From the NCBI RefSeq assembly GCF_024138715.1, contig NZ_CP092074.1:4774001-4838000 (forward strand): a stretch of 64,000 nucleotides of DNA. The letters are read 5' to 3'. The DNA comes from Emticicia sp. 21SJ11W-3 (GTDB lineage Bacteria; Bacteroidota; Bacteroidia; Cytophagales; Spirosomataceae). A model generated the notes under the pieces. It made no database searches. It was not told the DNA's origin and was given only the letters and a program-made list of their open reading frames with translations. Positions 1-64,000 of the stretch are shown here, one piece after another. A program made the translations under genes and the position numbers. The first letter of the stretch is position 1. Each line of letters begins with the position of its first letter.

Positions 1-347
1 CTATTGTCTGACACAACCATCATTGGTGCACCCACCAGGTCCGGGTACTCAACAAACCAGGCCACACCCAGCAAAATCATTAAAACAAAAAAGAACACGC
101 TTACACCCCAGCGCACCAGCCAGGCAGGCGGCTGATTCAACACCTCATCAACCTGGCTATTACGTAGCTCCGGCAGGTTGGAATGGTTGTCGCCTCCCCC
201 ACCCCCACCTTTATTCAAGACCGGAGGCACAGGTGGCCCGTCAGACCCACTATTCAGCAAATCTGGTGAGATTACGTCTTTACCACCAACCAACTCTGTA
301 AGACTACTTTCTGATAATTCTCCTGCTGTATCTTTGTTGTTTCCCAT
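1..347 (-). CDS. HlyD-family secretion adaptor, N-terminal part (cut by window edge)
   Basis: The reading frame starts at the ATG at 347-345, sharing one base with the stop of the C39 transporter gene (TGATG), and stays open to the window edge. It encodes about 115 residues. A charged segment (NSQVDEVLNQPPAWLVRWG) is followed by one membrane helix and then the start of a periplasmic region, which is how Bacteroidota HlyD/membrane-fusion proteins begin. With the ABC exporter it would form a type I secretion complex, needing an outer-membrane TolC-like partner not seen here. Odd feature: the first 22 residues end in LSESSLTELVGG, which fits the double-glycine leader pattern (Leu -12, Ser -11, Leu -7, Leu -4, Gly-Gly). 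A Pro/Gly-rich linker with six consecutive Gly follows before the helix. Family call is good; the leader-like segment is an observation. Confidence 0.8.
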   Translation of the reverse strand, partial: MGNNKDTAGELSESSLTELVGGKDVISPDLLNSGSDGPPVPPVLNKGGGGGGDNHSNLPELRNSQVDEVLNQPPAWLVRWGVSVFFFVLMILLGVAWFVEYPDLVGAPMMVVSDN

Positions 348-2572
348 CAGTTTCCTAGTTCTAATTGGTTTTTCACGAGTTCAAAGTATTTGCCATGCTT
401 TTGGGTAAGCTCGGCATGGGTGCCGGTTTCAACAATCTCGCCTTTTTCAAGCACCACAATCTGGTCGGCATTTTTTACCGTACTGAGGCGGTGCGCCACC
501 ACCACAACTGTTCTGCCCTTGAAGAACTCGTTCAGATTTTGCATAATTACGCTCTCATTGTTGGCATCAAGTGCATTGGTGGCTTCGTCAAGAAATATGA
601 AATCGGGGTTTTTATAAACCGCGCGTGCAATTAATAACCGTTGTTTCTGCCCCTGGCTGATTCCGCTACCCTCTGCGCCTATGTTGGTGTTATAACTCAA
701 TGGCAGCTCTTCAATAAATGACCGTATATTGGCCACTTTTACGGCATGCATCAATTTAGGTATGTCGGGGGTTTCGTCACTTACGGCAATATTATTGGCA
801 ATGGTATCAGAGAAGATAAAGCCATCCTGCAAAACAGTTCCGCACACACTGCGCCATACCCGCGGACTGATGTTATTAAGGGCAGTATCGCCCAGTTTAA
901 TCTCTCCTTTGCCGGGGTTATAAAATTTAAGCAGTAATTTAAGCAAAGTAGTTTTTCCGCTGCCACTGGTACCTACAATTGCTGTTACTTTGCCATTGGG
1001 GATGCTCAGGCTGATATCCTTTAAAACAGGTTCATTACCTGCGCCTGTATACGTAAAACTCAGGTTCTTAATTTGTATATCTTTGTTTTGCGGCAGATAC
1101 TTTACAAAGGTTTTTTCTTCCGGTTCTTCATTGTCAATTTCATGTATTTCATTGAGCCGCTCAATGCTGATCTGGGCGTCCTGCCAATGCTGTATAAACT
1201 GTATCAACTGTTCAATCGGGCCATTGAGCTGCCCCATTATGTATTGCATGGCCATCATGCCTCCGAGTGTCATTTGCCCGTTTACTACGGCCGTGGCTGC
1301 AAGAAAAGTTATCAGGATATTTTTGCCTTCATTAATAAAGAGAGTACCCGCTTGCTGGTATTGCCCTATTGCCAGGCTTTTGATACTCCATTTAAATTGT
1401 TTAACCTGCAGATTTTCCCATTCCCAACGTTTCAGGTATTCGGCATTATTCATTTTTATTTCCTGCACCCCGGTAATGAGCTGTATCAGGCTGCTCTGAT
1501 TCTGGCTGGCCAGCGCAAAGCGCTTGTTATCCATTTTCCGGCGATACCGAAGAAAAACGGTTATCCAGAGGGTATATAAAATGCTGGAAACAATGAAAAT
1601 ACTAAAAATGGTGAGGTTATAAAAAGCAGCTATAAAACTGAAAATTACCAGATTGAACATCGAAAACAAGACATTGAGCGAAGACCCCGTCAGGAATGAC
1701 TCTATCCGGTGATGGTCGCCGATGCGCTGCAGGATATCACCAGTTTTTTTTGAGTCAAAAAATGCAATCGGGAGTTTCAATAACTTGCCCAGGAAGTCAG
1801 ACAGAATGGATAAATTAATGCGCGTACTGATATGCAACAGTATCCAGCTTCTGATGAAATCAACCGATACCTTGCCCAAAAACAGCATGGCCTGGGCAAT
1901 CAGAATGAGGTAAATGAAATGCAAATTGCGTGTTTGAATACCCGTGTCAACAATAGATTGGGTGAGAAAAGGGAAGATAACCTGTAAAATTGAGCCAATC
2001 AGTAAAACCAGACCCAACTGAACCAGTAAGCTTTTATATCGCCAGACATACTGCCAGAGCATGCCAATGGCAAGCCCCCTGTTTTTTTCGCCTTCATCTT
2101 CATAAAACCGGGATGTGGTTTCCAGAAGCAATGCTATACCTTCTTCTTCATTGTTCTTCTTTGAGGCCAGCCAGCCCTGACAAAACTCATCTTTTGAGTA
2201 CGTTAGTAAACCTCTTCCGGGGTCAGCAACATGTACCATTAAATCTTTACCAAAACGGCTTTTGGTAATTTTATACACAACCACAAAGTGATTCTGCTGC
2301 CAGTGAATAATACATGGCATAGGTGCTTCTGTAGTCAGCTTCTCAAAACTTACCTTAACAGCCAGTGTTTTAAAACCAATATCTTCAGCGGCTTGGGCAA
2401 TACCCAATAAAGAAACACCCTCTTTGCCAATTTCTGCTTTCGTGCGCAGTGTCTGAATAGATAAATTTTTCTTGTAATGCTTCGCCACCATACGCAGGCA
2501 GGTGGGTCCGCAGTCCATCGCATCCAGTTGTTTATAGTAGGGGAATTTATTATTTAGCACATTTTTAGTCAA
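347..2572 (-). CDS. Peptidase C39-containing ABC transporter (bacteriocin-type exporter)
   Basis: This 741-aa protein has the three-part PCAT layout. A C39 cysteine protease domain (about residues 1-140) carries the DCGPTC motif with Cys21 as the likely nucleophile, His in HWQQNHFVV and Asp in HVADPG. An exporter-type membrane domain spans about 170-450. The nucleotide-binding domain (about 490-735) has Walker A GTSGSGKTT, a variant signature ISQGQKQR, Walker B IFLDEATNALD and the switch His in VVAHRLST. Such proteins cut leader peptides after a double glycine and export the mature peptide. Two precursors with matching leaders lie upstream on the same strand (6452-6640 and 16278-16547). It overlaps the HlyD gene, so the two are surely co-translated. 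All catalytic motifs look intact. Confidence 0.95.
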   Translation of the reverse strand: MTKNVLNNKFPYYKQLDAMDCGPTCLRMVAKHYKKNLSIQTLRTKAEIGKEGVSLLGIAQAAEDIGFKTLAVKVSFEKLTTEAPMPCIIHWQQNHFVVVYKITKSRFGKDLMVHVADPGRGLLTYSKDEFCQGWLASKKNNEEEGIALLLETTSRFYEDEGEKNRGLAIGMLWQYVWRYKSLLVQLGLVLLIGSILQVIFPFLTQSIVDTGIQTRNLHFIYLILIAQAMLFLGKVSVDFIRSWILLHISTRINLSILSDFLGKLLKLPIAFFDSKKTGDILQRIGDHHRIESFLTGSSLNVLFSMFNLVIFSFIAAFYNLTIFSIFIVSSILYTLWITVFLRYRRKMDNKRFALASQNQSSLIQLITGVQEIKMNNAEYLKRWEWENLQVKQFKWSIKSLAIGQYQQAGTLFINEGKNILITFLAATAVVNGQMTLGGMMAMQYIMGQLNGPIEQLIQFIQHWQDAQISIERLNEIHEIDNEEPEEKTFVKYLPQNKDIQIKNLSFTYTGAGNEPVLKDISLSIPNGKVTAIVGTSGSGKTTLLKLLLKFYNPGKGEIKLGDTALNNISPRVWRSVCGTVLQDGFIFSDTIANNIAVSDETPDIPKLMHAVKVANIRSFIEELPLSYNTNIGAEGSGISQGQKQRLLIARAVYKNPDFIFLDEATNALDANNESVIMQNLNEFFKGRTVVVVAHRLSTVKNADQIVVLEKGEIVETGTHAELTQKHGKYFELVKNQLELGN

Positions 2573-2677
2573 TTAGTTTTTCATTCAAAAGTTTTTCCAA
2601 GGTTTTCTACTAGATTTAGTCTAATTTAATGAGCCTTCTTCCTGAAAAGTTAATATCCAACCCAGTATTCTTGTTTA

Positions 2678-3859
2678 TCATAAATTCTTATCTAAAAACC
2701 TAATTATTTCTTCGGGTTCTAAATCTTTCTTAATTATCGTTCCTGAGCTATCCACTAAGAAATTAGCCGGATAAGCTATTATGTTTATAGCTGTAGTAAT
2801 CTTTCTGTTTTCATCAAGATATTCCGGCCAAGGGAATTTGTATTTTCTTAATGCTATATCTAATCTATCAAGATTACCAGTCCAATCTCCGGGAACAGAA
2901 ATAATCCGAAAACCCTTAGCTGAGTATTCAGGATAAATTTTTTTGTATTCACGTAACTGTTCAACGCAGGTTCCACAGGCAGAATGCCAAAAGTCGATAA
3001 GCGTGTACTTCCCTTGTTCCGTATTTATCTTTTCAAACTTTCCGGAGGTCAGATTTTTATATTCGAAATTTGTAGGAAATTTTTTACCTATTCCTACGAT
3101 ATTGGCTTCATTTAGTTTTGCTGCCAATATTTTCCCAATAAAGCTTCTGCCAATATCAGAATCGGACATATATCTTTCCAAAAAATACTCATACCCTGGC
3201 TGAATACCTCTTTGGTAAAAATGAACGTATAAATACCAAAAAGAATAATTGCGGTCCTTCATAGAGCAAGTATTATTTTCTATCACTCTTGCTCTTTCAA
3301 TGTGATTTTCTTTGATGAGCTTGCATACGTTTGCCAGGCTGTCTGGAATCAGCTCGGGAGTCGGGTAAGCAGCCGTGATACTATCAGAAAATGTCTGCAA
3401 CCAAGTAATATCTTTCAATAAACGTTTGTAATTTGAATAAGCGTAAGAGTCATAATAACTTTTCATTATCTCATTATTGACTAACGGAATAGGAGATTTT
3501 AAATCAATTTCGGCCATCTGTGTACCTTCTCTAACTACAAAAAAATCAGATGAATAACGGCATGTATCTTTGCTGCAAAATTTAAAAATAAAGGGATAGG
3601 TCGGATAACCTAACTCGCCTTTAATAGTAAAACTTCCATTGGTTATATTTGCAGAGTAGCTTCTTATATCCAAAGTTGCATCAATTGAGTCTGAAGGAAT
3701 AGCCGGAATGAGTAAAATTTGCCCATCAGAAGCATTGATTTTTCCTTCAACTACAAAAGTATGTTGCCCGAAACAACTCATTGACTCAAACAAGATGGTT
3801 GAGTAAAAACATATGTACCATATTCTTTTAATACAAAAAGATAGAAAAATAGAATTCAT
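2678..3859 (-). CDS. TlpA-like thioredoxin-domain protein, tandem copy A
   Basis: Secreted protein with an N-terminal signal segment (MNSIFLSFCIKRIW... FGQ), a DUF4369-like beta domain and a C-terminal TlpA/thioredoxin domain. The redox motif is CGTC (in SACGTCVEQ), without the usual preceding Trp, and the cis-Pro loop reads NIIAYPAN. I chose the ATG at 3859: the open frame runs on to 3937 but that stretch lies inside the previous copy's end and a hairpin. It is the first of three near-identical genes ahead of the C39 exporter. Likely role is reducing or isomerising disulfides in the periplasm, perhaps for the exported peptides; that role is inference. Copies differ mainly at a few clustered sites, including the active site. 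Confidence 0.85.
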   Translation of the reverse strand: MNSIFLSFCIKRIWYICFYSTILFESMSCFGQHTFVVEGKINASDGQILLIPAIPSDSIDATLDIRSYSANITNGSFTIKGELGYPTYPFIFKFCSKDTCRYSSDFFVVREGTQMAEIDLKSPIPLVNNEIMKSYYDSYAYSNYKRLLKDITWLQTFSDSITAAYPTPELIPDSLANVCKLIKENHIERARVIENNTCSMKDRNYSFWYLYVHFYQRGIQPGYEYFLERYMSDSDIGRSFIGKILAAKLNEANIVGIGKKFPTNFEYKNLTSGKFEKINTEQGKYTLIDFWHSACGTCVEQLREYKKIYPEYSAKGFRIISVPGDWTGNLDRLDIALRKYKFPWPEYLDENRKITTAINIIAYPANFLVDSSGTIIKKDLEPEEIIRFLDKNL

Positions 3860-3933
3860 ATATTTTTTAATTTGACAAAGTACATAAGTACCATTTATTG
3901 GGTATCTTATGCACTTTGTAATGAAATTCACTA

Positions 3934-5115
3934 TCATAAATTCTTATCTAAAAACCTAATTATTTCTTCGGGTTTTAAATCTTTCTTAATTATCGTTCCT
4001 GAGCTATCCACTAAGAAATTAGCCGGATAAGCATATATGTTTATAGTTGTAGTAATCTTTCTGTTTTCATCAAGATATTCCGGCCAAGGGAATTTGTATT
4101 TTCTTAATGCTATATCTAATCTATCAAGATTACCAGTCCAATCTCCGGGAACAGAAATAATCCGAAAACCCTTAGCTGAGTATTCAGGATAAATTTTTTT
4201 GTATTCACGTAACTGTTCAACGCAAATTCCACAGGCGGAATGCCAAAAGTCGATAAGCGTGTACTTCCCTTGTTCCGTATTTATCTTTTCAAACTTTCCG
4301 GAGGTCAGATTTTTATATTCGAAATTTGTAGGAAATTTTTTACCTATTCCTACGATATTGGCTTCATTTAGTTTTGCTGCCAATGTTTTCCCAATGGAGC
4401 TTCTGGCTATATCAGAATCGGACATATCGTTTTTCAAAAAATACTCATACCCTGGCTGAATACCTCTTTGGTAAAAATTAACGTATAAATGCCAAAAAGA
4501 ATAATTGCGATCCTTCATAGAGTAAATAGTATTTTCTATCACTCTTGCTCTTTCAATGTGATTTTCTTTGATGAGCTTGCATACGTTTGCCAGGCTGTCT
4601 GGAATCAGCTCGGGAGTCGGGTAAGCAGCCGTGATACTATCAGAAAATGTCTGCAACCAAGTAATATCTTTCAATAAACGTTTGTACTCAGTAAAAGAGT
4701 AACGGTCATAATAATTTTTCATTATGCCATTATTGACTAACGGAATAGGAGATTTTAAATCAATTTCGGCCATCTGTGTACCTTCTCTAACTACAAAAAA
4801 ATCAGATGAATAACGGCATGTATCTTTGCTGCAAAATTTAAAAATAAAGGGATAGGTCGGATAACCTAACTCGCCTTTAATAGTAAAGCTTCCATTGGTT
4901 ATATTTGCAGCATAGCTTCTTATATCCAAAGTTACATCAATTGAGTCTGAAGGAATAGCCGGAATGAGTAAAATTTGCCCATCAGAAACATTGATTTTTC
5001 CTTCAACTACAAAATTATGTTGCCCGAAACAACTCATTGACTCAAACAAGATGGTTGAGTAAAAACATACGTACCTTATTCTTTTAATACAAAAAGATAG
5101 AAAAATAGAATTCAT
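3934..5115 (-). CDS. TlpA-like thioredoxin-domain protein, tandem copy B
   Basis: Near-identical paralogue of the genes on either side, with the same signal segment, DUF4369-like domain and C-terminal thioredoxin domain. Here the redox motif is CGIC rather than CGTC, and the residue two before the cis-Pro dipeptide is Tyr (NIYAYP). The start at 5115 matches the ATG of the other copies. A one-base deletion upstream (TTTGCAAAG against TTTGACAAAG) changes the frame of the spurious N-terminal extension but not the gene, which supports the short start. Substitutions relative to copies A and C cluster near residues 155-165 and 215-260. Confidence 0.85.
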   Translation of the reverse strand: MNSIFLSFCIKRIRYVCFYSTILFESMSCFGQHNFVVEGKINVSDGQILLIPAIPSDSIDVTLDIRSYAANITNGSFTIKGELGYPTYPFIFKFCSKDTCRYSSDFFVVREGTQMAEIDLKSPIPLVNNGIMKNYYDRYSFTEYKRLLKDITWLQTFSDSITAAYPTPELIPDSLANVCKLIKENHIERARVIENTIYSMKDRNYSFWHLYVNFYQRGIQPGYEYFLKNDMSDSDIARSSIGKTLAAKLNEANIVGIGKKFPTNFEYKNLTSGKFEKINTEQGKYTLIDFWHSACGICVEQLREYKKIYPEYSAKGFRIISVPGDWTGNLDRLDIALRKYKFPWPEYLDENRKITTTINIYAYPANFLVDSSGTIIKKDLKPEEIIRFLDKNL

Positions 5116-5188
5116 ATATTTTTTAATTTGCAAAGTACATAAGTACCATTTATTGGGTATCTTATGCACTTTGTAATGAAATTCATTA

Positions 5189-6370
5189 TCATAAATTCTT
5201 ATCTAAAAACCTAATTATTTCTTCGGGTTTTAAATCTTTCTTAATTATCGTTCCTGAGCTATCCACTAAGAAATTAGCCGGATAAGCATCTATGTTTATA
5301 GCTGTAGTAATCTTTCTGTTTTCATCAAGATATTCCGGCCAAGGGAATTTGTATTTTCTTAATGCTATATCTAATCTATCAAGATTACCAGTCCAATCTC
5401 CGGGAACAGAAATAATCCGAAAACCCTTAGCTGAGTATTCAGGATAAATTTTTTTGTATTCACGTAACTGTTCAACGCAGATTCCACAGGCAGAATGCCA
5501 AAAGTCGATAAGCGTGTACTTCCCTTGTTCCGTATTTATCTTTTCAAACTTTCCGGAGGTCAGATTTTTATATTCGAAATTTGTAGGAAATTTTTTACCT
5601 ATTCCTACGATATTGGCTTCATTTAGTTTTGCTGCCAATGTTTTCCCAATAAAGCTTCTGGCTATATCAGAATCGGACATATCGTTTTTCAAAAAATACT
5701 CATACCCTGGCTGAATACCTCTTTGGTAAAAATTAACGTATAAATGCCAAAAAGAATAATTGCGGTCCTTCATAGAGTAAATATTACTTTCTATCACTCT
5801 TGCTCTTTCAATATGATTTTCTTTGATGAGCTTGATTACGTTTGTCAGGCTGTCTGGAATCAGCTCGGGAGTCGGGTAAGCAGCCGCGATACTATCAGAA
5901 AATGTCTGCAACCAAGTAATATCTTTCAATAATCGTTTGTAGTTTGTATAAGCGTAATCGTCATAATAATTTTTCATTATCTCATTATTGACTAACGGAA
6001 TAGGAGATTTTAAATCAATTTCGGCCATCTGTGTACCTTCTCTAACTACAAAAAAATCAGATGAATAACGGCATGTATCTTCGCTGCAAAATTTAAAAAT
6101 AAAGGGATAGGTCGGATAACCTAACTCGCCTTTAATAGTAAAGCTTCCATTGGTTATATTTGCAGCATAGCTTCTTATATCCAAAGTTGCATCAATTGAG
6201 TCTGAAGGAATAGCTGGAATGAGTAAAATTTGCCCATCAGAAGTATTGATTTTTCCTTCAACTACAAAATTATGTTGCCCGAAACAACTCATTGACTCAA
6301 ACAAGATGGTTGAGTAAAAACATACGTATAATATTCTTTTTATACAAAAAGCTAGAAAAATAGAATTCAT
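5189..6370 (-). CDS. TlpA-like thioredoxin-domain protein, tandem copy C
   Basis: Third member of the tandem set and the one nearest the precursor peptide (6452-6640). The signal segment, DUF4369-like domain and thioredoxin domain are as in the other copies. Its redox motif is CGIC and the pre-cis-Pro variable residue is Asp (NIDAYP). The ATG at 6370 follows an AT-rich leader with no Shine-Dalgarno, as usual for Bacteroidota. The transcript probably starts upstream of the peptide, so this gene would be co-transcribed with it through the hairpin at 6386-6430. Confidence 0.85.
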   Translation of the reverse strand: MNSIFLAFCIKRILYVCFYSTILFESMSCFGQHNFVVEGKINTSDGQILLIPAIPSDSIDATLDIRSYAANITNGSFTIKGELGYPTYPFIFKFCSEDTCRYSSDFFVVREGTQMAEIDLKSPIPLVNNEIMKNYYDDYAYTNYKRLLKDITWLQTFSDSIAAAYPTPELIPDSLTNVIKLIKENHIERARVIESNIYSMKDRNYSFWHLYVNFYQRGIQPGYEYFLKNDMSDSDIARSFIGKTLAAKLNEANIVGIGKKFPTNFEYKNLTSGKFEKINTEQGKYTLIDFWHSACGICVEQLREYKKIYPEYSAKGFRIISVPGDWTGNLDRLDIALRKYKFPWPEYLDENRKITTAINIDAYPANFLVDSSGTIIKKDLKPEEIIRFLDKNL

Positions 6371-6385
6371 ATATTTTTTAATTTG

Positions 6386-6430
6386 ACAAAGTACATAAGC
6401 CCCTTTTATTGGGTATCTTATGCACTTTGT
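6386..6430 (-). promoter_or_regulatory. Hairpin between precursor peptide and TlpA copy C
   Basis: Arms 6386-6399 and 6417-6430 pair over 14 positions with one mismatch, around a 17-base loop that can add three G-C pairs. It sits between the stop of the peptide gene and the TlpA start. The same hairpin precedes copy A (3875-3919) and copy B (5131-5173). There is no U-run, so it looks more like an mRNA-stabilising or attenuating structure than a simple terminator. Confidence 0.6.
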
Positions 6431-6451
6431 AATGAAATTCACAAATTTGTA

Positions 6452-6640
6452 TTAACTGCAAGAACCTGGTGTTTTACCATCAGATGTAGAGCAAGTTGTG
6501 CAACCAGAAGGTTCACAATCTTTATTAGAACCCAAGCAAGCCGCTGCCCCACATGCTTCTCCTGCTAGGCCACCTTTTACTTTTTTCATTTGCTCTCTTG
6601 AAAGTAAAGACGCACCAATACTAATAATCATTTTTTTCAA
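6452..6640 (-). CDS. Double-glycine-leader cysteine-rich precursor peptide
   Basis: A 62-residue peptide. The leader ends LSREQMKKVKGG, giving Leu -12, Ser -11, Met -7, Val -4 and Gly-Gly, the pattern cut by C39 peptidases and seen in the Bacteroidota GG natural-product precursor families. The predicted core is 38 residues, rich in Gly, Ala, Ser and Thr, with six cysteines (CGAAAC, DC, GCTTC, SCS), enough for three disulfides. The full-length frame needs a TTG start (6640); an ATG lies three codons in (6631). A C39 exporter is encoded about 3.9 kb downstream on the same strand. Bacteriocin, toxin or signal activity is unproven. I recognise no close family for the core. Confidence 0.8.
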   Translation of the reverse strand: MKKMIISIGASLLSREQMKKVKGGLAGEACGAAACLGSNKDCEPSGCTTCSTSDGKTPGSCS

Positions 6641-6651
6641 TGTTGTATAAT

Positions 6652-7370
6652 TTAAAATGTTAAGATTTGTTTATGGTTGATTTGCAAATCCCTTGTTGGT
6701 AAATACTTTAAGATACCTTTCAAATCTTTTAAACGGTATATTTCAGGTATTTTTAACCCATCCAAATACATCGTTGGTGTCCCTTTAATTTTTGTAATTC
6801 TTGCCAGCTCACACCAAACTTTATGTTGTTCTATTAAACTCCTGGTTTTTTTGTTTTCATTTATTCCCAATTTCACCTCCCACTTTTCTATGTTGAGTTC
6901 TTCGTTTCGTACCACTGATGCAGTGCCTCTGCCTGCCGTTCCTGGATAAGGATAAAATAATGCTTCCCACTTTGCCAAGATTGTCAGCCTCAAAGTAAAT
7001 TGCATAAAATACTACCCGACAATTCAGGGTATAATTAAAAAACAGGTCTTACATTACTGCGTAAACACGTGGATAAGGCTGACAAAACGGATTTTTACAG
7101 ATTTCACTAATGCAAATACCCCCCATTTACATTTAAGTGGGTTAAAAATGGCGTTGTTATATCTATTATTTGTTCGGGCTTTATCTGTAGGGCCACGTTT
7201 TCAATATGCCACTCGTTCAGGGCATCACTGGTAGCCAACAGGCTTGGGTAATCGGGGTGATTTTTTAAAGTTTCTTCTACAGTTTCAGCGGTTACTTTGG
7301 CACCAATCGATTTCAGATATAAATAAGTAGCCGCCACAGCATTGTCATTAGATAATGGCGTTGTAAACAT
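6652..7370 (-). pseudogene. Remnant of a C39-like/VKOR/thioredoxin fusion gene
   Basis: Two open pieces flank stop-rich sequence. The upstream piece (7107-7370, 87 aa) matches the start of the 539-aa protein at 16576-18195: a C39-like fold without the catalytic Cys, ending at NGGYLH before TAG TGA. The downstream piece (6652-7005) matches that protein's C-terminus (IEKWEVKLGIN against IEKWEAKFGIK, then a shared PTMYLDG/PVRFLNN-type stretch). The whole membrane VKOR part and the thioredoxin CxxC are missing. It is an internally deleted gene; the surviving ORFs are unlikely to be functional, though the 87-aa piece could still be translated. Confidence 0.75.
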
Positions 7371-7688
7371 GGCAAGGTTGAATTTTATAGTCAGGCAAAA
7401 GACAAATATGTGTGCTTACATGGTTAATTCCTATCAAAACACTAATAATAAAACTGATAATTCCAGAGGCAATCAGTACCGCATAATAATTTATCCGTTT
7501 TCGATTGAACTTATAAAACTCTAATTATCATTAGATTACGAATATATGTAAATTATACATACCGAGACAATAAAAGAAAAACTTTTTATTTAACGTTACC
7601 TTTTTCTGTTTCAGAGGCCTGAATTGCAGCTGTGGTGAAAACTGGATGGGAGAAATGCGAAGTAATTATTTATAAATCACACAATATA
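7319..7688 (-). repeat. Diverged upstream repeat, copy 1 (with gene-free stretch)
   Basis: This stretch and 9596-9880 are clearly related over roughly 300 bp: both hold the first codons of a C39-like/VKOR gene and its 5' region. They share TATAGTCAGGCAAAA, the TACGAATATA block and the CAATAAAAG block, with many indels. Part of it (ATCAAAACACTAATAATAAA, near 7436-7456) also occurs upstream of the GT1 gene near 19661. No intact gene lies in 7371-7737. Confidence 0.7.
7539..7570 (-). promoter_or_regulatory. Candidate promoter upstream of the VKOR remnant
   Basis: On the minus strand a TTG (7570-7568) lies about 21 bases before TATATTCG (7546-7539), close to the Bacteroidota -33 TTTG / -7 TAnnTTTG pattern. 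The same pair with the same spacing is kept in the diverged repeat at 9733-9764, suggesting it is functional sequence. Confidence 0.4.
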
Positions 7689-7737
7689 TAGCTGTTGCTT
7701 TAGAGGATGGTATACAAAATCAACTATTACTCAACCA

Positions 7738-9546
7738 TTAATGAATTAGCTTCTCAATAGCCGAATAAATCTCATTTACCTCTTTTGCCGGGTCATAACC
7801 TATTTCAATAAATCTGATGTCCCGGTTTTTGTCAATTATCACAACCGCTGGAATACTATTTATTTTAAGGTCAGTTTCCAGGCTGTTTTTTTCATCAAAA
7901 AGTACCTTAAAGCTATATCCTCTTGAGCTGATGCTGTTTAAAATCTCATTTTGACTGATTCCCAATCTTTCTTTTGAATTGACAAATAGAAAGGCAACAT
8001 CTTTATTGTCTTTATAGTAATCAATGAGGTGCTGCGTGGGTTTGAACTTTAAAAAGCACGGACCACACCAAGAAGCCCAAAAATCTAAAACTATTACTTT
8101 TTGACTTAGCTGTTTAATATCAATGAGGCTGCCTGATGTATCGTGAAACTCCAGCTCTGGTAGTTTCTTTTTTAAGAGTTTTACATCAGTAAGCTGGAAG
8201 CCTATAGTTTTTTCATCTATCTTATCTTGCATGTTTTTTATTAGCGCAAGCTCTTTTTCTGCCAATTCGGTTTCACCGGTTTCTTTAAGAAAAGAAATAT
8301 AACCTGCATTAATATCTTCATACTTTAAAAAACCGTAGTCAAAGGCGGCCTTTCTAAGATATTCTTTTGCTTTGCGCTTATCACCCTCTAAAGCAAGTAT
8401 TTGTCCGTACGTATGATACCTTCCTGCAAGAGTAGTTTTTCTTATTTCTTTTATCTCAAAATCTGGCAAGGTAAATGGTTCTCGCCAGTCACGGTTCCTA
8501 TTGAGCAAGGGGGTCTCGCCTTCCATTGACTTTTCAATAAGCTCTTTGGCAACCGGCAGGTATTTTTTTTCTTTCACTAAATGAGACGCCGTCAGGGCGA
8601 AGCAAGCATATCTTCTTTCTTCTTTCAATAATTCCATTTCTTGTTGCCATGCCTGATAAGCATCCGTTTCAATATAGTCGGGCAGCAAGGCAGCCAAAAG
8701 TAAAGATAGGTGTAACTCTAAGGCATCCCGATTTTCTGGTTTTATTTCCGTATATTTATTTTTATATGATTCATAAAGGCGAATTCTTTCATTTGAGGTT
8801 TTTAATTTCAGGAATGGCCGGTGATAATCATAAAAATATACATGATTTATTGTATATTTATCTTCAGGAAAGTTTGATAGCGCTTTTGTTCGCCAGTTCT
8901 CTGCCATTTCAGTCATACCCAGATTTTGATAAAACGTGCACAGAGTCCAGGTTTCGGTTGAATTCAGCCTGTCCTGGGTTGATAATTCAACCAGTTCGTC
9001 TTCCATTTGCAATCTGTGCAGGCCGTTACCTGGCTCAAATGTATGTAAATACGGCAGATAGAACTTTCTTTTCAGGGAGGGTTGAAAAATAAACGCTTCT
9101 TCAAATAGTTTTTTGGACACTTCTTTATTACCATCCATTTTAAATTGCCATGCAAAATTGGGCGACTTATATTTTGCGACATAAGCCTTTGACTCCGCCT
9201 TTACGTTGTCATTATCAATAAAATAAACAAAGTTGTTTTCAGGCTTATCGATAAACTTTTTATTTCTTACTACTCTGAAGAACAAGAATCTTGTATTAGC
9301 GTTAGCAGAAATTTCAAATTTCTGGCCCTCCTTACAATTACCAATCAATTTTCTTTCCAGATAACATTCTTTATCATGCTCTTGCCTATAAATAAAAAGC
9401 TCAACAGAATCCTGAGGTACTCCATGATAAATAATAGAAATACTCTGGCCGGTTAATGCGTTGGTAGTATTAAAGCTCAATGCTGTTTCCTGCGCATACA
9501 GAGAGTAGTTAATAAGCAGAATTATACCCCAAAGCCACGTTTTCAT
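7738..9546 (-). CDS. Large TlpA-like thioredoxin-domain protein (602 aa)
   Basis: A signal peptide (MKTWLWGIILLINYSLYAQ) is followed by a long helical central region (about 130-440) with TPR-like residues, then a C-terminal thioredoxin domain. The active site is WCGPC (in DFWASWCGPCFLKF) and the cis-Pro stretch is SIPAVVIID. Longer than typical TlpA proteins because of the central domain. It probably acts as a periplasmic thiol-disulfide protein of the peptide locus. The gene is immediately downstream of a frameshifted VKOR remnant, whose promoter region it may have captured. Confidence 0.85.
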   Translation of the reverse strand: MKTWLWGIILLINYSLYAQETALSFNTTNALTGQSISIIYHGVPQDSVELFIYRQEHDKECYLERKLIGNCKEGQKFEISANANTRFLFFRVVRNKKFIDKPENNFVYFIDNDNVKAESKAYVAKYKSPNFAWQFKMDGNKEVSKKLFEEAFIFQPSLKRKFYLPYLHTFEPGNGLHRLQMEDELVELSTQDRLNSTETWTLCTFYQNLGMTEMAENWRTKALSNFPEDKYTINHVYFYDYHRPFLKLKTSNERIRLYESYKNKYTEIKPENRDALELHLSLLLAALLPDYIETDAYQAWQQEMELLKEERRYACFALTASHLVKEKKYLPVAKELIEKSMEGETPLLNRNRDWREPFTLPDFEIKEIRKTTLAGRYHTYGQILALEGDKRKAKEYLRKAAFDYGFLKYEDINAGYISFLKETGETELAEKELALIKNMQDKIDEKTIGFQLTDVKLLKKKLPELEFHDTSGSLIDIKQLSQKVIVLDFWASWCGPCFLKFKPTQHLIDYYKDNKDVAFLFVNSKERLGISQNEILNSISSRGYSFKVLFDEKNSLETDLKINSIPAVVIIDKNRDIRFIEIGYDPAKEVNEIYSAIEKLIH

Positions 9547-9555
9547 AGTTTTAAT

Positions 9556-9642
9556 ACTTCAGTTACTTCAGTATCGATTGATTTAAAAAAACAGATATGT
9601 AGCCTCAGCAGCATTGTCTTTAGAAAATGAAGTTGTAAACAT
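9556..9642 (-). pseudogene. 5' fragment of a second C39-like/VKOR gene
   Basis: Starting at the ATG at 9642, the translation MFTTSFSKDNAAEATYL matches the start of the remnant at 7370 (MFTTPLSNDNAVAATYL). One base too many in a T-run breaks the frame. In the shifted frame it continues FKSIDTEVTEVLK, matching LKSIGAKVTAETVEETLK. The homology stops at the beginning of the 602-aa gene. This is a truncated, frameshifted leftover. Confidence 0.75.
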
Positions 9643-9880
9643 GACAATGTTAATTTTTATAGTCAGGCAAAATTAAAAACAGTTATGACTGTATGATTAG
9701 CTTCAATCAAAACTTTAATATTCATTACATTACGAATATACGTAAACTATTCATACCTAAACAATAAAAGCAAATTTTTATTCAACGTTACTTTTCTGTT
9801 ATTTCAGAAGCATGAATTATGGCTTAAATGAAAACTGGCAGGGAGAAAATCGAATTAATGGTCAGAACATCACGCAATAT
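9596..9880 (-). repeat. Diverged upstream repeat, copy 2
   Basis: Counterpart of 7319-7688, holding the 5' end and upstream region of a lost C39-like/VKOR gene. The rest of the gap up to 9930 shows no further gene-like structure. Confidence 0.65.
9733..9764 (-). promoter_or_regulatory. Candidate promoter, repeat copy 2
   Basis: TTG at 9764-9762 and TATATTCG at 9740-9733 on the minus strand, same spacing as at 7539-7570. It is now placed to drive the 602-aa TlpA gene after loss of the VKOR gene. Confidence 0.4.
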
Positions 9881-9930
9881 CAAAACCCACTTTAGAAGCG
9901 GGCTGGTATGCAAGGGGCTAATGCGTCTAT

Positions 9931-11037
9931 TTACTGTTGCGTTTGTTGATTGTCAGCCAAATCATCATGTGTCTTTTTTTCTTTTAAATCAGAGCAAAAC
10001 TGTTCATATTGCTGACTAGTCTTCATGATACCAAGGCTTACTAATTGGCGGGAATCGACGTACCTCACTGAGCCTTCATAATGAAAACTTATTTCAGGGT
10101 TCTTCTTGATGACATCTTCAAAATGTTTGTAGTAAAATGCGCCGCCATAGTGTTCTCCTCTTTTTACTTCTTCGTTTACTTCACTGATGAAATCAGACAG
10201 GAATTTAGTATGAAAAACCGCCCCCTGAATATCACTGACTTTCGCACCATTAATTGCGTGCATACCTTGTACTAAATAAGTACCTGTCAAGTTTTTGAAA
10301 AGCGGTATTTTCGACAAAATATGAGGCGGATTTATTGCTCCGAAAACCCTTTCTCTCATGCCTCCGGTAAATATAACAGACCTGAAATTCAAGAACCTGA
10401 TTCGGTCAAAAAAACCAAAACAACTTTCCTTGTATTCTCTATCAAAGTACGGAAGGTACAAGAGCGGACTCCCCCCGTCATAAGCAGAAGAACCCACTTG
10501 TTCTGCCGGATACATATCCAGCAAGAAAGTCCTGATAGCCGTAGAGCCCTCTTCTTCCATATATTGTGCCAGCGCGCGTATGTTCAGGCTTTCTGCATTT
10601 GGAAACCAAAAAAGTTCATCAATATCTACCACAACACACCAATGGTTTTTTCCGTAATTATCCAGCAAATGCTCCATCCAGTACCAATGGTTAACATAGG
10701 TTTCTGAGGTATTGAAGATATGTACGTTTTCTTCTTTTGCAATAACTGCTTGCGAGTTATCAGTCGAGTTATTGTTAATCAGAAAAAATCTGTTTACTCC
10801 TAACTGCTTATAATATTCAATAAAATGGGGCAACCGCAATGATTCATTTCTGAAAATGGCAAAGAGCCGTATTTCTTTTATGTCGTTGTTTATCGCCCCT
10901 GTATCCAATCGCCGAATTGTGCTGACAGATTTTTTCAACTGTTTTAAATACACACCTTTTTTCTTTCTTAAAGCCATGTATTCTTTCAATTGCCTTCGCC
11001 AGGTTATCAATTGATATTTAAGGTTAGTAGGTAACAT
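9931..11037 (-). CDS. Glycosyltransferase, family 2 / GT92-like
   Basis: A 368-aa cytosolic protein. After a basic N-terminus, residues about 55-270 form a GT-A type domain beginning IRLFAIFRNESLRLPHFIEYY, with FLINNNSTDNSQ and a DxD-like VVDIDELFWFP. This matches the group of glycosyltransferases known as Glyco_tranf_2_4/DUF23 (GT92-like). It starts two bases beyond the stop of the truncated TlpA fragment. In Gram-positive glycocin loci a GT2-type enzyme glycosylates a Cys or Ser of a double-glycine precursor. Its place inside this cysteine-peptide locus allows a similar role here, but capsule or lipopolysaccharide work is equally possible from sequence. Confidence 0.8.
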   Translation of the reverse strand: MLPTNLKYQLITWRRQLKEYMALRKKKGVYLKQLKKSVSTIRRLDTGAINNDIKEIRLFAIFRNESLRLPHFIEYYKQLGVNRFFLINNNSTDNSQAVIAKEENVHIFNTSETYVNHWYWMEHLLDNYGKNHWCVVVDIDELFWFPNAESLNIRALAQYMEEEGSTAIRTFLLDMYPAEQVGSSAYDGGSPLLYLPYFDREYKESCFGFFDRIRFLNFRSVIFTGGMRERVFGAINPPHILSKIPLFKNLTGTYLVQGMHAINGAKVSDIQGAVFHTKFLSDFISEVNEEVKRGEHYGGAFYYKHFEDVIKKNPEISFHYEGSVRYVDSRQLVSLGIMKTSQQYEQFCSDLKEKKTHDDLADNQQTQQ

Positions 11038-11038
11038 C

Positions 11039-11525
11039 TTATTTTTTTAGCATAACATCAAAAATTTCTCTGATTTTAGGGTCTGACGGGCGCGGCGCAT
11101 CAGAATTGATAACTCTACCCTCTTTGTCCATGATTATGTATCTTGGAATAGCCACTATTTTTAGCTTTTTGGCTATCTCTGAATCATTTCCCTTTGGCAA
11201 TAGATAATTATGCGTTTCTGATAACCCAATTTGCTTTATTGCCTTTTGCCACGCCACAGGGTTGTCATCCATAGAGATATAAATAAAATTAATCCCCTTA
11301 TTTTTGTAATCAATTGCCAGTTTTTTTGAGTCAGGCATTTCTTGTCTGCACGGAACACACCAAGACGCCCAAAAATCAATATAGGTTAATTGGTTCTTAA
11401 GAATTTTAGCGAGTGATTTTACTTGTTTATTGGTACCAATCAGGTCGTCAGTATTGTGTCTGATTTTTTTTAGGCTTAGGCTATTACACAATTTATAATT
11501 ATACTAAGGTTTTTGCTGGTAAAGA
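11039..11525 (-). pseudogene. Truncated TlpA-like gene (thioredoxin domain only)
   Basis: About 150 codons encode a complete thioredoxin domain (WASWCVPCRQEM, then AIPRYIIMDKEG) almost identical to the C-terminus of the 470-aa protein at 12964-14364. The signal peptide and N-terminal domain are gone. There is no ATG in frame (the ORF would need TTG at 11491). Homology continues upstream only in shifted frames (TSKNLS, then YNYKLCNSLSLKK against YNNYLRKSLSLKK). It is most likely a 5'-truncated duplicate left by recombination. Confidence 0.7.
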
Positions 11526-11533
11526 AAGAAATA

Positions 11534-12655
11534 TCAATTATTTAAGTTAAAATATTTATTGATGATTTGCTCGGTTTGTGTAGGTCCGTCTTTTACATCA
11601 AAACCTCTGATTTTATAGAGTATTTTACCATTTTTACCTACGAAAAGTGTTGTAGGAATACTTCCGTCAAATTGAAATAAGTCGTTTTGATACGCTTTTA
11701 ATTCGGGAGTAATAATAAATTGCTCCCAATCCATTTTTTCTATAGCTAATGCTTTTTTCCATGCTTTTGTATCTTCATCAAGCGATACTGATACCATTCT
11801 TAAATATGGGTTGTTTTTATTTTTTTTGTGTATTTCTTTGAGTGTCGGTATCTCTTGACGACAAGGTCCACACCAAGATGCCCATAGGATAAGCAATGTA
11901 CTTTCCCCTCCTTTAGTTAATACTGGTTTTATAGAATTATCAATAGAAGCTAATTTTGTATTAAAACTTAATGTAAAATTATCTTTTGTAACAATATACC
12001 TTTTAAGTTTTTGAGCAGTATTACTTAATTGAATTTGCTTGGAAAAGAGACTAAGTAGCGAATTGATATTTTCTTTCGTGAAATCATGTCTATTTCTTTC
12101 TAATTCATAAAGCAAATAGAATGAATCAGGATACTTTTCAATAGATTTTTTCAGCTTAGTGTAATCTATCCTTTTTAGGAAATAAGTCGAGAAGTAAGCC
12201 TCTGTTTGTTCTCCTGTTTCTATTTCTTTATTCGGGAAAACAATCTTTAGTTTATCTGAATAAGAAATAAATTCCTCTAATTTCCCATTTATTTTTATCC
12301 CATCTTCCAACATGAAATTTGAAAGAAAATGTGGCTTCCCATTTAGGGTTAATCTTGTTTTAAATCCAAACAATCTTTTGACGTTATTTGAATCTATGTG
12401 TTCTAAAGCTACAATTATTGGCTCTCCAAATTCTGCTTTTTTAAGAAAAAAATGGAATTTGCCTTTAATTGTTGTTGTGCTGCAAATTATTGATCTATCT
12501 AATCGAACTAGCTGTATTTTTCCATCAGGAAGGTTGTCTAAGTTTCCCACTATTTTTAGTAGGTCTTTATTTGAATCATTCTTGCAAGATGAATTAATAA
12601 TAACTAAACAAATAAAAAAAATAAATACTTTTAACAACTTAACTAAATTCTTCAT
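11534..12655 (-). CDS. TlpA-like thioredoxin-domain lipoprotein (373 aa)
   Basis: The N-terminus is a lipoprotein signal (VFIFFICLVIINSSC). A DUF4369-like beta domain (about residues 33-125) and a helical linker follow. The C-terminal thioredoxin domain has WASWCGPCRQEIP and the cis-Pro stretch GSIPTTLFVGKNG. Membrane-anchored thiol-disulfide oxidoreductase by family. It is only distantly related to its TlpA neighbours and lacks their shared C-terminal APRPSDPKIRE motif. The gene is visibly AT-rich. Its role in the peptide locus is inferred from position. Confidence 0.85.
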   Translation of the reverse strand: MKNLVKLLKVFIFFICLVIINSSCKNDSNKDLLKIVGNLDNLPDGKIQLVRLDRSIICSTTTIKGKFHFFLKKAEFGEPIIVALEHIDSNNVKRLFGFKTRLTLNGKPHFLSNFMLEDGIKINGKLEEFISYSDKLKIVFPNKEIETGEQTEAYFSTYFLKRIDYTKLKKSIEKYPDSFYLLYELERNRHDFTKENINSLLSLFSKQIQLSNTAQKLKRYIVTKDNFTLSFNTKLASIDNSIKPVLTKGGESTLLILWASWCGPCRQEIPTLKEIHKKNKNNPYLRMVSVSLDEDTKAWKKALAIEKMDWEQFIITPELKAYQNDLFQFDGSIPTTLFVGKNGKILYKIRGFDVKDGPTQTEQIINKYFNLNN

Positions 12656-12851
12656 TTTTATATTCTTAAATATTTGTGTCTAAATTTTTAATTAAGCTAC
12701 TGCCCTACGTAACCTTCATCAACAACGGGGCATTCTTATTCATTGCTCTTTTTGCACGAAAGCACGATTAATAAGGTAAATGCAAAACTGAAAAATCTCA
12801 TTGCTGCAATTTAAGTTGATGGCTTGCTATCTTAAGCCTAAATATCTATTA

Positions 12852-12950
12852 CTAACAACCTTTGCACCAAGTAGCTGCGCTACAATGAGACCAGCAATAA
12901 AGTACTCCTTCAACTGCTTTGTATAGGTAATAAATGTTTACTTCAGGTTG
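12852..12950 (-). pseudogene. Possible decayed precursor-peptide core (Cys-rich)
   Basis: A start-less frame between two stops encodes 32 residues ending LYCWSHCSAATWCKGC. The YC-W/C-x-x-C element resembles YYCCDNC in the remnant at 14431-14565 and HYCCDHC in the intact peptide at 16278-16547. It sits directly downstream of a TlpA stop codon, as the 14431 remnant does. No leader or ATG remains. The rest of the gap 12656-12963 shows nothing clear. Short, so chance resemblance cannot be excluded. Confidence 0.4.
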
Positions 12951-12963
12951 TCAAGTCGATATC

Positions 12964-14364
12964 TTACTTTTTCAACAATCCATCAAAAATTTCTCTGATT
13001 TTAGGGTCTGACGGGCGCGGCGCATCAGAATTGATAATTTTACCTTCTTTATCCATTATCATGTAGCGGGGAATAGTTATAATCTTAAGCTTTTTCGCCA
13101 TTTCTGAATTGCTCCCCTCAGGCATTAAATAATTTTGATTTTCTGATAACCCAATTTGTTTTATTGCCTTTTGCCACGCCACAGGGTTGTCATCCATAGA
13201 GATATAAATAAAATTAATCCCCATATTTTTGTAATCAATTGCCAGTTTTTTCGAGTCAGGCATTTCTTGTCTGCACGGAACACACCAAGACGCCCAAAAA
13301 TCAATATAGGTTAATTGGTTGTTAAGAATTTTAGCGAGTGATTTTACCCGCTGACCGGTACTGATTAATTCATCACTATTAAATCTGATTTTCTTTAAAC
13401 TGAGGCTCTTGCGTAAGTAATTATTATATTCAGATGTTTTGCTGGTGGCATAAAAAACATTGGTTAAGCTATCATATTCTTTTTTAGAAAATCTAATCCG
13501 GGTGGTTTGCTTATCGACCCAAAATAATAATTTAAACTGCAGATAATCTTTAGTATCAGCCTTAAAGTTCTGGTCAATGACAGCAAACATTTTTTTTAGT
13601 TCTATGGACTCTTTACCATACTTAAGGTAATAAAGCAGGTTTACTATACCCCAGCAACTTTTGCGATAATAAGGCATATCCAATAAACGGTGCTGGTTCA
13701 ATTCTGAAACACTCTTACTCAGTTCCTCCAGATATTTCCTGTCCCATTTTTCATAGTTGCCAAAATACGTTCTCCTATATAATTTATCATACTTAATAAT
13801 GTTCATCCAATCGTTTAAAAATGATTTGTCTAAGTTAAACTGCTTGCAATACACTTTTAAATAGTCCTCTTTCTGCTTAAATTTTTTGTCAATTTTTTCT
13901 TCTCTCAATGCATAGTTATTTAAATAAGTACTATCTAAAAAAAATGCATTTAAAAAAGTATTATCATTCTCAGAGTCAGATTGGCATCTATAACTGTAAT
14001 CAAAATTGAGTTCTTTGTTTATTTTTTCATTTTTCGTTCTTGCCACTATCAATTTTGGCCTGGTACTATCTGCTTCTATTTCAATTATTTCATCATAATT
14101 TCTTATTAAGATATCCTGAGAACGCCAGTGTGAGGTAGAGATTAACCCTGATTCCGGAATCGAATTACGGCCTTCCGTTAAATCATTTAACTCGTCAAAA
14201 ATGTCTTCATAAGCCAATACATGGTTATTTAATACATCTTTTTTTACCATAACGTTTACAGAATCAATGTCAGGATTTGCCAAGGCCTTATCCTGCATTT
14301 TATTCTGCTCGCTTGCACAACTAAAAAAGATAATTGCTAAAAGATTACAATAAGTAAATTTCAT
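12964..14364 (-). CDS. TlpA-like thioredoxin-domain lipoprotein (about 466 aa)
   Basis: Start chosen at the ATG at 14364 (MKFTYCNLLAIIFFSC), which gives a compact lipoprotein signal; the frame opens four codons earlier. A long helical, lysine-rich middle region is followed by the thioredoxin domain: WASWCVPCRQEM, the cis-Pro stretch TIPRYMIMD, and the C-terminal motif APRPSDPKIREIF. That tail is shared with the 505-aa neighbour and the truncated copy at 11039, so the three are recent paralogues. It follows a peptide remnant and a hairpin, the recurring arrangement of this locus. Confidence 0.85.
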   Translation of the reverse strand: MKFTYCNLLAIIFFSCASEQNKMQDKALANPDIDSVNVMVKKDVLNNHVLAYEDIFDELNDLTEGRNSIPESGLISTSHWRSQDILIRNYDEIIEIEADSTRPKLIVARTKNEKINKELNFDYSYRCQSDSENDNTFLNAFFLDSTYLNNYALREEKIDKKFKQKEDYLKVYCKQFNLDKSFLNDWMNIIKYDKLYRRTYFGNYEKWDRKYLEELSKSVSELNQHRLLDMPYYRKSCWGIVNLLYYLKYGKESIELKKMFAVIDQNFKADTKDYLQFKLLFWVDKQTTRIRFSKKEYDSLTNVFYATSKTSEYNNYLRKSLSLKKIRFNSDELISTGQRVKSLAKILNNQLTYIDFWASWCVPCRQEMPDSKKLAIDYKNMGINFIYISMDDNPVAWQKAIKQIGLSENQNYLMPEGSNSEMAKKLKIITIPRYMIMDKEGKIINSDAPRPSDPKIREIFDGLLKK

Positions 14365-14389
14365 ATTTGTAAGCATTAGTCAGAGCTTT

Positions 14390-14417
14390 ACTAACCCCGA
14401 ATTGTATCAGGGTTAGT
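14390..14417 (-). promoter_or_regulatory. Hairpin between peptide remnant and TlpA gene
   Basis: Arms 14390-14397 (ACTAACCC) and 14410-14417 pair perfectly over 8 bp. It lies between the end of the peptide remnant (14431) and the TlpA start (14364). Same position as the hairpins at 6386, 16162 and 22051, with unrelated sequence and no U-run. Confidence 0.5.
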
Positions 14418-14430
14418 GTAATTAAACAAT

Positions 14431-14565
14431 TTACCACGACTTATTGGTATGAGAAGAACAGTTATCACAACAGTAATAAGCATGTACCCAGCCACCCCAG
14501 GATGCAACAGTAGTTGCTTCATTTTTGGCCACTTCAAGACGATATCTTACTTCCTCAACAATCCA
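14431..14565 (-). pseudogene. Remnant of a precursor peptide, core end preserved
   Basis: The frame reads RLEVAKNEATTVASWGGWV then HAYYCCDNCSSHTNKSW and stops. Its C-terminal YYCCDNC corresponds to HYCCDHC in the intact peptide at 16278-16547, and the stretch rich in Thr, Val, Trp and Tyr before it is also alike. Instead of a leader, the frame runs back into the last codons of the 505-aa TlpA gene in another frame, with no start codon. It is best read as the 3' part of a lost precursor gene joined to a TlpA end by duplication or deletion. Confidence 0.6.
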
Positions 14566-16064
14566 TCAAAAACTTCTCTGATTTTCGGATCTGATGGCCG
14601 GGGTGCATCACTATTGATTACTTTGCCAGCTTTATCCATAATCATGTATCGAGGTATGGCAGATACATCAAACTTTCTGATAATTTCCGATTGGCCAGCA
14701 TTCATTAGCAAAAGACTTCCCTGATTGCCTAAGTTCAATTGGGTGTTAGCTTTTCTCCAAGCATCATGACTCTCATCTATCGACAGATACAGAAATTTAA
14801 TGCCCTTATTTTCATATATTCGCTTTAATTGAATAGACAAAGGCATTTCAATTCTACATGGAACACACCATGAGGCCCAGAAATCGAGATAATAAAACGC
14901 TTGTTTGTCTGTCTTGATTACTTCATTAAGATTGTCGAATTTTCTTCCTTGTAAATCAATAATCTTTGCCTGCCCAGCTGCCTTATCAGATTGAAAGTAA
15001 GTAGCATGCAAAAAACTTCTAATTGAGCTATCGGCAGTTAAGTTATAAAAACGCCTCGCCAGCTTTTGGGCTTCGTTCCTGCTTTGTGAATGAACCATTC
15101 CTAAGGCGTACATAAGCACACCTGTTTTTGATTTACCTGCATAAATTTCTTCGCACTTCTCAAAATATCTGATATGATTACTGGAAGTAAAATCTTTTTC
15201 AACCAGATATTTAGCCCAATTGTAAAGAAACTGGATATAGTATAGCTTATTTACCAGGCTATCATTAATCAATTGTTTGGTAATGTGTGTATCAACCTGG
15301 ATTTTATTTCTGCTTTGAAGCACCCCGCTATAAAAATTGTATGTTTGTCTTTGTTTGGTTTCCTGATAGAACTTTTCTGAAACGAGGTTATTTCTATAAA
15401 GGCTATCCAAGAAATGCTGACTATATTGTATGCTTTTTGTTGGACTCAGAAATTCTCCCTTCAATATCTTTGCTTTAGAGTCTGGCTCAAGCGCTACTGT
15501 ATTTGAAATTTTCTGATCGAAATCATCAATTCCTATACTTTTCAGATTCAGTAAGGTGTAATAGTTCATCTCATTGAAGTTAAAACTCCGATTCTTTAAT
15601 CTAAAAATAGGATAATCCTTTTTATTAAGAGCAATTTCTACGACATCTCCCTTTCTGAATTCCTGCGAAATATTGAATGTAATCTCCTTATTCATTGAGT
15701 TTATAGTTACCATTAAATTGTCGCCGGAAAGAATCGAATCTTTTAATTTATTTTTATTCAGGTTAACCAGCGCATATCCATCCCGAGAATTACAATTCAG
15801 TAATAGTTCTCTGGCGGTATTGGCTTCTAATGTGAAGTATATATAACCCGGAGTTTTCTGCGAGTAACCTTTGTCGGCTGATTTCTGGACAACCTTAAGC
15901 TTATCATTCCTTGCTTTATCTGCCGAACACGAAAAAAACACAAAAAGAACAAAATAAACGATCGTAAGCCAAAGTGAATGCTCCCAAATTGGCAAGCATC
16001 TTTTTTGTAAAGCGTAAGAATTACTAATGGTAAAAAAAAGTCTCCACCCCGCTGATTTTCGCAT
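14547..16064 (-). CDS. TlpA-like thioredoxin-domain lipoprotein (505 aa)
   Basis: From the ATG at 16064 there are about 46 residues before a lipobox-like FVFFSC, an unusually long leader. No in-frame ATG gives a shorter one, so the true 5' end may have been altered. A beta domain and helical region precede the thioredoxin domain, which has WASWCVPCRIEMP, AIPRYMIMD and the tail APRPSDPKIREVF. It is a close paralogue of the 12964 gene in the last 150 residues, not in the N-terminal half. It stands downstream of the intact peptide at 16278 across a strong hairpin. Confidence 0.83.
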   Translation of the reverse strand: MRKSAGWRLFFTISNSYALQKRCLPIWEHSLWLTIVYFVLFVFFSCSADKARNDKLKVVQKSADKGYSQKTPGYIYFTLEANTARELLLNCNSRDGYALVNLNKNKLKDSILSGDNLMVTINSMNKEITFNISQEFRKGDVVEIALNKKDYPIFRLKNRSFNFNEMNYYTLLNLKSIGIDDFDQKISNTVALEPDSKAKILKGEFLSPTKSIQYSQHFLDSLYRNNLVSEKFYQETKQRQTYNFYSGVLQSRNKIQVDTHITKQLINDSLVNKLYYIQFLYNWAKYLVEKDFTSSNHIRYFEKCEEIYAGKSKTGVLMYALGMVHSQSRNEAQKLARRFYNLTADSSIRSFLHATYFQSDKAAGQAKIIDLQGRKFDNLNEVIKTDKQAFYYLDFWASWCVPCRIEMPLSIQLKRIYENKGIKFLYLSIDESHDAWRKANTQLNLGNQGSLLLMNAGQSEIIRKFDVSAIPRYMIMDKAGKVINSDAPRPSDPKIREVFDGLLRK

Positions 16065-16161
16065 TTCATTAACGGTTGATTGGTCTAGTAAAAAAAAGAT
16101 TTTTCGGTATCATGTTAATTTGTTTTTTGGACACTCCCCTCTCTGCAACACAGTACCTTTC

Positions 16162-16189
16162 AAGAGTAAGTAGAAACCTACTTACTCTT
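16162..16189 (-). promoter_or_regulatory. Perfect 12-bp hairpin downstream of the precursor peptide
   Basis: Arms 16162-16173 and 16178-16189 (AAGAGTAAGTAG and its complement) enclose a 4-base loop. It lies in the 213-bp gap between the peptide stop (16278) and the TlpA start (16064). No U-run follows on the minus strand. It could act as a partial terminator that yields more peptide than TlpA mRNA. The remainder of the gap shows nothing definite. Confidence 0.65.
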
Positions 16190-16277
16190 TGTTTGAACTA
16201 CTTTTAACTTATTATACATCAGATAAAAGTATCAAAATCATGAGACCAAAAGTATTTACCAAGTTTTAACAACTCCA

Positions 16278-16547
16278 TTAAACTGGATAATTCCAGGGGC
16301 AATGATCACAACAATAATGTGTTCCGTTTTGACCTGCCAGATATACGGCATTCTTTTTTGAAACACCGTTCGAATCATAAGGGGCAGGTTTCCAATAAGT
16401 GGTTACAACTGTAGTATAGCTTTTGAGGTAGGCATCCCACATGGTATGATAAACTTTCTGTTGATAGCCGCATTGACCACCCCCCAGAATTTTTGCCATT
16501 TCTGATTTTGACAATGAAGAACTTTTGAATTTTAACAGTTTTTCCAT
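16278..16547 (-). CDS. Double-glycine-leader precursor peptide with CC-x-x-C tail
   Basis: An 89-residue precursor. The leader ends LSKSEMAKILGG, a textbook double-glycine pattern (Leu -12, Ser -11, Glu -8, Met -7, Ile -4, Gly-Gly). The core of about 66 residues is rich in Tyr, Thr and Trp, with four cysteines: QCG near the start and HYCCDHC near the end. The gene lies 28 bp downstream of the VKOR fusion and upstream of a TlpA gene, so oxidative folding of the core is a natural guess. Two remnants (14431-14565, 12852-12950) seem to carry versions of the same C-terminal motif. I do not recognise the core family. Confidence 0.82.
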   Translation of the reverse strand: MEKLLKFKSSSLSKSEMAKILGGGQCGYQQKVYHTMWDAYLKSYTTVVTTYWKPAPYDSNGVSKKNAVYLAGQNGTHYCCDHCPWNYPV

Positions 16548-16575
16548 GATTCTTAAATGTTAAATTGAGAATTAT

Positions 16576-18195
16576 TTAAGTTTGATTTGCAAATCCTAGA
16601 TTGAATTGATTCCTGACTATTTTACCCAGATCATCGGCCTGATATGTTTTAGGGATAAACCTGTTATTAAGGAATCTAACTGGTGCTTCTCTGATATTTG
16701 CCATTTCCAACCATCTTAAATGCAGAGCCATTTGTTCTCGTCCATTTTTGTTATCATTTTTTATTCCAAATTTTGCCTCCCATTTCTCTATGTCTTTGTT
16801 ATTATCGTTAAACCATTCATCCAAAGCAGTTTTTATATCAATACCGTTGGCCTGACCCAATATCTGAGATGCAACCTTACCTCCCTCATCGTGTGCAGCC
16901 ATTGATGCGGCCAAAACTATATCAATCTTTATATTACCCTCGTTCTCTATCAATCTTTTCGCGGCAAAATAAGATTGCCTACAAGAGCCACACCCGGGGC
17001 TCAATATCAAGAGTAAATGATTGCCGGCATCATTGTTGCCCATTTGTATGGTCTGCATTCCATCAAAAAACGGAGGCAGAAATGTTTCTTTACTAAATAT
17101 TGAATTCATAAAATCGGTGTTGAACTTTAGTTTTTGTAGTTCAACGTAAAGACTATCTGCCCGCAATGATTTTATAAGGAGGCCTTTTATTAATACCCAG
17201 AGAACAGGGGTAATCAGAAAAGCTATTAGTGCAATTTTATACGAAAAAGTAGCAGGTAAACTAGTATTTATTGGCCAGTTGATTAAAAACTCTACCCATA
17301 ATAAAACTTGTATACTAAGGCATAAGACACACCATTTCCGAACAACAAAACCCTGATAATAAACAGACCATAGGGTGTAAGGCATCACCATAACACCCAG
17401 AATCTGAATGAAAGGTATGGCACGTACTCCATCAAAAAGCAGTGCTAAAAAACCACCTGAAAAATAAAAAAACCCGATTTCTGCCCATGATATCCATCCA
17501 AATAGCTTTGCCGCCGGAGAATTTAATACAGAATCACAGTTTGATTTATTATTTAATTTACACACACTTTGCAGAAATGAGTTGCCGGCATCAAGACTAT
17601 ACCAAACCAACATGGCAGAAATAGTTAATCCGATAGTTTTAGATAGCAGCAAACCGTAATACAGCTGGTTGTTATGAAATAAAATCTCCTGAAAAGTTTC
17701 AAAGCCCATCATACCCAAGATTACTAGCAGACCTACCACAAAAAATGGCAAACGCAAACCATTCAGAATTTCATTTCTACGATTTTGCTTAAAGTTTGGC
17801 TCACCAGATTCTTCATTGGGCTCTATTAATAAAGTTATTCCCTGCCATTTATGCGTAAAGTTGGTAATTGATTCTTTACGTATCCCTTCCATGTCATGTC
17901 TCCATTCAATTGTATCGTTCTCAACTTTGGTAATCGTCACAAAACTGCCACCATTGTCGTCAAAATAGGCAATAGCAGGCAACGGAATTTCGTAGAGCTG
18001 CCCGGGGTCAAGTCTGGTTGCCAGATTGGGTATATGCAGTTCATTCAGTATTTCACTTATACCTAGTATTGAAGTCGGATGATTATGCTGAAGAATGGCA
18101 CTTTTGAGGCTTGTTTCAGTAACCTTAACTTTTGAAATGGTTAATAGTTGCCAAAGTGCTTCAAATACATTTTTTTCATTCATGTTTAATCTCAT
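16576..18195 (-). CDS. C39-like / vitamin K epoxide reductase / thioredoxin fusion protein
   Basis: A 539-aa membrane protein. Residues about 1-115 are a C39-like domain without the catalytic Cys. About 150-340 form a VKOR domain with the loop pair around NKSNCDSVLNSPAAKLFG and the active-site pair WCVLC. About 365-535 form a DsbA/thioredoxin-type domain with PGCGSCRQSY. Such VKOR-Trx fusions make disulfides by passing electrons to quinones. The C39-like part may hold a double-glycine peptide; this is inference. Its start overlaps the stop of the GT1 gene (ATGA), and the precursor peptide follows within 28 bp, so the three form one operon. Broken copies are at 6652-7370 and 9556-9642. Confidence 0.92.
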   Translation of the reverse strand: MRLNMNEKNVFEALWQLLTISKVKVTETSLKSAILQHNHPTSILGISEILNELHIPNLATRLDPGQLYEIPLPAIAYFDDNGGSFVTITKVENDTIEWRHDMEGIRKESITNFTHKWQGITLLIEPNEESGEPNFKQNRRNEILNGLRLPFFVVGLLVILGMMGFETFQEILFHNNQLYYGLLLSKTIGLTISAMLVWYSLDAGNSFLQSVCKLNNKSNCDSVLNSPAAKLFGWISWAEIGFFYFSGGFLALLFDGVRAIPFIQILGVMVMPYTLWSVYYQGFVVRKWCVLCLSIQVLLWVEFLINWPINTSLPATFSYKIALIAFLITPVLWVLIKGLLIKSLRADSLYVELQKLKFNTDFMNSIFSKETFLPPFFDGMQTIQMGNNDAGNHLLLILSPGCGSCRQSYFAAKRLIENEGNIKIDIVLAASMAAHDEGGKVASQILGQANGIDIKTALDEWFNDNNKDIEKWEAKFGIKNDNKNGREQMALHLRWLEMANIREAPVRFLNNRFIPKTYQADDLGKIVRNQFNLGFANQT

Positions 18196-19550
18196 AGTCC
18201 TAGCTGATTAAGTATTACCTGATTCCTTTGATGCGAATAACAGCTTTTTATTTTTTGCAAACTTTCGGTGGTTTTTTCTTTAAATACCTCGTGATTTAAA
18301 AGCCTTTCAATTTTTGATTTCATATCATTTGTACGTTCATAGGCAAAATTCCCCCTCAACCCTATACCATGATACTCCACCTTCAAGCCGTTTCCATTCT
18401 GGTCGTAGTGCATATCCAGCGGATAAACCATCATCGGCACCCCAAACTCAATGGCTTCTTTAATTGAACCCAAACCGCCATGGGTTATAAATAAATCGCT
18501 CTCTTCGAGTACCTCAAGCTGTGGTACTCTTGAAAAAAAACAGATGTTACCCCCTGCCTTTAACTGAGATTTGAATGTCTCAATAACAAACCGGTTGACA
18601 GATATGATAAGTTGAATATTACCAAGCTCATGTATTACCTCAACCAGATTGGAGACAAAATTCAGAAGTGTTCTATCCGGCCCGGCATAATAAGTACCAA
18701 AACTGCAATAGATAATTTTTTGCCCGTTTGCCCGATGCTTTTTAATATCTGGCCATAATTCGGCAAAAGAAGTGTCCAATTCAGTATCCTGCCTTTGCGA
18801 GCGGGTACAAAGACCCAGATAATACTGCCATTCCTGCCTTACATGAGGCGAAACCTCAAATTCAAGCGGTGCTGCAATCAACTCCGGCACCCCCCGGAAC
18901 ATCTTTGTGAAATGATTTTCTTTGTCTAACGTGTTCTCTGACACTCCGCTTTCTTGAAATATGCGCTTTTCCTGTCGCTGGTTCAGGTATGCAAGAATGC
19001 TTCGTTTAGGATGGGTAAAATTCCACCAGAAACCCGGCTTTCCTTTTATTTTCTTAGGTTCAATTGCCCTGTTTTTTAACCAGGCCCCCTCTGATACTAT
19101 CGGATAACCATTTACCCTATACGTAGACAACATGGGATTGAAAAAAACTATATTCAGGCTTTGATTGAGTGATTTCAGTACCAGATAGTCGGTACTACTA
19201 AATATGTCAATAACAACACTTGCGGGTTTTACTACTTCTAAAATACGGCTTAATTCATTCTGGCGATACCTGAATAGCTCGTTGTTCCAGTATGCCTTTG
19301 ATAAACTCCAGAAACTGACCTTTTTTTTCTTTTCAATGGCAATAAAAGTACTTTCCATGTTGAACATCACTTTTACGCCACTTTGTCTGATTGCCTTATA
19401 ACCGTTTTTTTCAACTAAATCTGCCAGTATATCATCGGTTACTGCAAAGTAAATTTCGTACTTATCGGCAAGTAAATCGGCTACATACATAGCAGGCATT
19501 ACGTGGCTACGAATAGAAGCCGGTATAAAAAGTAAACCGGGGAGTTTCAT
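18192..19550 (-). CDS. GT1-family (UDP-glycosyltransferase/MGT-like) glycosyltransferase
   Basis: A 452-aa GT-B fold enzyme. The N-terminal half begins LPGLLFIPASIRSHVMPAM. The C-terminal donor-binding half carries CSFGTYY and the GT1 signature THGGLGSIKEAIEFGVPMM, followed by a DQNGNG stretch. Family members move a sugar from a nucleotide donor to small molecules or peptides. It is the first gene of the minus-strand operon with the VKOR fusion and the 89-aa precursor, so the peptide is a plausible acceptor; the substrate cannot be read from sequence. The divergent HTH gene lies 313 bp away. Confidence 0.88.
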   Translation of the reverse strand: MKLPGLLFIPASIRSHVMPAMYVADLLADKYEIYFAVTDDILADLVEKNGYKAIRQSGVKVMFNMESTFIAIEKKKKVSFWSLSKAYWNNELFRYRQNELSRILEVVKPASVVIDIFSSTDYLVLKSLNQSLNIVFFNPMLSTYRVNGYPIVSEGAWLKNRAIEPKKIKGKPGFWWNFTHPKRSILAYLNQRQEKRIFQESGVSENTLDKENHFTKMFRGVPELIAAPLEFEVSPHVRQEWQYYLGLCTRSQRQDTELDTSFAELWPDIKKHRANGQKIIYCSFGTYYAGPDRTLLNFVSNLVEVIHELGNIQLIISVNRFVIETFKSQLKAGGNICFFSRVPQLEVLEESDLFITHGGLGSIKEAIEFGVPMMVYPLDMHYDQNGNGLKVEYHGIGLRGNFAYERTNDMKSKIERLLNHEVFKEKTTESLQKIKSCYSHQRNQVILNQLGL

Positions 19551-19617
19551 AAAAGTAGTTTGATAGTCACATGTAAAAGTTAAAGGCTGTTTTCTAAAAA
19601 CAAACTGTCCTAAAACC

Positions 19618-19652
19618 TTTACAAATCAAATTTGTGGGTTTTGATTTGTAAA
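19618..19652. promoter_or_regulatory. 13-bp inverted repeat between GT1 gene and HTH gene
   Basis: TTTACAAATCAAA (19618-19630) and its exact complement (19640-19652) are separated by 9 bases, in the 313-bp gap between the divergent cluster operon and the HTH gene. It could be an operator for the HTH protein or an mRNA hairpin in the leader of the GT1 operon. The rest of the gap (19551-19863) holds AT-rich promoter-like sequence only. Confidence 0.5.
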
Positions 19653-19701
19653 ATCAATCAAAACACTAATAATAAAATAATAATAAATCTTAATAAAATT
19701 C

Positions 19702-19709
19702 TATATTTG
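19702..19709 (+). promoter_or_regulatory. TAnnTTTG -7 box, candidate promoter of the HTH gene
   Basis: TATATTTG fits the Bacteroidota -7 consensus exactly. It lies about 155 bp before the HTH start. I see no good -33 TTTG at the right distance, so this is tentative. Confidence 0.3.
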
Positions 19710-19863
19710 CAATGCCCGCAGTTATTAACTTTGTACAGCTGCCTGACTATAAAGCACTTAACTTAAATACCGAATTATTAACTATTGACTATTCAAATAA
19801 TATTTTTTACTTTGCGTTACTCTATTTAGTTACTGAATACTAATCCTTAACTATATTGCTGCG

Positions 19864-20259
19864 ATGAAACCTATAGAAGAAGCTCTCTTTAATTATCAAT
19901 TAGAGAAGAGATTAACACAACATGAAATGGCCGCGTTACTCAATGTTTCGCAAGCCACCTACAACAACTGGATTAACCAAAAATCCACTGTTTCACCCAA
20001 GTATTATCCCGTAATCACCAAGGTTTGCGGCATAGAGGTCTCTTACCAAACTTCAGGCAAGAAGCGTGCTGATTCTATTGAAAACAAAACCCATGAAAAT
20101 GAGCTTAAATTGTATCAGAAATTTACTCAGAATTTAGAAGAACAAATTGCTTATCTGAAAGAGCGGGCAGGTGAATTGCAGTTTAAGTTGCAGGAAAAAG
20201 AAACAATTCTCAGAAGTCAGCAGGAAGAAATTAATATGTTAAGAAAGCAGCTGGTATGA
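19864..20259 (+). CDS. XRE-type helix-turn-helix regulator with coiled-coil tail
   Basis: A 131-aa protein. Residues about 7-55 form a helix-turn-helix (RLTQHEMAALLNVSQATYNNWIN), and about 75-131 a Glu/Lys/Gln-rich heptad coiled coil likely used to dimerise. It is transcribed away from the peptide locus and is the only regulator-like gene inside it, so it is a candidate controller acting on 19618-19652. Small HTH proteins of this kind are common next to Bacteroidota accessory clusters. It has no sensor or enzymatic domain. Confidence 0.8.
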   Translation: MKPIEEALFNYQLEKRLTQHEMAALLNVSQATYNNWINQKSTVSPKYYPVITKVCGIEVSYQTSGKKRADSIENKTHENELKLYQKFTQNLEEQIAYLKERAGELQFKLQEKETILRSQQEEINMLRKQLV

Positions 20260-20625
20260 ACTGTGCATTTTATAACCGGCTATTATGCAATTAATTGCCG
20301 GCAGATAATGCCCTGAAGTTAGGATGCACGCTCACTTTTTTGTTTTGTTGGCCTCTTCTTCAAAGAAAGAAAACTACAGGCTTCTTCTTTGACGCTTGGC
20401 TTTTTTATACTTTCAGGCTAAAACAGGTAAAATTAAGGGCACTCCTTGCAGACTTATCTTTCTCTATTTCTTTGAGGGTCTTGGCTTTTTTGTTTGCGAC
20501 AAGCCCCTCTATCATTTATGGTATAATTAATAGTGAACACCTAATTGGAATCTTTTTAAACCTACGGGCGAAAACAGATAATAGTGCAAACATGAATAAA
20601 CACAGATTTCGCATTGAGTAAAGAA
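20260..20625. other. Gene-free stretch
   Basis: Between the HTH gene and the 469-aa TlpA gene, which converge here. A 108-codon frame is open on the plus strand (20295-20621) but its composition is not protein-like. I see no strong terminator; a 5-bp GC stem near 20276-20301 is too weak to call. Confidence 0.4.
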
Positions 20626-22035
20626 CTAATTGATAGGTTTATTATCTAGCACTTTTTGGAGAATAATACTGGTTTTATTATCTGAAGGACGAGGAGCAAA
20701 GTTCATTGCAATTTTACCGGCCTTGTCAATAATTAAATAATGAGGAATAGATTTTAAATTTATAGAGTTGCTTAATTTTTGTAGTTGTTCCTCTTTTAAC
20801 ACAACATGTAATCCCTGTAAGTCAGGATGATTTTTTAAAAACATTCTCCATTTATCTTTATCACTATCTTGAGATGCATAGATAAACACCAGGTCTTCTC
20901 TATCTTTAAATTTTTTTCTTAAGTTTATAGAATGACTAAACTCCTTTATACATGGCGCACACCAAGTAGCCCAAAAATCTACGTATATAACTTTACCTTT
21001 TAATTCTGACAACTTAATGGTAGTTCCATCATCTTTTTCTAAGCTTAAATCAGGAATACTACTATAAATTAACAATCTTAACTTATCTCTTAAAATAGCC
21101 AGATACTCTGCGTTTTTTATATATTTTTCAGATAAATAGGTTGTATCATCAGAATAATGAATAGCGCGAATCTGAGATTCCATAAAATAGAAGAGCATAA
21201 GGTCTTTAATCTCTGTATCTAATGAAAGTGTATTAATCGTATTAATTCCATTCTTTTGGTATTCAGCTATTATCAACTTTTGAGGTGTGGTTTCAAGTTC
21301 CTTTTTATTAAATTTATTAACAAATGAAGATGTGGCTAAATAAGTTGTGTACATACGCAGCATAGGTATAAACATGTTATTGCCATAAGACAAATTCTTG
21401 CTTTTTATATCAAGCAATTCTGCTGATATTTGAAAATAATCAGGTACTTTTTCAGTCTTATCACTATAATATGATAAAGTTTTAATTAATTTTTGCCAAT
21501 TGCTGTAATTTACAAACCGACTTCTTAAAAGTTTTTTATCTAAAGAAGAAACAGAAATACTATCACAAAGTTTTTGAAGCAAATCTTCATGTTTCTGAAG
21601 TAAATCCTGCAGAGCTATCGGAAATTCGGTCTCGCCATCACACCTTATTAAACTCTTACCATTATATCTGTAATTCTGAGTTAAATCATTTTGCTTTTGT
21701 AAATAATCATTAATTGAATCCCCAAATTTCACCTCCAATGGGCCATCTTTCAATTCTTTGATTGTTAAACTATAACTTTGGTTGGGTTTTAAATAGACAT
21801 TTATATTTGTAGTATTAATTTTCAATAAGTAAAAGCCAGGATTGCCCGCTTTAAATTGAAAAGCATTTTTTTTAATCTCCTTTTCTGAAAAAATTATCTT
21901 GTTGCTATTAAATATTTCTTTAGACAACTGAATGGAATCAATTATCGACAACTCAGGCACTTTTATTTCAATGCTTATTTTTTGTGAATAAACTACACTG
22001 CTTATCAGCAGAAAAAAGAAAATAAGATGGCGCAT
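20626..22035 (-). CDS. TlpA-like thioredoxin-domain protein (469 aa)
   Basis: A signal peptide (MRHLIFFFLLISSVVYSQ), an N-terminal DUF4369-like beta domain, a long helical middle and a C-terminal thioredoxin domain. The redox motif is WATWCAPCIKEF and the cis-Pro stretch SIPHYLIIDKAGK. The tail APRPSDNKTS echoes APRPSDPKIRE of the 505- and 470-aa proteins, linking it to the same expansion although it lies beyond the HTH gene. A hairpin and a split peptide-like remnant lie just upstream, again the peptide-hairpin-TlpA order. Confidence 0.85.
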   Translation of the reverse strand: MRHLIFFFLLISSVVYSQKISIEIKVPELSIIDSIQLSKEIFNSNKIIFSEKEIKKNAFQFKAGNPGFYLLKINTTNINVYLKPNQSYSLTIKELKDGPLEVKFGDSINDYLQKQNDLTQNYRYNGKSLIRCDGETEFPIALQDLLQKHEDLLQKLCDSISVSSLDKKLLRSRFVNYSNWQKLIKTLSYYSDKTEKVPDYFQISAELLDIKSKNLSYGNNMFIPMLRMYTTYLATSSFVNKFNKKELETTPQKLIIAEYQKNGINTINTLSLDTEIKDLMLFYFMESQIRAIHYSDDTTYLSEKYIKNAEYLAILRDKLRLLIYSSIPDLSLEKDDGTTIKLSELKGKVIYVDFWATWCAPCIKEFSHSINLRKKFKDREDLVFIYASQDSDKDKWRMFLKNHPDLQGLHVVLKEEQLQKLSNSINLKSIPHYLIIDKAGKIAMNFAPRPSDNKTSIILQKVLDNKPIN

Positions 22036-22050
22036 AATTTTTGATATTGT

Positions 22051-22080
22051 AACCCTTTAATCTTCAGGAATTAAAGGGTT
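22051..22080 (-). promoter_or_regulatory. Perfect 11-bp hairpin upstream of TlpA gene
   Basis: AACCCTTTAAT (22051-22061) pairs with 22070-22080 across an 8-base loop. It lies between the peptide-like ORF (stop at 22094) and the TlpA start (22035). Fourth case of a hairpin in this position. Confidence 0.55.
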
Positions 22081-22093
22081 ATAAATTGATAAG

Positions 22094-22260
22094 CTAAAAA
22101 TGATAATCACAGTAAAAAATGGTACCTGCTTCCGTTTGGGTCTGAGCAGGTGTAACCAGGGTGGCCCCCTTCAAATTTACAAATAATTTCATAAATTTAC
22201 CTTCCTTTTTTACTGCACAATTTTGGCTATTTCATTTATCAGAATTGCCATCTCAATCAT
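22094..22260 (-). pseudogene. Split remnant resembling a double-glycine precursor peptide
   Basis: Two short frames in a 416-bp gene-free gap. The upstream one (22210-22260) ends LINEIAKIVQ then stop, resembling the leader LSKSEMAKILGG of the 89-aa peptide with the Gly-Gly lost. The downstream one (22094-22192, 32 aa) is GATLVTPAQTQTEAG then TIFYCDYHF, with a YC-D element like the other cores. They are in different frames. It is best explained as a frameshifted precursor, though the similarity is short. The rest of the gap to 22451 shows nothing clear. Confidence 0.4.
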
Positions 22261-22451
22261 GCCTTTAAACCTTATTTACTCATATTTTGAGAGACCAAAA
22301 CTAAAAAGCTATACTACGCCCAGAAAACTTAACTATGGGTACTGTTTTCCGGGAATAGTATAGCTAGCTTAACCTCTATTGTATTGTTTTTCTGTTGAAG
22401 TAAAAATTCAGAATCTTAAAGGTTTTATTTTGTAGGTTCGGTTTTTTATGA

Positions 22452-22970
22452 TCAAAAAATCATACAAGTACTGCCGGATGTACTTTTTATGGGGTTTTCT
22501 CTTATTATTTCTTTTAAAATATTGTTTTCTTTAATTGTTACCAGGCCTTTGACCTCTAATTTATTGGCCGGCCTGCACCGAAGCCTGCTTAAAAAATACG
22601 CTACGTTAGTAACCTGCTTATTTACGTTCAGCTCTGCCAGTTTAAACTGCTGCTCAGCTGATGGCCTGTCTTTGAAGCAAGAAAAATAATGCTCAATGTA
22701 TAGCTCTTCCAAAGCTTGTTCGTGAGGCAAGCCATTCATACCTTTTTTTTCAATTACACTCTTAATAAACCTGCAGTCTGCATCATTTACCAGATATATG
22801 GTTCTGATGCTCTCTTCAGTAATTAAATAATTAATGACCGAATCAAAATCTTCTGCCTGCAGCAAAGAAGCGCCGGGATAAGACAGAAAGAAAGCGTCGA
22901 CACCGAATCTGGATTGCAGAAAGGCCTCCATATTTGAAAACGGACAAACAATAAATAGTTTTGCGGCCAT
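22452..22970 (-). CDS. Conserved protein of unknown function (172 aa)
   Basis: A cytosolic-looking protein with no signal or membrane segment. Visible elements are an alternating beta/alpha N-terminal part (AAKLFIVCPF, TIYLVNDADCRF), an EELYIEHYF stretch, and KLAELNVNKQVTNV followed by VKGLVTIKEN. The order of a Cys-bearing loop, an NVxxQV helix and a hydrophobic strand faintly recalls beta-carbonic anhydrases, but the metal ligands are not convincingly present. I treat the function as unknown. Confidence 0.65.
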   Translation of the reverse strand: MAAKLFIVCPFSNMEAFLQSRFGVDAFFLSYPGASLLQAEDFDSVINYLITEESIRTIYLVNDADCRFIKSVIEKKGMNGLPHEQALEELYIEHYFSCFKDRPSAEQQFKLAELNVNKQVTNVAYFLSRLRCRPANKLEVKGLVTIKENNILKEIIRENPIKSTSGSTCMIF

Positions 22971-23013
22971 GTTTTTTTTAGATGAAATTTTATCAACAAC
23001 AGCTTGAGGAACT

Positions 23014-23047
23014 AAGGGCGCGCCGTCATTTCAGCAAGCGCGCCCTT
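23014..23047. terminator. GC-rich 10-bp inverted repeat
   Basis: AAGGGCGCGC (23014-23023) pairs perfectly with 23038-23047 around a 14-base loop, between the 82-aa gene and the 172-aa gene. It could terminate transcription on the minus strand after 23073, but no U-run follows. Confidence 0.5.
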
Positions 23048-23072
23048 CCATTCAATGGCACATAAATTATGC

Positions 23073-23321
23073 TTACATAAGCCGGGCAGATATAACGGCA
23101 TCCAGCTTTATATTGCCACTTTTACTCATGACCAGATTCCTGAACTCAAACAGTTCTTTCTGAAGACCTTTTATTCTAGACTCCCGGTATTTGATGTCTT
23201 CTTCAGTGCTGTCTAAAGCAATCTTACTTTCATGATACCTGATTTTGGCATGTACCATTTGCGTTACAAGCTGCAGGGCATCATTACAGCTGAACTCGCC
23301 ATTTATAAGTTGAATGTTCAT
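23073..23321 (-). CDS. Small conserved hypothetical protein (82 aa)
   Basis: A mainly helical, charged cytosolic protein with a coiled-coil-like middle (ESKIALDSTEEDIKYRESRI). It starts 9 bp after the icd stop on the same strand and is probably co-transcribed with icd. No function is suggested by its sequence. Confidence 0.6.
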   Translation of the reverse strand: MNIQLINGEFSCNDALQLVTQMVHAKIRYHESKIALDSTEEDIKYRESRIKGLQKELFEFRNLVMSKSGNIKLDAVISARLM

Positions 23322-23330
23322 ATTTTTAAT

Positions 23331-24767
23331 TTATTGACCTTGTCCTAATGAGTAAGCCGGTTTGCCATCAAAGGCATAAAGGTTTTCGGTTTTTATGGTA
23401 TCTATATTCTCAGCCAGCGCCTTACCCAGCAATTCAATAATATCATTTTTATCTATTGCTTTGCCTTCAGCTGGTTTAAAACGGCATCGCCAGTGGTCGG
23501 TGCAGAAGGTCTCTTTAAACCCGTTCGGCCATACTTTTATACCGCGGTTGGTAATCATGCTTAACACCGCTGCCTCACTTTCAATTTTTTTAATAATCGG
23601 CGCCAGTTCCTCAGGGTCTGTGCCTGACCAGTGAACAAAAACATCAACCCCGACCAGTTCTTTTTTGGCGGCAGGCTTTCGGACGTATTTAGGGAGATTA
23701 AGCGTTGAATTTCCGGCGTAGCTAACCGGCTTCAGCGTGGCTGGTTTACAGCCCAGATTACCAATTACTGCCTGGGCAAATTCCTTGGTTCCTACTTTTT
23801 GCTTACTTACGCCTTCTTTAAAAATATCATAGGTATGTATACCATCTTCAAGCGTTTTCAGCCAGGCATTATGTACTTTCTCGGCCACCTCTGTTTGGCC
23901 AATATGGTTAAGCATCATAATGGCTCCATTGAGCAACCCTGAAGGATTAGCCACGTTTTGCCCTGCTCTTCTGGGTGCTGAGCCATGAATTGCCTCAAAC
24001 ATGGCGCATTCTTCACCGATATTGGCAGAACCCGCCAGGCCCACTGAACCCGTTATCTGAGCTGCCACATCGCTCAGCACGTCACCGTATAAATTGGGCA
24101 TCACAATTACATCAAAGGCTTCAGGGGTATCGGCCATTTTTGCCGCACCAATATCAATTATCCAGTGTTCGTTTTCTATTTCCGGGTATTCTTTGGCAAT
24201 TTCATCGAAAACCTGATGAAACAAGCCATCGGTTTGCTTCATGATATTGTCTTTTGTAAAACAGGTTACCTTTTTCCGGTTTTGCTGTCTGGCGTACTCA
24301 AAAGCATAACGTACAATTTTTTCGCAGCCAGGTCTGCTTATCAGTTTCAGGCACTGAACCACCTCGTCGGTCTGCTGATGCTCAATACCTGCGTATAGGT
24401 CTTCCTCATTTTCACGGATAATCACAATATCCATTTCAGGATGCTTCGTATTCACAAAAGGATACAAGCTCATGCAGGGTCTAACGTTTGAATATAAACC
24501 CAAAAATTTTCGGGTGGTAACGTTCAGACTTTTATAGCCCCCACCCTGCGGTGTAGTAATGGGCGCTTTTAAAAAAACCTTGTTGCGTATAATGGTATCC
24601 CAGGCTTCAGCAGCTATACCAGAGGTATTGCCCGCCAGATATACTTTCTCCCCTACCTCTATTTCCTCTGCTTCAATTTCAGCGCCTGCCGCCATTATAA
24701 TTTCTAGTGTGGCATCCATTATTTCAGGCCCTATGCCGTCTCCTTTTGCAATCGTTATTTTTGTCAT
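23331..24767 (-). CDS. icd: NADP-dependent isocitrate dehydrogenase, long form
   Basis: Oxidatively decarboxylates isocitrate to 2-oxoglutarate in the TCA cycle. The isopropylmalate/isocitrate dehydrogenase fold is evident: GDGIGPEI near the start, substrate and metal elements IIRENEEDLYAGIEH and MPNLYGDVLSDVAAQ, and the cofactor loop AIHGSAPRRAG. At about 478 aa with an extra C-terminal domain of roughly 140 residues (from VGVDVFVHW), it is the Thermus/Rickettsia-like long type. The ATG at 24767 is preferred over the TTG two codons upstream. It is divergent from a LysR gene 93 bp away. Confidence 0.93.
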   Translation of the reverse strand: MTKITIAKGDGIGPEIMDATLEIIMAAGAEIEAEEIEVGEKVYLAGNTSGIAAEAWDTIIRNKVFLKAPITTPQGGGYKSLNVTTRKFLGLYSNVRPCMSLYPFVNTKHPEMDIVIIRENEEDLYAGIEHQQTDEVVQCLKLISRPGCEKIVRYAFEYARQQNRKKVTCFTKDNIMKQTDGLFHQVFDEIAKEYPEIENEHWIIDIGAAKMADTPEAFDVIVMPNLYGDVLSDVAAQITGSVGLAGSANIGEECAMFEAIHGSAPRRAGQNVANPSGLLNGAIMMLNHIGQTEVAEKVHNAWLKTLEDGIHTYDIFKEGVSKQKVGTKEFAQAVIGNLGCKPATLKPVSYAGNSTLNLPKYVRKPAAKKELVGVDVFVHWSGTDPEELAPIIKKIESEAAVLSMITNRGIKVWPNGFKETFCTDHWRCRFKPAEGKAIDKNDIIELLGKALAENIDTIKTENLYAFDGKPAYSLGQGQ

Positions 24768-24860
24768 TTTCAATTGGGTTTATTTTTAACGACACAAAAT
24801 TCTGTATTTTAAATAATAAATTTTTATTTATGTTTGTAATGAAAATCATAAATAAAACTT

Positions 24861-25778
24861 ATGAATTATACGCTTAACCAATTGCAGATTTTTTTAAAAG
24901 TAGTACAAACCCAAAGTGTAACTAAAGCTGCAGAAGACCTGCACTTGACCCAACCGGCAGTATCGATACAACTCAAGAATTTTCAGGACCAGTTTGATAT
25001 TGCCCTTACGGAAGTAGTAGGCAGAAAAATTTATATTACCGATTTTGGAAGAGAAATTGCCGATGCCGCAGAGAACATCATTAATCAGGTATATGCTATT
25101 AATTATAAAACACTGGCTTATAAGGGCCAGCTTACTGGCCGGCTTAAAATTTCGGTGGTATCAACCGGTAAATACGTTATGCCGTACTTTCTTACTGATT
25201 TTATGCAGCAGCACACAGGTATAGAATTAGTGATGGACGTAACCAATAAAAACAAGGTAGTAGAAAGCCTTGAAAACAACGAAGTAGATTTTGCACTTGT
25301 TTCTATCTTACCCACCACACTTAACATTGAAAAACTTGACCTGCTGCAAAACAAACTCTATCTGGTAGGCAAAACAAGCTTAGAAAAAAGCCTGGCACCG
25401 CAGGAAATTTTCACTCAATACCCACTTATTTTCAGAGAAAAGGGCTCTGGCACCAGGCAAACAATGGAGAGCTTTATTGAGCGAAATCATATTGAGGTTT
25501 TGAAAAAAATGGAGCTTACATCAAACGAGGCAGTTAAGCAGGCATTGCTGGCGGGTCTGGGGTATTCTATTATGCCCCTGATTGGCATCAGGAATGAACT
25601 GCAGAATGGCGAATTACAGATAATTAAGACAGAGGGCCTACCAATCAAAACCACCTGGAGCCTTATATGGCTGAAAGGCAAAAAACATGCACCGGTTTCT
25701 TTGGCGTTTCTGTCGCACCTGAACAAGAAAAAATCAGAAATTGCCGAGGCCAAATTCAGTTGGTATGAGCAGTATTAA
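24861..25778 (+). CDS. LysR-family transcriptional regulator
   Basis: A 305-aa protein with the N-terminal winged HTH (about residues 1-65, SVTKAAEDLHLTQPAVSIQLKNF) and a periplasmic-binding-protein-like effector domain (about 90-300). It resembles the CysB/CbbR side of the family. It is divergent from icd with a short shared intergenic region, so it may regulate icd or itself; the effector is unknown. Confidence 0.9.
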   Translation: MNYTLNQLQIFLKVVQTQSVTKAAEDLHLTQPAVSIQLKNFQDQFDIALTEVVGRKIYITDFGREIADAAENIINQVYAINYKTLAYKGQLTGRLKISVVSTGKYVMPYFLTDFMQQHTGIELVMDVTNKNKVVESLENNEVDFALVSILPTTLNIEKLDLLQNKLYLVGKTSLEKSLAPQEIFTQYPLIFREKGSGTRQTMESFIERNHIEVLKKMELTSNEAVKQALLAGLGYSIMPLIGIRNELQNGELQIIKTEGLPIKTTWSLIWLKGKKHAPVSLAFLSHLNKKKSEIAEAKFSWYEQY

Positions 25779-25911
25779 TAAATAACATGGGCAATTTACC
25801 CTGTATTACTGATTAATTTAAACATTGGCGCAAACTGCCAACTTAACATTTTTACGTAATTTAGCGAAAAAATTATCTGAATTAACAAACTAAACCTGAC
25901 TGGATCATTTC

Positions 25912-27564
25912 ATGAAGCACCTGCTTAACCTCTTCTTTACTTTATTGCCTTTCATTTCAATAGCGCAAAAGCCCCTGAACAACGATGCCCGAATGGCCAT
26001 AGAGCAGATTGATTCTAATCGCATTAAGGCTCATGTGATGTATCTTGCCGACGACAAGCTGAAGGGTCGTCAGCCCGGAAAAGAGGGTTTCCGGATGGCC
26101 GTAGATTATGTGCAGAAGCAATATAAAGAAATGGGCTTACTGCCTGCCGGAGAAAACGGCACTTACCTGCAAAAGGTAACTTTACGCAAAAGCCGCCTCA
26201 TTAAAGAGCAAACAGCCTTGACAATAACTTTGGCCAACGGAGCAAAAAAACCATTGACGCTGGGTAATGAGTTTTTTGTGTATCCGCATCCCGAACAGAA
26301 ATCTATTGATTTTGATGCGCCTCTGGCTATTGTAGGCACTGGTTTTGATGCCCCCGCCATTGGTATTCAGGACTATAAAAACCTGGATGTGAAAGGCAAA
26401 ATAGTGATTGTGCTTCGTAAAGTGCCAGACCACCTGTCGGCCAATGTGAAACTACATCTGCAATACCCTGCTACCCTGCAGGAATACGCGGCTAAAAACG
26501 GCGCCATCGGCGTTTTGGTTTGTAACTATACCAACAACAATGTTCAGTTTAAAGCCCTGGCCAATAGTATGTCAGTAAATGGTATTGGTGCGGCCATTCT
26601 GCCCGACGGCAAAAGGGCCAGTTCGGCATCGGTTTTGGGAGGAAAAATACAGATGGCCGGTGGTATTACGGTGCCGTTTCTGAAAGAACTGATGCAGGCT
26701 GAAGGAGAAAATCTGGATACAATATGGCAAACGCTTGAAAAAGGGATATACGTAAGTAAATCGTTGAAGGGTTCTATAAGCGGGCATTATGAATCTGCTT
26801 TTGAAGACACCGAGAGCTTCAATGTGATAGGTAAAGTAGAGGGTTCTGACCCCAAACTTAAAAACGAATTTGTTATTCATTCTGCCCATCTTGATCACCT
26901 GGGGGTAGGGAAACCTGTTAACGGAGACTCTATCTATAATGGTGCGCACGATAATGCCTCTGGTGTTGCCTGCGCGCTTGAGATTGCCCGTGCCTATACC
27001 AAACTGGCCACCAAACCCAAACGCTCGGTGGTATTTGCTATGATGACAGCCGAAGAACTGGGCTTGCTGGGCTCGGGTTATTTCAATGCGTTACCCACCT
27101 TACCCAAACAGCAGATTGTAGCCGATATAAACACCGATATGCCTACCATAATGGCTCCCCTGGAGTCGGTAGCTCCTTTAGGCGCCGAACACAGCAGCTT
27201 ACAGAAAGTGGTAGAAGAAGCTGCCGGCTATGTGGGGCTGAACGTTGAGCCAGACCCGGACCCGTCTGAAGGACGTTTTGTAAGAAGCGACCAGTATAAT
27301 TTTGTAAAAGCAGGCATACCTGCACTCCATATTAAATATGGCTACAAAAAAACTACAATTGAGAAAAACCTGGCCGAAAAGGTGAAAGTGTGGAGAGAAG
27401 CCAATTATCATAAACCATCTGACGAGGTAAATGATACCTTTGTGTGGTCTGCCGGACGTAAATATGCACAGGTAAACTTTCTTATAAGTTATCTGGTTGC
27501 GCAAAACCCCGCAAGACCCGCCTGGAATAAGGGAGATTTTTTTGAGACAACGGCCGGAAAATGA
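25912..27564 (+). CDS. Secreted M28-family metallopeptidase with PA domain
   Basis: A 550-aa exported peptidase with signal peptide MKHLLNLFFTLLPFISIAQ. A PA insert lies at about 120-270. The M28 catalytic domain has zinc ligands in HSAHLDHLG, GAHDNASG, AEELGLLG and the late His in NYHKPSDE. It is probably an aminopeptidase of the periplasm or surface. It is followed after 35 bp by the class IV aminotransferase. Confidence 0.9.
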   Translation: MKHLLNLFFTLLPFISIAQKPLNNDARMAIEQIDSNRIKAHVMYLADDKLKGRQPGKEGFRMAVDYVQKQYKEMGLLPAGENGTYLQKVTLRKSRLIKEQTALTITLANGAKKPLTLGNEFFVYPHPEQKSIDFDAPLAIVGTGFDAPAIGIQDYKNLDVKGKIVIVLRKVPDHLSANVKLHLQYPATLQEYAAKNGAIGVLVCNYTNNNVQFKALANSMSVNGIGAAILPDGKRASSASVLGGKIQMAGGITVPFLKELMQAEGENLDTIWQTLEKGIYVSKSLKGSISGHYESAFEDTESFNVIGKVEGSDPKLKNEFVIHSAHLDHLGVGKPVNGDSIYNGAHDNASGVACALEIARAYTKLATKPKRSVVFAMMTAEELGLLGSGYFNALPTLPKQQIVADINTDMPTIMAPLESVAPLGAEHSSLQKVVEEAAGYVGLNVEPDPDPSEGRFVRSDQYNFVKAGIPALHIKYGYKKTTIEKNLAEKVKVWREANYHKPSDEVNDTFVWSAGRKYAQVNFLISYLVAQNPARPAWNKGDFFETTAGK

Positions 27565-27599
27565 TATTTTTGTAGAATTAAACCAATTAACCAGCACTA

Positions 27600-28424
27600 A
27601 TGGCGCATAATTGCTACTTTAATGGCCAAATCGGCTCTTCTGAGCAGACATCAGTACACATTACCGACCTGGGGCTCTTGCGTGGCTATGGTCTTTTTGA
27701 TTATTTCCGCACCTATAATGGCCGCCCGTTTCAGTGGGACTGGTACTGGGAGCGTTACGAACGCTCGGCGAGGCTTCTGCGCCTGCCTAACCCGGTTCAG
27801 AAAGATGAGGCCTACAAAATAGTAATGCAACTGGTTGAGAAATCTGGTCTTGACGACTGCGCCATCCGTTTTATATTGACCGGCGGTTATTCTGAAGACA
27901 GCGTTTCGATGAGCAAACCGAATCTGCTGATTATGAGCGAAGATATTCATCCCGTAAAACCGGAAGAGTATGTAAACGGCATAAAAGTAATTGCTTATGA
28001 GTTTGTAAGAGATCTGTCAGAGGTAAAAAGTACCGACTACAAGCATTATATGATACTCCAGGCTGATATTAAAGCAGCGCAGGCGTCTGACGTACTGTAT
28101 CATAAAAATGGCTTAATAAGTGAGCTGAGCAGAAGCAATGTATTTATTTTTAAAGGTGATACCCTGATAACCCCCGATACTGATATTCTGAAAGGTATTA
28201 CCAGAAGAACAACCCTTGAACTGGCCAAACCTCACTTTAAAATAGAAGAAAGAGGTATTTCGTTTACCGAAATGCTTGAAGCTGATGAAGTATTTACTAC
28301 CAGCACTACTAAAAGAGTGTTGCCTATTACCCGGGTTGACAATAATGTATTAGGAACCGGGAAAATTGGTGCAAAGACACAGTTTTTATTAGACCTGATT
28401 AACGAAATGGTAAAAAATTGGTAA
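27600..28424 (+). CDS. Class IV (fold-type IV) PLP aminotransferase
   Basis: A 274-aa cytosolic enzyme of the branched-chain/D-amino-acid aminotransferase and aminodeoxychorismate lyase family. It has RGYGLFDYFRTYNGRPF near the N-terminus, the PLP lysine in STDYKHYM, and GLISELSRSNVFIFKG plus ITRRTTLELA later. The family does not separate IlvE, DAAT and PabC reliably by sequence, so the substrate is open. Confidence 0.88.
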   Translation: MAHNCYFNGQIGSSEQTSVHITDLGLLRGYGLFDYFRTYNGRPFQWDWYWERYERSARLLRLPNPVQKDEAYKIVMQLVEKSGLDDCAIRFILTGGYSEDSVSMSKPNLLIMSEDIHPVKPEEYVNGIKVIAYEFVRDLSEVKSTDYKHYMILQADIKAAQASDVLYHKNGLISELSRSNVFIFKGDTLITPDTDILKGITRRTTLELAKPHFKIEERGISFTEMLEADEVFTTSTTKRVLPITRVDNNVLGTGKIGAKTQFLLDLINEMVKNW

Positions 28425-28442
28425 AAAATTTATTGCCATGTC

Positions 28443-28473
28443 TTGCGTGGTTTGGTAAAAACTATTACTTTTG
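28443..28473 (+). promoter_or_regulatory. Promoter of tRNA-Gln
   Basis: TTG at 28443-28445 and TACTTTTG at 28466-28473 are 20 bases apart and match the Bacteroidota -33/-7 pattern. The predicted start of transcription lies about a dozen bases before the tRNA. Confidence 0.55.
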
Positions 28474-28491
28474 CACCCACAAGTTCAGGAT

Positions 28492-28562
28492 TGACCCATA
28501 GTATAAGGGTAGTACAACAGATTTTGGTTCTGTATGTCTAGGTTCGAATCCTAGTGGGTCAA
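28492..28562 (+). tRNA. tRNA-Gln (anticodon TTG)
   Basis: The acceptor arms TGACCCA and TGGGTCA pair fully, the T arm contains GGTTCGAATCC, and the anticodon loop TTTTGGT has TTG in the centre. CCA is not encoded. The D arm is short but normal. Confidence 0.95.
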
Positions 28563-28565
28563 CAA

Positions 28566-28616
28566 AAAACAAAAGAGGTAATTATTTGAAAATCAAGTAA
28601 TTACCTCTTTTGTTTT
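28566..28616 (+). terminator. Strong terminator after tRNA-Gln
   Basis: 19-bp perfect stem (28566-28584 with 28598-28616), 13-base loop, U-rich 3' side. It lies between the convergent tRNA and PAS gene and can serve both strands. Confidence 0.85.
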
Positions 28617-28629
28617 ATATCTGCCCGGC

Positions 28630-31197
28630 TCATTCTTCAGTTGAGTTTCCGGCCTTACTACCCTCGTATGAAATGGTATTGATTTTTGAAATCACTTCAT
28701 CAAGTTCATTGGCCGATGTTTCCAGATAACCTATCATCTGCTCAAACTCTTCGCTTTTTACGTCTCCTTCTTTTATTAATGATGTAATTGCCAGTATACG
28801 CGCTAAAGGCGCCCTTACCAGATGAGACTGAATCCATGAGATTTCCTTAAATTGCTCACTATTCAGCTTTTGCTCTGTAATATCTTTTGCCACACAAAAT
28901 ATGATACCTTCTTCTGATGCCGGAGTGACTGCCCAGGACAGCCATTTTACTTTTCCAGATTTACATATAAATCGATTATCAAAGAAAACTGTCTTGTTTA
29001 CCGTTCTGATTTCATTCAGATAATTCGATACAGTTGTGTAATCGTCAGGATGTACAAAAGACATATAGGGCGTCATTAAAAGTTCTTCTTCACTATACTC
29101 AAAGGCTTTTAATGCAGCAGGGTTTAACTTCTTAAAGTTTCCGTCAAGCCCGGCGGTTACAATAATATCAGGGGCAAATCTGAATATCTGGTCTAACTCA
29201 AGCTCTACCTGTTTCCGGTATATTTCGTTACCCAGTTGCGGCCCCACACTTACAAACAGAGAATGATAGATTTTGTCAGGATTTAGGTTTTCATCCGAAC
29301 CTATCAATAAAACCCCCAGAGTTTTTCCCTGATGCGAAATAGGAATACCATACACCGATTTTAAGTTTGCTTGTCTGGCGTTTTCACATCTAAAAAAATC
29401 GGTTCTTTTATCAATATCAGACCAAAAAACCGGCTGTGATTCCATCCAAACGGTGCCAGGCAACCCAGACCCTAATTCAAAACTATTAATAAGGTCACTC
29501 TCTCTGTAAAACTTAAGCGCAATATCTGTAGTAGCAAACTTGGCTGCCAGATTAATCTTTGTTTTATCAGAAGCCACCATCCAAATTTCAGCAAACTTAA
29601 ATTCTCCGAACAAAACCAGTTTTTGTAAAACATTGGCCAAAATTGTATTGAGCGACTCTTCTGCACTAAATATCTTACTTATTTCTGATAAAAGCGTTTC
29701 GCGGAGTTCTTCCTGCTTGCGTTTGGTTACATCTCGCTGTATGGCAATCCAGTGGGTGTGTTTGCCTTCAGAATCCTTCAAAGGGCTGATTGAGAAGTCG
29801 GCCCAGTAAGTTTGCCCGTCTTTTTTATAATGCAGCAGTGTAGACTCGCAAGGCTTTTTTCTCATCATAAATTCGGCAATCCTGTTAACCTCTGCTTTAT
29901 CTGTCTTAGGCCCATGCAGAAATGACGGCGGCTTACCCATTACCTCTGCTTCGGTAAAGCCCGTCATGGTGCAAAAAGCCTCATTTACATAAACAGTAAT
30001 TGGTAGTTTACCGGGGCTTTCGGCTACATTTGTAACCAGAACTGCATCTTTGGTATTAGTAATTACCGATTCCATCAGTTTCAACCTGTGTTCTTCGGTT
30101 TTACGCTTAGATATATCTCTTACAAACAAAACCAGGCCGCTTTCAGAAGGATAAATGCGGTTCTCTTGCCATAAATTCAACGGGGCGAAGTAATCTTCCA
30201 TTACGATGTCTGTATGTTTCGTATGCGCTTCCTGAATGGCTTTGTAAGTAGCACTACCAACGGCATCCGGAAAAACCTCCCAAACGTTTTTTCCTATTAG
30301 CTCTGCCGCTGTTTTGCCAACGATTTGTTCCAGACGATTATTGACATATACGTAGCAAAGGTTGTGGTCAAGGGCAGCAAACCCGTCTGTTATACGGCCA
30401 AGAATGTTGGCTATTTCCTGTGTTTTGGTTACAGACTCCTGTAATGCCATTTTCAGGTCTGTCATATCAAATACCAGAGAATAAAACCCAACTACTTTGC
30501 CGTCTGCTACGTCTGGCACATACTGTGTATGGCTTATAATTTTGGGTTTCCCGGGCCGTTCGAGTACCCGCTCAAAAGATTGCGCTTCGCCTTTCAGCAC
30601 CGCATCCATCCAGGGTTTAAGTTCTTTTACTTCTTCTTCTGTTAGTAAGTCAGACAAATAGACCCCATCCATCTCTTCAATCGTTTTGTCAAACCACGTC
30701 CGGTACGCATTATTGGCAAACAGACATTGAAAATCGGTGGTCCAGTAGGCAATCATGGCCGGCACATTATCTGTAATGTTTCTCAGGAAACGCTTCCTTT
30801 CCCTCACCGCCTGTTCAGTTTGTTTCCGTTCGGTTAAATCAAACCTTATAGACAAATACTGCGTGGGTTTACCTTCTGTATTCAGAAAAGGGATAATGGT
30901 GGTATCAACCCAGTAATAACTCCCGTTTTTTGCTTTGTTTTTAATTTCACCTTTCCAAACTTTACCATTAGCTATGGTTGTCCATAATTCTCTGATAAAT
31001 TCTTTGGAATGATGGCCTGAGTTAATGATGCGATGGTCCTTTCCGATAAGTTCAGACTCCGAATAGCCTGAAATTTTGCAGAAATTGTCATTTACGTACG
31101 TAATACTTCCTTTCTGGTCAGTTATGGCAACTATAGCCGCCTGATCAAGCGCGTACTTGTAATCAGAAAGTTCTTTTTGAGCAGACTGCTTTTCCAT
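28630..31197 (-). CDS. Multi-PAS/GAF sensor protein lacking a kinase ATPase domain
   Basis: An 855-aa cytosolic protein. PAS domains lie at about 12-125, 134-255, 262-370, 375-495 and 660-780, with a GAF domain at about 500-640. The end (about 783-855) is a two-helix segment containing SHLVRAPLARIL, which resembles the HisKA box with its His. No HATPase_c motifs follow before the stop, so it cannot phosphorylate itself alone. It may act as a phospho-acceptor, scaffold or inhibitor for another kinase. Confidence 0.88.
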   Translation of the reverse strand: MEKQSAQKELSDYKYALDQAAIVAITDQKGSITYVNDNFCKISGYSESELIGKDHRIINSGHHSKEFIRELWTTIANGKVWKGEIKNKAKNGSYYWVDTTIIPFLNTEGKPTQYLSIRFDLTERKQTEQAVRERKRFLRNITDNVPAMIAYWTTDFQCLFANNAYRTWFDKTIEEMDGVYLSDLLTEEEVKELKPWMDAVLKGEAQSFERVLERPGKPKIISHTQYVPDVADGKVVGFYSLVFDMTDLKMALQESVTKTQEIANILGRITDGFAALDHNLCYVYVNNRLEQIVGKTAAELIGKNVWEVFPDAVGSATYKAIQEAHTKHTDIVMEDYFAPLNLWQENRIYPSESGLVLFVRDISKRKTEEHRLKLMESVITNTKDAVLVTNVAESPGKLPITVYVNEAFCTMTGFTEAEVMGKPPSFLHGPKTDKAEVNRIAEFMMRKKPCESTLLHYKKDGQTYWADFSISPLKDSEGKHTHWIAIQRDVTKRKQEELRETLLSEISKIFSAEESLNTILANVLQKLVLFGEFKFAEIWMVASDKTKINLAAKFATTDIALKFYRESDLINSFELGSGLPGTVWMESQPVFWSDIDKRTDFFRCENARQANLKSVYGIPISHQGKTLGVLLIGSDENLNPDKIYHSLFVSVGPQLGNEIYRKQVELELDQIFRFAPDIIVTAGLDGNFKKLNPAALKAFEYSEEELLMTPYMSFVHPDDYTTVSNYLNEIRTVNKTVFFDNRFICKSGKVKWLSWAVTPASEEGIIFCVAKDITEQKLNSEQFKEISWIQSHLVRAPLARILAITSLIKEGDVKSEEFEQMIGYLETSANELDEVISKINTISYEGSKAGNSTEE

Positions 31198-31566
31198 CAG
31201 GCAAATGGGCTTAATTGATAGGTGTTTACAGGTAAAGTATTAGTTGTAATGGTATCACAGCAGGGAGTTGAAAAATATTATAAAAGCCTGAAATTCAGAG
31301 CCTTTTACAAATATAGTAAAACCTACAAAATTAAAAAGCCTTGGAGGAGATGTTTGTGTACCGAAAAAAAAGGCAGTCTGCACAACCGGTTCTACTATTT
31401 TAGCCTTGCCCCTATAAAAGTTAGTACATCTTTACGCACACAATAACCCTACATATTTGTATATTTGGCTATACTTTTAAGTAACAATACAAACCAGACA
31501 ATGAGGGATTTTTGCCGCTGAGGCAGTTTAAAGAATACTAAACTATTTATTTAACTATTTACCAGA
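31198..31566. other. Divergent intergenic region
   Basis: Between the PAS gene and the OB-fold gene. It contains promoter-like boxes such as TATATTTG at 31460-31467 (plus strand); otherwise I see nothing. Confidence 0.4.
31460..31467 (+). promoter_or_regulatory. TAnnTTTG -7 box, candidate promoter
   Basis: TATATTTG, about 100 bp upstream of the OB-fold gene. The -33 element is not clear. Confidence 0.35.
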
Positions 31567-31938
31567 ATGAAAAAATTAGTTTTTGCGCTACTATTGATGT
31601 GCCCCTTGAGTATGGCATTTGGCCAGACAGACACCCTTACCAGCGATAAGGCAGCCAGCTATGTTGATAAGCAGGTAACTGTAAAAGGAAAAGTAGCCGG
31701 TGCAAGACGCTTTGATTCAGGCAATGAGCGTGCACCATTTTTGCTGATTAATTTAGACGAGAATTATCCGAATAGCCCGCTTACAGTGGTGGTTTATAAA
31801 GAGGTACTTGAAAAAACCACACTGAATGCCGAAGACCTGACAGGCAAGAAAGTAGTAGCCACTGGCAAGATTAGTGTTTTCAGAGGCAGAAACCAGTTGG
31901 TGATTGAAAAAATTGAAGACCTGAAAATACTGAATTAG
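31567..31938 (+). CDS. Secreted OB-fold-like protein (123 aa)
   Basis: The signal peptide MKKLVFALLLMCPLSMAFGQ is followed by a roughly 100-residue beta-rich domain. The motifs VDKQVTVKGKVAG and GKKVVATGKISVFRGRNQLVIE are typical of OB-fold DNA-binding-like proteins found outside the cytosol. Function unknown. It has its own terminator and no operon partner. Confidence 0.75.
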   Translation: MKKLVFALLLMCPLSMAFGQTDTLTSDKAASYVDKQVTVKGKVAGARRFDSGNERAPFLLINLDENYPNSPLTVVVYKEVLEKTTLNAEDLTGKKVVATGKISVFRGRNQLVIEKIEDLKILN

Positions 31939-31960
31939 AAATTACACCCGATATTAAAGC

Positions 31961-31998
31961 AAAAGCCACTGCAAATCTTAATTACAGTGGCTTTTTTA
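31961..31998 (+). terminator. Rho-independent terminator
   Basis: AAAAGCCACTG (31961-31971) pairs with 31985-31995 and is followed by a T-run. It can serve both the OB-fold gene and the convergent AraC gene. Confidence 0.85.
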
Positions 31999-32011
31999 TT
32001 TGAGGTGTCTG

Positions 32012-32935
32012 TTATCCTATCATTAATGATTCTCTGCGGCGCATCTTTCCTGCAGGTATGCCAAACATCATTTTGAAACGACGACAGAAATAGGCAGTAT
32101 CTTTATAGCCCACTTCGTGCCCAATGGCCCGGATACTTTTCTTTGACGTACGCAGCAGATTTACGGCCGCTTCCATACGTTGGTATTCTATATAATCCTG
32201 CGGATTAATACCTGTCAGCATCTTGAAATACTGGCCTACGTAATCTTCAGAAACATTGGCTACGTTTGCCAGTTGCTTGTTAGACAAGTCTCCGGCCAGG
32301 CTGTTTTTGATGTAAGTAAAGATGTCTATCAGACGAGGGTCTTTGAAATACGTACTGTTGGTTGCCAACTGCTCAACAAACATTCTGTTTTTCAGAATAT
32401 GCCGCACAATTTCAATAACTATTTCTTCTGTTTTGTTTCTGATAACACGCCCGCGGCCTACTTCATCAGAGAAATCCTCCAGCAAAATATCATGTATCAA
32501 AGATCCAAGTTTGCTGTGTTGTTTTATAAAAAACGGCGGAATGTCCAGAGATGTAAAGAAGTTTACCGAATCAAACACTTTGGCTTCAAAATTAATCAAA
32601 CCAAAAGAGTTAGGTACTTTACCAATACTTGAAGAGTCTGTCATGGTCTCGAAATAACTTTCCCGACGTGTCATAAACTCTTCAAAAGAAATATTTTTAG
32701 GTTCGCCCACACCATAGCTGATCGTTGCTGCTTTCCCTCCGGGAATAAACAACAAATCACCCGGCTGTACGCGCTCGTCATTCCCGGCCAGTTTCACATC
32801 ACCATCGTACAAAACCAGAATTGAGTTTTCAACATCATAAACATTCTTAATCTTGATGGTTTGCAAGATTCTGATATGACGCGCTTTGGCGAATTTTACA
32901 CCAAGAGATTCGATAATCTTATTGTAATCTTCCAT
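32012..32935 (-). CDS. AraC-family transcriptional regulator
   Basis: A 307-aa protein. The N-terminal half is a cupin-like sensing domain (VQPGDLLFIPGGKAA). The C-terminal 100 residues hold the two AraC helix-turn-helix motifs, ending AIGHEVGYKDTAYFCRRFKMMFG. It stands alone between terminators. Targets are unknown. Confidence 0.9.
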   Translation of the reverse strand: MEDYNKIIESLGVKFAKARHIRILQTIKIKNVYDVENSILVLYDGDVKLAGNDERVQPGDLLFIPGGKAATISYGVGEPKNISFEEFMTRRESYFETMTDSSSIGKVPNSFGLINFEAKVFDSVNFFTSLDIPPFFIKQHSKLGSLIHDILLEDFSDEVGRGRVIRNKTEEIVIEIVRHILKNRMFVEQLATNSTYFKDPRLIDIFTYIKNSLAGDLSNKQLANVANVSEDYVGQYFKMLTGINPQDYIEYQRMEAAVNLLRTSKKSIRAIGHEVGYKDTAYFCRRFKMMFGIPAGKMRRRESLMIG

Positions 32936-32997
32936 GTTGAAGGAGCATTTTCGTGATAGCTTAGAATACTAAACGCAATGTATTAACTAATATTGGA

Positions 32998-33005
32998 CAA
33001 AACTA
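32998..33005 (-). promoter_or_regulatory. TAnnTTTG -7 box upstream of the AraC gene
   Basis: TAGTTTTG on the minus strand, 62 bp before the AraC start. A TTTG lies 24 bases further upstream, slightly longer than ideal. The remaining gap to 33180 is AT-rich with nothing else visible. Confidence 0.35.
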
Positions 33006-33180
33006 ATATATTTTCTCTTTATTTTGTAACAAATAGAAAACAAAAGATGTTCCTTTAATTATATTTTTTTACAACATTAAGACCTTTTTTCTAGAAAAAG
33101 TCTAATTTAACCCCTTTACAGGCCTGTTTTTTTATTATAAGTGCAAGGTAATATTCCAATATTTTTGATGTTTTATACAT

Positions 33181-33209
33181 AAAAAAAGGCTCTTTTCGAG
33201 CCTTTTTTT
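33181..33209. terminator. Bidirectional terminator
   Basis: 12-bp stem AAAAAAAGGCTC (33181-33192) with 33198-33209, 5-base loop, T-run on both strands. It ends the acyl-CoA dehydrogenase transcript. Confidence 0.85.
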
Positions 33210-33249
33210 ATCCAACGAAATATGTGTTTTGTACTAAAGAAACCGCTGT

Positions 33250-34413
33250 TTACTTTAAAATTTCGCGTGCAATTACCAGCTTTTGAATCTCTGATGTGCC
33301 TTCATAAATCTGGGTAATTTTAGCGTCACGCATTAATCGTTCTACATGATACTCCTTTACGTATCCGTACCCGCCGTGTATCTGAACGGCCTCGGTAGTG
33401 GCCCACATGGCTACTTCTGAGGCAAACAATTTGGCCATGGCTGCCGCCTGAATATAGTCTTTGTCTTCATCTTTTAACCGGGCAGCCTTATATACCAGCA
33501 ATCGTGCGGCTTCAATTTTGGTGGCCATTTCGGCAAGTTTAAACTGAATAGCCTGGTGCTCTGCTATTCTCATTCCGAACGCCTTTCTTTCTTTTGAATA
33601 TTTAACCGACAGCTCATAAGCTCCGGCAGCTATACCCAAGGCCTGGGCAGCTATACCGATTCTACCACCGTTGAGGGTTGTCATGGCAAATTTAAAACCG
33701 AAGCCGTCTTCGCCTATTCTGTTTTCTTTAGGCACCTTTACATCAGTAAACATCAGCGAATGGGTATCAGACGAACGTATCCCCATTTTATCTTCTTTTT
33801 TGCCAACTGCAAAGCCATCCCAGCCCTTTTCAACAATCAGGCAGTTAATACCTTTGTGTTTCAATTCTACGTTGGTCTGGGCAATGACAAGCGATATAGA
33901 CGATGAGTTACCGTTGGTTATCCAGTTTTTTGTGCCATTCAGCAGGTAGTGGTCGCCTTTGTCAATAGCGGTCGTTTTTTGCGAAGTGGCATCAGAGCCG
34001 GCCTCCGGTTCTGATAAACAAAACGAACCTATTACTTCGCCAGTGGCCAGTTTGGTAAGATATTTCTGTTTTTGTTCTTCTGACCCGTATTTCTCAAGCC
34101 CCCAGCATACCAGTGAGTTGTTCACAGACATGATTACCGAAGCTGAAGCATCTACCTTTGATATTTCTTCCATGGCCAGCACATAAGAAATAGTATCCAT
34201 ACCGCCACCGCCGTATTCAGGCGATACCATCATACCCAAAAAGCCCAGCTCGCCCATCTTCTTTACTTGCTCGGCCGGGAATTTTGAATGTGTATCACGT
34301 TCAATGGCTGTTGGGAGTAATTCAGTCTGGGCAAATTCACGAGCGGCCTGCTGCACAGCCAGGTGCTCTTCTGTTAGATTAAAATTAATACCTTCTATAG
34401 TTGTAGCTGCCAT
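33250..34413 (-). CDS. Acyl-CoA dehydrogenase
   Basis: A 387-aa FAD enzyme that introduces the alpha-beta double bond in acyl-CoA, with the usual helical/beta/helical layout. FAD-binding segments are FCLSEPEAGSDA and WITNG. The C-terminal IYEGTSEIQKLVIAREIL carries the catalytic Glu of the short-chain/butyryl type. Length and motifs are typical. Single-gene transcript by its surroundings. Confidence 0.93.
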   Translation of the reverse strand: MAATTIEGINFNLTEEHLAVQQAAREFAQTELLPTAIERDTHSKFPAEQVKKMGELGFLGMMVSPEYGGGGMDTISYVLAMEEISKVDASASVIMSVNNSLVCWGLEKYGSEEQKQKYLTKLATGEVIGSFCLSEPEAGSDATSQKTTAIDKGDHYLLNGTKNWITNGNSSSISLVIAQTNVELKHKGINCLIVEKGWDGFAVGKKEDKMGIRSSDTHSLMFTDVKVPKENRIGEDGFGFKFAMTTLNGGRIGIAAQALGIAAGAYELSVKYSKERKAFGMRIAEHQAIQFKLAEMATKIEAARLLVYKAARLKDEDKDYIQAAAMAKLFASEVAMWATTEAVQIHGGYGYVKEYHVERLMRDAKITQIYEGTSEIQKLVIAREILK

Positions 34414-34510
34414 AAGATTTTAGTATTGACTTTATAGTTGATGATTGGATTTAACAAAATTACAAGGAAATAAAATAGTATGCAAGCATACCATAGTACT
34501 TGCAAAGTAA

Positions 34511-34538
34511 AAAGTCAGCTGGTTTGCCGGCTGACTTT
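34511..34538 (-). terminator. Terminator after the carbamoyltransferase gene
   Basis: 12-bp stem (34511-34522 with 34527-34538, one G-T pair), TTTG loop, U-run on the minus strand. Confidence 0.8.
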
Positions 34539-34547
34539 CATGATGGC

Positions 34548-35492
34548 TTATAAACCTTTGAGGATTGTCTTTAAAACCGCCTGAGCCGACCACTCACGGT
34601 TGGCAGCCTGCTGAATAACGACAGACTGATGGTCCAGCACCTCATCGGTTACTTTCAGATTGCGGCGCACGGGCAGGCAGTGCATAAAAAGGCCATTATT
34701 TGTGAGATCCATTTTTTCTTTAGTAATCATCCACGAGGGGTCCTGGGTAAGCACTTTACCGTATTCGTTATAAGACGACCAGTTCTTACCATACACAAAA
34801 TCGGCGCCTTTCAGAGCTTCATTCTGGTCATAAATCACTTTGGCATTACCTGCAAATTCAGGAGCAAGTTCATACCCATGCGGATGCGTAATCACAAACT
34901 CATAGTCTGTCTGGTTTACCCATTCGCAAAAAGAATTGGCCACAGCCTGCGGCAATGGTTTAAAATGCGGCAACCAGGTAAGAACTACCTTCGGCTTTTC
35001 TACTTTTTTATGCTCTTCAATGGTAATCAAATCGGCCAGCGACTGGCATGGGTGGCGCGTAGCCGACTCCAGATTCACAATCGGAACCCCTGCATATTTT
35101 CTGAATTTCTCCATCACCAGCTCGCGGTAATCTGCCTCTCGGTTTTGCAGGCCTGCAAAAGCTCTTACGGCAATAATATCGCAATAACTGCCTATAACAG
35201 CAGCAGCTTCTTTTACGTGTTCGGCTTTATCGCCATTCATTACTACACCGTCTTCCATTTCAAGCTGCCAGCTATCCTGCCCTACGTTCATCATCAGCAC
35301 TTTCATGCCCAGGTTTTCTGCGGCTTTTTGGGTACTCAGGCGGGTTCTTAAACTCTGATTAAAAAAGATTAAACCAATGGTTTTGTTTTTTCCCAGTTCC
35401 TGTTCTGCAAAAGGCGCTTTTTTCTGACGAATCCCTTCATTCACTAAATCCCGGATATTCTCTACATCTTTCAGCGAAATAAAATTTCTCAT
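34548..35492 (-). CDS. argF': N-acetyl/N-succinylornithine carbamoyltransferase (ArgF')
   Basis: A carbamoyltransferase of the Bacteroidota arginine route, acting on an acylated ornithine rather than ornithine. The carbamoyl-phosphate site is SLRTRLST, a second element is HPCQSLAD, and the late motif is HCLPVRR. The region DSWQLEMEDG after the first domain is typical of the acylornithine enzymes rather than ordinary ArgF. Whether the acyl group is acetyl or succinyl depends on a few residues I cannot settle by eye; related Bacteroides enzymes use succinylornithine. The ATG at 35492 is preferred to an upstream TTG. No other arg gene is adjacent. Confidence 0.88.
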   Translation of the reverse strand: MRNFISLKDVENIRDLVNEGIRQKKAPFAEQELGKNKTIGLIFFNQSLRTRLSTQKAAENLGMKVLMMNVGQDSWQLEMEDGVVMNGDKAEHVKEAAAVIGSYCDIIAVRAFAGLQNREADYRELVMEKFRKYAGVPIVNLESATRHPCQSLADLITIEEHKKVEKPKVVLTWLPHFKPLPQAVANSFCEWVNQTDYEFVITHPHGYELAPEFAGNAKVIYDQNEALKGADFVYGKNWSSYNEYGKVLTQDPSWMITKEKMDLTNNGLFMHCLPVRRNLKVTDEVLDHQSVVIQQAANREWSAQAVLKTILKGL

Positions 35493-35633
35493 TTTCAACT
35501 TGGCAAAAATCGAATAGTATAATTAATAGATAACGATTGTATAGTGGTTTGAATCCGGCAAACCCCGGGTCATCAGGTCTGGGGCAGGCAAATTCGCCAC
35601 AAATATGGCTATTTGAAAAACAATAACAACAGG

Positions 35634-36965
35634 CTATTGGTTTAATTTTTTTGTCAGCAAAAACAAAGGATAACTGATAATGAGAAAGATCAGTGCATAA
35701 CCGCTACTGCTGATGTCCTGATACACTGCGCCAATCAGAAACAAAATTGATATTACAATCAGTAACCAGGGTATAAAAGGATACCCCGGCACCTTGTAGG
35801 GTCTTGGTAAATCAGGCTCTTTTTTGCGTAGCATCATAATGCTGGCAAACCCCGCAATGTAGCACATCACAAAAAAGAAAACCGCAATATCTGATAGCTT
35901 CTCGCAGGTATCTTTCCCGCTTAGAATGAGCAATATTGAACAGAGTCCGGTAAGTGGCATGGCAATGGCGGGCGTGCCTCCACTGTTTACTTTTTGAGCA
36001 GCCTTGAAGAAAAGTCCGTCGCGACTCATGGAATAAATCACCCGTGGCGAGAACATAATCTGCGCATTAAGAATACCAAAAATTGAAATAGTAAGAAAGA
36101 ATGTTACAATACTGGCAGACTTGTTGCCGAAAATCAGCTTTATGGCATCTGAAGCCGCCAATTTAGAGCCGGCCAGGGTTTCTATTGGCATAATGTAAAG
36201 TATAGCCAGATTTACCAGCAGGTAAATGGCTATGATTACCAGCACACCGCTGATCATAGACTTGGGCAAATTACGGGCAGGGTCTGTACTTTCTTCTGAA
36301 AAATACGCGGCAGTATGCCAGCCATCAAAAGTATAAAACACTGATTGGAGCGAAACTATGAGGCCTGTTAACAGACCCGGGCCTGCCACTTTCTGAGTGG
36401 TTTCTACCAGTTGCTGACTTTTTATTTCACCGCCATATACAAAACAAACTATTACAAAAGCAAAAAGGCCTATGGCTTTCAGAAAAGAGATAATTTCCTG
36501 AGACCTGCCGGCCGACTTGGTACCCAGCCAGTGGAAACTCATCAGCAACAACAGAATACCAATAGCCACATAGCGGACGATGGGTTCAACATCAGGCAGC
36601 ATTAAAGCTATAAATTCGCTCATGGTATAGGCGCCAAAACCCAGGGCAGCCACTGTACCCAACCAGCTGGTGATACCGGTTACAAAACCCACGTAATCGC
36701 CAAAGGCACGGCGGGCGTATACATACCAGGCACCTGCTTTGGGTACCGACACGCCCAGTTCAATAGCGCACAACACACCTAAAAAAGCATAGATGCTCAC
36801 CAGTATCCAAACAAGCATAATTAATGATGGGTCGCCCAGATTAGCCGCTATAGGGCCTGGTTTACGCAAAATGCCTGTTCCTATCGTTCCGCCAATGGTA
36901 ACGGCAATACCAAAACCTACGCCTAGAAGTTTGAGAAGTTCACCCTTGTTTTTTTCAGAAGCCAT
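35634..36965 (-). CDS. APC-superfamily amino acid permease (443 aa)
   Basis: Inner-membrane protein with about 12 helices. It has the APC entry motif GFGIAVTIGGTIGTGILRKPGP, SYAFLG-like helix 2 sequence and a final PYKVPGYPFIPW loop before the last helices. Likely substrate is an amino acid; which one is not evident. It is one of three APC permeases in this part of the window. Confidence 0.9.
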   Translation of the reverse strand: MASEKNKGELLKLLGVGFGIAVTIGGTIGTGILRKPGPIAANLGDPSLIMLVWILVSIYAFLGVLCAIELGVSVPKAGAWYVYARRAFGDYVGFVTGITSWLGTVAALGFGAYTMSEFIALMLPDVEPIVRYVAIGILLLLMSFHWLGTKSAGRSQEIISFLKAIGLFAFVIVCFVYGGEIKSQQLVETTQKVAGPGLLTGLIVSLQSVFYTFDGWHTAAYFSEESTDPARNLPKSMISGVLVIIAIYLLVNLAILYIMPIETLAGSKLAASDAIKLIFGNKSASIVTFFLTISIFGILNAQIMFSPRVIYSMSRDGLFFKAAQKVNSGGTPAIAMPLTGLCSILLILSGKDTCEKLSDIAVFFFVMCYIAGFASIMMLRKKEPDLPRPYKVPGYPFIPWLLIVISILFLIGAVYQDISSSGYALIFLIISYPLFLLTKKLNQ

Positions 36966-37155
36966 GCTTTTGCGTCATTAATTAGAACGAATATAGCAAA
37001 TAATGAAACAAATAGAAGAAAAGCAAGAATGGAAAGCCCAGAAGAATAAGAAAAACTGATTAACAGAAACAGATAAACGTCTAATTATAAAACGCTTACA
37101 TACGCAAACATTTACAGAATGCCTGTTACAAAAATTTATCTATTTTGATATTAAA

Positions 37156-37198
37156 CCCCACCCTGGCCTATATCAACAATGGGGAAGCCAGGGTGGGG
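37156..37198 (-). terminator. GC-rich hairpin after the TonB receptor gene
   Basis: Perfect 12-bp stem CCCCACCCTGGC (37156-37167) with 37187-37198 and a 19-base loop, 6 bp beyond the stop. A short TTTAAT follows on the minus strand. Confidence 0.75.
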
Positions 37199-37204
37199 CA
37201 ATAA

Positions 37205-39400
37205 CTACAACCTTACTCTTACCGCCAGCAGAAAATTGGTTCCTGCCTGCGGATAATAGAAGTTTTCTGTAACTACCTGTTGTTCATAAATATAGCTGTA
37301 GGTATAGCCATTTGATTCGTACAGATGATTGAGAATGTTATTAACCAAAAGGCTAAAGGTCATTTCTTTCACAATTTTCGGATGCACCGTAAAATTGGCA
37401 CGCAAATCATTCACAAAAAAGGCGTTCAGTTTACGTTTTTGGTCTGCTGTATTATCCATGTACTGCTTACCTACATACTTAGGCAGCCAGGTGAATTCAA
37501 GATTTTTTACCGGGGCAAAAGACAACTGCCCACCGGCTATCACATTAGGCGAAAACGAAATATCTGTTTTTGTGTACTGATTAACTTTATCGGCGCCACC
37601 ATCGTAATTCACCACGGTTTCGGTAAAATTTTTAATTTTATTCTGGCTGAATGTAGCATTGGCATTTAGTCTCCATTTGGGGGCAAAATTCCAGTTGGCT
37701 ACCAGCTCAATACCTGCTCTGTAGCTTTTCGGAACATTCACCCGTATGGCCTCACCGACTCCGTTTACCTGTCCGGTCAGCACCAGTTGGTTGCGGTAGT
37801 TCATGTAATAGAAGTTCGCGTCGAAGCTCAGTTTCTGGTTTGCCCAGCGATACCCGGCCTCTAAATCTTCCAGATGCTCGGGTTTCGGTGCTTTTATGTT
37901 ATCCACAAAGTCGGTGCGGTTAGGCTCTTTATTACCTACGGCATAAGAAGCATATATAGATGCCCCGGCGCTTAACTGATAATTCATCCCGACTTTTGGG
38001 TTAAAGAAAGAAAAAGAAGTATTTCGGGTAATATCCTGCAGTTTGTCGGCAATTCCTTTCATATCATACCCAACGGTGCGGTACTGCACGTCGCCAAACA
38101 GATTGAACCTGTCTGATAACTGATAATATACCTTACCGAAAATGTTAAAATCGGTTTTAAGAGACCTGCTGGTGTACCATCGGTAATCGTTAGCAGGTGT
38201 TTCGGCCAGCTTTGTCCAGATTACTTCGCCGAAATGATGCCCATCATATTTGTTCCAAGCCCCACCTATATTGGCTGAAAGCTTCTTATTACTCTGGTAA
38301 TCGAAAGAGTAAGTTATTCCATAAAAATGATTGTCGAGCCATTTACGGCGCACCAGGTTGGTAGAGGTAATGGTATCTCCGCCTATTATCACATTGGGTA
38401 GTTTATAGCTGGCAAGTGCGTCATCTGACCTGAACTGCTCATAGTAACCTTTACCACGCGTATAATGCAAAGTCGGATTGAACGTCCAGCGCTCGCTTAA
38501 TTTAAAAGACGAAATCAATTGATAATTATCCTGCTGATAATTATCAACCTGGTTAGGATACGTGTAAGGGTTGTATGTACGATTGGTTTTCAGAAGTTTC
38601 TCGGGCACCCCCTCCCAGGCCTGATAAGTAACTTCTTTCCCTGAGAAGATATTCAATCTGATAAAATTACTTTTGTTGTAGTAGCCCGTTGAAAAATAGA
38701 AAGATTTCAGGTCTGAACTGGCTCTGTCGATGTATCCGTCTGAAGATAATTTCGATAACCGGGCATCAACCACAAAATGGTTGTTTAGCAGCCCTGTACT
38801 TGCCAGCACATTGGCTTTCATGGTGTTGAAAGAGCCATAAGACAGGTTAGTCTCGCCAAAGGCCTCACGCTCATATCCTAAAGTGCTGATGTTCAGGCTG
38901 GCTCCGAAAGCCCCTGCGCCATTGGTAGAAGTACCTACCCCTCGCTGCACCTGAATACTTTGAACACTGGACGCGAAGTCTGGCATATTTACCCAGAAAG
39001 TACCCTGAGACTCTGAATCATTGTAAGGAACACCGTTAAGGGTTACGTTAATACGGGTGGGGTCTGACCCACGGATCCGGATACCGGTGTAGCCTACCCC
39101 CGCTCCGGCATCAGAACTGACCACTACTGACGGCAACTGATTGAGAAGAAAAGGTAAATCCTGCCCCAGATTCTGCTTTCTGATATCCCGCTGATATACG
39201 TTTGTGAACGCCATACCGGTTTTTTCGTTGGCACGTGTAGACCTCACCACTACTTCGTTCAGCTCTTTGATTTTGGTAGAGTCCTGAGCATTGGCTGAAA
39301 AAACTACCATGTTCATCAGCAAGACAACCGAAACGGTTCCCTGAAAAGATTTAGATAGGTTTAAAAGAAAACTGGTAACACTTTTTGTTAATTTTTTCAT
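37205..39400 (-). CDS. TonB-dependent outer-membrane receptor, probably thiamin-related
   Basis: A 731-aa protein: signal peptide ending SANAQ, TonB-box-like region and plug (ELNEVVVRSTRANEKTG, RGSDPTRINVTLNGVPYNDSESQG), then a 22-strand-type barrel ending in an aromatic-rich strand. There is no N-terminal carboxypeptidase-like domain. A TPP riboswitch lies about 130 bp upstream on the same strand. By known regulon logic in Bacteroidota, this makes it a transporter for thiamin or a thiamin precursor; substrate is inference from the riboswitch. Confidence 0.9.
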   Translation of the reverse strand: MKKLTKSVTSFLLNLSKSFQGTVSVVLLMNMVVFSANAQDSTKIKELNEVVVRSTRANEKTGMAFTNVYQRDIRKQNLGQDLPFLLNQLPSVVVSSDAGAGVGYTGIRIRGSDPTRINVTLNGVPYNDSESQGTFWVNMPDFASSVQSIQVQRGVGTSTNGAGAFGASLNISTLGYEREAFGETNLSYGSFNTMKANVLASTGLLNNHFVVDARLSKLSSDGYIDRASSDLKSFYFSTGYYNKSNFIRLNIFSGKEVTYQAWEGVPEKLLKTNRTYNPYTYPNQVDNYQQDNYQLISSFKLSERWTFNPTLHYTRGKGYYEQFRSDDALASYKLPNVIIGGDTITSTNLVRRKWLDNHFYGITYSFDYQSNKKLSANIGGAWNKYDGHHFGEVIWTKLAETPANDYRWYTSRSLKTDFNIFGKVYYQLSDRFNLFGDVQYRTVGYDMKGIADKLQDITRNTSFSFFNPKVGMNYQLSAGASIYASYAVGNKEPNRTDFVDNIKAPKPEHLEDLEAGYRWANQKLSFDANFYYMNYRNQLVLTGQVNGVGEAIRVNVPKSYRAGIELVANWNFAPKWRLNANATFSQNKIKNFTETVVNYDGGADKVNQYTKTDISFSPNVIAGGQLSFAPVKNLEFTWLPKYVGKQYMDNTADQKRKLNAFFVNDLRANFTVHPKIVKEMTFSLLVNNILNHLYESNGYTYSYIYEQQVVTENFYYPQAGTNFLLAVRVRL

Positions 39401-39526
39401 TGTATCACGAAAATTTTAACAAGGCAAAGGAGTAAAATCTTGTGAGCCCATGAGGCTCGTTTGGTTAAACAAAATTTTAAATGGAAAACAATAGTTCTGC
39501 AGGTGCGCATCCTCCAGTACTATTCT

Positions 39527-39603
39527 CTGTCCCTTCGGCAGAATTACCTGCATCAGGTTCAATGGGTATAATCTCAGCCCGTTATATTAAGGCACCCCTT
39601 TTG
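39527..39603 (-). promoter_or_regulatory. TPP riboswitch (THI element)
   Basis: On the minus strand the sequence holds GGGGTGCC, then GGGCTGAGA, ACCC and TTGAACCTGAT, then a GCAGGTAATTCTGC stem and GAAGGGA, in the canonical order and spacing of the thi-box. It precedes the TonB receptor gene. Between it and the start codon is a small GAGCC/GGCTC hairpin (39444-39458) that may be part of the expression platform. The rest of the 39401-39758 gap is featureless. Confidence 0.95.
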
Positions 39604-39758
39604 AGATAAGTTGTGCAAAGAAAACGTTTTTTTTAGAAATCTTGTTTATATTAGTGATAGAAATTTATAGCACAAATGGAATTGTTGACGTAATCCGAAA
39701 GTAAATTACCCTGTGTGGTATAGATTTTGTGCTGTTTTTATTTTAAAGAGAAGATACT

Positions 39759-40055
39759 ATGACTCAGTTTATGGTGGAATTTGATTTGCCAGTGCCTTTC
39801 CCTGAAAGTTTCATTGCAAAAATTCCTTATCAAAGAATTGCTGTTAATCAATTGCTGGAAGATGGCAAATTGCACTCTTATGCGTTGTCTTCAGACAGAA
39901 GCAGACTATGGTGTATTGTAAACGCCCAGGATGAACTGGAAGTAATGGATATTATTTCTGAATTCCCGTTAATAGATTATATGTCTCATACCATTACCGA
40001 ATTAATGTTTAATAATTCGGTAGTAATGAAAGTACCTACTTTTTCACTGAACTAA
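39759..40055 (+). CDS. Small conserved protein, muconolactone-isomerase/YciI-like fold
   Basis: A 98-aa cytosolic protein with an FMVEFDLPVPFPESF N-terminus and SRLWCIVNAQDELEVMDIISEFPL in the middle. This is the beta-alpha-beta pattern of dimeric ferredoxin-like (muconolactone isomerase) proteins. No catalytic residues can be assigned. Divergent from the TPP-controlled receptor. Confidence 0.6.
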   Translation: MTQFMVEFDLPVPFPESFIAKIPYQRIAVNQLLEDGKLHSYALSSDRSRLWCIVNAQDELEVMDIISEFPLIDYMSHTITELMFNNSVVMKVPTFSLN

Positions 40056-40064
40056 CATCTTTTG

Positions 40065-40085
40065 GTGGCCTGCTTAACAGGCCAC
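40065..40085 (+). terminator. Short GC hairpin after the 98-aa gene
   Basis: 8-bp stem GTGGCCTG/CAGGCCAC (40065-40072 with 40078-40085), CTTAA loop, then a weak U-rich stretch. Confidence 0.55.
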
Positions 40086-40107
40086 TTATATTCTTGTCTA
40101 AAACCTC

Positions 40108-40530
40108 ATGCCCAATTTCCTTATCACTAATAATTTAGCTCTTCCAGAGAATTACTCGATTGTTGAACTGGATGGCAATAAAACACAGACACTCAGAGGC
40201 TTTTATGAAGAAATTGCCGATGCATTGGCGTTTCCGGAAGAGTTTGGTTTCACGCTTGATGAACTAGACGAAATGCTAAGCGATTTGTCGTGGCTGGAAG
40301 ACGAAAAAATTGTACTGTATATTTCTCCTTCCGACGTTTTCATTGAAAAAGAGAGGAACCCCGAGAAAACAGGAACCCTGCTAAATTTGCTGGATGCCAT
40401 TTGTGAAGACTGGCGTTGGGCAGATGACGAAGAAGACTTGCCAAAAAAAGAACTGATTTTTGCTTTTTCAGAAAGTGCCAGAATAAAAGAGCTATTGACT
40501 AAACAGGAAATTACTTTTAGAAGCGAATGA
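40108..40530 (+). CDS. Barstar-family protein
   Basis: A 140-aa acidic cytosolic protein. The FYEEIADALAFPEEFGFTLDELDEMLSDLSWL region is the barstar signature (helix, FP..FG.N/T.DAL..L.DL.WL). In other bacteria barstars bind and block barnase-type RNases. No barnase-like gene is near. It overlaps the following GNAT gene by 4 bases (ATGA), so the pair is translationally coupled. Confidence 0.85.
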   Translation: MPNFLITNNLALPENYSIVELDGNKTQTLRGFYEEIADALAFPEEFGFTLDELDEMLSDLSWLEDEKIVLYISPSDVFIEKERNPEKTGTLLNLLDAICEDWRWADDEEDLPKKELIFAFSESARIKELLTKQEITFRSE

Positions 40531-41021
40531 ATTTTTTCTTGAGAAAATGGCAGGCAGGAGACGAGCCATCTTTGGCAGAAAACGCAAATAATTATCGTAT
40601 CTGGAGGAATCTGAAAGATATATTTCCGCACCCTTATACCATTACTGATGCTTTTGAGTGGGTTAAACTTGCCCGAAATACATCAGAAAACTATGCTATA
40701 GTAGTAGAAAACAAGGCTGTTGGCGGCATAGGTATTTTGCTAAAGGACGATATTTATTGCCGAAATGCCGAAATTGGGTACTGGCTCGGAGAACCCTACT
40801 GGAACAAAGGCATCATGTCTGCAGCCATTGAAGAAGTAACTGACTTTACCTTTGCCAACTACCCCATTCACCGCATCTACGCCGGTGTTTTCGAATATAA
40901 TACCGGTTCGATGCGTGCCTTGCAAAAGGCGGGTTACGAAAAAGAGGCAGTTCTCAAGCACGCTCTGTTTAAAGAAGGGCAATTATATGATGAACATATT
41001 TTTGCCCGTTACCGACCCTGA
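40527..41021 (+). CDS. GNAT-family acetyltransferase (RimJ-like)
   Basis: A 164-aa cytosolic enzyme with the GNAT fold: AEIGYWLGEPYWNKGIMSAAIEEV carries the acetyl-CoA loop, and HRIYAGVFEYNTGSMRALQKAGYE the later strand and helix. Similar to RimJ/RimL-type N-acetyltransferases, which acetylate protein N-termini or small amines. Acceptor unknown. Coupled to the barstar gene upstream. Confidence 0.88.
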   Translation: MNFFLRKWQAGDEPSLAENANNYRIWRNLKDIFPHPYTITDAFEWVKLARNTSENYAIVVENKAVGGIGILLKDDIYCRNAEIGYWLGEPYWNKGIMSAAIEEVTDFTFANYPIHRIYAGVFEYNTGSMRALQKAGYEKEAVLKHALFKEGQLYDEHIFARYRP

Positions 41022-41023
41022 CA

Positions 41024-42499
41024 TCAAATTGCTTCAACTTTTATGTGCTTGGTTTCAAGGTATTCAAAAACAGCATTTCGCGATAACTCTACCCCATAAC
41101 CTGAGTCTTTCCAACCTGCATAAGGTGCATAATTAGTATTTACTGCGCCACTGTTAACACAAACGGTTCCGGCTTCAAGCGCGTCGCCCAGGTGCATACT
41201 CGTTTTAAAATCCTTCGTAAAGGCGTAGGCCACCAACCCATAGTTGGTATCATTAGCTTTGTTAACAGCCTCTTCCAGCGTTTCAAAGGTCTCAACCGCC
41301 ACCACACAACCAAAGGTTTCTTCCTGCATTACCTTCATGCCCGCATGGCAGTTGTCAAGTATGGTTGGCATAAAATAAAACCCCTTTTCATATTGCCCGC
41401 CTTCGGGGGCTCTGCCACCTGTAACTAATGATGCGCCTTTGCCAATGGCGTCTTCAATGTGCTGTTTTGTGGTTGTAATACCGTCAGCAGTAGCCATAGG
41501 TCCCAGGTCTGCTGCGCCGTCGGTAACTCCGTCGCCAATGGTCAGTTTCTCTGCATTTTTCTTTAGTTCAGCTACCAGACTCTGATGCTTTGATACATGC
41601 ACATACACCCTGTTAATACTACTGCACGACTGCCCCATGTTCCTGAATCCTTTGTAGGCAATAACAGCAGCCGCATTTATAATGTCGGCATCTGCACACA
41701 CAATGGCGGGACATTGGCCGCCGAGTTCAAGCGATATTTTTTTCAGATAGGGCGCTACCGTCTGCATCAGTTTTTTTCCGGTGGCAGTAGAGCCGGTCAT
41801 GGCTACTTTCTTTACCAGTGGATGTTTCACAAGTACATCACCTACTACTGACCCCTGCCCCGTTAATACACTGATTACCCTGGCCGGAATGCCCCCCTCT
41901 ACTAAAGCCATGCAAAAAGCCATAGGCGACAAAGGCGTAACTGTTGTGGGCTTAACTACAACCGAACAGCCAACAGCTAATGCCGGCCCGAGTTTCCAGG
42001 ACAACAAAGAAACCGGGTAGTTCCAGGGAGTAATTAATGCACAAACCCCAACCGGGTAGTATTTTACTATTGAAAAAACACCTGCCTTCTCTGTCTGATT
42101 TACATATCCCTCTACGCGTACAGCTTCTGAAGCGAAGTACTCGATGGTATCGCAGGAACCGATAATTTCTGCTTTGGCCTGGTTGAAAGGCTTCCCCTGC
42201 TCTAATGCCATCAGCATACCTATGCGGTCGGCCTGTGTGCGCACATAGGCAGCAGCTTTTTTTATGATGCTTTCACGTTGATAAGCCGTCAGTTTTGCCC
42301 ATTCTTTATAGCCAGCCTGCGCGGTTTCAACCGCTTTGCTGATGTCATTGGCGGTAGCCCGGGCAATGGAGGCAATAGGCTCTCTGTTGGCAGGAGAAAA
42401 GATAGTGATGGTCGATTCATCTTCGGCCGGAACAGACTGGCCGTCAATAAAAAGACCCCATGCCTGCCCTTTCAGGCTATTTGATAATTCTGTATTCAT
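41024..42499 (-). CDS. NAD(P)-dependent aldehyde dehydrogenase (succinate-semialdehyde type)
   Basis: A 491-aa enzyme that oxidises an aldehyde to the acid. The catalytic Glu lies in SLELGGQCP and the Cys in FRNMGQSCSSINR; the cofactor and oxyanion Asn is in TPWNYPV. It most resembles GabD-like enzymes. It lies 9 bp downstream of the zinc dehydrogenase gene on the same strand, so an alcohol-to-aldehyde-to-acid pathway is plausible. Confidence 0.9.
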   Translation of the reverse strand: MNTELSNSLKGQAWGLFIDGQSVPAEDESTITIFSPANREPIASIARATANDISKAVETAQAGYKEWAKLTAYQRESIIKKAAAYVRTQADRIGMLMALEQGKPFNQAKAEIIGSCDTIEYFASEAVRVEGYVNQTEKAGVFSIVKYYPVGVCALITPWNYPVSLLSWKLGPALAVGCSVVVKPTTVTPLSPMAFCMALVEGGIPARVISVLTGQGSVVGDVLVKHPLVKKVAMTGSTATGKKLMQTVAPYLKKISLELGGQCPAIVCADADIINAAAVIAYKGFRNMGQSCSSINRVYVHVSKHQSLVAELKKNAEKLTIGDGVTDGAADLGPMATADGITTTKQHIEDAIGKGASLVTGGRAPEGGQYEKGFYFMPTILDNCHAGMKVMQEETFGCVVAVETFETLEEAVNKANDTNYGLVAYAFTKDFKTSMHLGDALEAGTVCVNSGAVNTNYAPYAGWKDSGYGVELSRNAVFEYLETKHIKVEAI

Positions 42500-42508
42500 G
42501 GGTTGTTT

Positions 42509-43561
42509 TTACAAATTCGGATTAATACTCACTTTCAGGGCTTCGCCAGATTCCATCAGGGTAAATGCTTCCGTAATACTGCCCAGTGGCAGCGTATGGG
42601 TTACTATCTTATCTGCCGGAAAATCCTTTTTCTGAACCAAGGCCGTGGCTGCCTGAAAATCACTCATTTTTTCTGAATAAGACCCGCTGATGCGTAGTTC
42701 TTTGTAATGCAGATGATTGGTATTAAGCATAGCAAAAGGATTGGTTTTTGGTAAACCGCCAAAAAATTCCACCCTGCCTGCTTTTCCGGCTATCTCCAGG
42801 GCATCGGCCTGTGCCTGTGCTACACTCACGGCTACAATTACCACATCATAACCCAATCCGTCGGTTAGTTCCAGTGCCCTTTCAAGGTGGCTGCCTTCTT
42901 TTTCGGCTTTTACCACGTGGTCAATATCAAAAGTAGTTGCCTTATCCAGCCTTGTTTGCATGACATCATACATATCTACCTGCTGCGCCCCCTGATACCG
43001 TGACACCAGCGCGTGCATCACGCCTATTGGCCCGGCACCAATAATGGCAACTTTGTCTTTCAGGCCTACTTCCAGCCTGCCTCGGCCGTGGGCGTTTATT
43101 ACACAGCCCAAAGGCTCGGCAAGACTCAGATGCCCTGCGGGTAATTCTTCACTTACTTTAAACAACTGCCTGCGGCGCACAGCTTTGGCTGGCACTTTCA
43201 TAAAAGGTGCAAACGCGCCGTCGAGATGATACGACATCGTAGTACGGCTTTGGCAAAGGTTCTCTCTTCCTGCTTTGCAGTAACGGCATTCGCCACAAGA
43301 CAAAACAATGTACATCAGCACTCTGTCGCCCACCTTTATATCAGTATCCGTACTTCTTGACTCCAACACTCTTCCGCAAAATTCATGGCCTAATATACGG
43401 GGCGGTGTAATTTTCTTATCTCCGTGCCGGTAAGTGCGTAAATCTGTTCCGCACACATTACATGCTTCAATTTCAAGCAGCACTTCGCCATCCTCCAAAG
43501 TCGGCATGGCTACCTCTTCTATTATTATGGCTTCTTTCCCTTTGTAAACTGCGGCTTTCAC
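42509..43561 (-). CDS. Zinc-dependent alcohol/polyol dehydrogenase (threonine/sorbitol dehydrogenase-like)
   Basis: A medium-chain dehydrogenase of about 350 aa. The catalytic zinc ligands are in CNVCGTDLRTYRHGD and ILGHEFCG. The structural zinc site is CGECRYCKAGRENLC, and the Rossmann motif is AIIGAGPIGVM. I start at GTG 43561 because the family begins with KAAVYKG; the frame is open to a TTG at 43585. It is probably co-transcribed with the aldehyde dehydrogenase, and divergent from an APC permease. Substrate unknown. Confidence 0.88.
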   Translation of the reverse strand: MKAAVYKGKEAIIIEEVAMPTLEDGEVLLEIEACNVCGTDLRTYRHGDKKITPPRILGHEFCGRVLESRSTDTDIKVGDRVLMYIVLSCGECRYCKAGRENLCQSRTTMSYHLDGAFAPFMKVPAKAVRRRQLFKVSEELPAGHLSLAEPLGCVINAHGRGRLEVGLKDKVAIIGAGPIGVMHALVSRYQGAQQVDMYDVMQTRLDKATTFDIDHVVKAEKEGSHLERALELTDGLGYDVVIVAVSVAQAQADALEIAGKAGRVEFFGGLPKTNPFAMLNTNHLHYKELRISGSYSEKMSDFQAATALVQKKDFPADKIVTHTLPLGSITEAFTLMESGEALKVSINPNL

Positions 43562-43783
43562 TTTAAAATCTTTAAAAATTGACAATCATTTTTAATCCAA
43601 CTTGTCTATACAAGTCAACAATTACAAATGTAAGTTTCTATTGAGCCACAGACAAGGTTTTTAGAATAAAATTTCAGAAATAGATGCTTTACAATCATTA
43701 ATTATTTGAAAAAACGTATATAAAAATAACCTTACTCCGATAAAAATTTTGCTTTTAATAGATTAGTATTATCTTTTTTTCGA

Positions 43784-43791
43784 TAGTTTTG
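43784..43791 (+). promoter_or_regulatory. TAnnTTTG -7 box before the permease
   Basis: TAGTTTTG, 49 bp before the permease start, in the divergent region 43586-43839. The -33 element is unclear. Confidence 0.35.
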
Positions 43792-43839
43792 AAAAATATA
43801 CCATAACAAACTCATAAAAACCTAAATATCTAAACACCC

Positions 43840-45498
43840 ATGAGTAATTCGCTTTTTCGCAGGAAAGATGTCAGTAAAGCAATTCAGGAATCAGAATCGG
43901 GCGACAAAAGCCAATCACTGGCACGCATTCTTGGCGTAAGAGACCTTACAGTGCTGGGCATAGCGGCCATTATCGGTGCTGGTATATTCAGTACAATAGG
44001 GCTGGCCAGCTTCAACGGTGGCCCTGCCGTATCACTTCTTTTTGTATTTGTGGCCATAGCCTGTGTATTTACAGCGCTTAGCTATGCACAATTTGCCTCA
44101 ATGGTACCCGTTAGCGGTAGTGCCTACACTTATGCTTATGTTTCGTTTGGAGAAGTACTGGCCTGGATTATCGGCTGGGCGCTAATTCTTGAATACGCCG
44201 TATCTAACATGGTAGTGGCCATCTCTTGGTCTAGCTATTTTGTATCTATGCTGGCTGGTTTCGGCATAAAATTTCCTATGTGGCTGGCTATTGACTATAC
44301 CTCTGCCAAAGAAGCCTACCAGGCCGTTAAGGCAGGCGGCGCCGGCATAACCAGTGGCGATCAACTTCTGGCAACGGCCTTTAGCGAAGCCCCAGACCTG
44401 GGTTTCATCAAGGTTATATTTAATCTTCCTGCTGGTCTTATTACAGTTCTTATTACCTCTCTTTGTTATATTGGTATCAAAGAGACGCGCAATGCCAGCA
44501 ATATACTGGTTGCATTAAAAATGGGTGTTATTCTGCTTGTTATTCTGGCAGGCGCCTTTTATATAAAACCGGAAAACTGGTCGCCTTTTGCCCCCAATGG
44601 CATAGAGGGCGTTTTAAGTGGCGTAGCTTCCGTTTTCTTTGCATTTATTGGTTTCGACTCTATTTCTACTACTGCCGAAGAAGCCAAGAATCCTCAGAAA
44701 GACTTACCAAGAGCCATGTTGCTCTGTCTGCTTATCTGTACTGTATTATATGTGCTGATAACCACCGTACTTACCGGTATGGTTAACTATAAGGAACTAA
44801 ACGTGGCCGACCCCCTTGCCTATGTTTTCTCAAAAGTAGGATTTGATTTTGTAGCCGGGGTTATTTCAGTAAGCGCCGTGGTGGCTATTACCAGTGCCTT
44901 GCTGGCCTATCAGATTGGCCAACCACGCATCTGGATGGCTATGAGCCGCGATGGGCTGATAGGTAAAAAATTCGGCGAAATTCACCCTAAGTTCAAAACA
45001 CCTGGTTTTGCTACCATAGTTACAGGCTTTTTGGTAGCGGTGCCTTCGCTTTTCTTCAAAATGAGTTTCTTTGTAGACCTTACCAGTGTGGGTACTTTCT
45101 TTGCCTTTATTCTGGTTTGTGCCGGCGTATTGTATCTCGACACCAAAGGCCTAAGCAAAGATGCCAAATTCAAGATTCCTTATATTAATGCCAAATACCT
45201 TACTGCCTTGCTGATGCTGGTTGCATTATACATGACCTATAGAAATGGAAACCTGGTACAACATCTGGAAGCGAGACCCCTGCTGGTAGTATTCTGGCTG
45301 GTATGGCTAACCCTCTCTGTGTTTAGCTTTAAGCATAATTTCTCTTTATTACCTGTGTTGGGTATCTTAACCAACCTGTATCTGATGACAGAACTGGGCT
45401 GGTCTAACTGGCGCATGTTTATTATCTGGATGTTATTGGGATTGGTTATTTATTTTACTTACGGCTACCAGAACAGTAAGCTGGCCAAGCAATCATGA
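43840..45498 (+). CDS. APC-superfamily cationic-type amino acid permease (552 aa)
   Basis: Inner-membrane transporter with about 14 helices, longer than the other two APC genes. Family marks are GIAAIIGAGIFSTIGLAS in helix 1, FFAFIGFDSISTTAEEAKNPQKDLPRA in helices 6-7, and a late GLIGKKFGEIHPKFKTP loop, which resembles the CAT (cationic amino acid transporter) branch. The stop overlaps the Nudix start (ATGA), so the pair is coupled. Substrate not known. Confidence 0.9.
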   Translation: MSNSLFRRKDVSKAIQESESGDKSQSLARILGVRDLTVLGIAAIIGAGIFSTIGLASFNGGPAVSLLFVFVAIACVFTALSYAQFASMVPVSGSAYTYAYVSFGEVLAWIIGWALILEYAVSNMVVAISWSSYFVSMLAGFGIKFPMWLAIDYTSAKEAYQAVKAGGAGITSGDQLLATAFSEAPDLGFIKVIFNLPAGLITVLITSLCYIGIKETRNASNILVALKMGVILLVILAGAFYIKPENWSPFAPNGIEGVLSGVASVFFAFIGFDSISTTAEEAKNPQKDLPRAMLLCLLICTVLYVLITTVLTGMVNYKELNVADPLAYVFSKVGFDFVAGVISVSAVVAITSALLAYQIGQPRIWMAMSRDGLIGKKFGEIHPKFKTPGFATIVTGFLVAVPSLFFKMSFFVDLTSVGTFFAFILVCAGVLYLDTKGLSKDAKFKIPYINAKYLTALLMLVALYMTYRNGNLVQHLEARPLLVVFWLVWLTLSVFSFKHNFSLLPVLGILTNLYLMTELGWSNWRMFIIWMLLGLVIYFTYGYQNSKLAKQS

Positions 45499-45893
45499 AA
45501 AAGATTGATAAACTTGCCTGGATACGCGTAGAAAACAGAAAGATATTAAGCACCAGAAGCAAAGGGAAAGATGTCTTTTATTTTCCGGGCGGTAAAAGAG
45601 AGCTTGACGAAAGCGATGAAGCCGCATTGCTGAGAGAAATACAAGAAGAACTAACCGTTGATTTGCTGCCGGATTCTTTACGTTTCTTCGGAAAATTTGA
45701 GGCACAGGCACACGGCCATGCAGAAGGCACATTGGTTATAATGACCTGCTACGAAGCAGATTATAAAGGAACCCTGACCCCCGCCGCTGAAATTGATGAA
45801 ATTGCCTGGCTTGGTTACGCTGACAGGCTCAGAAGTTCTGCTGTTGACCAGCTCATTTTCAGATACCTGAAAGAGCGTGACTTAATAGATTAA
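45495..45893 (+). CDS. Nudix hydrolase
   Basis: A 132-aa cytosolic enzyme. The Nudix box runs GGKRELDES then REIQEELTV, matching Gx5Ex7REUxEExGU with the final Gly replaced by Thr. It hydrolyses a nucleoside diphosphate linked to another group; substrate unknown. Coupled by overlap to the permease upstream. Confidence 0.87.
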   Translation: MKKIDKLAWIRVENRKILSTRSKGKDVFYFPGGKRELDESDEAALLREIQEELTVDLLPDSLRFFGKFEAQAHGHAEGTLVIMTCYEADYKGTLTPAAEIDEIAWLGYADRLRSSAVDQLIFRYLKERDLID

Positions 45894-45928
45894 CCGACAT
45901 TCTATCAATAAACCTTAACAAGAAAAAA

Positions 45929-47371
45929 TTGGCAAATTTTAAGAAAGAAATCCGCCTTTACGATGCTGTGATGCTCGTGTCGGGGTCTATGATTGGCTCC
46001 GGAATATTCATTGTCAGTGCTGATATTGCACGGCAGGTTGGTTCTTCGGGTTGGCTTTTGGCATCCTGGTTACTGGCAGGTGTACTAACCATGACAGGCG
46101 CCTTATGCTATGGCGAACTAACGGCCATGTTTCCGCATGCCGGCGGGCAATATGTATTTCTTCAGAAAGCCTATGGCAAACTAACGGGTTTTCTTTACGG
46201 CTGGTCTTTCTTTGCCGTTATCCAGACAGGTACCATTGCAGCAGTTGCGGTTGCTTTTGCCAAGTATTCGGGTGTGCTTTTCCCTGATTTTATCAGCGAT
46301 AAACACGAAATTTTTGTTTTAGGTGATACTTCTTTTAAACTTACAACGCAGCGTTTACTGGCTATTGTAAGCATCATTATTCTTACTTATGCCAATACCA
46401 GAGGGGTAAAGGAGGGCAAGATTATTCAGAATATATTCAGCACTACCAAACTCGGAGCCATTGCCATGCTCATTATTCTGGGCTTTATTCTCGGAGCCAA
46501 TGCCGACATTATTTCGCAGAATTTCTCTCATATATTTGATGCAACCAGCACCGCAAAAACAGGTGACGAGTGGGTAACTACGGCCATAGGCGGATTTACA
46601 ATTATTCTGGCTCTGGGCGTAACACAGGTAGGAACCTTGTTTTCAAGTGATGCCTGGAACGGATTAACATTTGCCGGAGATGAGGTGGTAGAACCCAGAA
46701 AAACTATTCCGAGAGGACTGGCCATTGGCACCATGCTGGTAACTGTTCTGTATCTGTTAATGAACGTGGCTTATCTTTGTATTTTGCCTCTGAAAGGAGA
46801 CCCTAACGGCACTGATGTGCTCAGCAGAGGTATTCAGTTTGCCAGCGAAGACCGTGTGGCTGCAGCCGCGGCCAATCTGATAGGTGGCCAGGGCTTTTCT
46901 ATTGTAGTGGCCTTGTTAATTATGATTTCTACTTTCGGGTGTAACAATGGCCTTATATTATCGGGGTCAAGGGTTTATTATACAATGGCCAGAGATGGAC
47001 TATTTTTTAAGAATTTCAGTAAGTTGTCTGACAGAGGCGTACCCAAAAATGCCCTTTGGTGGCAATGTTTCTGGGCTAGCTTTTTGTGCCTGACAGGTAA
47101 ATATGGCGACTTACTTGATTACCTGATGGGCGTGGTTATTTTGTTTTATGCCTTCACAATATACGGCATCTTTATTTTACGCCGCAAAATGCCCGATGCC
47201 GAACGCCCAATCAAAGCGCCGGGGTATCCTGTTATTCCAATGTTATATGTAATTGTGGCTTCGGCCATTGTTCTGATACTAATCAAAGAAAAACCACAAT
47301 TTACTTATCCGGGGCTGGGCATAGTTGCGCTAGGCATACCGGTATATTTGTGGTTTAACCGGAAATCGTAA
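45929..47371 (+). CDS. APC-superfamily amino acid permease (480 aa), TTG start
   Basis: Inner-membrane transporter of about 12 helices. The entry motif is VSGSMIGSGIFIVSADIARQ, and AGDEVVEPRKTIPRGLAIG and RRKMPDAERPIKAPGYPVIP are typical of the L-amino-acid transporter branch. The first in-frame ATG is inside helix 1, so the TTG at 45929, 35 bp after the Nudix stop, is the likely start. It ends at the hairpin 47391-47427 that the IS insertion has split. Confidence 0.88.
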   Translation: MANFKKEIRLYDAVMLVSGSMIGSGIFIVSADIARQVGSSGWLLASWLLAGVLTMTGALCYGELTAMFPHAGGQYVFLQKAYGKLTGFLYGWSFFAVIQTGTIAAVAVAFAKYSGVLFPDFISDKHEIFVLGDTSFKLTTQRLLAIVSIIILTYANTRGVKEGKIIQNIFSTTKLGAIAMLIILGFILGANADIISQNFSHIFDATSTAKTGDEWVTTAIGGFTIILALGVTQVGTLFSSDAWNGLTFAGDEVVEPRKTIPRGLAIGTMLVTVLYLLMNVAYLCILPLKGDPNGTDVLSRGIQFASEDRVAAAAANLIGGQGFSIVVALLIMISTFGCNNGLILSGSRVYYTMARDGLFFKNFSKLSDRGVPKNALWWQCFWASFLCLTGKYGDLLDYLMGVVILFYAFTIYGIFILRRKMPDAERPIKAPGYPVIPMLYVIVASAIVLILIKEKPQFTYPGLGIVALGIPVYLWFNRKS

Positions 47372-47390
47372 AAAGCTTATGTTTATATAT

Positions 47391-47427
47391 ACAAAAAGGC
47401 GGGAGAATGAATCTTCCGCCTTTTTGT
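47391..47427. terminator. Bidirectional terminator, overlapping the IS target duplication
   Basis: 16-bp stem (47391-47406 with 47412-47427, one G-T pair), 5-base loop, T-run on one strand and A-run on the other. It ends the permease transcript. Its right half lies in the 46-bp repeat that is copied again at 49298-49343. Confidence 0.85.
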
Positions 47428-47453
47428 ATATCTGTTATTACGTTCTTTTTTCT
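47408..47453. repeat. Left copy of 44-46 bp direct repeat flanking the IS
   Basis: Identical over 46 bases to 49298-49343. The last two bases (CT) may belong to the IS end, so the target duplication is 44-46 bp. Very long for most IS families but in line with IS1634 itself, which is known for long, variable duplications. Confidence 0.9.
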
Positions 47454-49297
47454 TAAGTTTGACAGTTGTTTTTGGAAAAAGCTCTTGGATGGCTAACTGG
47501 GGGCTATTTTGGCTATTTTTCGGAAAAAGTGTAGAGAGCCGATTGTGTTTTTGTCTATTGACATTCAAAGCTATATGGTTGTAATTTTGCATTATGGCAT
47601 ATTTGAAAGTAGAGAGAAAGCAATCAGGCACTTATTTGCGCATTTTGGAGAGTTTCCGAAATGGGTCAGGGAAGCCTAGTTCGAGGGTTTTGTATTCTCT
47701 TGGTAAGGTTGAAGATTATAAGCCTGAAGAACTTCGTAACATTGGCATCAGATTTTACGAATTAGGTGGAGGAGAGTTGAAGACTATTTTGGAAGGGGAC
47801 CTAATCGAATTAGGTCGATACAATTATGGTTATCAAAAAGTATTTGGTTATGCCCTGGAGCAGTATGGGTTAAGGCTTCTTTTGGATCGTCTTCAGCAAA
47901 AGAGCAAGCTTCAGTTCAGTCTTTTTGACAGTGTATTTCTGATGCTTTTGGAACGACTGCAAAGCCCTTGCAGCAAACGCAGCAACTTTCAGCATCGTGA
48001 TGAGTACATAAACCTTCCCGAATTGTCATTACAGCACTTGTATCGGGCTCTGGATAAGTTGGCTCAGTATACTGAGTTAATCCAGCAGCAGATTTTTCAA
48101 ACGGGTCGGAATCTTTTCAATCAAAGCCTGGATGTGGTATTTTATGATGTAACGACCTTCTACTTTGCCAGCGAAGTTGAGAAAGAAGGACAACTTAGAC
48201 AAATGGGTTTTGGTAAGGATGGCAAAATAGGTAAAACACAAGTTCTTTTTTGTATGCTCATAGACCACCTGAAAAACCCTATCGGTTATAGGGTTTTCAA
48301 AGGCAACACCTATGAAGGGGATACTTTTAGGGAAGCACTGGGCGACCTTAAAAAGCGATACCAGATTGACAAAGTAATTGTAGTAGCCGATAGGGGGATG
48401 CTTTCAAAGAAAAACCTGGAAATAACAAATAGCAAAGGCTACGAATTTATCATTGGAGAACGTTTGAAAAGCCTGCCCCAAAAAACGCAGCAAACCCTAC
48501 TCGACTTAAAGAATTACCATCAGCAGTGGATATACAAAGATGCTACCGGACAAGATGTTTTGATTCGCTACACCACATTAAAACAGGAAGGCAAGACCTT
48601 TATTACTACCTACTCGGCAAAAAGAGCGGCCAAAGACAAGCAAGACCGGGAAGATAAACTACAGCACGCACAGCACCTCTTGAAGAACCCTTCGAAAATC
48701 AACAATAAAGCCACCAGATTCTTCTTAAAATCAGATGAAAACCAGAAATATAGCCTGAATGAAGAAAAAATAAAGGTCTCCGAAAAGTATGATGGGTTTT
48801 TAGCTATAAGCACCAATAATCAAAGCATGCCGGTAGCCGAAGTTCTGGACCAATACAAACAACTATTCAAAATAGAACATAGCTTCAGAACCTTCAAATC
48901 CCATCTGGAAACCAGGCCCATGTTTCACTGGACAGACCAGCGAATCGAAGGACATATATGCCTGTGTTACATAGCCTTCGCCATACAAAACTTTGTCTTA
49001 CAAAAAATTAACCGCGATAAAAATGTAATCACTGAAAAAGGGTTGAGGGATACCCTTGACAAAATGCAAGTAAGCCTGATAGAAAATAACGGAGCCAAAT
49101 CTTATCTAAGGTCTATGCCAACAGAAAACGAAAAAACTATCCTCCAAAAACTGGGCTTAAAACCAATATTACCCATACAAACGCAAGCAAAGTTTAAAAT
49201 CTGAACTCGCACTCCAAATAACGGTTTGTAGAGAGCCGATTGGATATTCATGTACCTTATTATCAGCCACTTATCCCAAAATCGTGTCAAACTCAAG
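47452..49297 (+). mobile_element. IS1634-family insertion sequence, about 1.85 kb
   Basis: The ends are imperfect inverted repeats: CTTAAGTTTGACA on the left and CTTGAGTTTGACA read inward from the right. One transposase gene occupies the inside. A 16-bp direct repeat (TGTAGAGAGCCGATTG) lies subterminally at 47530-47545 and 49227-49242. The element sits between the permease and tagaturonate reductase and appears complete. Confidence 0.9.
47594..49204 (+). CDS. IS1634-family (DDE, IS4-like) transposase
   Basis: A 536-aa protein, full length for the family. The start VERKQSGTYLRILESFRNG is typical of IS1634 transposases. DDE-type elements visible are YDVTTFYFASE (first Asp), VVADRGMLSKKN (second Asp) and IEHSFRTFKSHLETRP (region of the Glu). 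No frameshift is seen, so the element may still be active. Confidence 0.93.
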   Translation: MAYLKVERKQSGTYLRILESFRNGSGKPSSRVLYSLGKVEDYKPEELRNIGIRFYELGGGELKTILEGDLIELGRYNYGYQKVFGYALEQYGLRLLLDRLQQKSKLQFSLFDSVFLMLLERLQSPCSKRSNFQHRDEYINLPELSLQHLYRALDKLAQYTELIQQQIFQTGRNLFNQSLDVVFYDVTTFYFASEVEKEGQLRQMGFGKDGKIGKTQVLFCMLIDHLKNPIGYRVFKGNTYEGDTFREALGDLKKRYQIDKVIVVADRGMLSKKNLEITNSKGYEFIIGERLKSLPQKTQQTLLDLKNYHQQWIYKDATGQDVLIRYTTLKQEGKTFITTYSAKRAAKDKQDREDKLQHAQHLLKNPSKINNKATRFFLKSDENQKYSLNEEKIKVSEKYDGFLAISTNNQSMPVAEVLDQYKQLFKIEHSFRTFKSHLETRPMFHWTDQRIEGHICLCYIAFAIQNFVLQKINRDKNVITEKGLRDTLDKMQVSLIENNGAKSYLRSMPTENEKTILQKLGLKPILPIQTQAKFKI

Positions 49298-49343
49298 TGA
49301 ATCTTCCGCCTTTTTGTATATCTGTTATTACGTTCTTTTTTCT
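49298..49343. repeat. Right copy of 44-46 bp direct repeat flanking the IS
   Basis: Second copy of the target duplication. It ends one base before the tagaturonate reductase stop codon and carries only the 3' half of the original terminator stem. Confidence 0.9.
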
Positions 49344-49344
49344 A

Positions 49345-50811
49345 TCAGGCATATACGTTCAATGCTGATACCACCTCTTTCACACCAATCATTTGCATAT
49401 TAGAAAGGTGCGTGGTTACATTTTCGGCAAATCCACGTAGTTTGGTTAAATCACTTCCCCACAAAGCTTTGTTCGATAACACCTTATTCACCAACTGTTC
49501 TGTTGCGTTCTTCTGCCACAGTTTATAAAAATAGGCAGCCGAATCACACTGAATCAGATATAACTCTCCGTCTTTTTGTCCGTAATATTTGCCGTTTTCT
49601 TCTTTTATTGCTTTCATAAACAATAAATAAGCAGCAAAACCACGTGCAAAGTATTGAGGAATAGTATTAAACTCTTTATAATAGTTAAGCAATAGCGGAA
49701 TGTTACGCATACGCATCTTCATGGTATATTGAAGCGTAATGCTAATCCATTGGTGTTCCAGATACGGGTTACGGAAGCGGTCGAGCACCTCTCTGCCATA
49801 GCGCTGGCAAACCTTTGGTTCTATTTTGTAAGGAATCGCCGGCACAATCTCGGTTGTCATCAGAATGGTGATAAACTTCTCCATCAATTCGTCAGCCAAT
49901 GCTTCCTTAACTGTTTCAAAGCCAGACAAATACGCCATACCGCACATCAGGGTATGTGTACCATTCAGCATCCTTAGCTTCAATTCGCGGTATTGCTCTA
50001 TGTTTTTTTCTATCTTCACACCCGGGTCTGCTTCATAGAAAGACAAAACGTCTTTCACTTTGTCATCGCCTTCAATAGCCCACAGGCGGTAAACCTCTGC
50101 AATAGTCAGCAGGTCATCTTCATACCCCAGCTTATCAAACAACTCTTTCAGTTTTTCACCTTTGGGTTTACCTGGCACAATTCTGTCAACCAACGAATTA
50201 CAGAACCTGTTTTCGGTATTAAGCCATTCGATGAAATCTTCAGGTAACTGATTAAATGCACAAAGTTGCAGAACAATCTCTTTTAGCTTGTCTCCATTAC
50301 CAACTATCAGTTCTGTTGGCACTATAACGGCACCTGGCAAACCGGCCTGAAAGCGTTCATACAGCCAGGCAGTCAGTTTTGCCGGAAAAGAAGCCGGAGG
50401 TGTTTGCAAAATGCTTTCTTCTACATATTGCAGGCCAACTTCTGTAGTGTTTGAAATAACAATTTCAATGGCCGGGTCTTTGGCAGTTGCCAGAATATCA
50501 GACCACTGGCTTTGCGCCGATAACACACGGCTGATAGCCGAAGAGATGATGTTCTCTTCTTTTGGCGCACCCTTGTCAATACCTCTTACACAAATTGTAT
50601 ACAGGTTATCCTGCTCAGCAAAAGTGTCAGCTCCACCTGAATCCGTTGATTTTACAACAACAATCCGGCCATTAAATATTCCTTCTTTGTTAGCTTTATC
50701 AATAAAATAATCGCACAAGCCACGAAGCAAAACACCTGTACCAAATTGTAATACTTTTTCAGGAAGTTGAGTTAAAGCGGGCTCGGTAAGTAAAGATTTA
50801 TCAATTTTCAT
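49345..50811 (-). CDS. uxaB: Tagaturonate reductase
   Basis: A 488-aa mannitol-dehydrogenase-family enzyme that converts tagaturonate to altronate with NADH in galacturonate catabolism. The N-terminus VLQFGTGVLLRG holds the Rossmann loop, EVVISNTTEVG-like sequence follows, and the catalytic Lys/His block is in LKLRMLNGTHTLM. Other hexuronate genes are not in the window. Its downstream side now abuts the IS. Confidence 0.9.
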   Translation of the reverse strand: MKIDKSLLTEPALTQLPEKVLQFGTGVLLRGLCDYFIDKANKEGIFNGRIVVVKSTDSGGADTFAEQDNLYTICVRGIDKGAPKEENIISSAISRVLSAQSQWSDILATAKDPAIEIVISNTTEVGLQYVEESILQTPPASFPAKLTAWLYERFQAGLPGAVIVPTELIVGNGDKLKEIVLQLCAFNQLPEDFIEWLNTENRFCNSLVDRIVPGKPKGEKLKELFDKLGYEDDLLTIAEVYRLWAIEGDDKVKDVLSFYEADPGVKIEKNIEQYRELKLRMLNGTHTLMCGMAYLSGFETVKEALADELMEKFITILMTTEIVPAIPYKIEPKVCQRYGREVLDRFRNPYLEHQWISITLQYTMKMRMRNIPLLLNYYKEFNTIPQYFARGFAAYLLFMKAIKEENGKYYGQKDGELYLIQCDSAAYFYKLWQKNATEQLVNKVLSNKALWGSDLTKLRGFAENVTTHLSNMQMIGVKEVVSALNVYA

Positions 50812-51033
50812 TAAGGTCTACGTAAAATAGATTATTAAACAAAAATAGACATTACAGGTTCTTATATCAACTAATATTCAATTTAATTCTAATACTTTTT
50901 TGCGGCGACCTTTGTACTCATCAGGTTTTTAGACATTTAATTAGTATTATATTATCCATTTATCAAGTTCAGGCTTGTCATAAAGTATAAAAACCAATAA
51001 TTTCGCCCACAATTAAACCAATATAAACCGTTA

Positions 51034-51789
51034 ATGGAACAGATTCTAACAACCGCAGCGTTGACAAGCATTGTTACCCTTACCCTTTTAGAAATAGTAT
51101 TAGGGGTAGATAATATCATTTTTGTATCTATTATTTCATCCAAATTACCCAAGGGCGAACAAAAGAAAGCCAGGCGTATCGGGCTTATTATGGCAATGGC
51201 CATTCGTATTGCCCTGCTTTTTGTTTTAGGCTGGATTCTCAGACTCGAAAAAGAGTTATTTAACCTGCAGGATATAGGCCTGCCGTGGAATATCGGCTTT
51301 AGTGGCAAAGACCTTATTTTGTTGTGCGGTGGTTTATTTTTGTTGTATAAGTCAACATCAGAGATACACCATAAACTTGAAGGTCAGGAAGAAAACGTTT
51401 CGGGTAGCAAAACAGCCTCGAAACTGTCGAGAGCCATTATTGACATTGCCGTTATCAATATGGTATTTTCTATTGACTCCATCATTACTGCCATTGGTAT
51501 GACCAACAACATAATAGTTATGGCCGTTTCGGTGGTGTTATCAACCGTTGCCATGCTTCTGTTTGCCGGAAGCGTAGGAGAATTTGTTGAAAAACACCCG
51601 ACAGTGAAGATGCTGGCACTGGCGTTTCTGGTAATGATTGGTACACTGCTGGTGGCCGAGGCCTTTAAAGTACACGTACCAAAAGGCTATATTTATTTTT
51701 CAATGGCTTTCTCATTTTTTGTAGAAATTCTGAACATCAAAATGCGTAAAAACAGTAAGCCTGTTAACCTACACAAGGACATAAAATAA
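51034..51789 (+). CDS. TerC-family integral membrane protein
   Basis: A 251-aa inner-membrane protein with about 7 helices. The family motifs LEIVLGVDNIIFVSI near the start and VINMVFSIDSIITAIG in the middle carry the conserved Asp residues. Related proteins (TerC, Alx) are linked to metal export, mainly manganese. Single gene, followed by an acyltransferase. Confidence 0.92.
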   Translation: MEQILTTAALTSIVTLTLLEIVLGVDNIIFVSIISSKLPKGEQKKARRIGLIMAMAIRIALLFVLGWILRLEKELFNLQDIGLPWNIGFSGKDLILLCGGLFLLYKSTSEIHHKLEGQEENVSGSKTASKLSRAIIDIAVINMVFSIDSIITAIGMTNNIIVMAVSVVLSTVAMLLFAGSVGEFVEKHPTVKMLALAFLVMIGTLLVAEAFKVHVPKGYIYFSMAFSFFVEILNIKMRKNSKPVNLHKDIK

Positions 51790-51855
51790 ACTGATTTTTT
51801 TTCAGGGGAATAGATTAAGCATATATTTGTAGAATCATTCCCCTGAATATTACCC

Positions 51856-52593
51856 ATGCACCGTCTTAAAAAACTATTATCTCAATTATACACAGGCTGG
51901 TGCCTTTTTTGGTTTGTATTAATCTTTCTGCTGTTATATCCGGTTGTTTACATTAGCCTTCAAAAAGAAAACTGGAAAGTTGTGGCCCATCATTGCAACC
52001 GTATCTGGGGGCATATCTTTTTCTTTCTGGCGGGCATGCCTGTAAAGATTATTTATGAAGCCGAAATAGACCCTAAAAAGACCTACGTTTTTTGTGCCAA
52101 CCACTTCAGTTATCTTGACATTGCCCTGATGGGCACCGTACTCAAAAATTACTTTGCATTTGTAGGCAAAAGCTCCGTAAAAAACATACCCTTGTTTGGT
52201 TATATGTTTACGCAGCTGCATATTCAGGTAGACAGAAGTAGTAAAGGTAGCCGTACCAAAGCCTTAACCCGTTCTATAAAAGCGCTGAAATCTGGTAGAA
52301 GTATTATGATTTTCCCGGAGGGGGGCATTCATTCTACCAGTTTTCCGCAGATGGTTCAACCATTTAAAGACGGGGCCTTCTCAATGGCCATTGAAAACCA
52401 GGTTCCTCTGGTTCCTGTTTCGCTGGTAGATAACTATAAGGTAATGCCTGAAATACTGATGTGGCCTCACCAGATACGGGTGGTTTTCCATGCCCCGATA
52501 GACACAACAGGTTTAACAAAAAAAGACCTGTACGACCTGAAAACACAAGTTTACGGCGTTATTCAGGGCACATTAGATAAATATAAAGCCTAA
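51856..52593 (+). CDS. plsC: 1-acyl-sn-glycerol-3-phosphate acyltransferase (PlsC-like)
   Basis: A 245-aa membrane-bound enzyme adding the second acyl chain in phospholipid synthesis. It has an N-terminal membrane helix, catalytic HxxxxD in NHFSYLD, the substrate motif FPEGGIHST and the late PVSLVD block. Several acyltransferases share this fold, so the acceptor is likely but not certain. Confidence 0.88.
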   Translation: MHRLKKLLSQLYTGWCLFWFVLIFLLLYPVVYISLQKENWKVVAHHCNRIWGHIFFFLAGMPVKIIYEAEIDPKKTYVFCANHFSYLDIALMGTVLKNYFAFVGKSSVKNIPLFGYMFTQLHIQVDRSSKGSRTKALTRSIKALKSGRSIMIFPEGGIHSTSFPQMVQPFKDGAFSMAIENQVPLVPVSLVDNYKVMPEILMWPHQIRVVFHAPIDTTGLTKKDLYDLKTQVYGVIQGTLDKYKA

Positions 52594-52692
52594 AGCTCAT
52601 CATTTTTAAGTATTAGTCTTACATTTGCACCGCCCGTAAATAAGAGTTTTTCAGCTACATTATTACGGTTTAAATATTGCAGAAAAAACAGT

Positions 52693-52983
52693 ATGAAAAT
52701 AGAACAACAAACTGTAAAGAAAATAGCCCATCTGGCGCGTTTGGAACTAACCGAACAGGAAGAGGTAAAAATGGTAGAGGATTTATCTAAAATTCTTGAC
52801 TGGATGGATCAGTTGAAAGAGCTGGACACAACCGAAGTTGCACCATTAACCCACATGAGCGAAGAAGTGAATGTGTTCAGAGAAGACGTGGCTAACAACC
52901 AGCTTTCGCGCGAAAAAGGTCTTAAAAATGCACCTAAGCAAGACGGCGAATACTTTCTGGTACCTAAAGTAATTGAGCAATAA
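52693..52983 (+). CDS. gatC: Glutamyl-tRNA(Gln)/aspartyl-tRNA(Asn) amidotransferase subunit C
   Basis: A 96-aa protein of normal length. KKIAHLARLELTEQE and DLSKILDWMDQLKELDTTEVAPL are the family hallmarks; C-terminal NAPKQDGEYFLVPKVIEQ is also typical. It helps hold GatA and GatB together; those genes are not in this window. Its stop abuts the stop of the convergent membrane-protein gene. Confidence 0.95.
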   Translation: MKIEQQTVKKIAHLARLELTEQEEVKMVEDLSKILDWMDQLKELDTTEVAPLTHMSEEVNVFREDVANNQLSREKGLKNAPKQDGEYFLVPKVIEQ

Positions 52984-53580
52984 TCAGTAAGCCTGCTGCT
53001 GTGCCGCCCTGCCAAAACAAAGCAGGCTTATAGCCAGCAGGTAATGGTAAAGATTGGTACTGTCTATAAAACTGTTTGCCATAAAGTTCTTATTGAAAGT
53101 ACCGGCAATAAGCGCTACCACAGCTAAAAGCAGCCATACAGATGCCTGCTTTGCCACTCTAAACAACCCCCATAGCCCGGCTAAAAATACAACAGGTATT
53201 GAAACCGTCAGAATTGTATTGAGCAGCGCATAATTTTCGGTTAGTCTTACTACGCTAAAAGTTACCAAACCTAAAGCCAGAACCTCATATACCGGTAAAG
53301 CCGGCATTGGTTTTCTGAGCGCCAGAAACACACTGGCAAACACCAAACCAAATGCCCCGATGGTACCTGCCGTATGCTGAAAAAGTTCAGATATTTTAAA
53401 CGCAGAAGGCATCACCCCCAAAAAACGAAGTGTACCAAACAAAGCAGCTAAAGTAACAGACAAAACAAAGGCACCCCAGCTTAAGCAAACAGGCAAAGGA
53501 AGCCTGAGCAGATAGCGGAAAAACACAAAAATGCCCGTTAGTGTCAGCACAGCGTCTGATATGGCATGAGATAGTTCCAT
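52984..53580 (-). CDS. Multi-helix membrane protein (DUF6962-like)
   Basis: About 198 residues with some 6-7 membrane helices and no recognised catalytic motif. The frame is open to an ATG at 53607, but that ATG directly follows a terminator T-run. The ATG at 53580 (MELSHAISDAVLTLTG) is therefore the better start. Function unknown. Confidence 0.7.
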   Translation of the reverse strand: MELSHAISDAVLTLTGIFVFFRYLLRLPLPVCLSWGAFVLSVTLAALFGTLRFLGVMPSAFKISELFQHTAGTIGAFGLVFASVFLALRKPMPALPVYEVLALGLVTFSVVRLTENYALLNTILTVSIPVVFLAGLWGLFRVAKQASVWLLLAVVALIAGTFNKNFMANSFIDSTNLYHYLLAISLLCFGRAAQQQAY

Positions 53581-53613
53581 TGGCTGAGTAAGGTGGTTAA
53601 AAATCATAAAAAA

Positions 53614-53639
53614 AGGAAGTACCCCTTAGAATACTTCCT
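53614..53639 (-). terminator. Terminator after the ROK kinase gene
   Basis: 8-bp stem AGGAAGTA/TACTTCCT (53614-53621 with 53632-53639) followed by seven T on the minus strand. Confidence 0.85.
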
Positions 53640-53659
53640 GCAAAATCTCTATCCAAAAA

Positions 53660-54568
53660 TCAGAAACACAAGCTTGCTGCACCCAGGAGGCCGGCATCAT
53701 TGCCCAATGTTGCTTTTCTGATACTTAAAGTCTTCAGGTAATAAGGTGTAAGCCAGTATTCCAGCTGTTTATTGATTGACGGCATGATATAGTCAAATGA
53801 AGCAGATAAGCCACCACCAATCAGAATAGTAGTAATGTCAAGGATTCTAATCATAGACACCAGACCACTGCCAAGCATTTCTCCTACTTCGTCGAATATC
53901 TTTTGTGCCAGCTCATCGCCCTCTGCTGCTGCCGCTACCAAACCGGTGGTTGAGATTGTACCGTCTGCAGGCAATTGGGTTTTACCGTTATAGTTTTTTC
54001 GCATGGCGTTGGCCAGGTCAAGCAACTCATTTTTACCTATATTACGTTCTAATACTTTGCCGTGTTTTGACGGAATATGACCAGGCTCCATTGCATTACC
54101 GCCACCGCCTTTAAATACCTGCTTGTCTATAATCGCTGCTCCGCCGATACCTGTACCCAGCGTAACCATGATATAATCTTCCGGGATATCGCCTTCGCCA
54201 AAGTAGTATTCGCCCAAAGCCGCAGCGTTTGCATCATTCTCAAGGAAGAAATCATGATTCGGGAAACGCTCTTTCAAATCCGGAATAATCGTTATACCGT
54301 TTATTTCAGGAATGGCAGTAATTTCAATTAATGTAGAACGGTCTCTGGTTATCAGACCCGGAACACCGATCCCAATTTTCTGCACGGTTTTATTTTCTGT
54401 TAACTGAATAGCAATAGCATCGCCCAAGCGTTCTATAAAATGTCCTGATTTACGCCAGCTTGCAGTATCATGACTATAAAAATTAGAAAGTTTACCTGTT
54501 TCTGATTCAACAATGCCCATTTTGACATTTGTGCCGCCTATATCAATTCCCAAATATTCAGTTGCCAT
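53660..54568 (-). CDS. ROK-family sugar kinase (glucokinase-like)
   Basis: A 302-aa cytosolic kinase. The phosphate loop is LGIDIGGTNVKMG, catalytic ENDANAAALGEYYFGEG is present, and GTGIGGAAII and the sugar-contact EPGH follow. It phosphorylates glucose or a related hexose with ATP. The usual ROK zinc motif CxCGxxGCxE after EPGH is absent; there it reads GKVLERNIGKNELLD. Specificity is uncertain. Confidence 0.9.
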   Translation of the reverse strand: MATEYLGIDIGGTNVKMGIVESETGKLSNFYSHDTASWRKSGHFIERLGDAIAIQLTENKTVQKIGIGVPGLITRDRSTLIEITAIPEINGITIIPDLKERFPNHDFFLENDANAAALGEYYFGEGDIPEDYIMVTLGTGIGGAAIIDKQVFKGGGGNAMEPGHIPSKHGKVLERNIGKNELLDLANAMRKNYNGKTQLPADGTISTTGLVAAAAEGDELAQKIFDEVGEMLGSGLVSMIRILDITTILIGGGLSASFDYIMPSINKQLEYWLTPYYLKTLSIRKATLGNDAGLLGAASLCF

Positions 54569-54698
54569 TTATTATAGTTTTGTTATTTTATTCGGTTTAA
54601 GTATCCTAGTTTATAATTTTCAACAGGTGTTTTCATATTTCCCTCAAAATTAAAAATAAATCTTAATCAAGATAATTTGTAGCAAGGAAATATTACAA

Positions 54699-55451
54699 TT
54701 ATACGCTAATCAGGGCAGATTTATCCCCGTCAGATACCTCCCATTCCATTTCAAACAAATCAGCCAGATGGCGCTTTAGTTTTTCGGCCACTTCGTCTAT
54801 TTCTACCAGGCGGCCCAGTTCCAGAGCCAATGAGGTTACGGCCTTGTCGTCAATACCGCAGGGTACTATATTACTGAAATAATCCAGATCGGTGTTTACA
54901 TTCAATGCAAAGCCGTGCATGGTTACCCATCGGCTCGACTTCACGCCCATTGCACATATCTTACGTGGATTCTTCTGTTCTTTATAATCAATCCATACGC
55001 CTGTCAGGCCGTCAATTCTTCCGGCATCAATACCAAAATCAGCCAGTGTACGTATAATTCCTTCTTCCAGTAAACGCATATATTTGTGTATATCGGTAAA
55101 GAAGTTTTCAAGGTCAAGTATCGGATACCCCACCAGCTGGCCCGGCCCGTGATACGTGATGTCGCCGCCACGATTGATTTTATAGAATCGGGCTTCTTTC
55201 GCTGCAAGTCCCTGCTCGTCCAGCAGCAGGTTTTCCATTTTTCCGCTTTTGCCCAGCGTGTATACGTGCGGATGCTGGCAAAAAAGCAGATAATTGTGTG
55301 TAAGTAATTGTTGCTCAGGGCTAAGACTTCTGTTTTTTACTTTCAGGTCTATGATTTCGGCAAAGAGTTTTTCCTGAAAATCCCAGCCATTCTGGTAGTC
55401 AATGAGACCTAAATTAACAAACCTTACTTTTTTATTAATAATATTATTCAT
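54699..55451 (-). CDS. lipB: Lipoyl(octanoyl) transferase
   Basis: Moves octanoyl from acyl carrier protein to lipoyl domains. Family marks are GGDITYHGPGQLVGYP, KICAMGVKSSRWVTMHGFALNV with the catalytic Lys, and VPCGIDDKAVTS with the catalytic Cys. The start at 55451 fits the family; the longer open frame to 55529 would run into the divergent GNAT gene. Confidence 0.93.
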   Translation of the reverse strand: MNNIINKKVRFVNLGLIDYQNGWDFQEKLFAEIIDLKVKNRSLSPEQQLLTHNYLLFCQHPHVYTLGKSGKMENLLLDEQGLAAKEARFYKINRGGDITYHGPGQLVGYPILDLENFFTDIHKYMRLLEEGIIRTLADFGIDAGRIDGLTGVWIDYKEQKNPRKICAMGVKSSRWVTMHGFALNVNTDLDYFSNIVPCGIDDKAVTSLALELGRLVEIDEVAEKLKRHLADLFEMEWEVSDGDKSALISV

Positions 55452-55459
55452 CAGTTTTG

Positions 55460-55467
55460 TAACTTTG
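55460..55467 (+). promoter_or_regulatory. TAnnTTTG -7 box overlapping the lipB/GNAT gap
   Basis: TAACTTTG lies only 4 bp before the GNAT ATG at 55472. If used, the GNAT mRNA would be almost leaderless. Confidence 0.35.
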
Positions 55468-55471
55468 TGAT

Positions 55472-55930
55472 ATGAATACAGGTGCAAATGTAACGATTCG
55501 GGTAGGAACCATTGCCGAATGCATAGCAATTTCTAAGCAAATCCCTGAATTTATGCAGGGAAACTATGAAGAAAAAACCTACGAAGAACGCTTATTTAAC
55601 ACCAGATTCCTGATTTTAGTTGCGCTTGCCAACCAAACACCTGTAGGGTTTAAAGTAGGGTATCAACGCGATAACGACGGCAGTTTTTACACATGGCTGG
55701 GAGGTGTTTTACCAGCTTACAGAAAGCTACAGATTGCGCAGAAACTGGCCGACCAACAGGAAGCATGGGCCAAAGAGCAGGGATTTAATGCTATTGTGCT
55801 GAAAACCCGCAACCGGTTCAGACCCATGCTGACATTTGCACTGAAAAACGGATACTGCATTGAAATGGTTGAACCAAAAGCAGAAATTGAAGATTATAGA
55901 ATTATTCTCCGTAAGAAATTAGTCACTTAG
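55472..55930 (+). CDS. GNAT-family acetyltransferase (152 aa)
   Basis: A small cytosolic GNAT protein with WLGGVLPAYRKLQIAQKLADQQEAW as the acetyl-CoA loop and helix, and FALKNGYCIEMVEPK at the end. Acceptor unknown. Followed by peptide deformylase after 16 bp. Confidence 0.85.
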   Translation: MNTGANVTIRVGTIAECIAISKQIPEFMQGNYEEKTYEERLFNTRFLILVALANQTPVGFKVGYQRDNDGSFYTWLGGVLPAYRKLQIAQKLADQQEAWAKEQGFNAIVLKTRNRFRPMLTFALKNGYCIEMVEPKAEIEDYRIILRKKLVT

Positions 55931-55946
55931 CATTTTTAAGAATACA

Positions 55947-56522
55947 ATGATTTATCCAATATTAGCCTATGGCGACCCGGTTCTGAGAAAAGAAGCACGT
56001 GATATTGTGCCGGGTGAAATTGATGTGAAAAAACTGGCCGAAGACATGTTTGAGACCATGTATAAGGCATCGGGCGTTGGGTTGGCTGCACCGCAAATCG
56101 GGCTTGACCTACGCATTTTTGTAGTAGATGGCACCCCGATTAACGAAGGAGCCGAAACTGACGAAGATATTGATGAGTCGCTCATAAATTTTAAAAAAGT
56201 GTTTATCAATGCCGAAATCATTGAAGAAGACGGCGATGAATGGGCCTATGAAGAAGGATGCCTGAGCATACCGGGTATCCGTGCGGATGTTTACCGCCCT
56301 GAGTTTGTAACCATCAGGTATTTTGATACCGACTGGGTAGAACATACCGAAACCTTTGAAAGCATGGCTGCCAGGATTATCCAGCATGAATATGACCACA
56401 TTGAAGGTATTCTGTTTACAGACCTGATTACGCCTCTGAAAAAACAAATGCTGAAGAAAAAACTGGCCAATATTACTAAAGGTGATGTGGATGTAGATTA
56501 TCGCATGAAATTCCCTAAGTAA
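55947..56522 (+). CDS. def: Peptide deformylase
   Basis: Removes the formyl group from new proteins. The three motifs are all present: GVGLAAPQIG, EEGCLSIPG and QHEYDHIEG, whose Cys and two His bind the metal and whose Glu is catalytic. The 191-aa length is slightly above usual because of an acidic insert around residues 55-70 (NEGAETDEDIDES). Followed closely by the nitrilase gene. Confidence 0.96.
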   Translation: MIYPILAYGDPVLRKEARDIVPGEIDVKKLAEDMFETMYKASGVGLAAPQIGLDLRIFVVDGTPINEGAETDEDIDESLINFKKVFINAEIIEEDGDEWAYEEGCLSIPGIRADVYRPEFVTIRYFDTDWVEHTETFESMAARIIQHEYDHIEGILFTDLITPLKKQMLKKKLANITKGDVDVDYRMKFPK

Positions 56523-56530
56523 TCAATCAG

Positions 56531-57328
56531 ATGGCTGAAACTACCACCGCCCAACAGGATTTAAGCGTTACGCTTGTGCAAACCCATTTGTACTGGGAAG
56601 ATGCCACAGCCAACCGTGCCATGCTGGAAGAGAAGATATTTGGTATAACAGCGCCTACTGATATAATTATACTACCTGAAATGTTTACCACTGGGTTTAC
56701 TATGGCTCCGGCCAAGGTTGCTGAGCCCATGAACCTGCACACTACCCGCTGGATGCAACAGATGGCTGCCCAGACCGGGGCCGTAATAACGGGTAGTGTG
56801 GTTATAAAAGAACACAATAAATTTTACAACCGCCTGCTTTGGGTAAGCCCTGATGGCCAGGTTGACACCTACGATAAACGCCACCTTTTCAGGATGGGCA
56901 ACGAGCATGAGGTGTATAGTGGTGGCTCTCAAAGGCTTATCAAAGAACTGAAAGGCTGGAAAATCTGCCCGCTTATTTGCTACGACCTCCGTTTCCCGGT
57001 CTGGAGCCGCAACACCAACCTTGCGTATGATGTTCTCATTTATGTAGCCAACTGGCCTCAGGTCCGCATGTATCCGTGGGACTCCCTGCTGGTAGCACGT
57101 GCCATAGAGAACCAGAGCTATATGGTAGCAGTAAACCGTGTTGGCCTTGATGGAAACGATGTTCCACATGCAGGGCATTCGGCTGTTATTGATTTCGCGG
57201 GAAATGTGTTATTCCGCGAAGTTGACCACGAAATACTACATACACATACGCTCAATAAAACAGCTTTAGACCAATTCCGCCGAAACTTCCCTGCGCATCT
57301 GGATGCCGACAGTTTCAATATTTACTAA
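56531..57328 (+). CDS. Nitrilase-superfamily omega-amidase (YafV-like)
   Basis: A 265-aa cytosolic hydrolase. The catalytic triad is visible: Glu in PEMFTTGF, Lys in YDKRHLF and Cys in LICYDLRFPVW. CYDLRFP is typical of omega-amidase/YafV proteins, which hydrolyse alpha-ketoglutaramate-like amides in metabolite repair. It starts 8 bp after def. Confidence 0.9.
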   Translation: MAETTTAQQDLSVTLVQTHLYWEDATANRAMLEEKIFGITAPTDIIILPEMFTTGFTMAPAKVAEPMNLHTTRWMQQMAAQTGAVITGSVVIKEHNKFYNRLLWVSPDGQVDTYDKRHLFRMGNEHEVYSGGSQRLIKELKGWKICPLICYDLRFPVWSRNTNLAYDVLIYVANWPQVRMYPWDSLLVARAIENQSYMVAVNRVGLDGNDVPHAGHSAVIDFAGNVLFREVDHEILHTHTLNKTALDQFRRNFPAHLDADSFNIY

Positions 57329-58051
57329 TCAGGCTTCCTGTAAAACCGGTTTTACGGCTTTTACATTAAACTTCAATCTGTACTTTTTCAGTATTCTGGC
57401 AGCAACTACCCCTATTGCAACTCCGGGTAAAACCCAGGTCAGTATAAATACAAAGGCGGGTGTGCCGGCAGGCAAATATCTGGGTACAATGTTTACGCAA
57501 AAGGCCGTTAGCGCAGCCGAGTAAGCCCCCATCATTTTGCCTCCATGCCCTAAAAACCAGTGCATTTTCTCGGGTTTCTGATACCCGAGGTAAATTTTCA
57601 AATCTCCATAGGCATTAAAAAGGCAAACTATACCGAAGATGGCAAAAAGAATGGCCAGTCCATTGAATCCCTCCGGATGCAGAAATCCATAAACAGAATA
57701 GCCCAACATTACCACACCGCACAAACCCACGGCCCAGGCAGCAACCCAGTCAATTAATTGCGGAACAATAGCCTTTTTCATACTCAATAACCTTTTGCCC
57801 GAAAAATTAGGGTAAAAACTAATGATGCCTATTGTAAGAAAGAACTGATACTTCAATTGTGCGGGGTAAATAACAAAGAAAACAATAGTAGTTACAAACA
57901 CCCCCAGCATAGCCCAATAGAATATCTTACCACTTATGTTATGTGCCTTTTTGCCCTTTTCGGCTATCATAGCTACCAAGCCGGTAGATAAAGAAAGGAA
58001 TCCGCAGATAACGTGTATTACCAAAAAGAAATTGAAAATTAGCTTTTCCAT
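57329..58051 (-). CDS. Multi-helix membrane protein (DUF2306-like)
   Basis: A 240-aa protein with about 7 membrane helices and few charged residues. The order HNISGKIFYW, then LDLKIYL-like GDLKIYLGY and WFLGHGGKMMGAY, is common in Bacteroidota DUF2306-like proteins. No catalytic role is evident. Stop abuts the nitrilase stop. Confidence 0.7.
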   Translation of the reverse strand: MEKLIFNFFLVIHVICGFLSLSTGLVAMIAEKGKKAHNISGKIFYWAMLGVFVTTIVFFVIYPAQLKYQFFLTIGIISFYPNFSGKRLLSMKKAIVPQLIDWVAAWAVGLCGVVMLGYSVYGFLHPEGFNGLAILFAIFGIVCLFNAYGDLKIYLGYQKPEKMHWFLGHGGKMMGAYSAALTAFCVNIVPRYLPAGTPAFVFILTWVLPGVAIGVVAARILKKYRLKFNVKAVKPVLQEA

Positions 58052-58096
58052 AGTTTTGTATTTTTCTAAATTGAAAGAATAATAAAAAAAGGCTTA

Positions 58097-58528
58097 TCAG
58101 AATGCCATCAGACCAATAGCAATTATTTTGTTTTCATTTACATCAAAGGCGCATTGGTCAAAGTTCGGAGGCCCCATCAGCATAGTTACGTTCGAGAACC
58201 CAAAAGGCTCTGCCGGCATTTCTCCGTTCATGTCCAGTTGTTTATTATCGTTCAGGTCCTGATACAACACAATGGCATATTTACCTTCCAGTATATTCTC
58301 AAACTTTAAAGATACCTCACCGGCAGGGGTTACTTCTGCAATGGCAGATTTGATACCCCCTCTCGGGAAACTACCAGCATCATTGGTGATAGAAGCATAA
58401 ACTTTGCCCTGGCGCAACTGAATGCCGTTTACTACTACGGTAACACTATATTTGTTTTGTGCAAAAGAAATAGTAGAAACAAGACCAAGAATGGTTGAAA
58501 AAGCAATGGTTCTGATTAGATTCTTCAT
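58097..58528 (-). CDS. Secreted DUF2141 protein
   Basis: The start at 58528 gives a clean signal peptide (MKNLIRTIAFSTILGLVSTISFAQ). The rest is a single beta-sandwich DUF2141 domain with LRQGKVYASI, EGKYAIVLYQDLNDNKQLDMN and EPFGFSNV. Such proteins are exported and of unknown function. The longer open frame to 58567 lacks a signal-like start. Confidence 0.85.
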   Translation of the reverse strand: MKNLIRTIAFSTILGLVSTISFAQNKYSVTVVVNGIQLRQGKVYASITNDAGSFPRGGIKSAIAEVTPAGEVSLKFENILEGKYAIVLYQDLNDNKQLDMNGEMPAEPFGFSNVTMLMGPPNFDQCAFDVNENKIIAIGLMAF

Positions 58529-58701
58529 CGGATTGATTGATTTAAGTTCGTGTTTTTGATGACACAAATGTATATCAGACCAATAAATGACACCAAATGA
58601 AAGGGCTGGTTATCAATCCTTTGGGATGTTTGACAAAGCAGAGGGGAGATTGACAGGCTTGAGGGAAGAATGACAAAGCCGGTTGTTTTAACCGCTAATG
58701 A

Positions 58702-59553
58702 TTATTTAAGTTTATCGACAATTTCAGAATACTTGCGGGCTACAGGAATAGTCAATTCAAACAGTTGCAAATGCAATTTATACCCCTGGGCATTACCGGT
58801 TACCTTCTCAACCTTGCTGAGATTAACAATGTAAGACCTGTGGCAACGCACAATAGCGGGCTGGTTTATCTGGTTTTCTAAACGAGTGAGACTACTTCTC
58901 AGTAAAACTTTTTGAAGGGTTTGTGCCTGATTGTAGACTACAGTAGAATAATTGTCTGATGACTCAATAAAAAGCAAATCGTCAGCTTTCAGCTCTAAAA
59001 CATCTTTCTCGTTTTCGGCTATCAGTTTTAAAGTAATTCCTTTTTCTTCTTCTTTTGTGGTAGCATTAACTGCTTGCACTATGATAGTCTGATTATATTT
59101 TTTAAGCTGAATAATATAGTTAGACATTACCCCGAAAGAAATGGGTATCAGGCCAATTAGCGCTACAATAAAGAACATTGCCAGAAAGCCCGTAACTGAA
59201 AACGGAACATAGCTGAAAAAAAAGCTGGAATACAGCATATTGGCAATTGTAATAAGCGCAAGCAGCAGCAATATATCTGCAATTTCTTTCCAGACAACCC
59301 ATACTTTTTCATGGTAGACACGCGGAAAAACCGAAGGCAGAACAAACCGATGTATAGCTGTGCAGATACTGACAATAGCCCCAAAGCCTGTCAGTACCCA
59401 AATTTTATAAGGATGCTCCCATTCGCTGAGGCCAAAAGGCTGAAAAATGATAAAAAACAGGGCTACGCCGCTTCCCTCTGCCAAACTTTTCCAGAAACGG
59501 TTTTTTCCGGACTTATGGTGAAAAGGATACGGCTGCTGTAAGATTTTAAACAT
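58702..59553 (-). CDS. Membrane-anchored LytTR transcriptional regulator
   Basis: A 283-aa protein. Four membrane helices occupy about residues 28-150, and a LytTR DNA-binding domain about 180-280 (ELKADDLLFIESSDNYSTV, VRCHRSYIVNLSKV). It senses through the membrane part rather than a receiver domain. It follows the rhomboid gene by 2 bp in an operon with the polyprenyl synthase. Confidence 0.9.
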   Translation of the reverse strand: MFKILQQPYPFHHKSGKNRFWKSLAEGSGVALFFIIFQPFGLSEWEHPYKIWVLTGFGAIVSICTAIHRFVLPSVFPRVYHEKVWVVWKEIADILLLLALITIANMLYSSFFFSYVPFSVTGFLAMFFIVALIGLIPISFGVMSNYIIQLKKYNQTIIVQAVNATTKEEEKGITLKLIAENEKDVLELKADDLLFIESSDNYSTVVYNQAQTLQKVLLRSSLTRLENQINQPAIVRCHRSYIVNLSKVEKVTGNAQGYKLHLQLFELTIPVARKYSEIVDKLK

Positions 59554-59555
59554 TA

Positions 59556-60173
59556 CTAAAAACTATTGGCAATTTTGCTGATGAATAGCGTAATGATAGA
59601 CGGATACGAAAGCGTAACAAATACAACACCCCACAAAGCACCGTAGATGTGCGCCGTATGGCCAATGTTGTCGTACTGTTTTTGAGCCATGTATCTTGAA
59701 TACAATAAATACAAAATACCAAATATCCAGGCCGGAATTATAGGAGGCAAAGGAATAAAGCCCATTTTGGCAGTGGGCTCAAACATAATAAAGGCAAAAA
59801 CTACCGAGGCTACCCCGCCCGATGCACCAAGCGCATTGTAACCCGAGTTATTTTTCTTCCTGAAAGTATCTGGTAAATTGGCTACTATAATGCCCGTCAA
59901 ATAAAGTAACAAATAAAAGAATCCGGCTTTGGCACCGAATATAGCGCCAAAATATGCCTCTACGCCGTCGCCGAATATGTACAAACTGAACATATTAAAG
60001 AACAAATGCCCGAAGTCGCCGTGCAAAAAGCCCGAGGTGAGCAATCGCCACCACTCGTTGCGGCGGTGTACTGTGTAAGGATTAAGGATATACTGGTACG
60101 TCAATCTACTATTGCTGAATGCAGCAATACTTACTACCGACGTAACAATAATAATAATAATGGTTATAGACAT
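59556..60173 (-). CDS. Rhomboid-family intramembrane serine protease
   Basis: A 205-aa protein with six helices. The catalytic Ser lies in GASGG, the His in GHTAHIYGALWG, and the helix 2 motif is SGFLHGDFGHLFFNMFSL. All expected active-site features are present. Operon with the polyprenyl synthase (6 bp gap) and the LytTR gene (2 bp gap). Substrate unknown. Confidence 0.92.
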   Translation of the reverse strand: MSITIIIIIVTSVVSIAAFSNSRLTYQYILNPYTVHRRNEWWRLLTSGFLHGDFGHLFFNMFSLYIFGDGVEAYFGAIFGAKAGFFYLLLYLTGIIVANLPDTFRKKNNSGYNALGASGGVASVVFAFIMFEPTAKMGFIPLPPIIPAWIFGILYLLYSRYMAQKQYDNIGHTAHIYGALWGVVFVTLSYPSIITLFISKIANSF

Positions 60174-60179
60174 TGCGGT

Positions 60180-61154
60180 TTAGTTTTCGCGTTCAATCAG
60201 CATTTGTATCAATTCCAGCAAGGGCTGTTTCTTTTCAGCCGGAGCCTCCAGTTTCTCAAGGTCTTTCAGCCCTCTGTTAAAGTAATCGTTCATTCTGGCC
60301 TCAGCCAGTTGCCTGATGCCAAGCGAATCATAAATGGTAGTTACTGCCGTAACCTTTTCATTTTTATCAAAAACCGGGGCTGCAAGCCATTGGTGCAATT
60401 CTTTCTCTTCTGCCCTACCCTTGGCCTGTGCAAGTGCTTCTATCAATAAAAACGTTTTTTTGTTTTCAATTATATCTCCGCCTACCTGTTTGCCAAATTT
60501 CTCCGGGTCGCCGTACACATCAAGTATGTCATCCTTCAGCTGAAACCCTATACCCAGATTGGTACCTATTTCAAACAATAATTTTGTGGTGGTTTGGTCA
60601 GCTTTGGCTATCATTCCACCTAATTCAAGCGCAAACCCTAATAAGACAGAGGTTTTCTGCCTGATCATCTCAATATACTCCTCTTCCGTTACATCGTTAC
60701 GGGTAGCAAAGTTCATATCCTGCTGCTGGCCTTCGCATACTTCGGCTGCTGTGCGGTTAAATCTTTTAATTACCTGCTTAAATATAAGGTCGTTCACGTC
60801 AGTCAGTAATTCATAGGCACATATCAGCATTACGTCACCAGAAAGAATAGCTACATTCGGGTTCCATTTTTCATGAACAGTTGGTTTTCCACGCCTTAAA
60901 GGGGCTGCATCCATGATGTCGTCATGCATCAGGGTGAAATTGTGGAATACCTCTACCCCAATGGCCGGGCGAATGGCTTGTTGCCAGTTATCTGAGAATA
61001 TATGGGTAGCCATAACCGTAAGTAAAGGGCGTATCCGCTTACCGCCGATAGACATCAGATAATCAATGGGTTGATACAACTCTGCCGGGCTATCGCCATA
61101 CTGCAGATTCCTGATTTCGTTATCAATGGCGCTAAAAAAAATCTTTGTGGGCAT
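60180..61154 (-). CDS. Polyprenyl diphosphate synthase
   Basis: A trans-prenyltransferase making long isoprenoid diphosphates for quinone or carrier lipids. The first Asp-rich motif is LMHDDIMDAAPLRRG and the second QLKDDILDVYGD. Chain length is not evident. I start at the ATG at 61154; the open frame reaches a TTG at 61178. Confidence 0.92.
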   Translation of the reverse strand: MPTKIFFSAIDNEIRNLQYGDSPAELYQPIDYLMSIGGKRIRPLLTVMATHIFSDNWQQAIRPAIGVEVFHNFTLMHDDIMDAAPLRRGKPTVHEKWNPNVAILSGDVMLICAYELLTDVNDLIFKQVIKRFNRTAAEVCEGQQQDMNFATRNDVTEEEYIEMIRQKTSVLLGFALELGGMIAKADQTTTKLLFEIGTNLGIGFQLKDDILDVYGDPEKFGKQVGGDIIENKKTFLLIEALAQAKGRAEEKELHQWLAAPVFDKNEKVTAVTTIYDSLGIRQLAEARMNDYFNRGLKDLEKLEAPAEKKQPLLELIQMLIEREN

Positions 61155-61256
61155 CTTTTTTGTAGAAGTAAGCAACAAAATAAATTAAACTTGGCAACAC
61201 TACCAAGTTGCAGGCATATATAAACCTGTAAATTGCAATGGTTTAGCAGATAAACG

Positions 61257-64000
61257 CTATTCGCCGCCCAGATATTTCTGAATAACCCGAACTACTGTGT
61301 CTTTTACAAATGGCTTGGTTATGTAATCATCCATTCCGGCGTCCAGACATTTTTCTTTTTCACCTTTTACTGTTCCGGCTGTTAAGGCTATAATCGGTAC
61401 CCGTTTTTCAGGGGTTTCCATTTCACGAATCACCTGGGTTGCTTCCAGCCCGTTCATTTCAGGCATTTGCATGTCCATAAATATTATATCCGGATTTTCA
61501 GCCTTAAAAATTTCTACGGCTAATTTTCCGTTTTCGGCCTCTAAAATTCTGCCATAAGGAAAAACCGACTTAAAGATGGTTCTGGCAAAAAGCATATTTA
61601 CTTTGTTGTCTTCCACCACTAATATGGTCAGGGTTCGTGAGTCGGTATATTGCAGTGGGTTGGGCGTATCAGACTTTTGAACCTCCTCAATTGACTTCCT
61701 TGCTATATTCGACATCGCCTCAAATACCCTCTGCATAATTACAGGTTTCACCAGCCTTTTCCTGATATGTAATTTCTCGGATTCGGAGTTGATGTATTCA
61801 TGGTTATTTGAGCTGTATATCAGCATAACCGGTAGCTTTCTGGCATGATACTTTGGCTCGTGCCGTAAAATGCGTACGGTATCAAGGCCATCCAGAAACG
61901 GCATGTGGTAATCAATAATGAGCAGGTCAAACTTTTTACCTCTTTCTAACATCTCCAGTACTTCCTGACCGTTCACTGCTTCTTCATAGCTTATTTCGCG
62001 TAAATCGAGCATGCTTTTCAACAACGTACGGTTCGTCTTATTGTCGTCAGCAATTAAAACCCTTTTAAACAAATCCAGGTTTTCCCATACGTCAGGCCCT
62101 CCGGCTTCTGATTTAAGCTTCAGGTCAAAATAAAAAGTTGTGCCGCGGTTCAGCTCGCTTTCAACTTTCAGGCCACTGTACATTAGAGCCAGTAGTTTAT
62201 TAGAGATAGTGAGCCCCAGACCTGTCCCACCAAACTTGCGCGTGGTAGAGGAGTCTTCCTGCGAGAACGCATGGAAAATCCGTTCCTGATTCTGCGGTGC
62301 AATGCCAATACCTGTATCTTTTACGGTAAACCTGAAGGTATTCAGATTATGCTTTACATCGCCCAGAACCTCCAGTTTTAATTCTATTTCTCCGGTTTCT
62401 GTAAATTTAACTGCATTACTGAGCAAATTAACCAGAATCTGTTTTAAACGAACCACATCTACCCAGATGTATCTGGGTGCATTAGCCGGAATATTGAGCA
62501 GCACTTCCAGGCTCTTCTGGCTTGCCTGAAAAGTAATAATATCTGTAACCTGGGTAAGCAATTCATGAATATCAGTCTTTACGGCCACTATCTCCAGCTT
62601 TCCTGCTTCAATTTTAGAGAAGTCCAGAATATCATTAATGATATCAAGCAATGTATTGGCCGACTGAAAAACGGTAGACATATATTGCTGCTGTGTATTA
62701 TCCAGTTTGGTTTTCATTAGCAAATCAGTAAAACCGATTACGCCATTGAGGGGTGTCCTGATTTCATGGCTCATATTGGCCAGAAACTCCGACTTGGCCT
62801 TGGCACCCTGTTCGGCCTCTTCTCTGGCTTTCCGAAACGAATAAACAAACCTGTAAGAAAGAATAAGCGCCTGAAAGAAAATAAACCCAAAATACCCAAA
62901 GAAAAGATAATAGGAAGACGGCTGTATATAACCAAAATAACCCAGGATATTCAGCGCCACTGCCAGGCCTAAAGAAGACATACTCAGCATGGCAAATACA
63001 GAGCCTTTTTTCTTATGAATAAATGCCTGTAGCGCCTTATATAAATTATAAGAAACAAAGAAAAGAATAATAAAAAAGAACCCCTGCGAAATATACGTAA
63101 TGAAATAAACAGGCGATACAACAAGTGAGATAATGTAAACTATACAAATAAACTCTACTACGTCTATCACAACATTTTTACGCGGATACAAGGCCTTGAG
63201 GAACCTCGCAAACAAATAAATGCAAAAGAATATGGTAAAGTATTCAAGAAAGAATGTAATCCGGAAATCAATGCCGGGTATGGCCTGATTAATGTAATAA
63301 ATTTTATCTACACCTATAAGTCTGTAAATGTAAACCAGACAATAAAGGGCAAAGTATATCACAACGGGGTCTCTCTGCCCTAGGAAATAAAGCCCGAAGA
63401 ATATCAGGGAAACCATCAGCAGAATACCCGTCAGAATCAGCACTATTGAAAGCTCGGTTATCCAGAGGTCTTCCATAAACTGATTACTGCCCAGTATGAT
63501 TGGCTGCGAAAAACCACCACGGTAATGGTCAAAATTTGCCACCTGCATTACCAGGTGCAGGGTGTCTGACTGCACCATATACATCTTCTTAACCGGTAGC
63601 CAGTAAGGGCTGTAGGTTTCTTTAGAAGTACCCACCACCCCGTTTTCAGAAAGTTCCTGGCAGTTAATCCATATTTTATAGCTCGAATAAGCTGCCGGTA
63701 TAAAAAAAGATATCTGGGGGTTTTTCTTGTGGTCTATATAAATTTTAAGTGTATAGGTGGCGTAGCCAAATGCCTTGAATGGTTCACCCAGTTGTTTCAG
63801 GTTGTTCCAGATAGTAGTTTGCGGTATGTAATAATCAGGCCTGGTATTGGTTGCCTGCCCGGGGGGTAACAGCTTGTTCCAGTAGAAGCCCCATTCGCCT
63901 GAAAGGTCGATATGGTTATTATTGTGAGAAAAATCTGCTTTACGTAAATCTAATTCACCAGATTTAAAAGGCTGCGCAAATGCAAAAGAAGACAGCCCTA
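61257..64000 (-). CDS. Hybrid histidine kinase with 7TMR-DISM sensor (5' end beyond window)
   Basis: The frame is open to the window edge. Its first visible residues (LSSFAFAQ) look like the end of a signal peptide, so only a few codons are missing. The layout is a periplasmic 7TMR-DISMED2 domain (LDLSGEWGFYWNKLL), seven membrane helices, HisKA with SHEIRTPLNGVIGF, an HATPase domain (DTGIGI, FGGTGLGLTI), and two receiver domains with phospho-Asp in IIDYHMP and FMDMQMP. It senses an extracellular ligand, probably a carbohydrate-like one by family, and passes phosphate to an unseen partner. A GTG start inside the frame (63638) would cut the sensor and is not credible. Confidence 0.92.
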   Translation of the reverse strand, partial: GLSSFAFAQPFKSGELDLRKADFSHNNNHIDLSGEWGFYWNKLLPPGQATNTRPDYYIPQTTIWNNLKQLGEPFKAFGYATYTLKIYIDHKKNPQISFFIPAAYSSYKIWINCQELSENGVVGTSKETYSPYWLPVKKMYMVQSDTLHLVMQVANFDHYRGGFSQPIILGSNQFMEDLWITELSIVLILTGILLMVSLIFFGLYFLGQRDPVVIYFALYCLVYIYRLIGVDKIYYINQAIPGIDFRITFFLEYFTIFFCIYLFARFLKALYPRKNVVIDVVEFICIVYIISLVVSPVYFITYISQGFFFIILFFVSYNLYKALQAFIHKKKGSVFAMLSMSSLGLAVALNILGYFGYIQPSSYYLFFGYFGFIFFQALILSYRFVYSFRKAREEAEQGAKAKSEFLANMSHEIRTPLNGVIGFTDLLMKTKLDNTQQQYMSTVFQSANTLLDIINDILDFSKIEAGKLEIVAVKTDIHELLTQVTDIITFQASQKSLEVLLNIPANAPRYIWVDVVRLKQILVNLLSNAVKFTETGEIELKLEVLGDVKHNLNTFRFTVKDTGIGIAPQNQERIFHAFSQEDSSTTRKFGGTGLGLTISNKLLALMYSGLKVESELNRGTTFYFDLKLKSEAGGPDVWENLDLFKRVLIADDNKTNRTLLKSMLDLREISYEEAVNGQEVLEMLERGKKFDLLIIDYHMPFLDGLDTVRILRHEPKYHARKLPVMLIYSSNNHEYINSESEKLHIRKRLVKPVIMQRVFEAMSNIARKSIEEVQKSDTPNPLQYTDSRTLTILVVEDNKVNMLFARTIFKSVFPYGRILEAENGKLAVEIFKAENPDIIFMDMQMPEMNGLEATQVIREMETPEKRVPIIALTAGTVKGEKEKCLDAGMDDYITKPFVKDTVVRVIQKYLGGE

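Follow-up and report, generated by a model that had tools for sequence, protein, structure and literature searches.

The nearest characterised systems to the locus described here are the bacteroidetocins, class II peptides of the Bacteroidales. In the part of their description drawn on here (Coyne 2019, PMC6671954) they share with it a Bacteroidota host, a double-glycine (GG) leader, a cysteine-containing core, a peptidase-containing ABC exporter (PCAT) and, in most clusters, a redox gene; their published clusters encode a thiol oxidoreductase besides a 5-TM protein, and their leaders are 15-16 aa long. Bacteroidetocins kill Bacteroidota via BamA, as stated in the portion of PMC8546649 used here. 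Glycocins such as sublancin and pallidocin are likewise similar in their GG-type leader, disulfides, glycosyltransferase and PCAT; their clusters also hold a thioredoxin and a DsbB-like quinone oxidoreductase, and those known in 2019 had five core cysteines and two disulfides (sections of PMC6405829). VKOR-DsbA fusions resemble the central enzyme of our locus in that a single protein combines the VKOR core cysteines with a DsbA-like partner. In HlyB-type exporters, a C39 fold without peptidase activity serves as a substrate receptor.

The window, a 64,000-nucleotide stretch of the Emticicia sp. 21SJ11W-3 chromosome, holds a cluster of genes for small, secreted peptides rich in cysteine. The cluster belongs to a widespread system, whose central fusion family is present in 33 of the 296 genomes sampled from the phylum. 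We compared 81 loci (the best 80 of 387 hits plus the window), every one of which holds the fusion by construction. Unlike the bacteroidetocins, these have a median leader length of 24 aa (117 leaders) and six cysteines in 64 of 117 cores, together with a C39-like-VKOR-thioredoxin fusion (C39L-VKOR-Trx), HlyD, glycosyltransferases and arrays of precursor-TlpA pairs. Unlike in the glycocins, the quinone enzyme is a VKOR fused to a domain resembling a leader-binding one, the cores mostly have 4, 6 or 8 cysteines (103/117; five in 2/117), and the glycosyltransferases are of several families, with none seen in 49 of the 81 loci (best 80 of 387 plus window). Glycocins with three disulfides have reportedly been described in 2025, going by a title, so that five cysteines no longer define that group. 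VKOR-DsbA fusions differ in that the enzyme here has an added N-terminal C39-like domain, an added TM helix and a reversed charge pattern, and HlyB-type exporters in that the C39-like domain here sits on a disulfide-forming enzyme and not on a transporter. The features of the locus are as follows.

3..347 (-), HlyD-type adaptor, 5' part (sequence, full gene, HlyD cluster)
347..2572 (-), C39 peptidase-containing ABC exporter (PCAT), catalytic Cys/His/Asp present (Pfam and triad column check)
2678..3937 (-), TlpA-like, tandem copy 3, active site CGTC
3934..5169 (-), TlpA-like, tandem copy 2, CGIC
5189..6442 (-), TlpA-like, tandem copy 1, CGIC, directly behind precursor 1 (sequence and structure model)
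6452..6640 (-), precursor 1, GG leader and 38-aa core with 6 Cys, LSREQMKKVKGG
6652..7005 (-), decayed second C39L-VKOR-Trx, C-terminal Trx piece matching fusion residues 466-527
7107..7370 (-), decayed second C39L-VKOR-Trx, C39-like piece matching fusion residues 9-84
7738..9546 (-), TlpA-like, 602 aa, WCGPC, weak TPR match in mid-protein
9586..9642 (-), scrap of a third C39L start, upstream DNA resembling that of the second copy
9931..11037 (-), glycosyltransferase, PF13704, GT92-like
11039..11491 (-), TlpA-like fragment, WCVPC, without N-terminal domain
11534..12655 (-), TlpA-like, WCGPC, lipoprotein-type N-terminus judged by eye
12656..12963 (-), region with precursor relic, C-terminal end of core (shuffle test)
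12964..14376 (-), TlpA-like, WCVPC, frame intact though the preceding precursor is a relic
14377..14546 (-), region with precursor relic, CCxxC type (shuffle test)
14547..16064 (-), TlpA-like, WCVPC, behind precursor 2
16278..16547 (-), precursor 2, GG leader and core with 4 Cys (CCDHC-type end), LSKSEMAKILGG
16576..18195 (-), central enzyme, C39L-VKOR-Trx fusion (Pfam, AlphaFold2, Foldseek, alignment columns)
18192..19550 (-), UDP-sugar glycosyltransferase, GT28/macrolide-GT-like
20626..22035 (-), TlpA-like, WCAPC

Several parts of the original prediction hold. The C39 exporter at 347-2572 carries PF03412, ABC_membrane and ABC_tran on one chain, as in the definition of a PCAT; the HlyD adaptor is a 479-aa gene cut by the window edge (G000:4772908-4774347), beyond which lies what we take, from its first residues, to be a TolC-like gene (4771593-4772897); and both glycosyltransferases (9931-11037 and 18192-19550) were found. 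The two intact double-glycine precursors that had been proposed score 39.4 (6452-6640) and 29.9 (16278-16547) on our leader matrix, against 4.6 for the runner-up in window positions 1-24000 and a maximum of 5.4 with the reversed control. Precursor 1 matched NF047798 at E 3e-4, under that model's cut-off, and precursor 2 matched TIGR04149 at E 7e-5 with a score of 22.7, not reaching the cut-off of 25. Where up to three further remnants had been suggested, two relics were recovered: core similarity in 12656-12963 scored 63 (shuffled maximum 51) and in 14377-14546 scored 57 (shuffled maximum 45), with 0/60 shuffles as high in each case, and the same test gave no precursor relic in seven other window gaps. 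The ORFs 7107-7370 and 6652-7005, considered as precursors, are pieces of a fusion gene instead (E 3e-6 and 1e-5). A fast turnover of the locus, as had been supposed, is supported by the two relics, two decayed fusion copies and one tandem triplication; the TlpA-like genes of the latter (2678-6442) are recent tandem copies, 96.45-97.12% identical.

The VKOR-thioredoxin fusion was also rightly called, although its third domain, a dead C39-like one, and its inverted charge had been overlooked. The protein comprises a C39-like domain (~1-135; PF03412, E 3e-11), an extra TM helix (~147-171), VKOR (183-307), TM5 and a DsbA-like Trx domain (~380-530). Its AlphaFold2 model (mean pLDDT 91.5, pTM 0.79) gave Foldseek matches to PCAT1 (best E 2.4e-7; isolated peptidase domain 7n87, TMt 0.72) and to thioredoxin/DsbA-type structures (4gxz, TMt 0.71-0.73; 3gyk, 0.74), and HlyB 3zua matched at E 0.053. 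No VKOR structure was among the best 50 Foldseek rows and the closest VKOR chain by sequence was 4nv6 (E 0.044), so the VKOR assignment rests on Pfam. PF03412 was matched at E<=0.001 in 69/77 fusions and PF07884 in 72/77, and family members share the same three-domain layout. Of the NCBIfam and Pfam models that match the fusion, none spans all three domains, and a CDD VKOR subfamily presumably has such an N-terminus. A split gene in G014, considered as a natural two-protein form, is interrupted within TM helix 1, apparently by a frameshift. We found no description of the system or of this architecture in the open-access literature searched.

In the C39-like domain the catalytic Cys column is filled in 0/77 fusions (one a gap) and the His column in 1/77; the Cys/His/Asp triad is intact in 48/50 exporters >600 aa. 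Judged on these columns, the fusion N-terminus is predicted to be a C39-like domain and not a peptidase. The VKOR cysteines, two in loop 1 and the CXXC pair, are conserved in 76, 76, 77 and 77 of 77, and all six VKOR and Trx cysteines in 75-77 of 77. A helix with the consensus S-L-L-x-I-S-[DE], common to the fusion family and the exporters, maps to the site of the leader-contact residues of PCAT1, whose helix residues hold leader positions -7 and -12 (PMC6959990, in the part used here). At the second contact position the fusions have a small polar residue (Ser in 62/77), in contrast to the Ile of PCAT1. The signature is not special to fusion-linked exporters, as control exporters without link to the fusion have the same helix, and its retention may reflect ancestry only.

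We propose, with a probability of roughly 0.6, that the peptides are made, oxidised at the cytoplasmic face via leader docking and then exported, and that the TlpA-like partners are peptide-specific. The degenerate C39-like domain would dock the double-glycine leader without cleaving it, and the fused DsbA-like domain would oxidise the core cysteines of the docked precursor. The VKOR module and membrane quinone would in turn re-oxidise that domain, and each of these steps would take place at the cytoplasmic membrane face before export. The active exporter would then cut the leader and pass the core out via HlyD and a TolC-like pore, and the TlpA-like gene behind each precursor would supply a peptide-specific exported redox protein. 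The products would be small, disulfide-rich, bacteriocin-like peptides, possibly antagonistic rather than signalling and probably glycosylated in many loci. Counting against this explanation, the cytoplasm is normally reducing.

The placement on the cytoplasmic side is suggested by charge. The charge pattern is inverted in 77/77 fusions versus 2/26 other VKOR-like ORFs of the phylum, the latter chosen by pattern, with the K+R excess on the C39L/Cys side in all 77 fusions and the reverse in 24/26 others. Mean K+R per loop was 1.90 in the fusions versus 0.12 in the 26 others for the CXXC loop, 0.31 versus 2.96 for the TM2-3 loop and 0.68 versus 2.31 for the TM4-5 loop, with windows identical in both sets; the segments of the whole-protein tally differ slightly. 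Once L169 (half of a broken fusion) and L170 (spurious) are removed, the charge is canonical in 23/24 comparison ORFs, L166 being the exception. The positive-inside rule is a tendency, and in the window fusion alone 4/6 hydrophobic segments exceed the strict threshold. From its sequence the fusion VKOR appears turned toward the cell inside, and in our explanation it would be inverted because of the extra TM helix. A precedent for VKOR at the cytoplasmic side is Aeropyrum pernix VKOR, whose topology, according to the title of a 2017 paper by Hibender, reportedly gives disulfide formation in two compartments; that enzyme is archaeal, unlike ours, and we know of no C39 domain or peptide-maturation role in it.

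An unlikely alternative is that the VKOR is canonical, with the N-terminal domain and Trx outside, the peptides oxidised in the periplasm and the C39-like domain structural or docking to the exporter. A Clostridium sp. VKOR-DsbA fusion complements an E. coli dsbA dsbB double mutant (PMC12453122, in part) and the TlpA-like partners look exported, 81/88 having an N-terminal hydrophobic stretch, as this arrangement would have it. However, the K+R side is reversed throughout the fusions, a ~135-residue domain without signal peptide would need to cross the membrane, and in PCAT1 it is a peptidase domain in the cytosol that binds and cleaves the leader (same part of PMC6959990).

That the secreted peptides need disulfide handling, as originally predicted, is well supported by the linkage of fusion and precursor described below and by cysteine parity: 107/117 cores from the 81 loci (best 80 of 387 plus window) have an even number and 10 an odd one, a core with no Cys being scored as even. 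The proportion is 104/114 when identical cores are removed, and among cores with >=2 Cys 106 are even and 7 odd. The leaders have L at -12 in 109 of 117, E/Q at -8 in 113, M at -7 in 94 and I/V at -4 in 114. When 110 of the 117 precursors were scanned against NCBIfam (leaving aside three copies of ones already taken from L050, three short ones and one on the opposite strand), at most 26 matched any model at E<=0.001; the three families matched took 16, 8 and 2, and the 16 belong to TIGR04149, with cut-offs not displayed. No radical SAM enzyme was found among the 20 window proteins scanned, nor among 25 of the 58 Pfam families listed for 90 of the 118 unclassified operon ORFs, the other 28, many of them long or distant from the fusion, having been omitted by hand. 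Even parity, which suggests disulfides in the product, speaks against a very improbable reductive role, in which the fusion keeps precursor cysteines reduced or exporter-paired and disulfides arise spontaneously outside. The TlpA-like partners match ResA-type proteins, which are reductases, and this would suit such a role, but VKOR belongs to a quinone-coupled oxidase family and its cysteines are conserved as given above.

Precursors were found at a score of >=12 in 72 of the 81 loci (best 80 of 387 plus window), where loci consistently lacking them would have spoken against the original prediction. These same loci supplied the 66 leader stretches, selected for >=2 core Cys, that were used to train the matrix, and the linkage counts therefore rest on the reversed control and on strand bias: the reversed matrix gave 0 hits against 117, and 116/117 lie on the fusion strand. 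A few loci are near-duplicates (L050, L059), and 114/117 cores are distinct. The usual gene order is fusion, precursor, TlpA-like gene, active exporter and HlyD, with a precursor directly behind the fusion in 62/83 cases. Nine of the 81 loci have no above-threshold precursor (five of these >20 kb, one with a hit of 10.8), and 21 have no exporter (five >20 kb). A control set of 27 exporter loci that lack the VKOR fusion gave 5 precursor hits, spread over 4 loci and including a single strong one. The set is not clean, since L116, L131 and L137 carry a C39-like domain in other proteins, and L121 is probably a truncated fusion locus, having two TlpA-like genes and a typical precursor close to the end of a contig. 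We give little credence to the view that the locus is of the ordinary bacteroidetocin-like kind, its TlpA-like duplications unrelated and its C39-VKOR-Trx fusion neutral. Bacteroidetocin loci likewise combine a PCAT, a GG precursor and a redox gene (PMC6671954, in the part cited), but the leaders differ in length, the three-domain layout is conserved, precursors stand directly behind most fusions, and homologues in the best 80 of 387 plus the window are not scattered independently of precursors.

The TlpA-like genes or fragments number nine, one more than had been counted, and account for 9/24 Thioredoxin_8 matches of the 5.18 Mb genome. They are not peculiar to this genome: at least one occurs in 58/81 loci (best 80 of 387 plus window). 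Their N-terminal family tracks core similarity (0/1000 permutations), also among loci with fusions <45% identical; by partial rank correlation the covariation is small (0.13, 3/500 permutations), and shared ancestry partly remains in these permutations. The structure model of 5189-6442 is moderate (pLDDT 76), its best 50 structural matches being thioredoxin-fold proteins, uninformative for the N-terminal part. One explanation, to which we give somewhat less than even weight, is that these proteins serve not in immunity but as foldases or isomerases, each dedicated to a single peptide. The family match with the cores would fit, as would a position directly behind the precursor (the next same-strand gene for 73/112) and CXXC sites in 73/88 partners by simple pattern. 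In the nearest characterised system, the bacteroidetocins, the thiol oxidoreductase was required for toxin activity and gave no protection (PMC6671954, in the part cited), which counts against an immunity reading. On the other side, TlpA-like genes of the window keep their reading frames where the precursor ahead of them has decayed, and they have gained copies with no matching gain of precursors; if the exporter-HlyD-TolC-like channel is continuous, a periplasmic protein would miss the product. Protection of the producer, by binding or reduction, seems slightly more likely than product folding.

Two relatives of different genera have, in exporter loci, a fusion of a similar C39-like domain with a 2OG-Fe(II) oxygenase (2/58 relatives, one being the query source; 0/296 phylum-sample genomes), and these fusions retain a Cys near the expected catalytic place. 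The domain thus looks portable, as would be expected of a leader-recognition element, and finding these fusions slightly raised our confidence in the explanation proposed above. The broader proposal, at about even odds, is of a leader-directed, quinone-driven, cytoplasmic-face disulfide enzyme in which a dead peptidase is the portable element on an inverted VKOR-DsbA, each product having its peptide-specific TlpA-like partner, with the same element on the 2OG-Fe(II) oxygenase directing another modification. If true, disulfides of ribosomal peptides would be installed by a leader-recognising enzyme, like other RiPP modifications, and in the cytoplasm, a compartment usually considered too reducing. 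The enzyme would be a genetically encoded, substrate-addressed disulfide catalyst, its gene a search handle for many cysteine-rich Bacteroidota peptides, and the TlpA-like proteins of Bacteroidota would gain a testable role.

A reading as a defence system was set aside: all nine PADLOC matches were to the exporter (best mad3, E 4e-35), which we attribute to general ABC/ATPase similarity, with no match in the remaining four proteins scanned. A double-glycine mimic at the HlyD N-terminus is not a general feature, with 3/49 HlyD proteins matching a loose pattern versus 1.07 expected and two of the three matches lying within the membrane helix. Glycosyltransferase-like genes occur by cluster membership in 32/81 loci (best 80 of 387 plus window), and HMMs, trained on fusion loci and so biased toward them, found them in 33/81 fusion loci versus 3/27 controls; the cluster of the gene at 18192-19550 is present in 18/81 fusion loci.

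The original prediction of a VKOR-thioredoxin fusion was borne out by Pfam for both modules but had overlooked an N-terminal C39-like domain: in the 539 aa protein, Peptidase_C39 covers residues 22-128 and VKOR residues 183-307. Among 77 aligned fusions (the window protein and 76 relatives), Peptidase_C39 was matched in 69, VKOR in 72 and Thioredoxin_4 in 74. The fusion profile detected the peptidase of the window's own exporter (E 5e-8) and also aligned to PCAT1, a characterized C39 peptidase-containing ABC exporter (PCAT) with a PDB structure. An AlphaFold2 model built from the 77 sequences (mean pLDDT 91.5) matched thioredoxin/DsbA-type proteins (TMt at most 0.74) in a structure search, as well as PCAT1 and the PCAT1 peptidase domain on its own (TMt 0.72); no VKOR structure was among the 50 matches listed. 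The catalytic Cys of the C39-like domain was present in 0/77 fusions, the His in 1/77 (locus L095) and the Asp in 25/77; the Cys/His/Asp triad was complete in 48 of 50 exporters from fusion loci with chains above 600 aa. Each of the six VKOR and Trx redox cysteines was retained in 75-77 of the 77 fusions. As catalytic Cys and His are lost and the redox cysteines kept, the domain is, judged by its residues, an inactive relative of the leader peptidase in the exporter, joined to a live-looking disulfide module.

The genome is a single contig of 5.18 Mb (window, G000:C1:4774001-4838000). All genes of the locus described here are encoded on the minus strand; the plus strand carries a small HTH gene at 19864-20259.

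Genes of the window locus in transcription order
20626-22035, minus, TlpA-like, first in order
18192-19550, minus, glycosyltransferase
16576-18195, minus, C39-like-VKOR-Trx fusion
16278-16547, minus, precursor 2
14547-16064, minus, TlpA-like
within 14377-14546, minus, precursor relic
12964-14376, minus, TlpA-like
within 12656-12963, minus, second precursor relic
11534-12655, minus, TlpA-like
11039-11491, minus, TlpA fragment
9931-11037, minus, glycosyltransferase
9586-9642, minus, scrap of a fusion
7738-9546, minus, TlpA-like
7370-6652, minus, decayed fusion
6452-6640, minus, precursor 1
2678-6442, minus, three tandem TlpA-like copies
347-2572, minus, exporter
directly after the exporter and reaching the window edge, minus, HlyD
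outside the window after HlyD, minus, TolC-like gene, named from reading of the sequence

The locus accounts for 9 of the 24 Thioredoxin_8 matches of the whole genome, a concentration of TlpA-like genes. The HlyD N-terminus (282-323) opens with a leader-like LSESSLTELVGG that is not a conserved feature of the HlyD proteins from other fusion loci. Outside the peptide locus, the window holds a tRNA-Gln gene (28492-28563) and a TPP riboswitch (39512-39609).

A genome-contig scan gave 387 fusion relatives, and the window with the best 80 of these made up the 81 loci to which the following counts refer. A simple leader pattern gave 83 matches, against 3 when reversed and 2 when permuted, and a 14-position leader matrix (score at least 12) found 117 small ORFs, the reversed matrix 0. 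All but one of these (116/117) have the same orientation as the fusion, and at least one occurs in 72 of the 81 loci. Numbers of core cysteines from 0 to 10 occurred in 1, 3, 1, 1, 17, 2, 64, 3, 22, 1 and 2 precursors respectively, so that 107 of the 117 cores are even and 10 odd (binomial p 1e-21; 104 and 10 in 114 distinct cores). Controls were 27 exporter loci without a VKOR fusion, 26 from relatives and one from this genome; the same threshold gave 5 ORFs in 4 of the 27, the single strong one in L121, which is probably a cut fusion locus. The second fusion locus of this genome (L113) has its own precursor with 4 Cys. Within 1.5 kb and on the same strand, the next gene was a precursor for 62 of 83 fusion ORFs, TlpA-like for 73 of 112 precursors and HlyD for 41 of 50 exporters. 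Exporters were present in 60/81 loci, HlyD in 51/81 and TlpA-like genes in 58/81 by HMM (101 genes; 90 genes in 53 loci by clustering alone), and the numbers of TlpA-like genes and precursors were correlated (Spearman 0.54). The control loci had 5 TlpA-like matches in 439 kb, two of the five in L121.

In PCAT1, leader positions -7 and -12 contact peptidase residues A55 and I59, and specificity arises from position -4 (PMC6959990). When these contact positions were transferred via the window exporter alignment, exporters and the dead C39-like domain had in common a contact helix with the consensus S-L-L-x-I-S-[DE]. All 77 fusions have a hydrophobic residue at the first contact position; the second is Ser in 62/77 fusions, Ser/Ala in 50/55 exporters and Ile in PCAT1. 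The 117 leaders from the 81 loci (window and best 80 of 387) agree with the form of the PCAT consensus that carries Met at -7: position -12 is L in 109, -8 is E/Q in 113, -7 is M in 94 and -4 is I/V in 114. This match of helix and leader fits leader recognition being retained by the C39-like domain. Exporters remote from any fusion have a similar contact helix, so common ancestry alone could account for the likeness.

We rank above the helix evidence the occurrence of the C39-like domain on differing modifying enzymes, as would be expected of a leader-docking role. In two control exporter loci from different genera, L131 (1577-2611) and L137 (3296-4402), it is joined to a 2OG-Fe(II) oxygenase (PF13640, E 9e-12 and 2e-14; C39-like profile, E 7e-24 and 2e-15); the two proteins are 42% identical, and that of L131 stops just upstream of the exporter frame. 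They possibly carry out leader-guided hydroxylation; a loose leader pattern gave no assignable precursor for either. In L116 the domain sits on a protein without a Pfam match (7158-8561), with a small GG-type ORF with one core Cys directly downstream (6930-7130). Locus L114 of this genome (G000:3219622-3220336) has an ORF, about 158 aa long, that consists of a C39 domain alone, scores strongly against Peptidase_C39 and adjoins a TlpA-like gene; no leader of the GG-precursor type was found near it.

The fusion model has helices at 135-171, 177-201, 237-285 (room for two), 290-306 and 316-344, six spans in all against the usual five of VKOR-Trx proteins; this would place the C39-like domain, the VKOR cysteines and the Trx domain on one side. 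A strict hydropathy cut on the window protein alone gave only four spans, the remainder being visible in family means. K+R residues were counted in identical windows around CXXC in the 77 fusions and in 26 other VKOR-like ORFs of the same phylum: the fusions averaged 1.90 versus 0.12 in the CXXC loop (p 2e-16), 0.31 versus 2.96 in the TM2-3 loop (p 2e-13) and 0.68 versus 2.31 in the TM4-5 loop (p 2e-8). The excess was on the C39-like/Cys side in 77/77 fusions and opposite in 24 of the 26 others; the two exceptions include L169, which is one half of a disrupted fusion. The positive-inside rule predicts that the active sites of the fusion face the cytoplasm, where the leader is still present. 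A leader-docked, cytoplasm-facing oxidase is the boldest reading that the evidence as a whole permits. The VKOR of the archaeon Aeropyrum pernix reportedly works in two compartments. L166, a VKOR of 161 aa that has an additional hydrophobic segment at its N-terminus, reversed charge and no C39 domain, is possibly another inverted VKOR.

Six clusters of glycosyltransferase-like genes were found in 32/81 loci (window and best 80 of 387); one of them is DUF6625, of unknown function, counted from its company and, with 12 members, the most frequent family in the 90 accessory ORFs that were scanned. HMMs trained on these clusters, and so on the fusion loci themselves, found such genes in 33/81 fusion loci versus 3/27 controls. 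Glycocin clusters combine a leader peptide, a PCAT, a glycosyltransferase, a thioredoxin and a DsbB-like protein (PMC6405829), the same logic as in the glycosyltransferase-bearing fusion loci. In its logic the system resembles a glycocin or bacteroidetocin pathway. Its leaders, at a median of 24 aa, fall outside the 15-16 aa of bacteroidetocins, and membership of the glycocins is possible. The open-access literature searched for the architecture contained no description of this domain arrangement.

The TlpA-like proteins share a TlpA domain and differ in their N-termini: of 101 proteins, 75 could be divided, and their N-terminal parts formed 32 families. The N-terminus contains a hydrophobic stretch in 81 of 88. 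In a comparison of 58 pairs, precursors followed by TlpA-like genes of one N-terminal family had cores more alike than permuted ones (0.169 vs 0.125, 0/1000), also among loci with fusions less than 45% identical (0.145 vs 0.121, 0/1000 permutations). In the window, two TlpA-like genes are still open behind precursor relics and one has been triplicated, which favours a protective role. Maturation is favoured by the precedent of the bacteroidetocin region, in which a thiol oxidoreductase is required for activity and confers no protection (PMC6671954). We give immunity roughly even odds and consider maturation a serious contender, somewhat less probable. In one pair of the triplicates (2678-6442), the 42 differences fall about equally on the three codon positions (14, 16 and 12), suggesting relaxed or diversifying selection.

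Of the 296 genomes of the phylum that were sampled, 33 contain the fusion, as do 13 of 140 genera. Of 58 close relatives, this genome counted, 14 matched it at E of 0.001 or below, a figure that includes fragments and, in the relative G040, an exporter-like ORF only. Outside the Bacteroidota, a MAG labelled Candidatus Endomicrobiellum has a fusion, precursor, TlpA and HlyD (L086), through transfer or contamination. Three fusion loci of more than 20 kb (L036, L048 and L070), in which neither precursor nor exporter was detected, have a long ORF of about 760-850 aa immediately downstream and possibly serve another substrate class. Two further neighbour clusters, each named from one member's Pfam match, are a LytTR response regulator (12/81 loci, 15 copies, 0 on the fusion's strand; e.g. 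L094:6026-6745) and a PF06580 histidine kinase (7/81 loci; e.g. L092:13655-14731), for which peptide-responsive control is possible.
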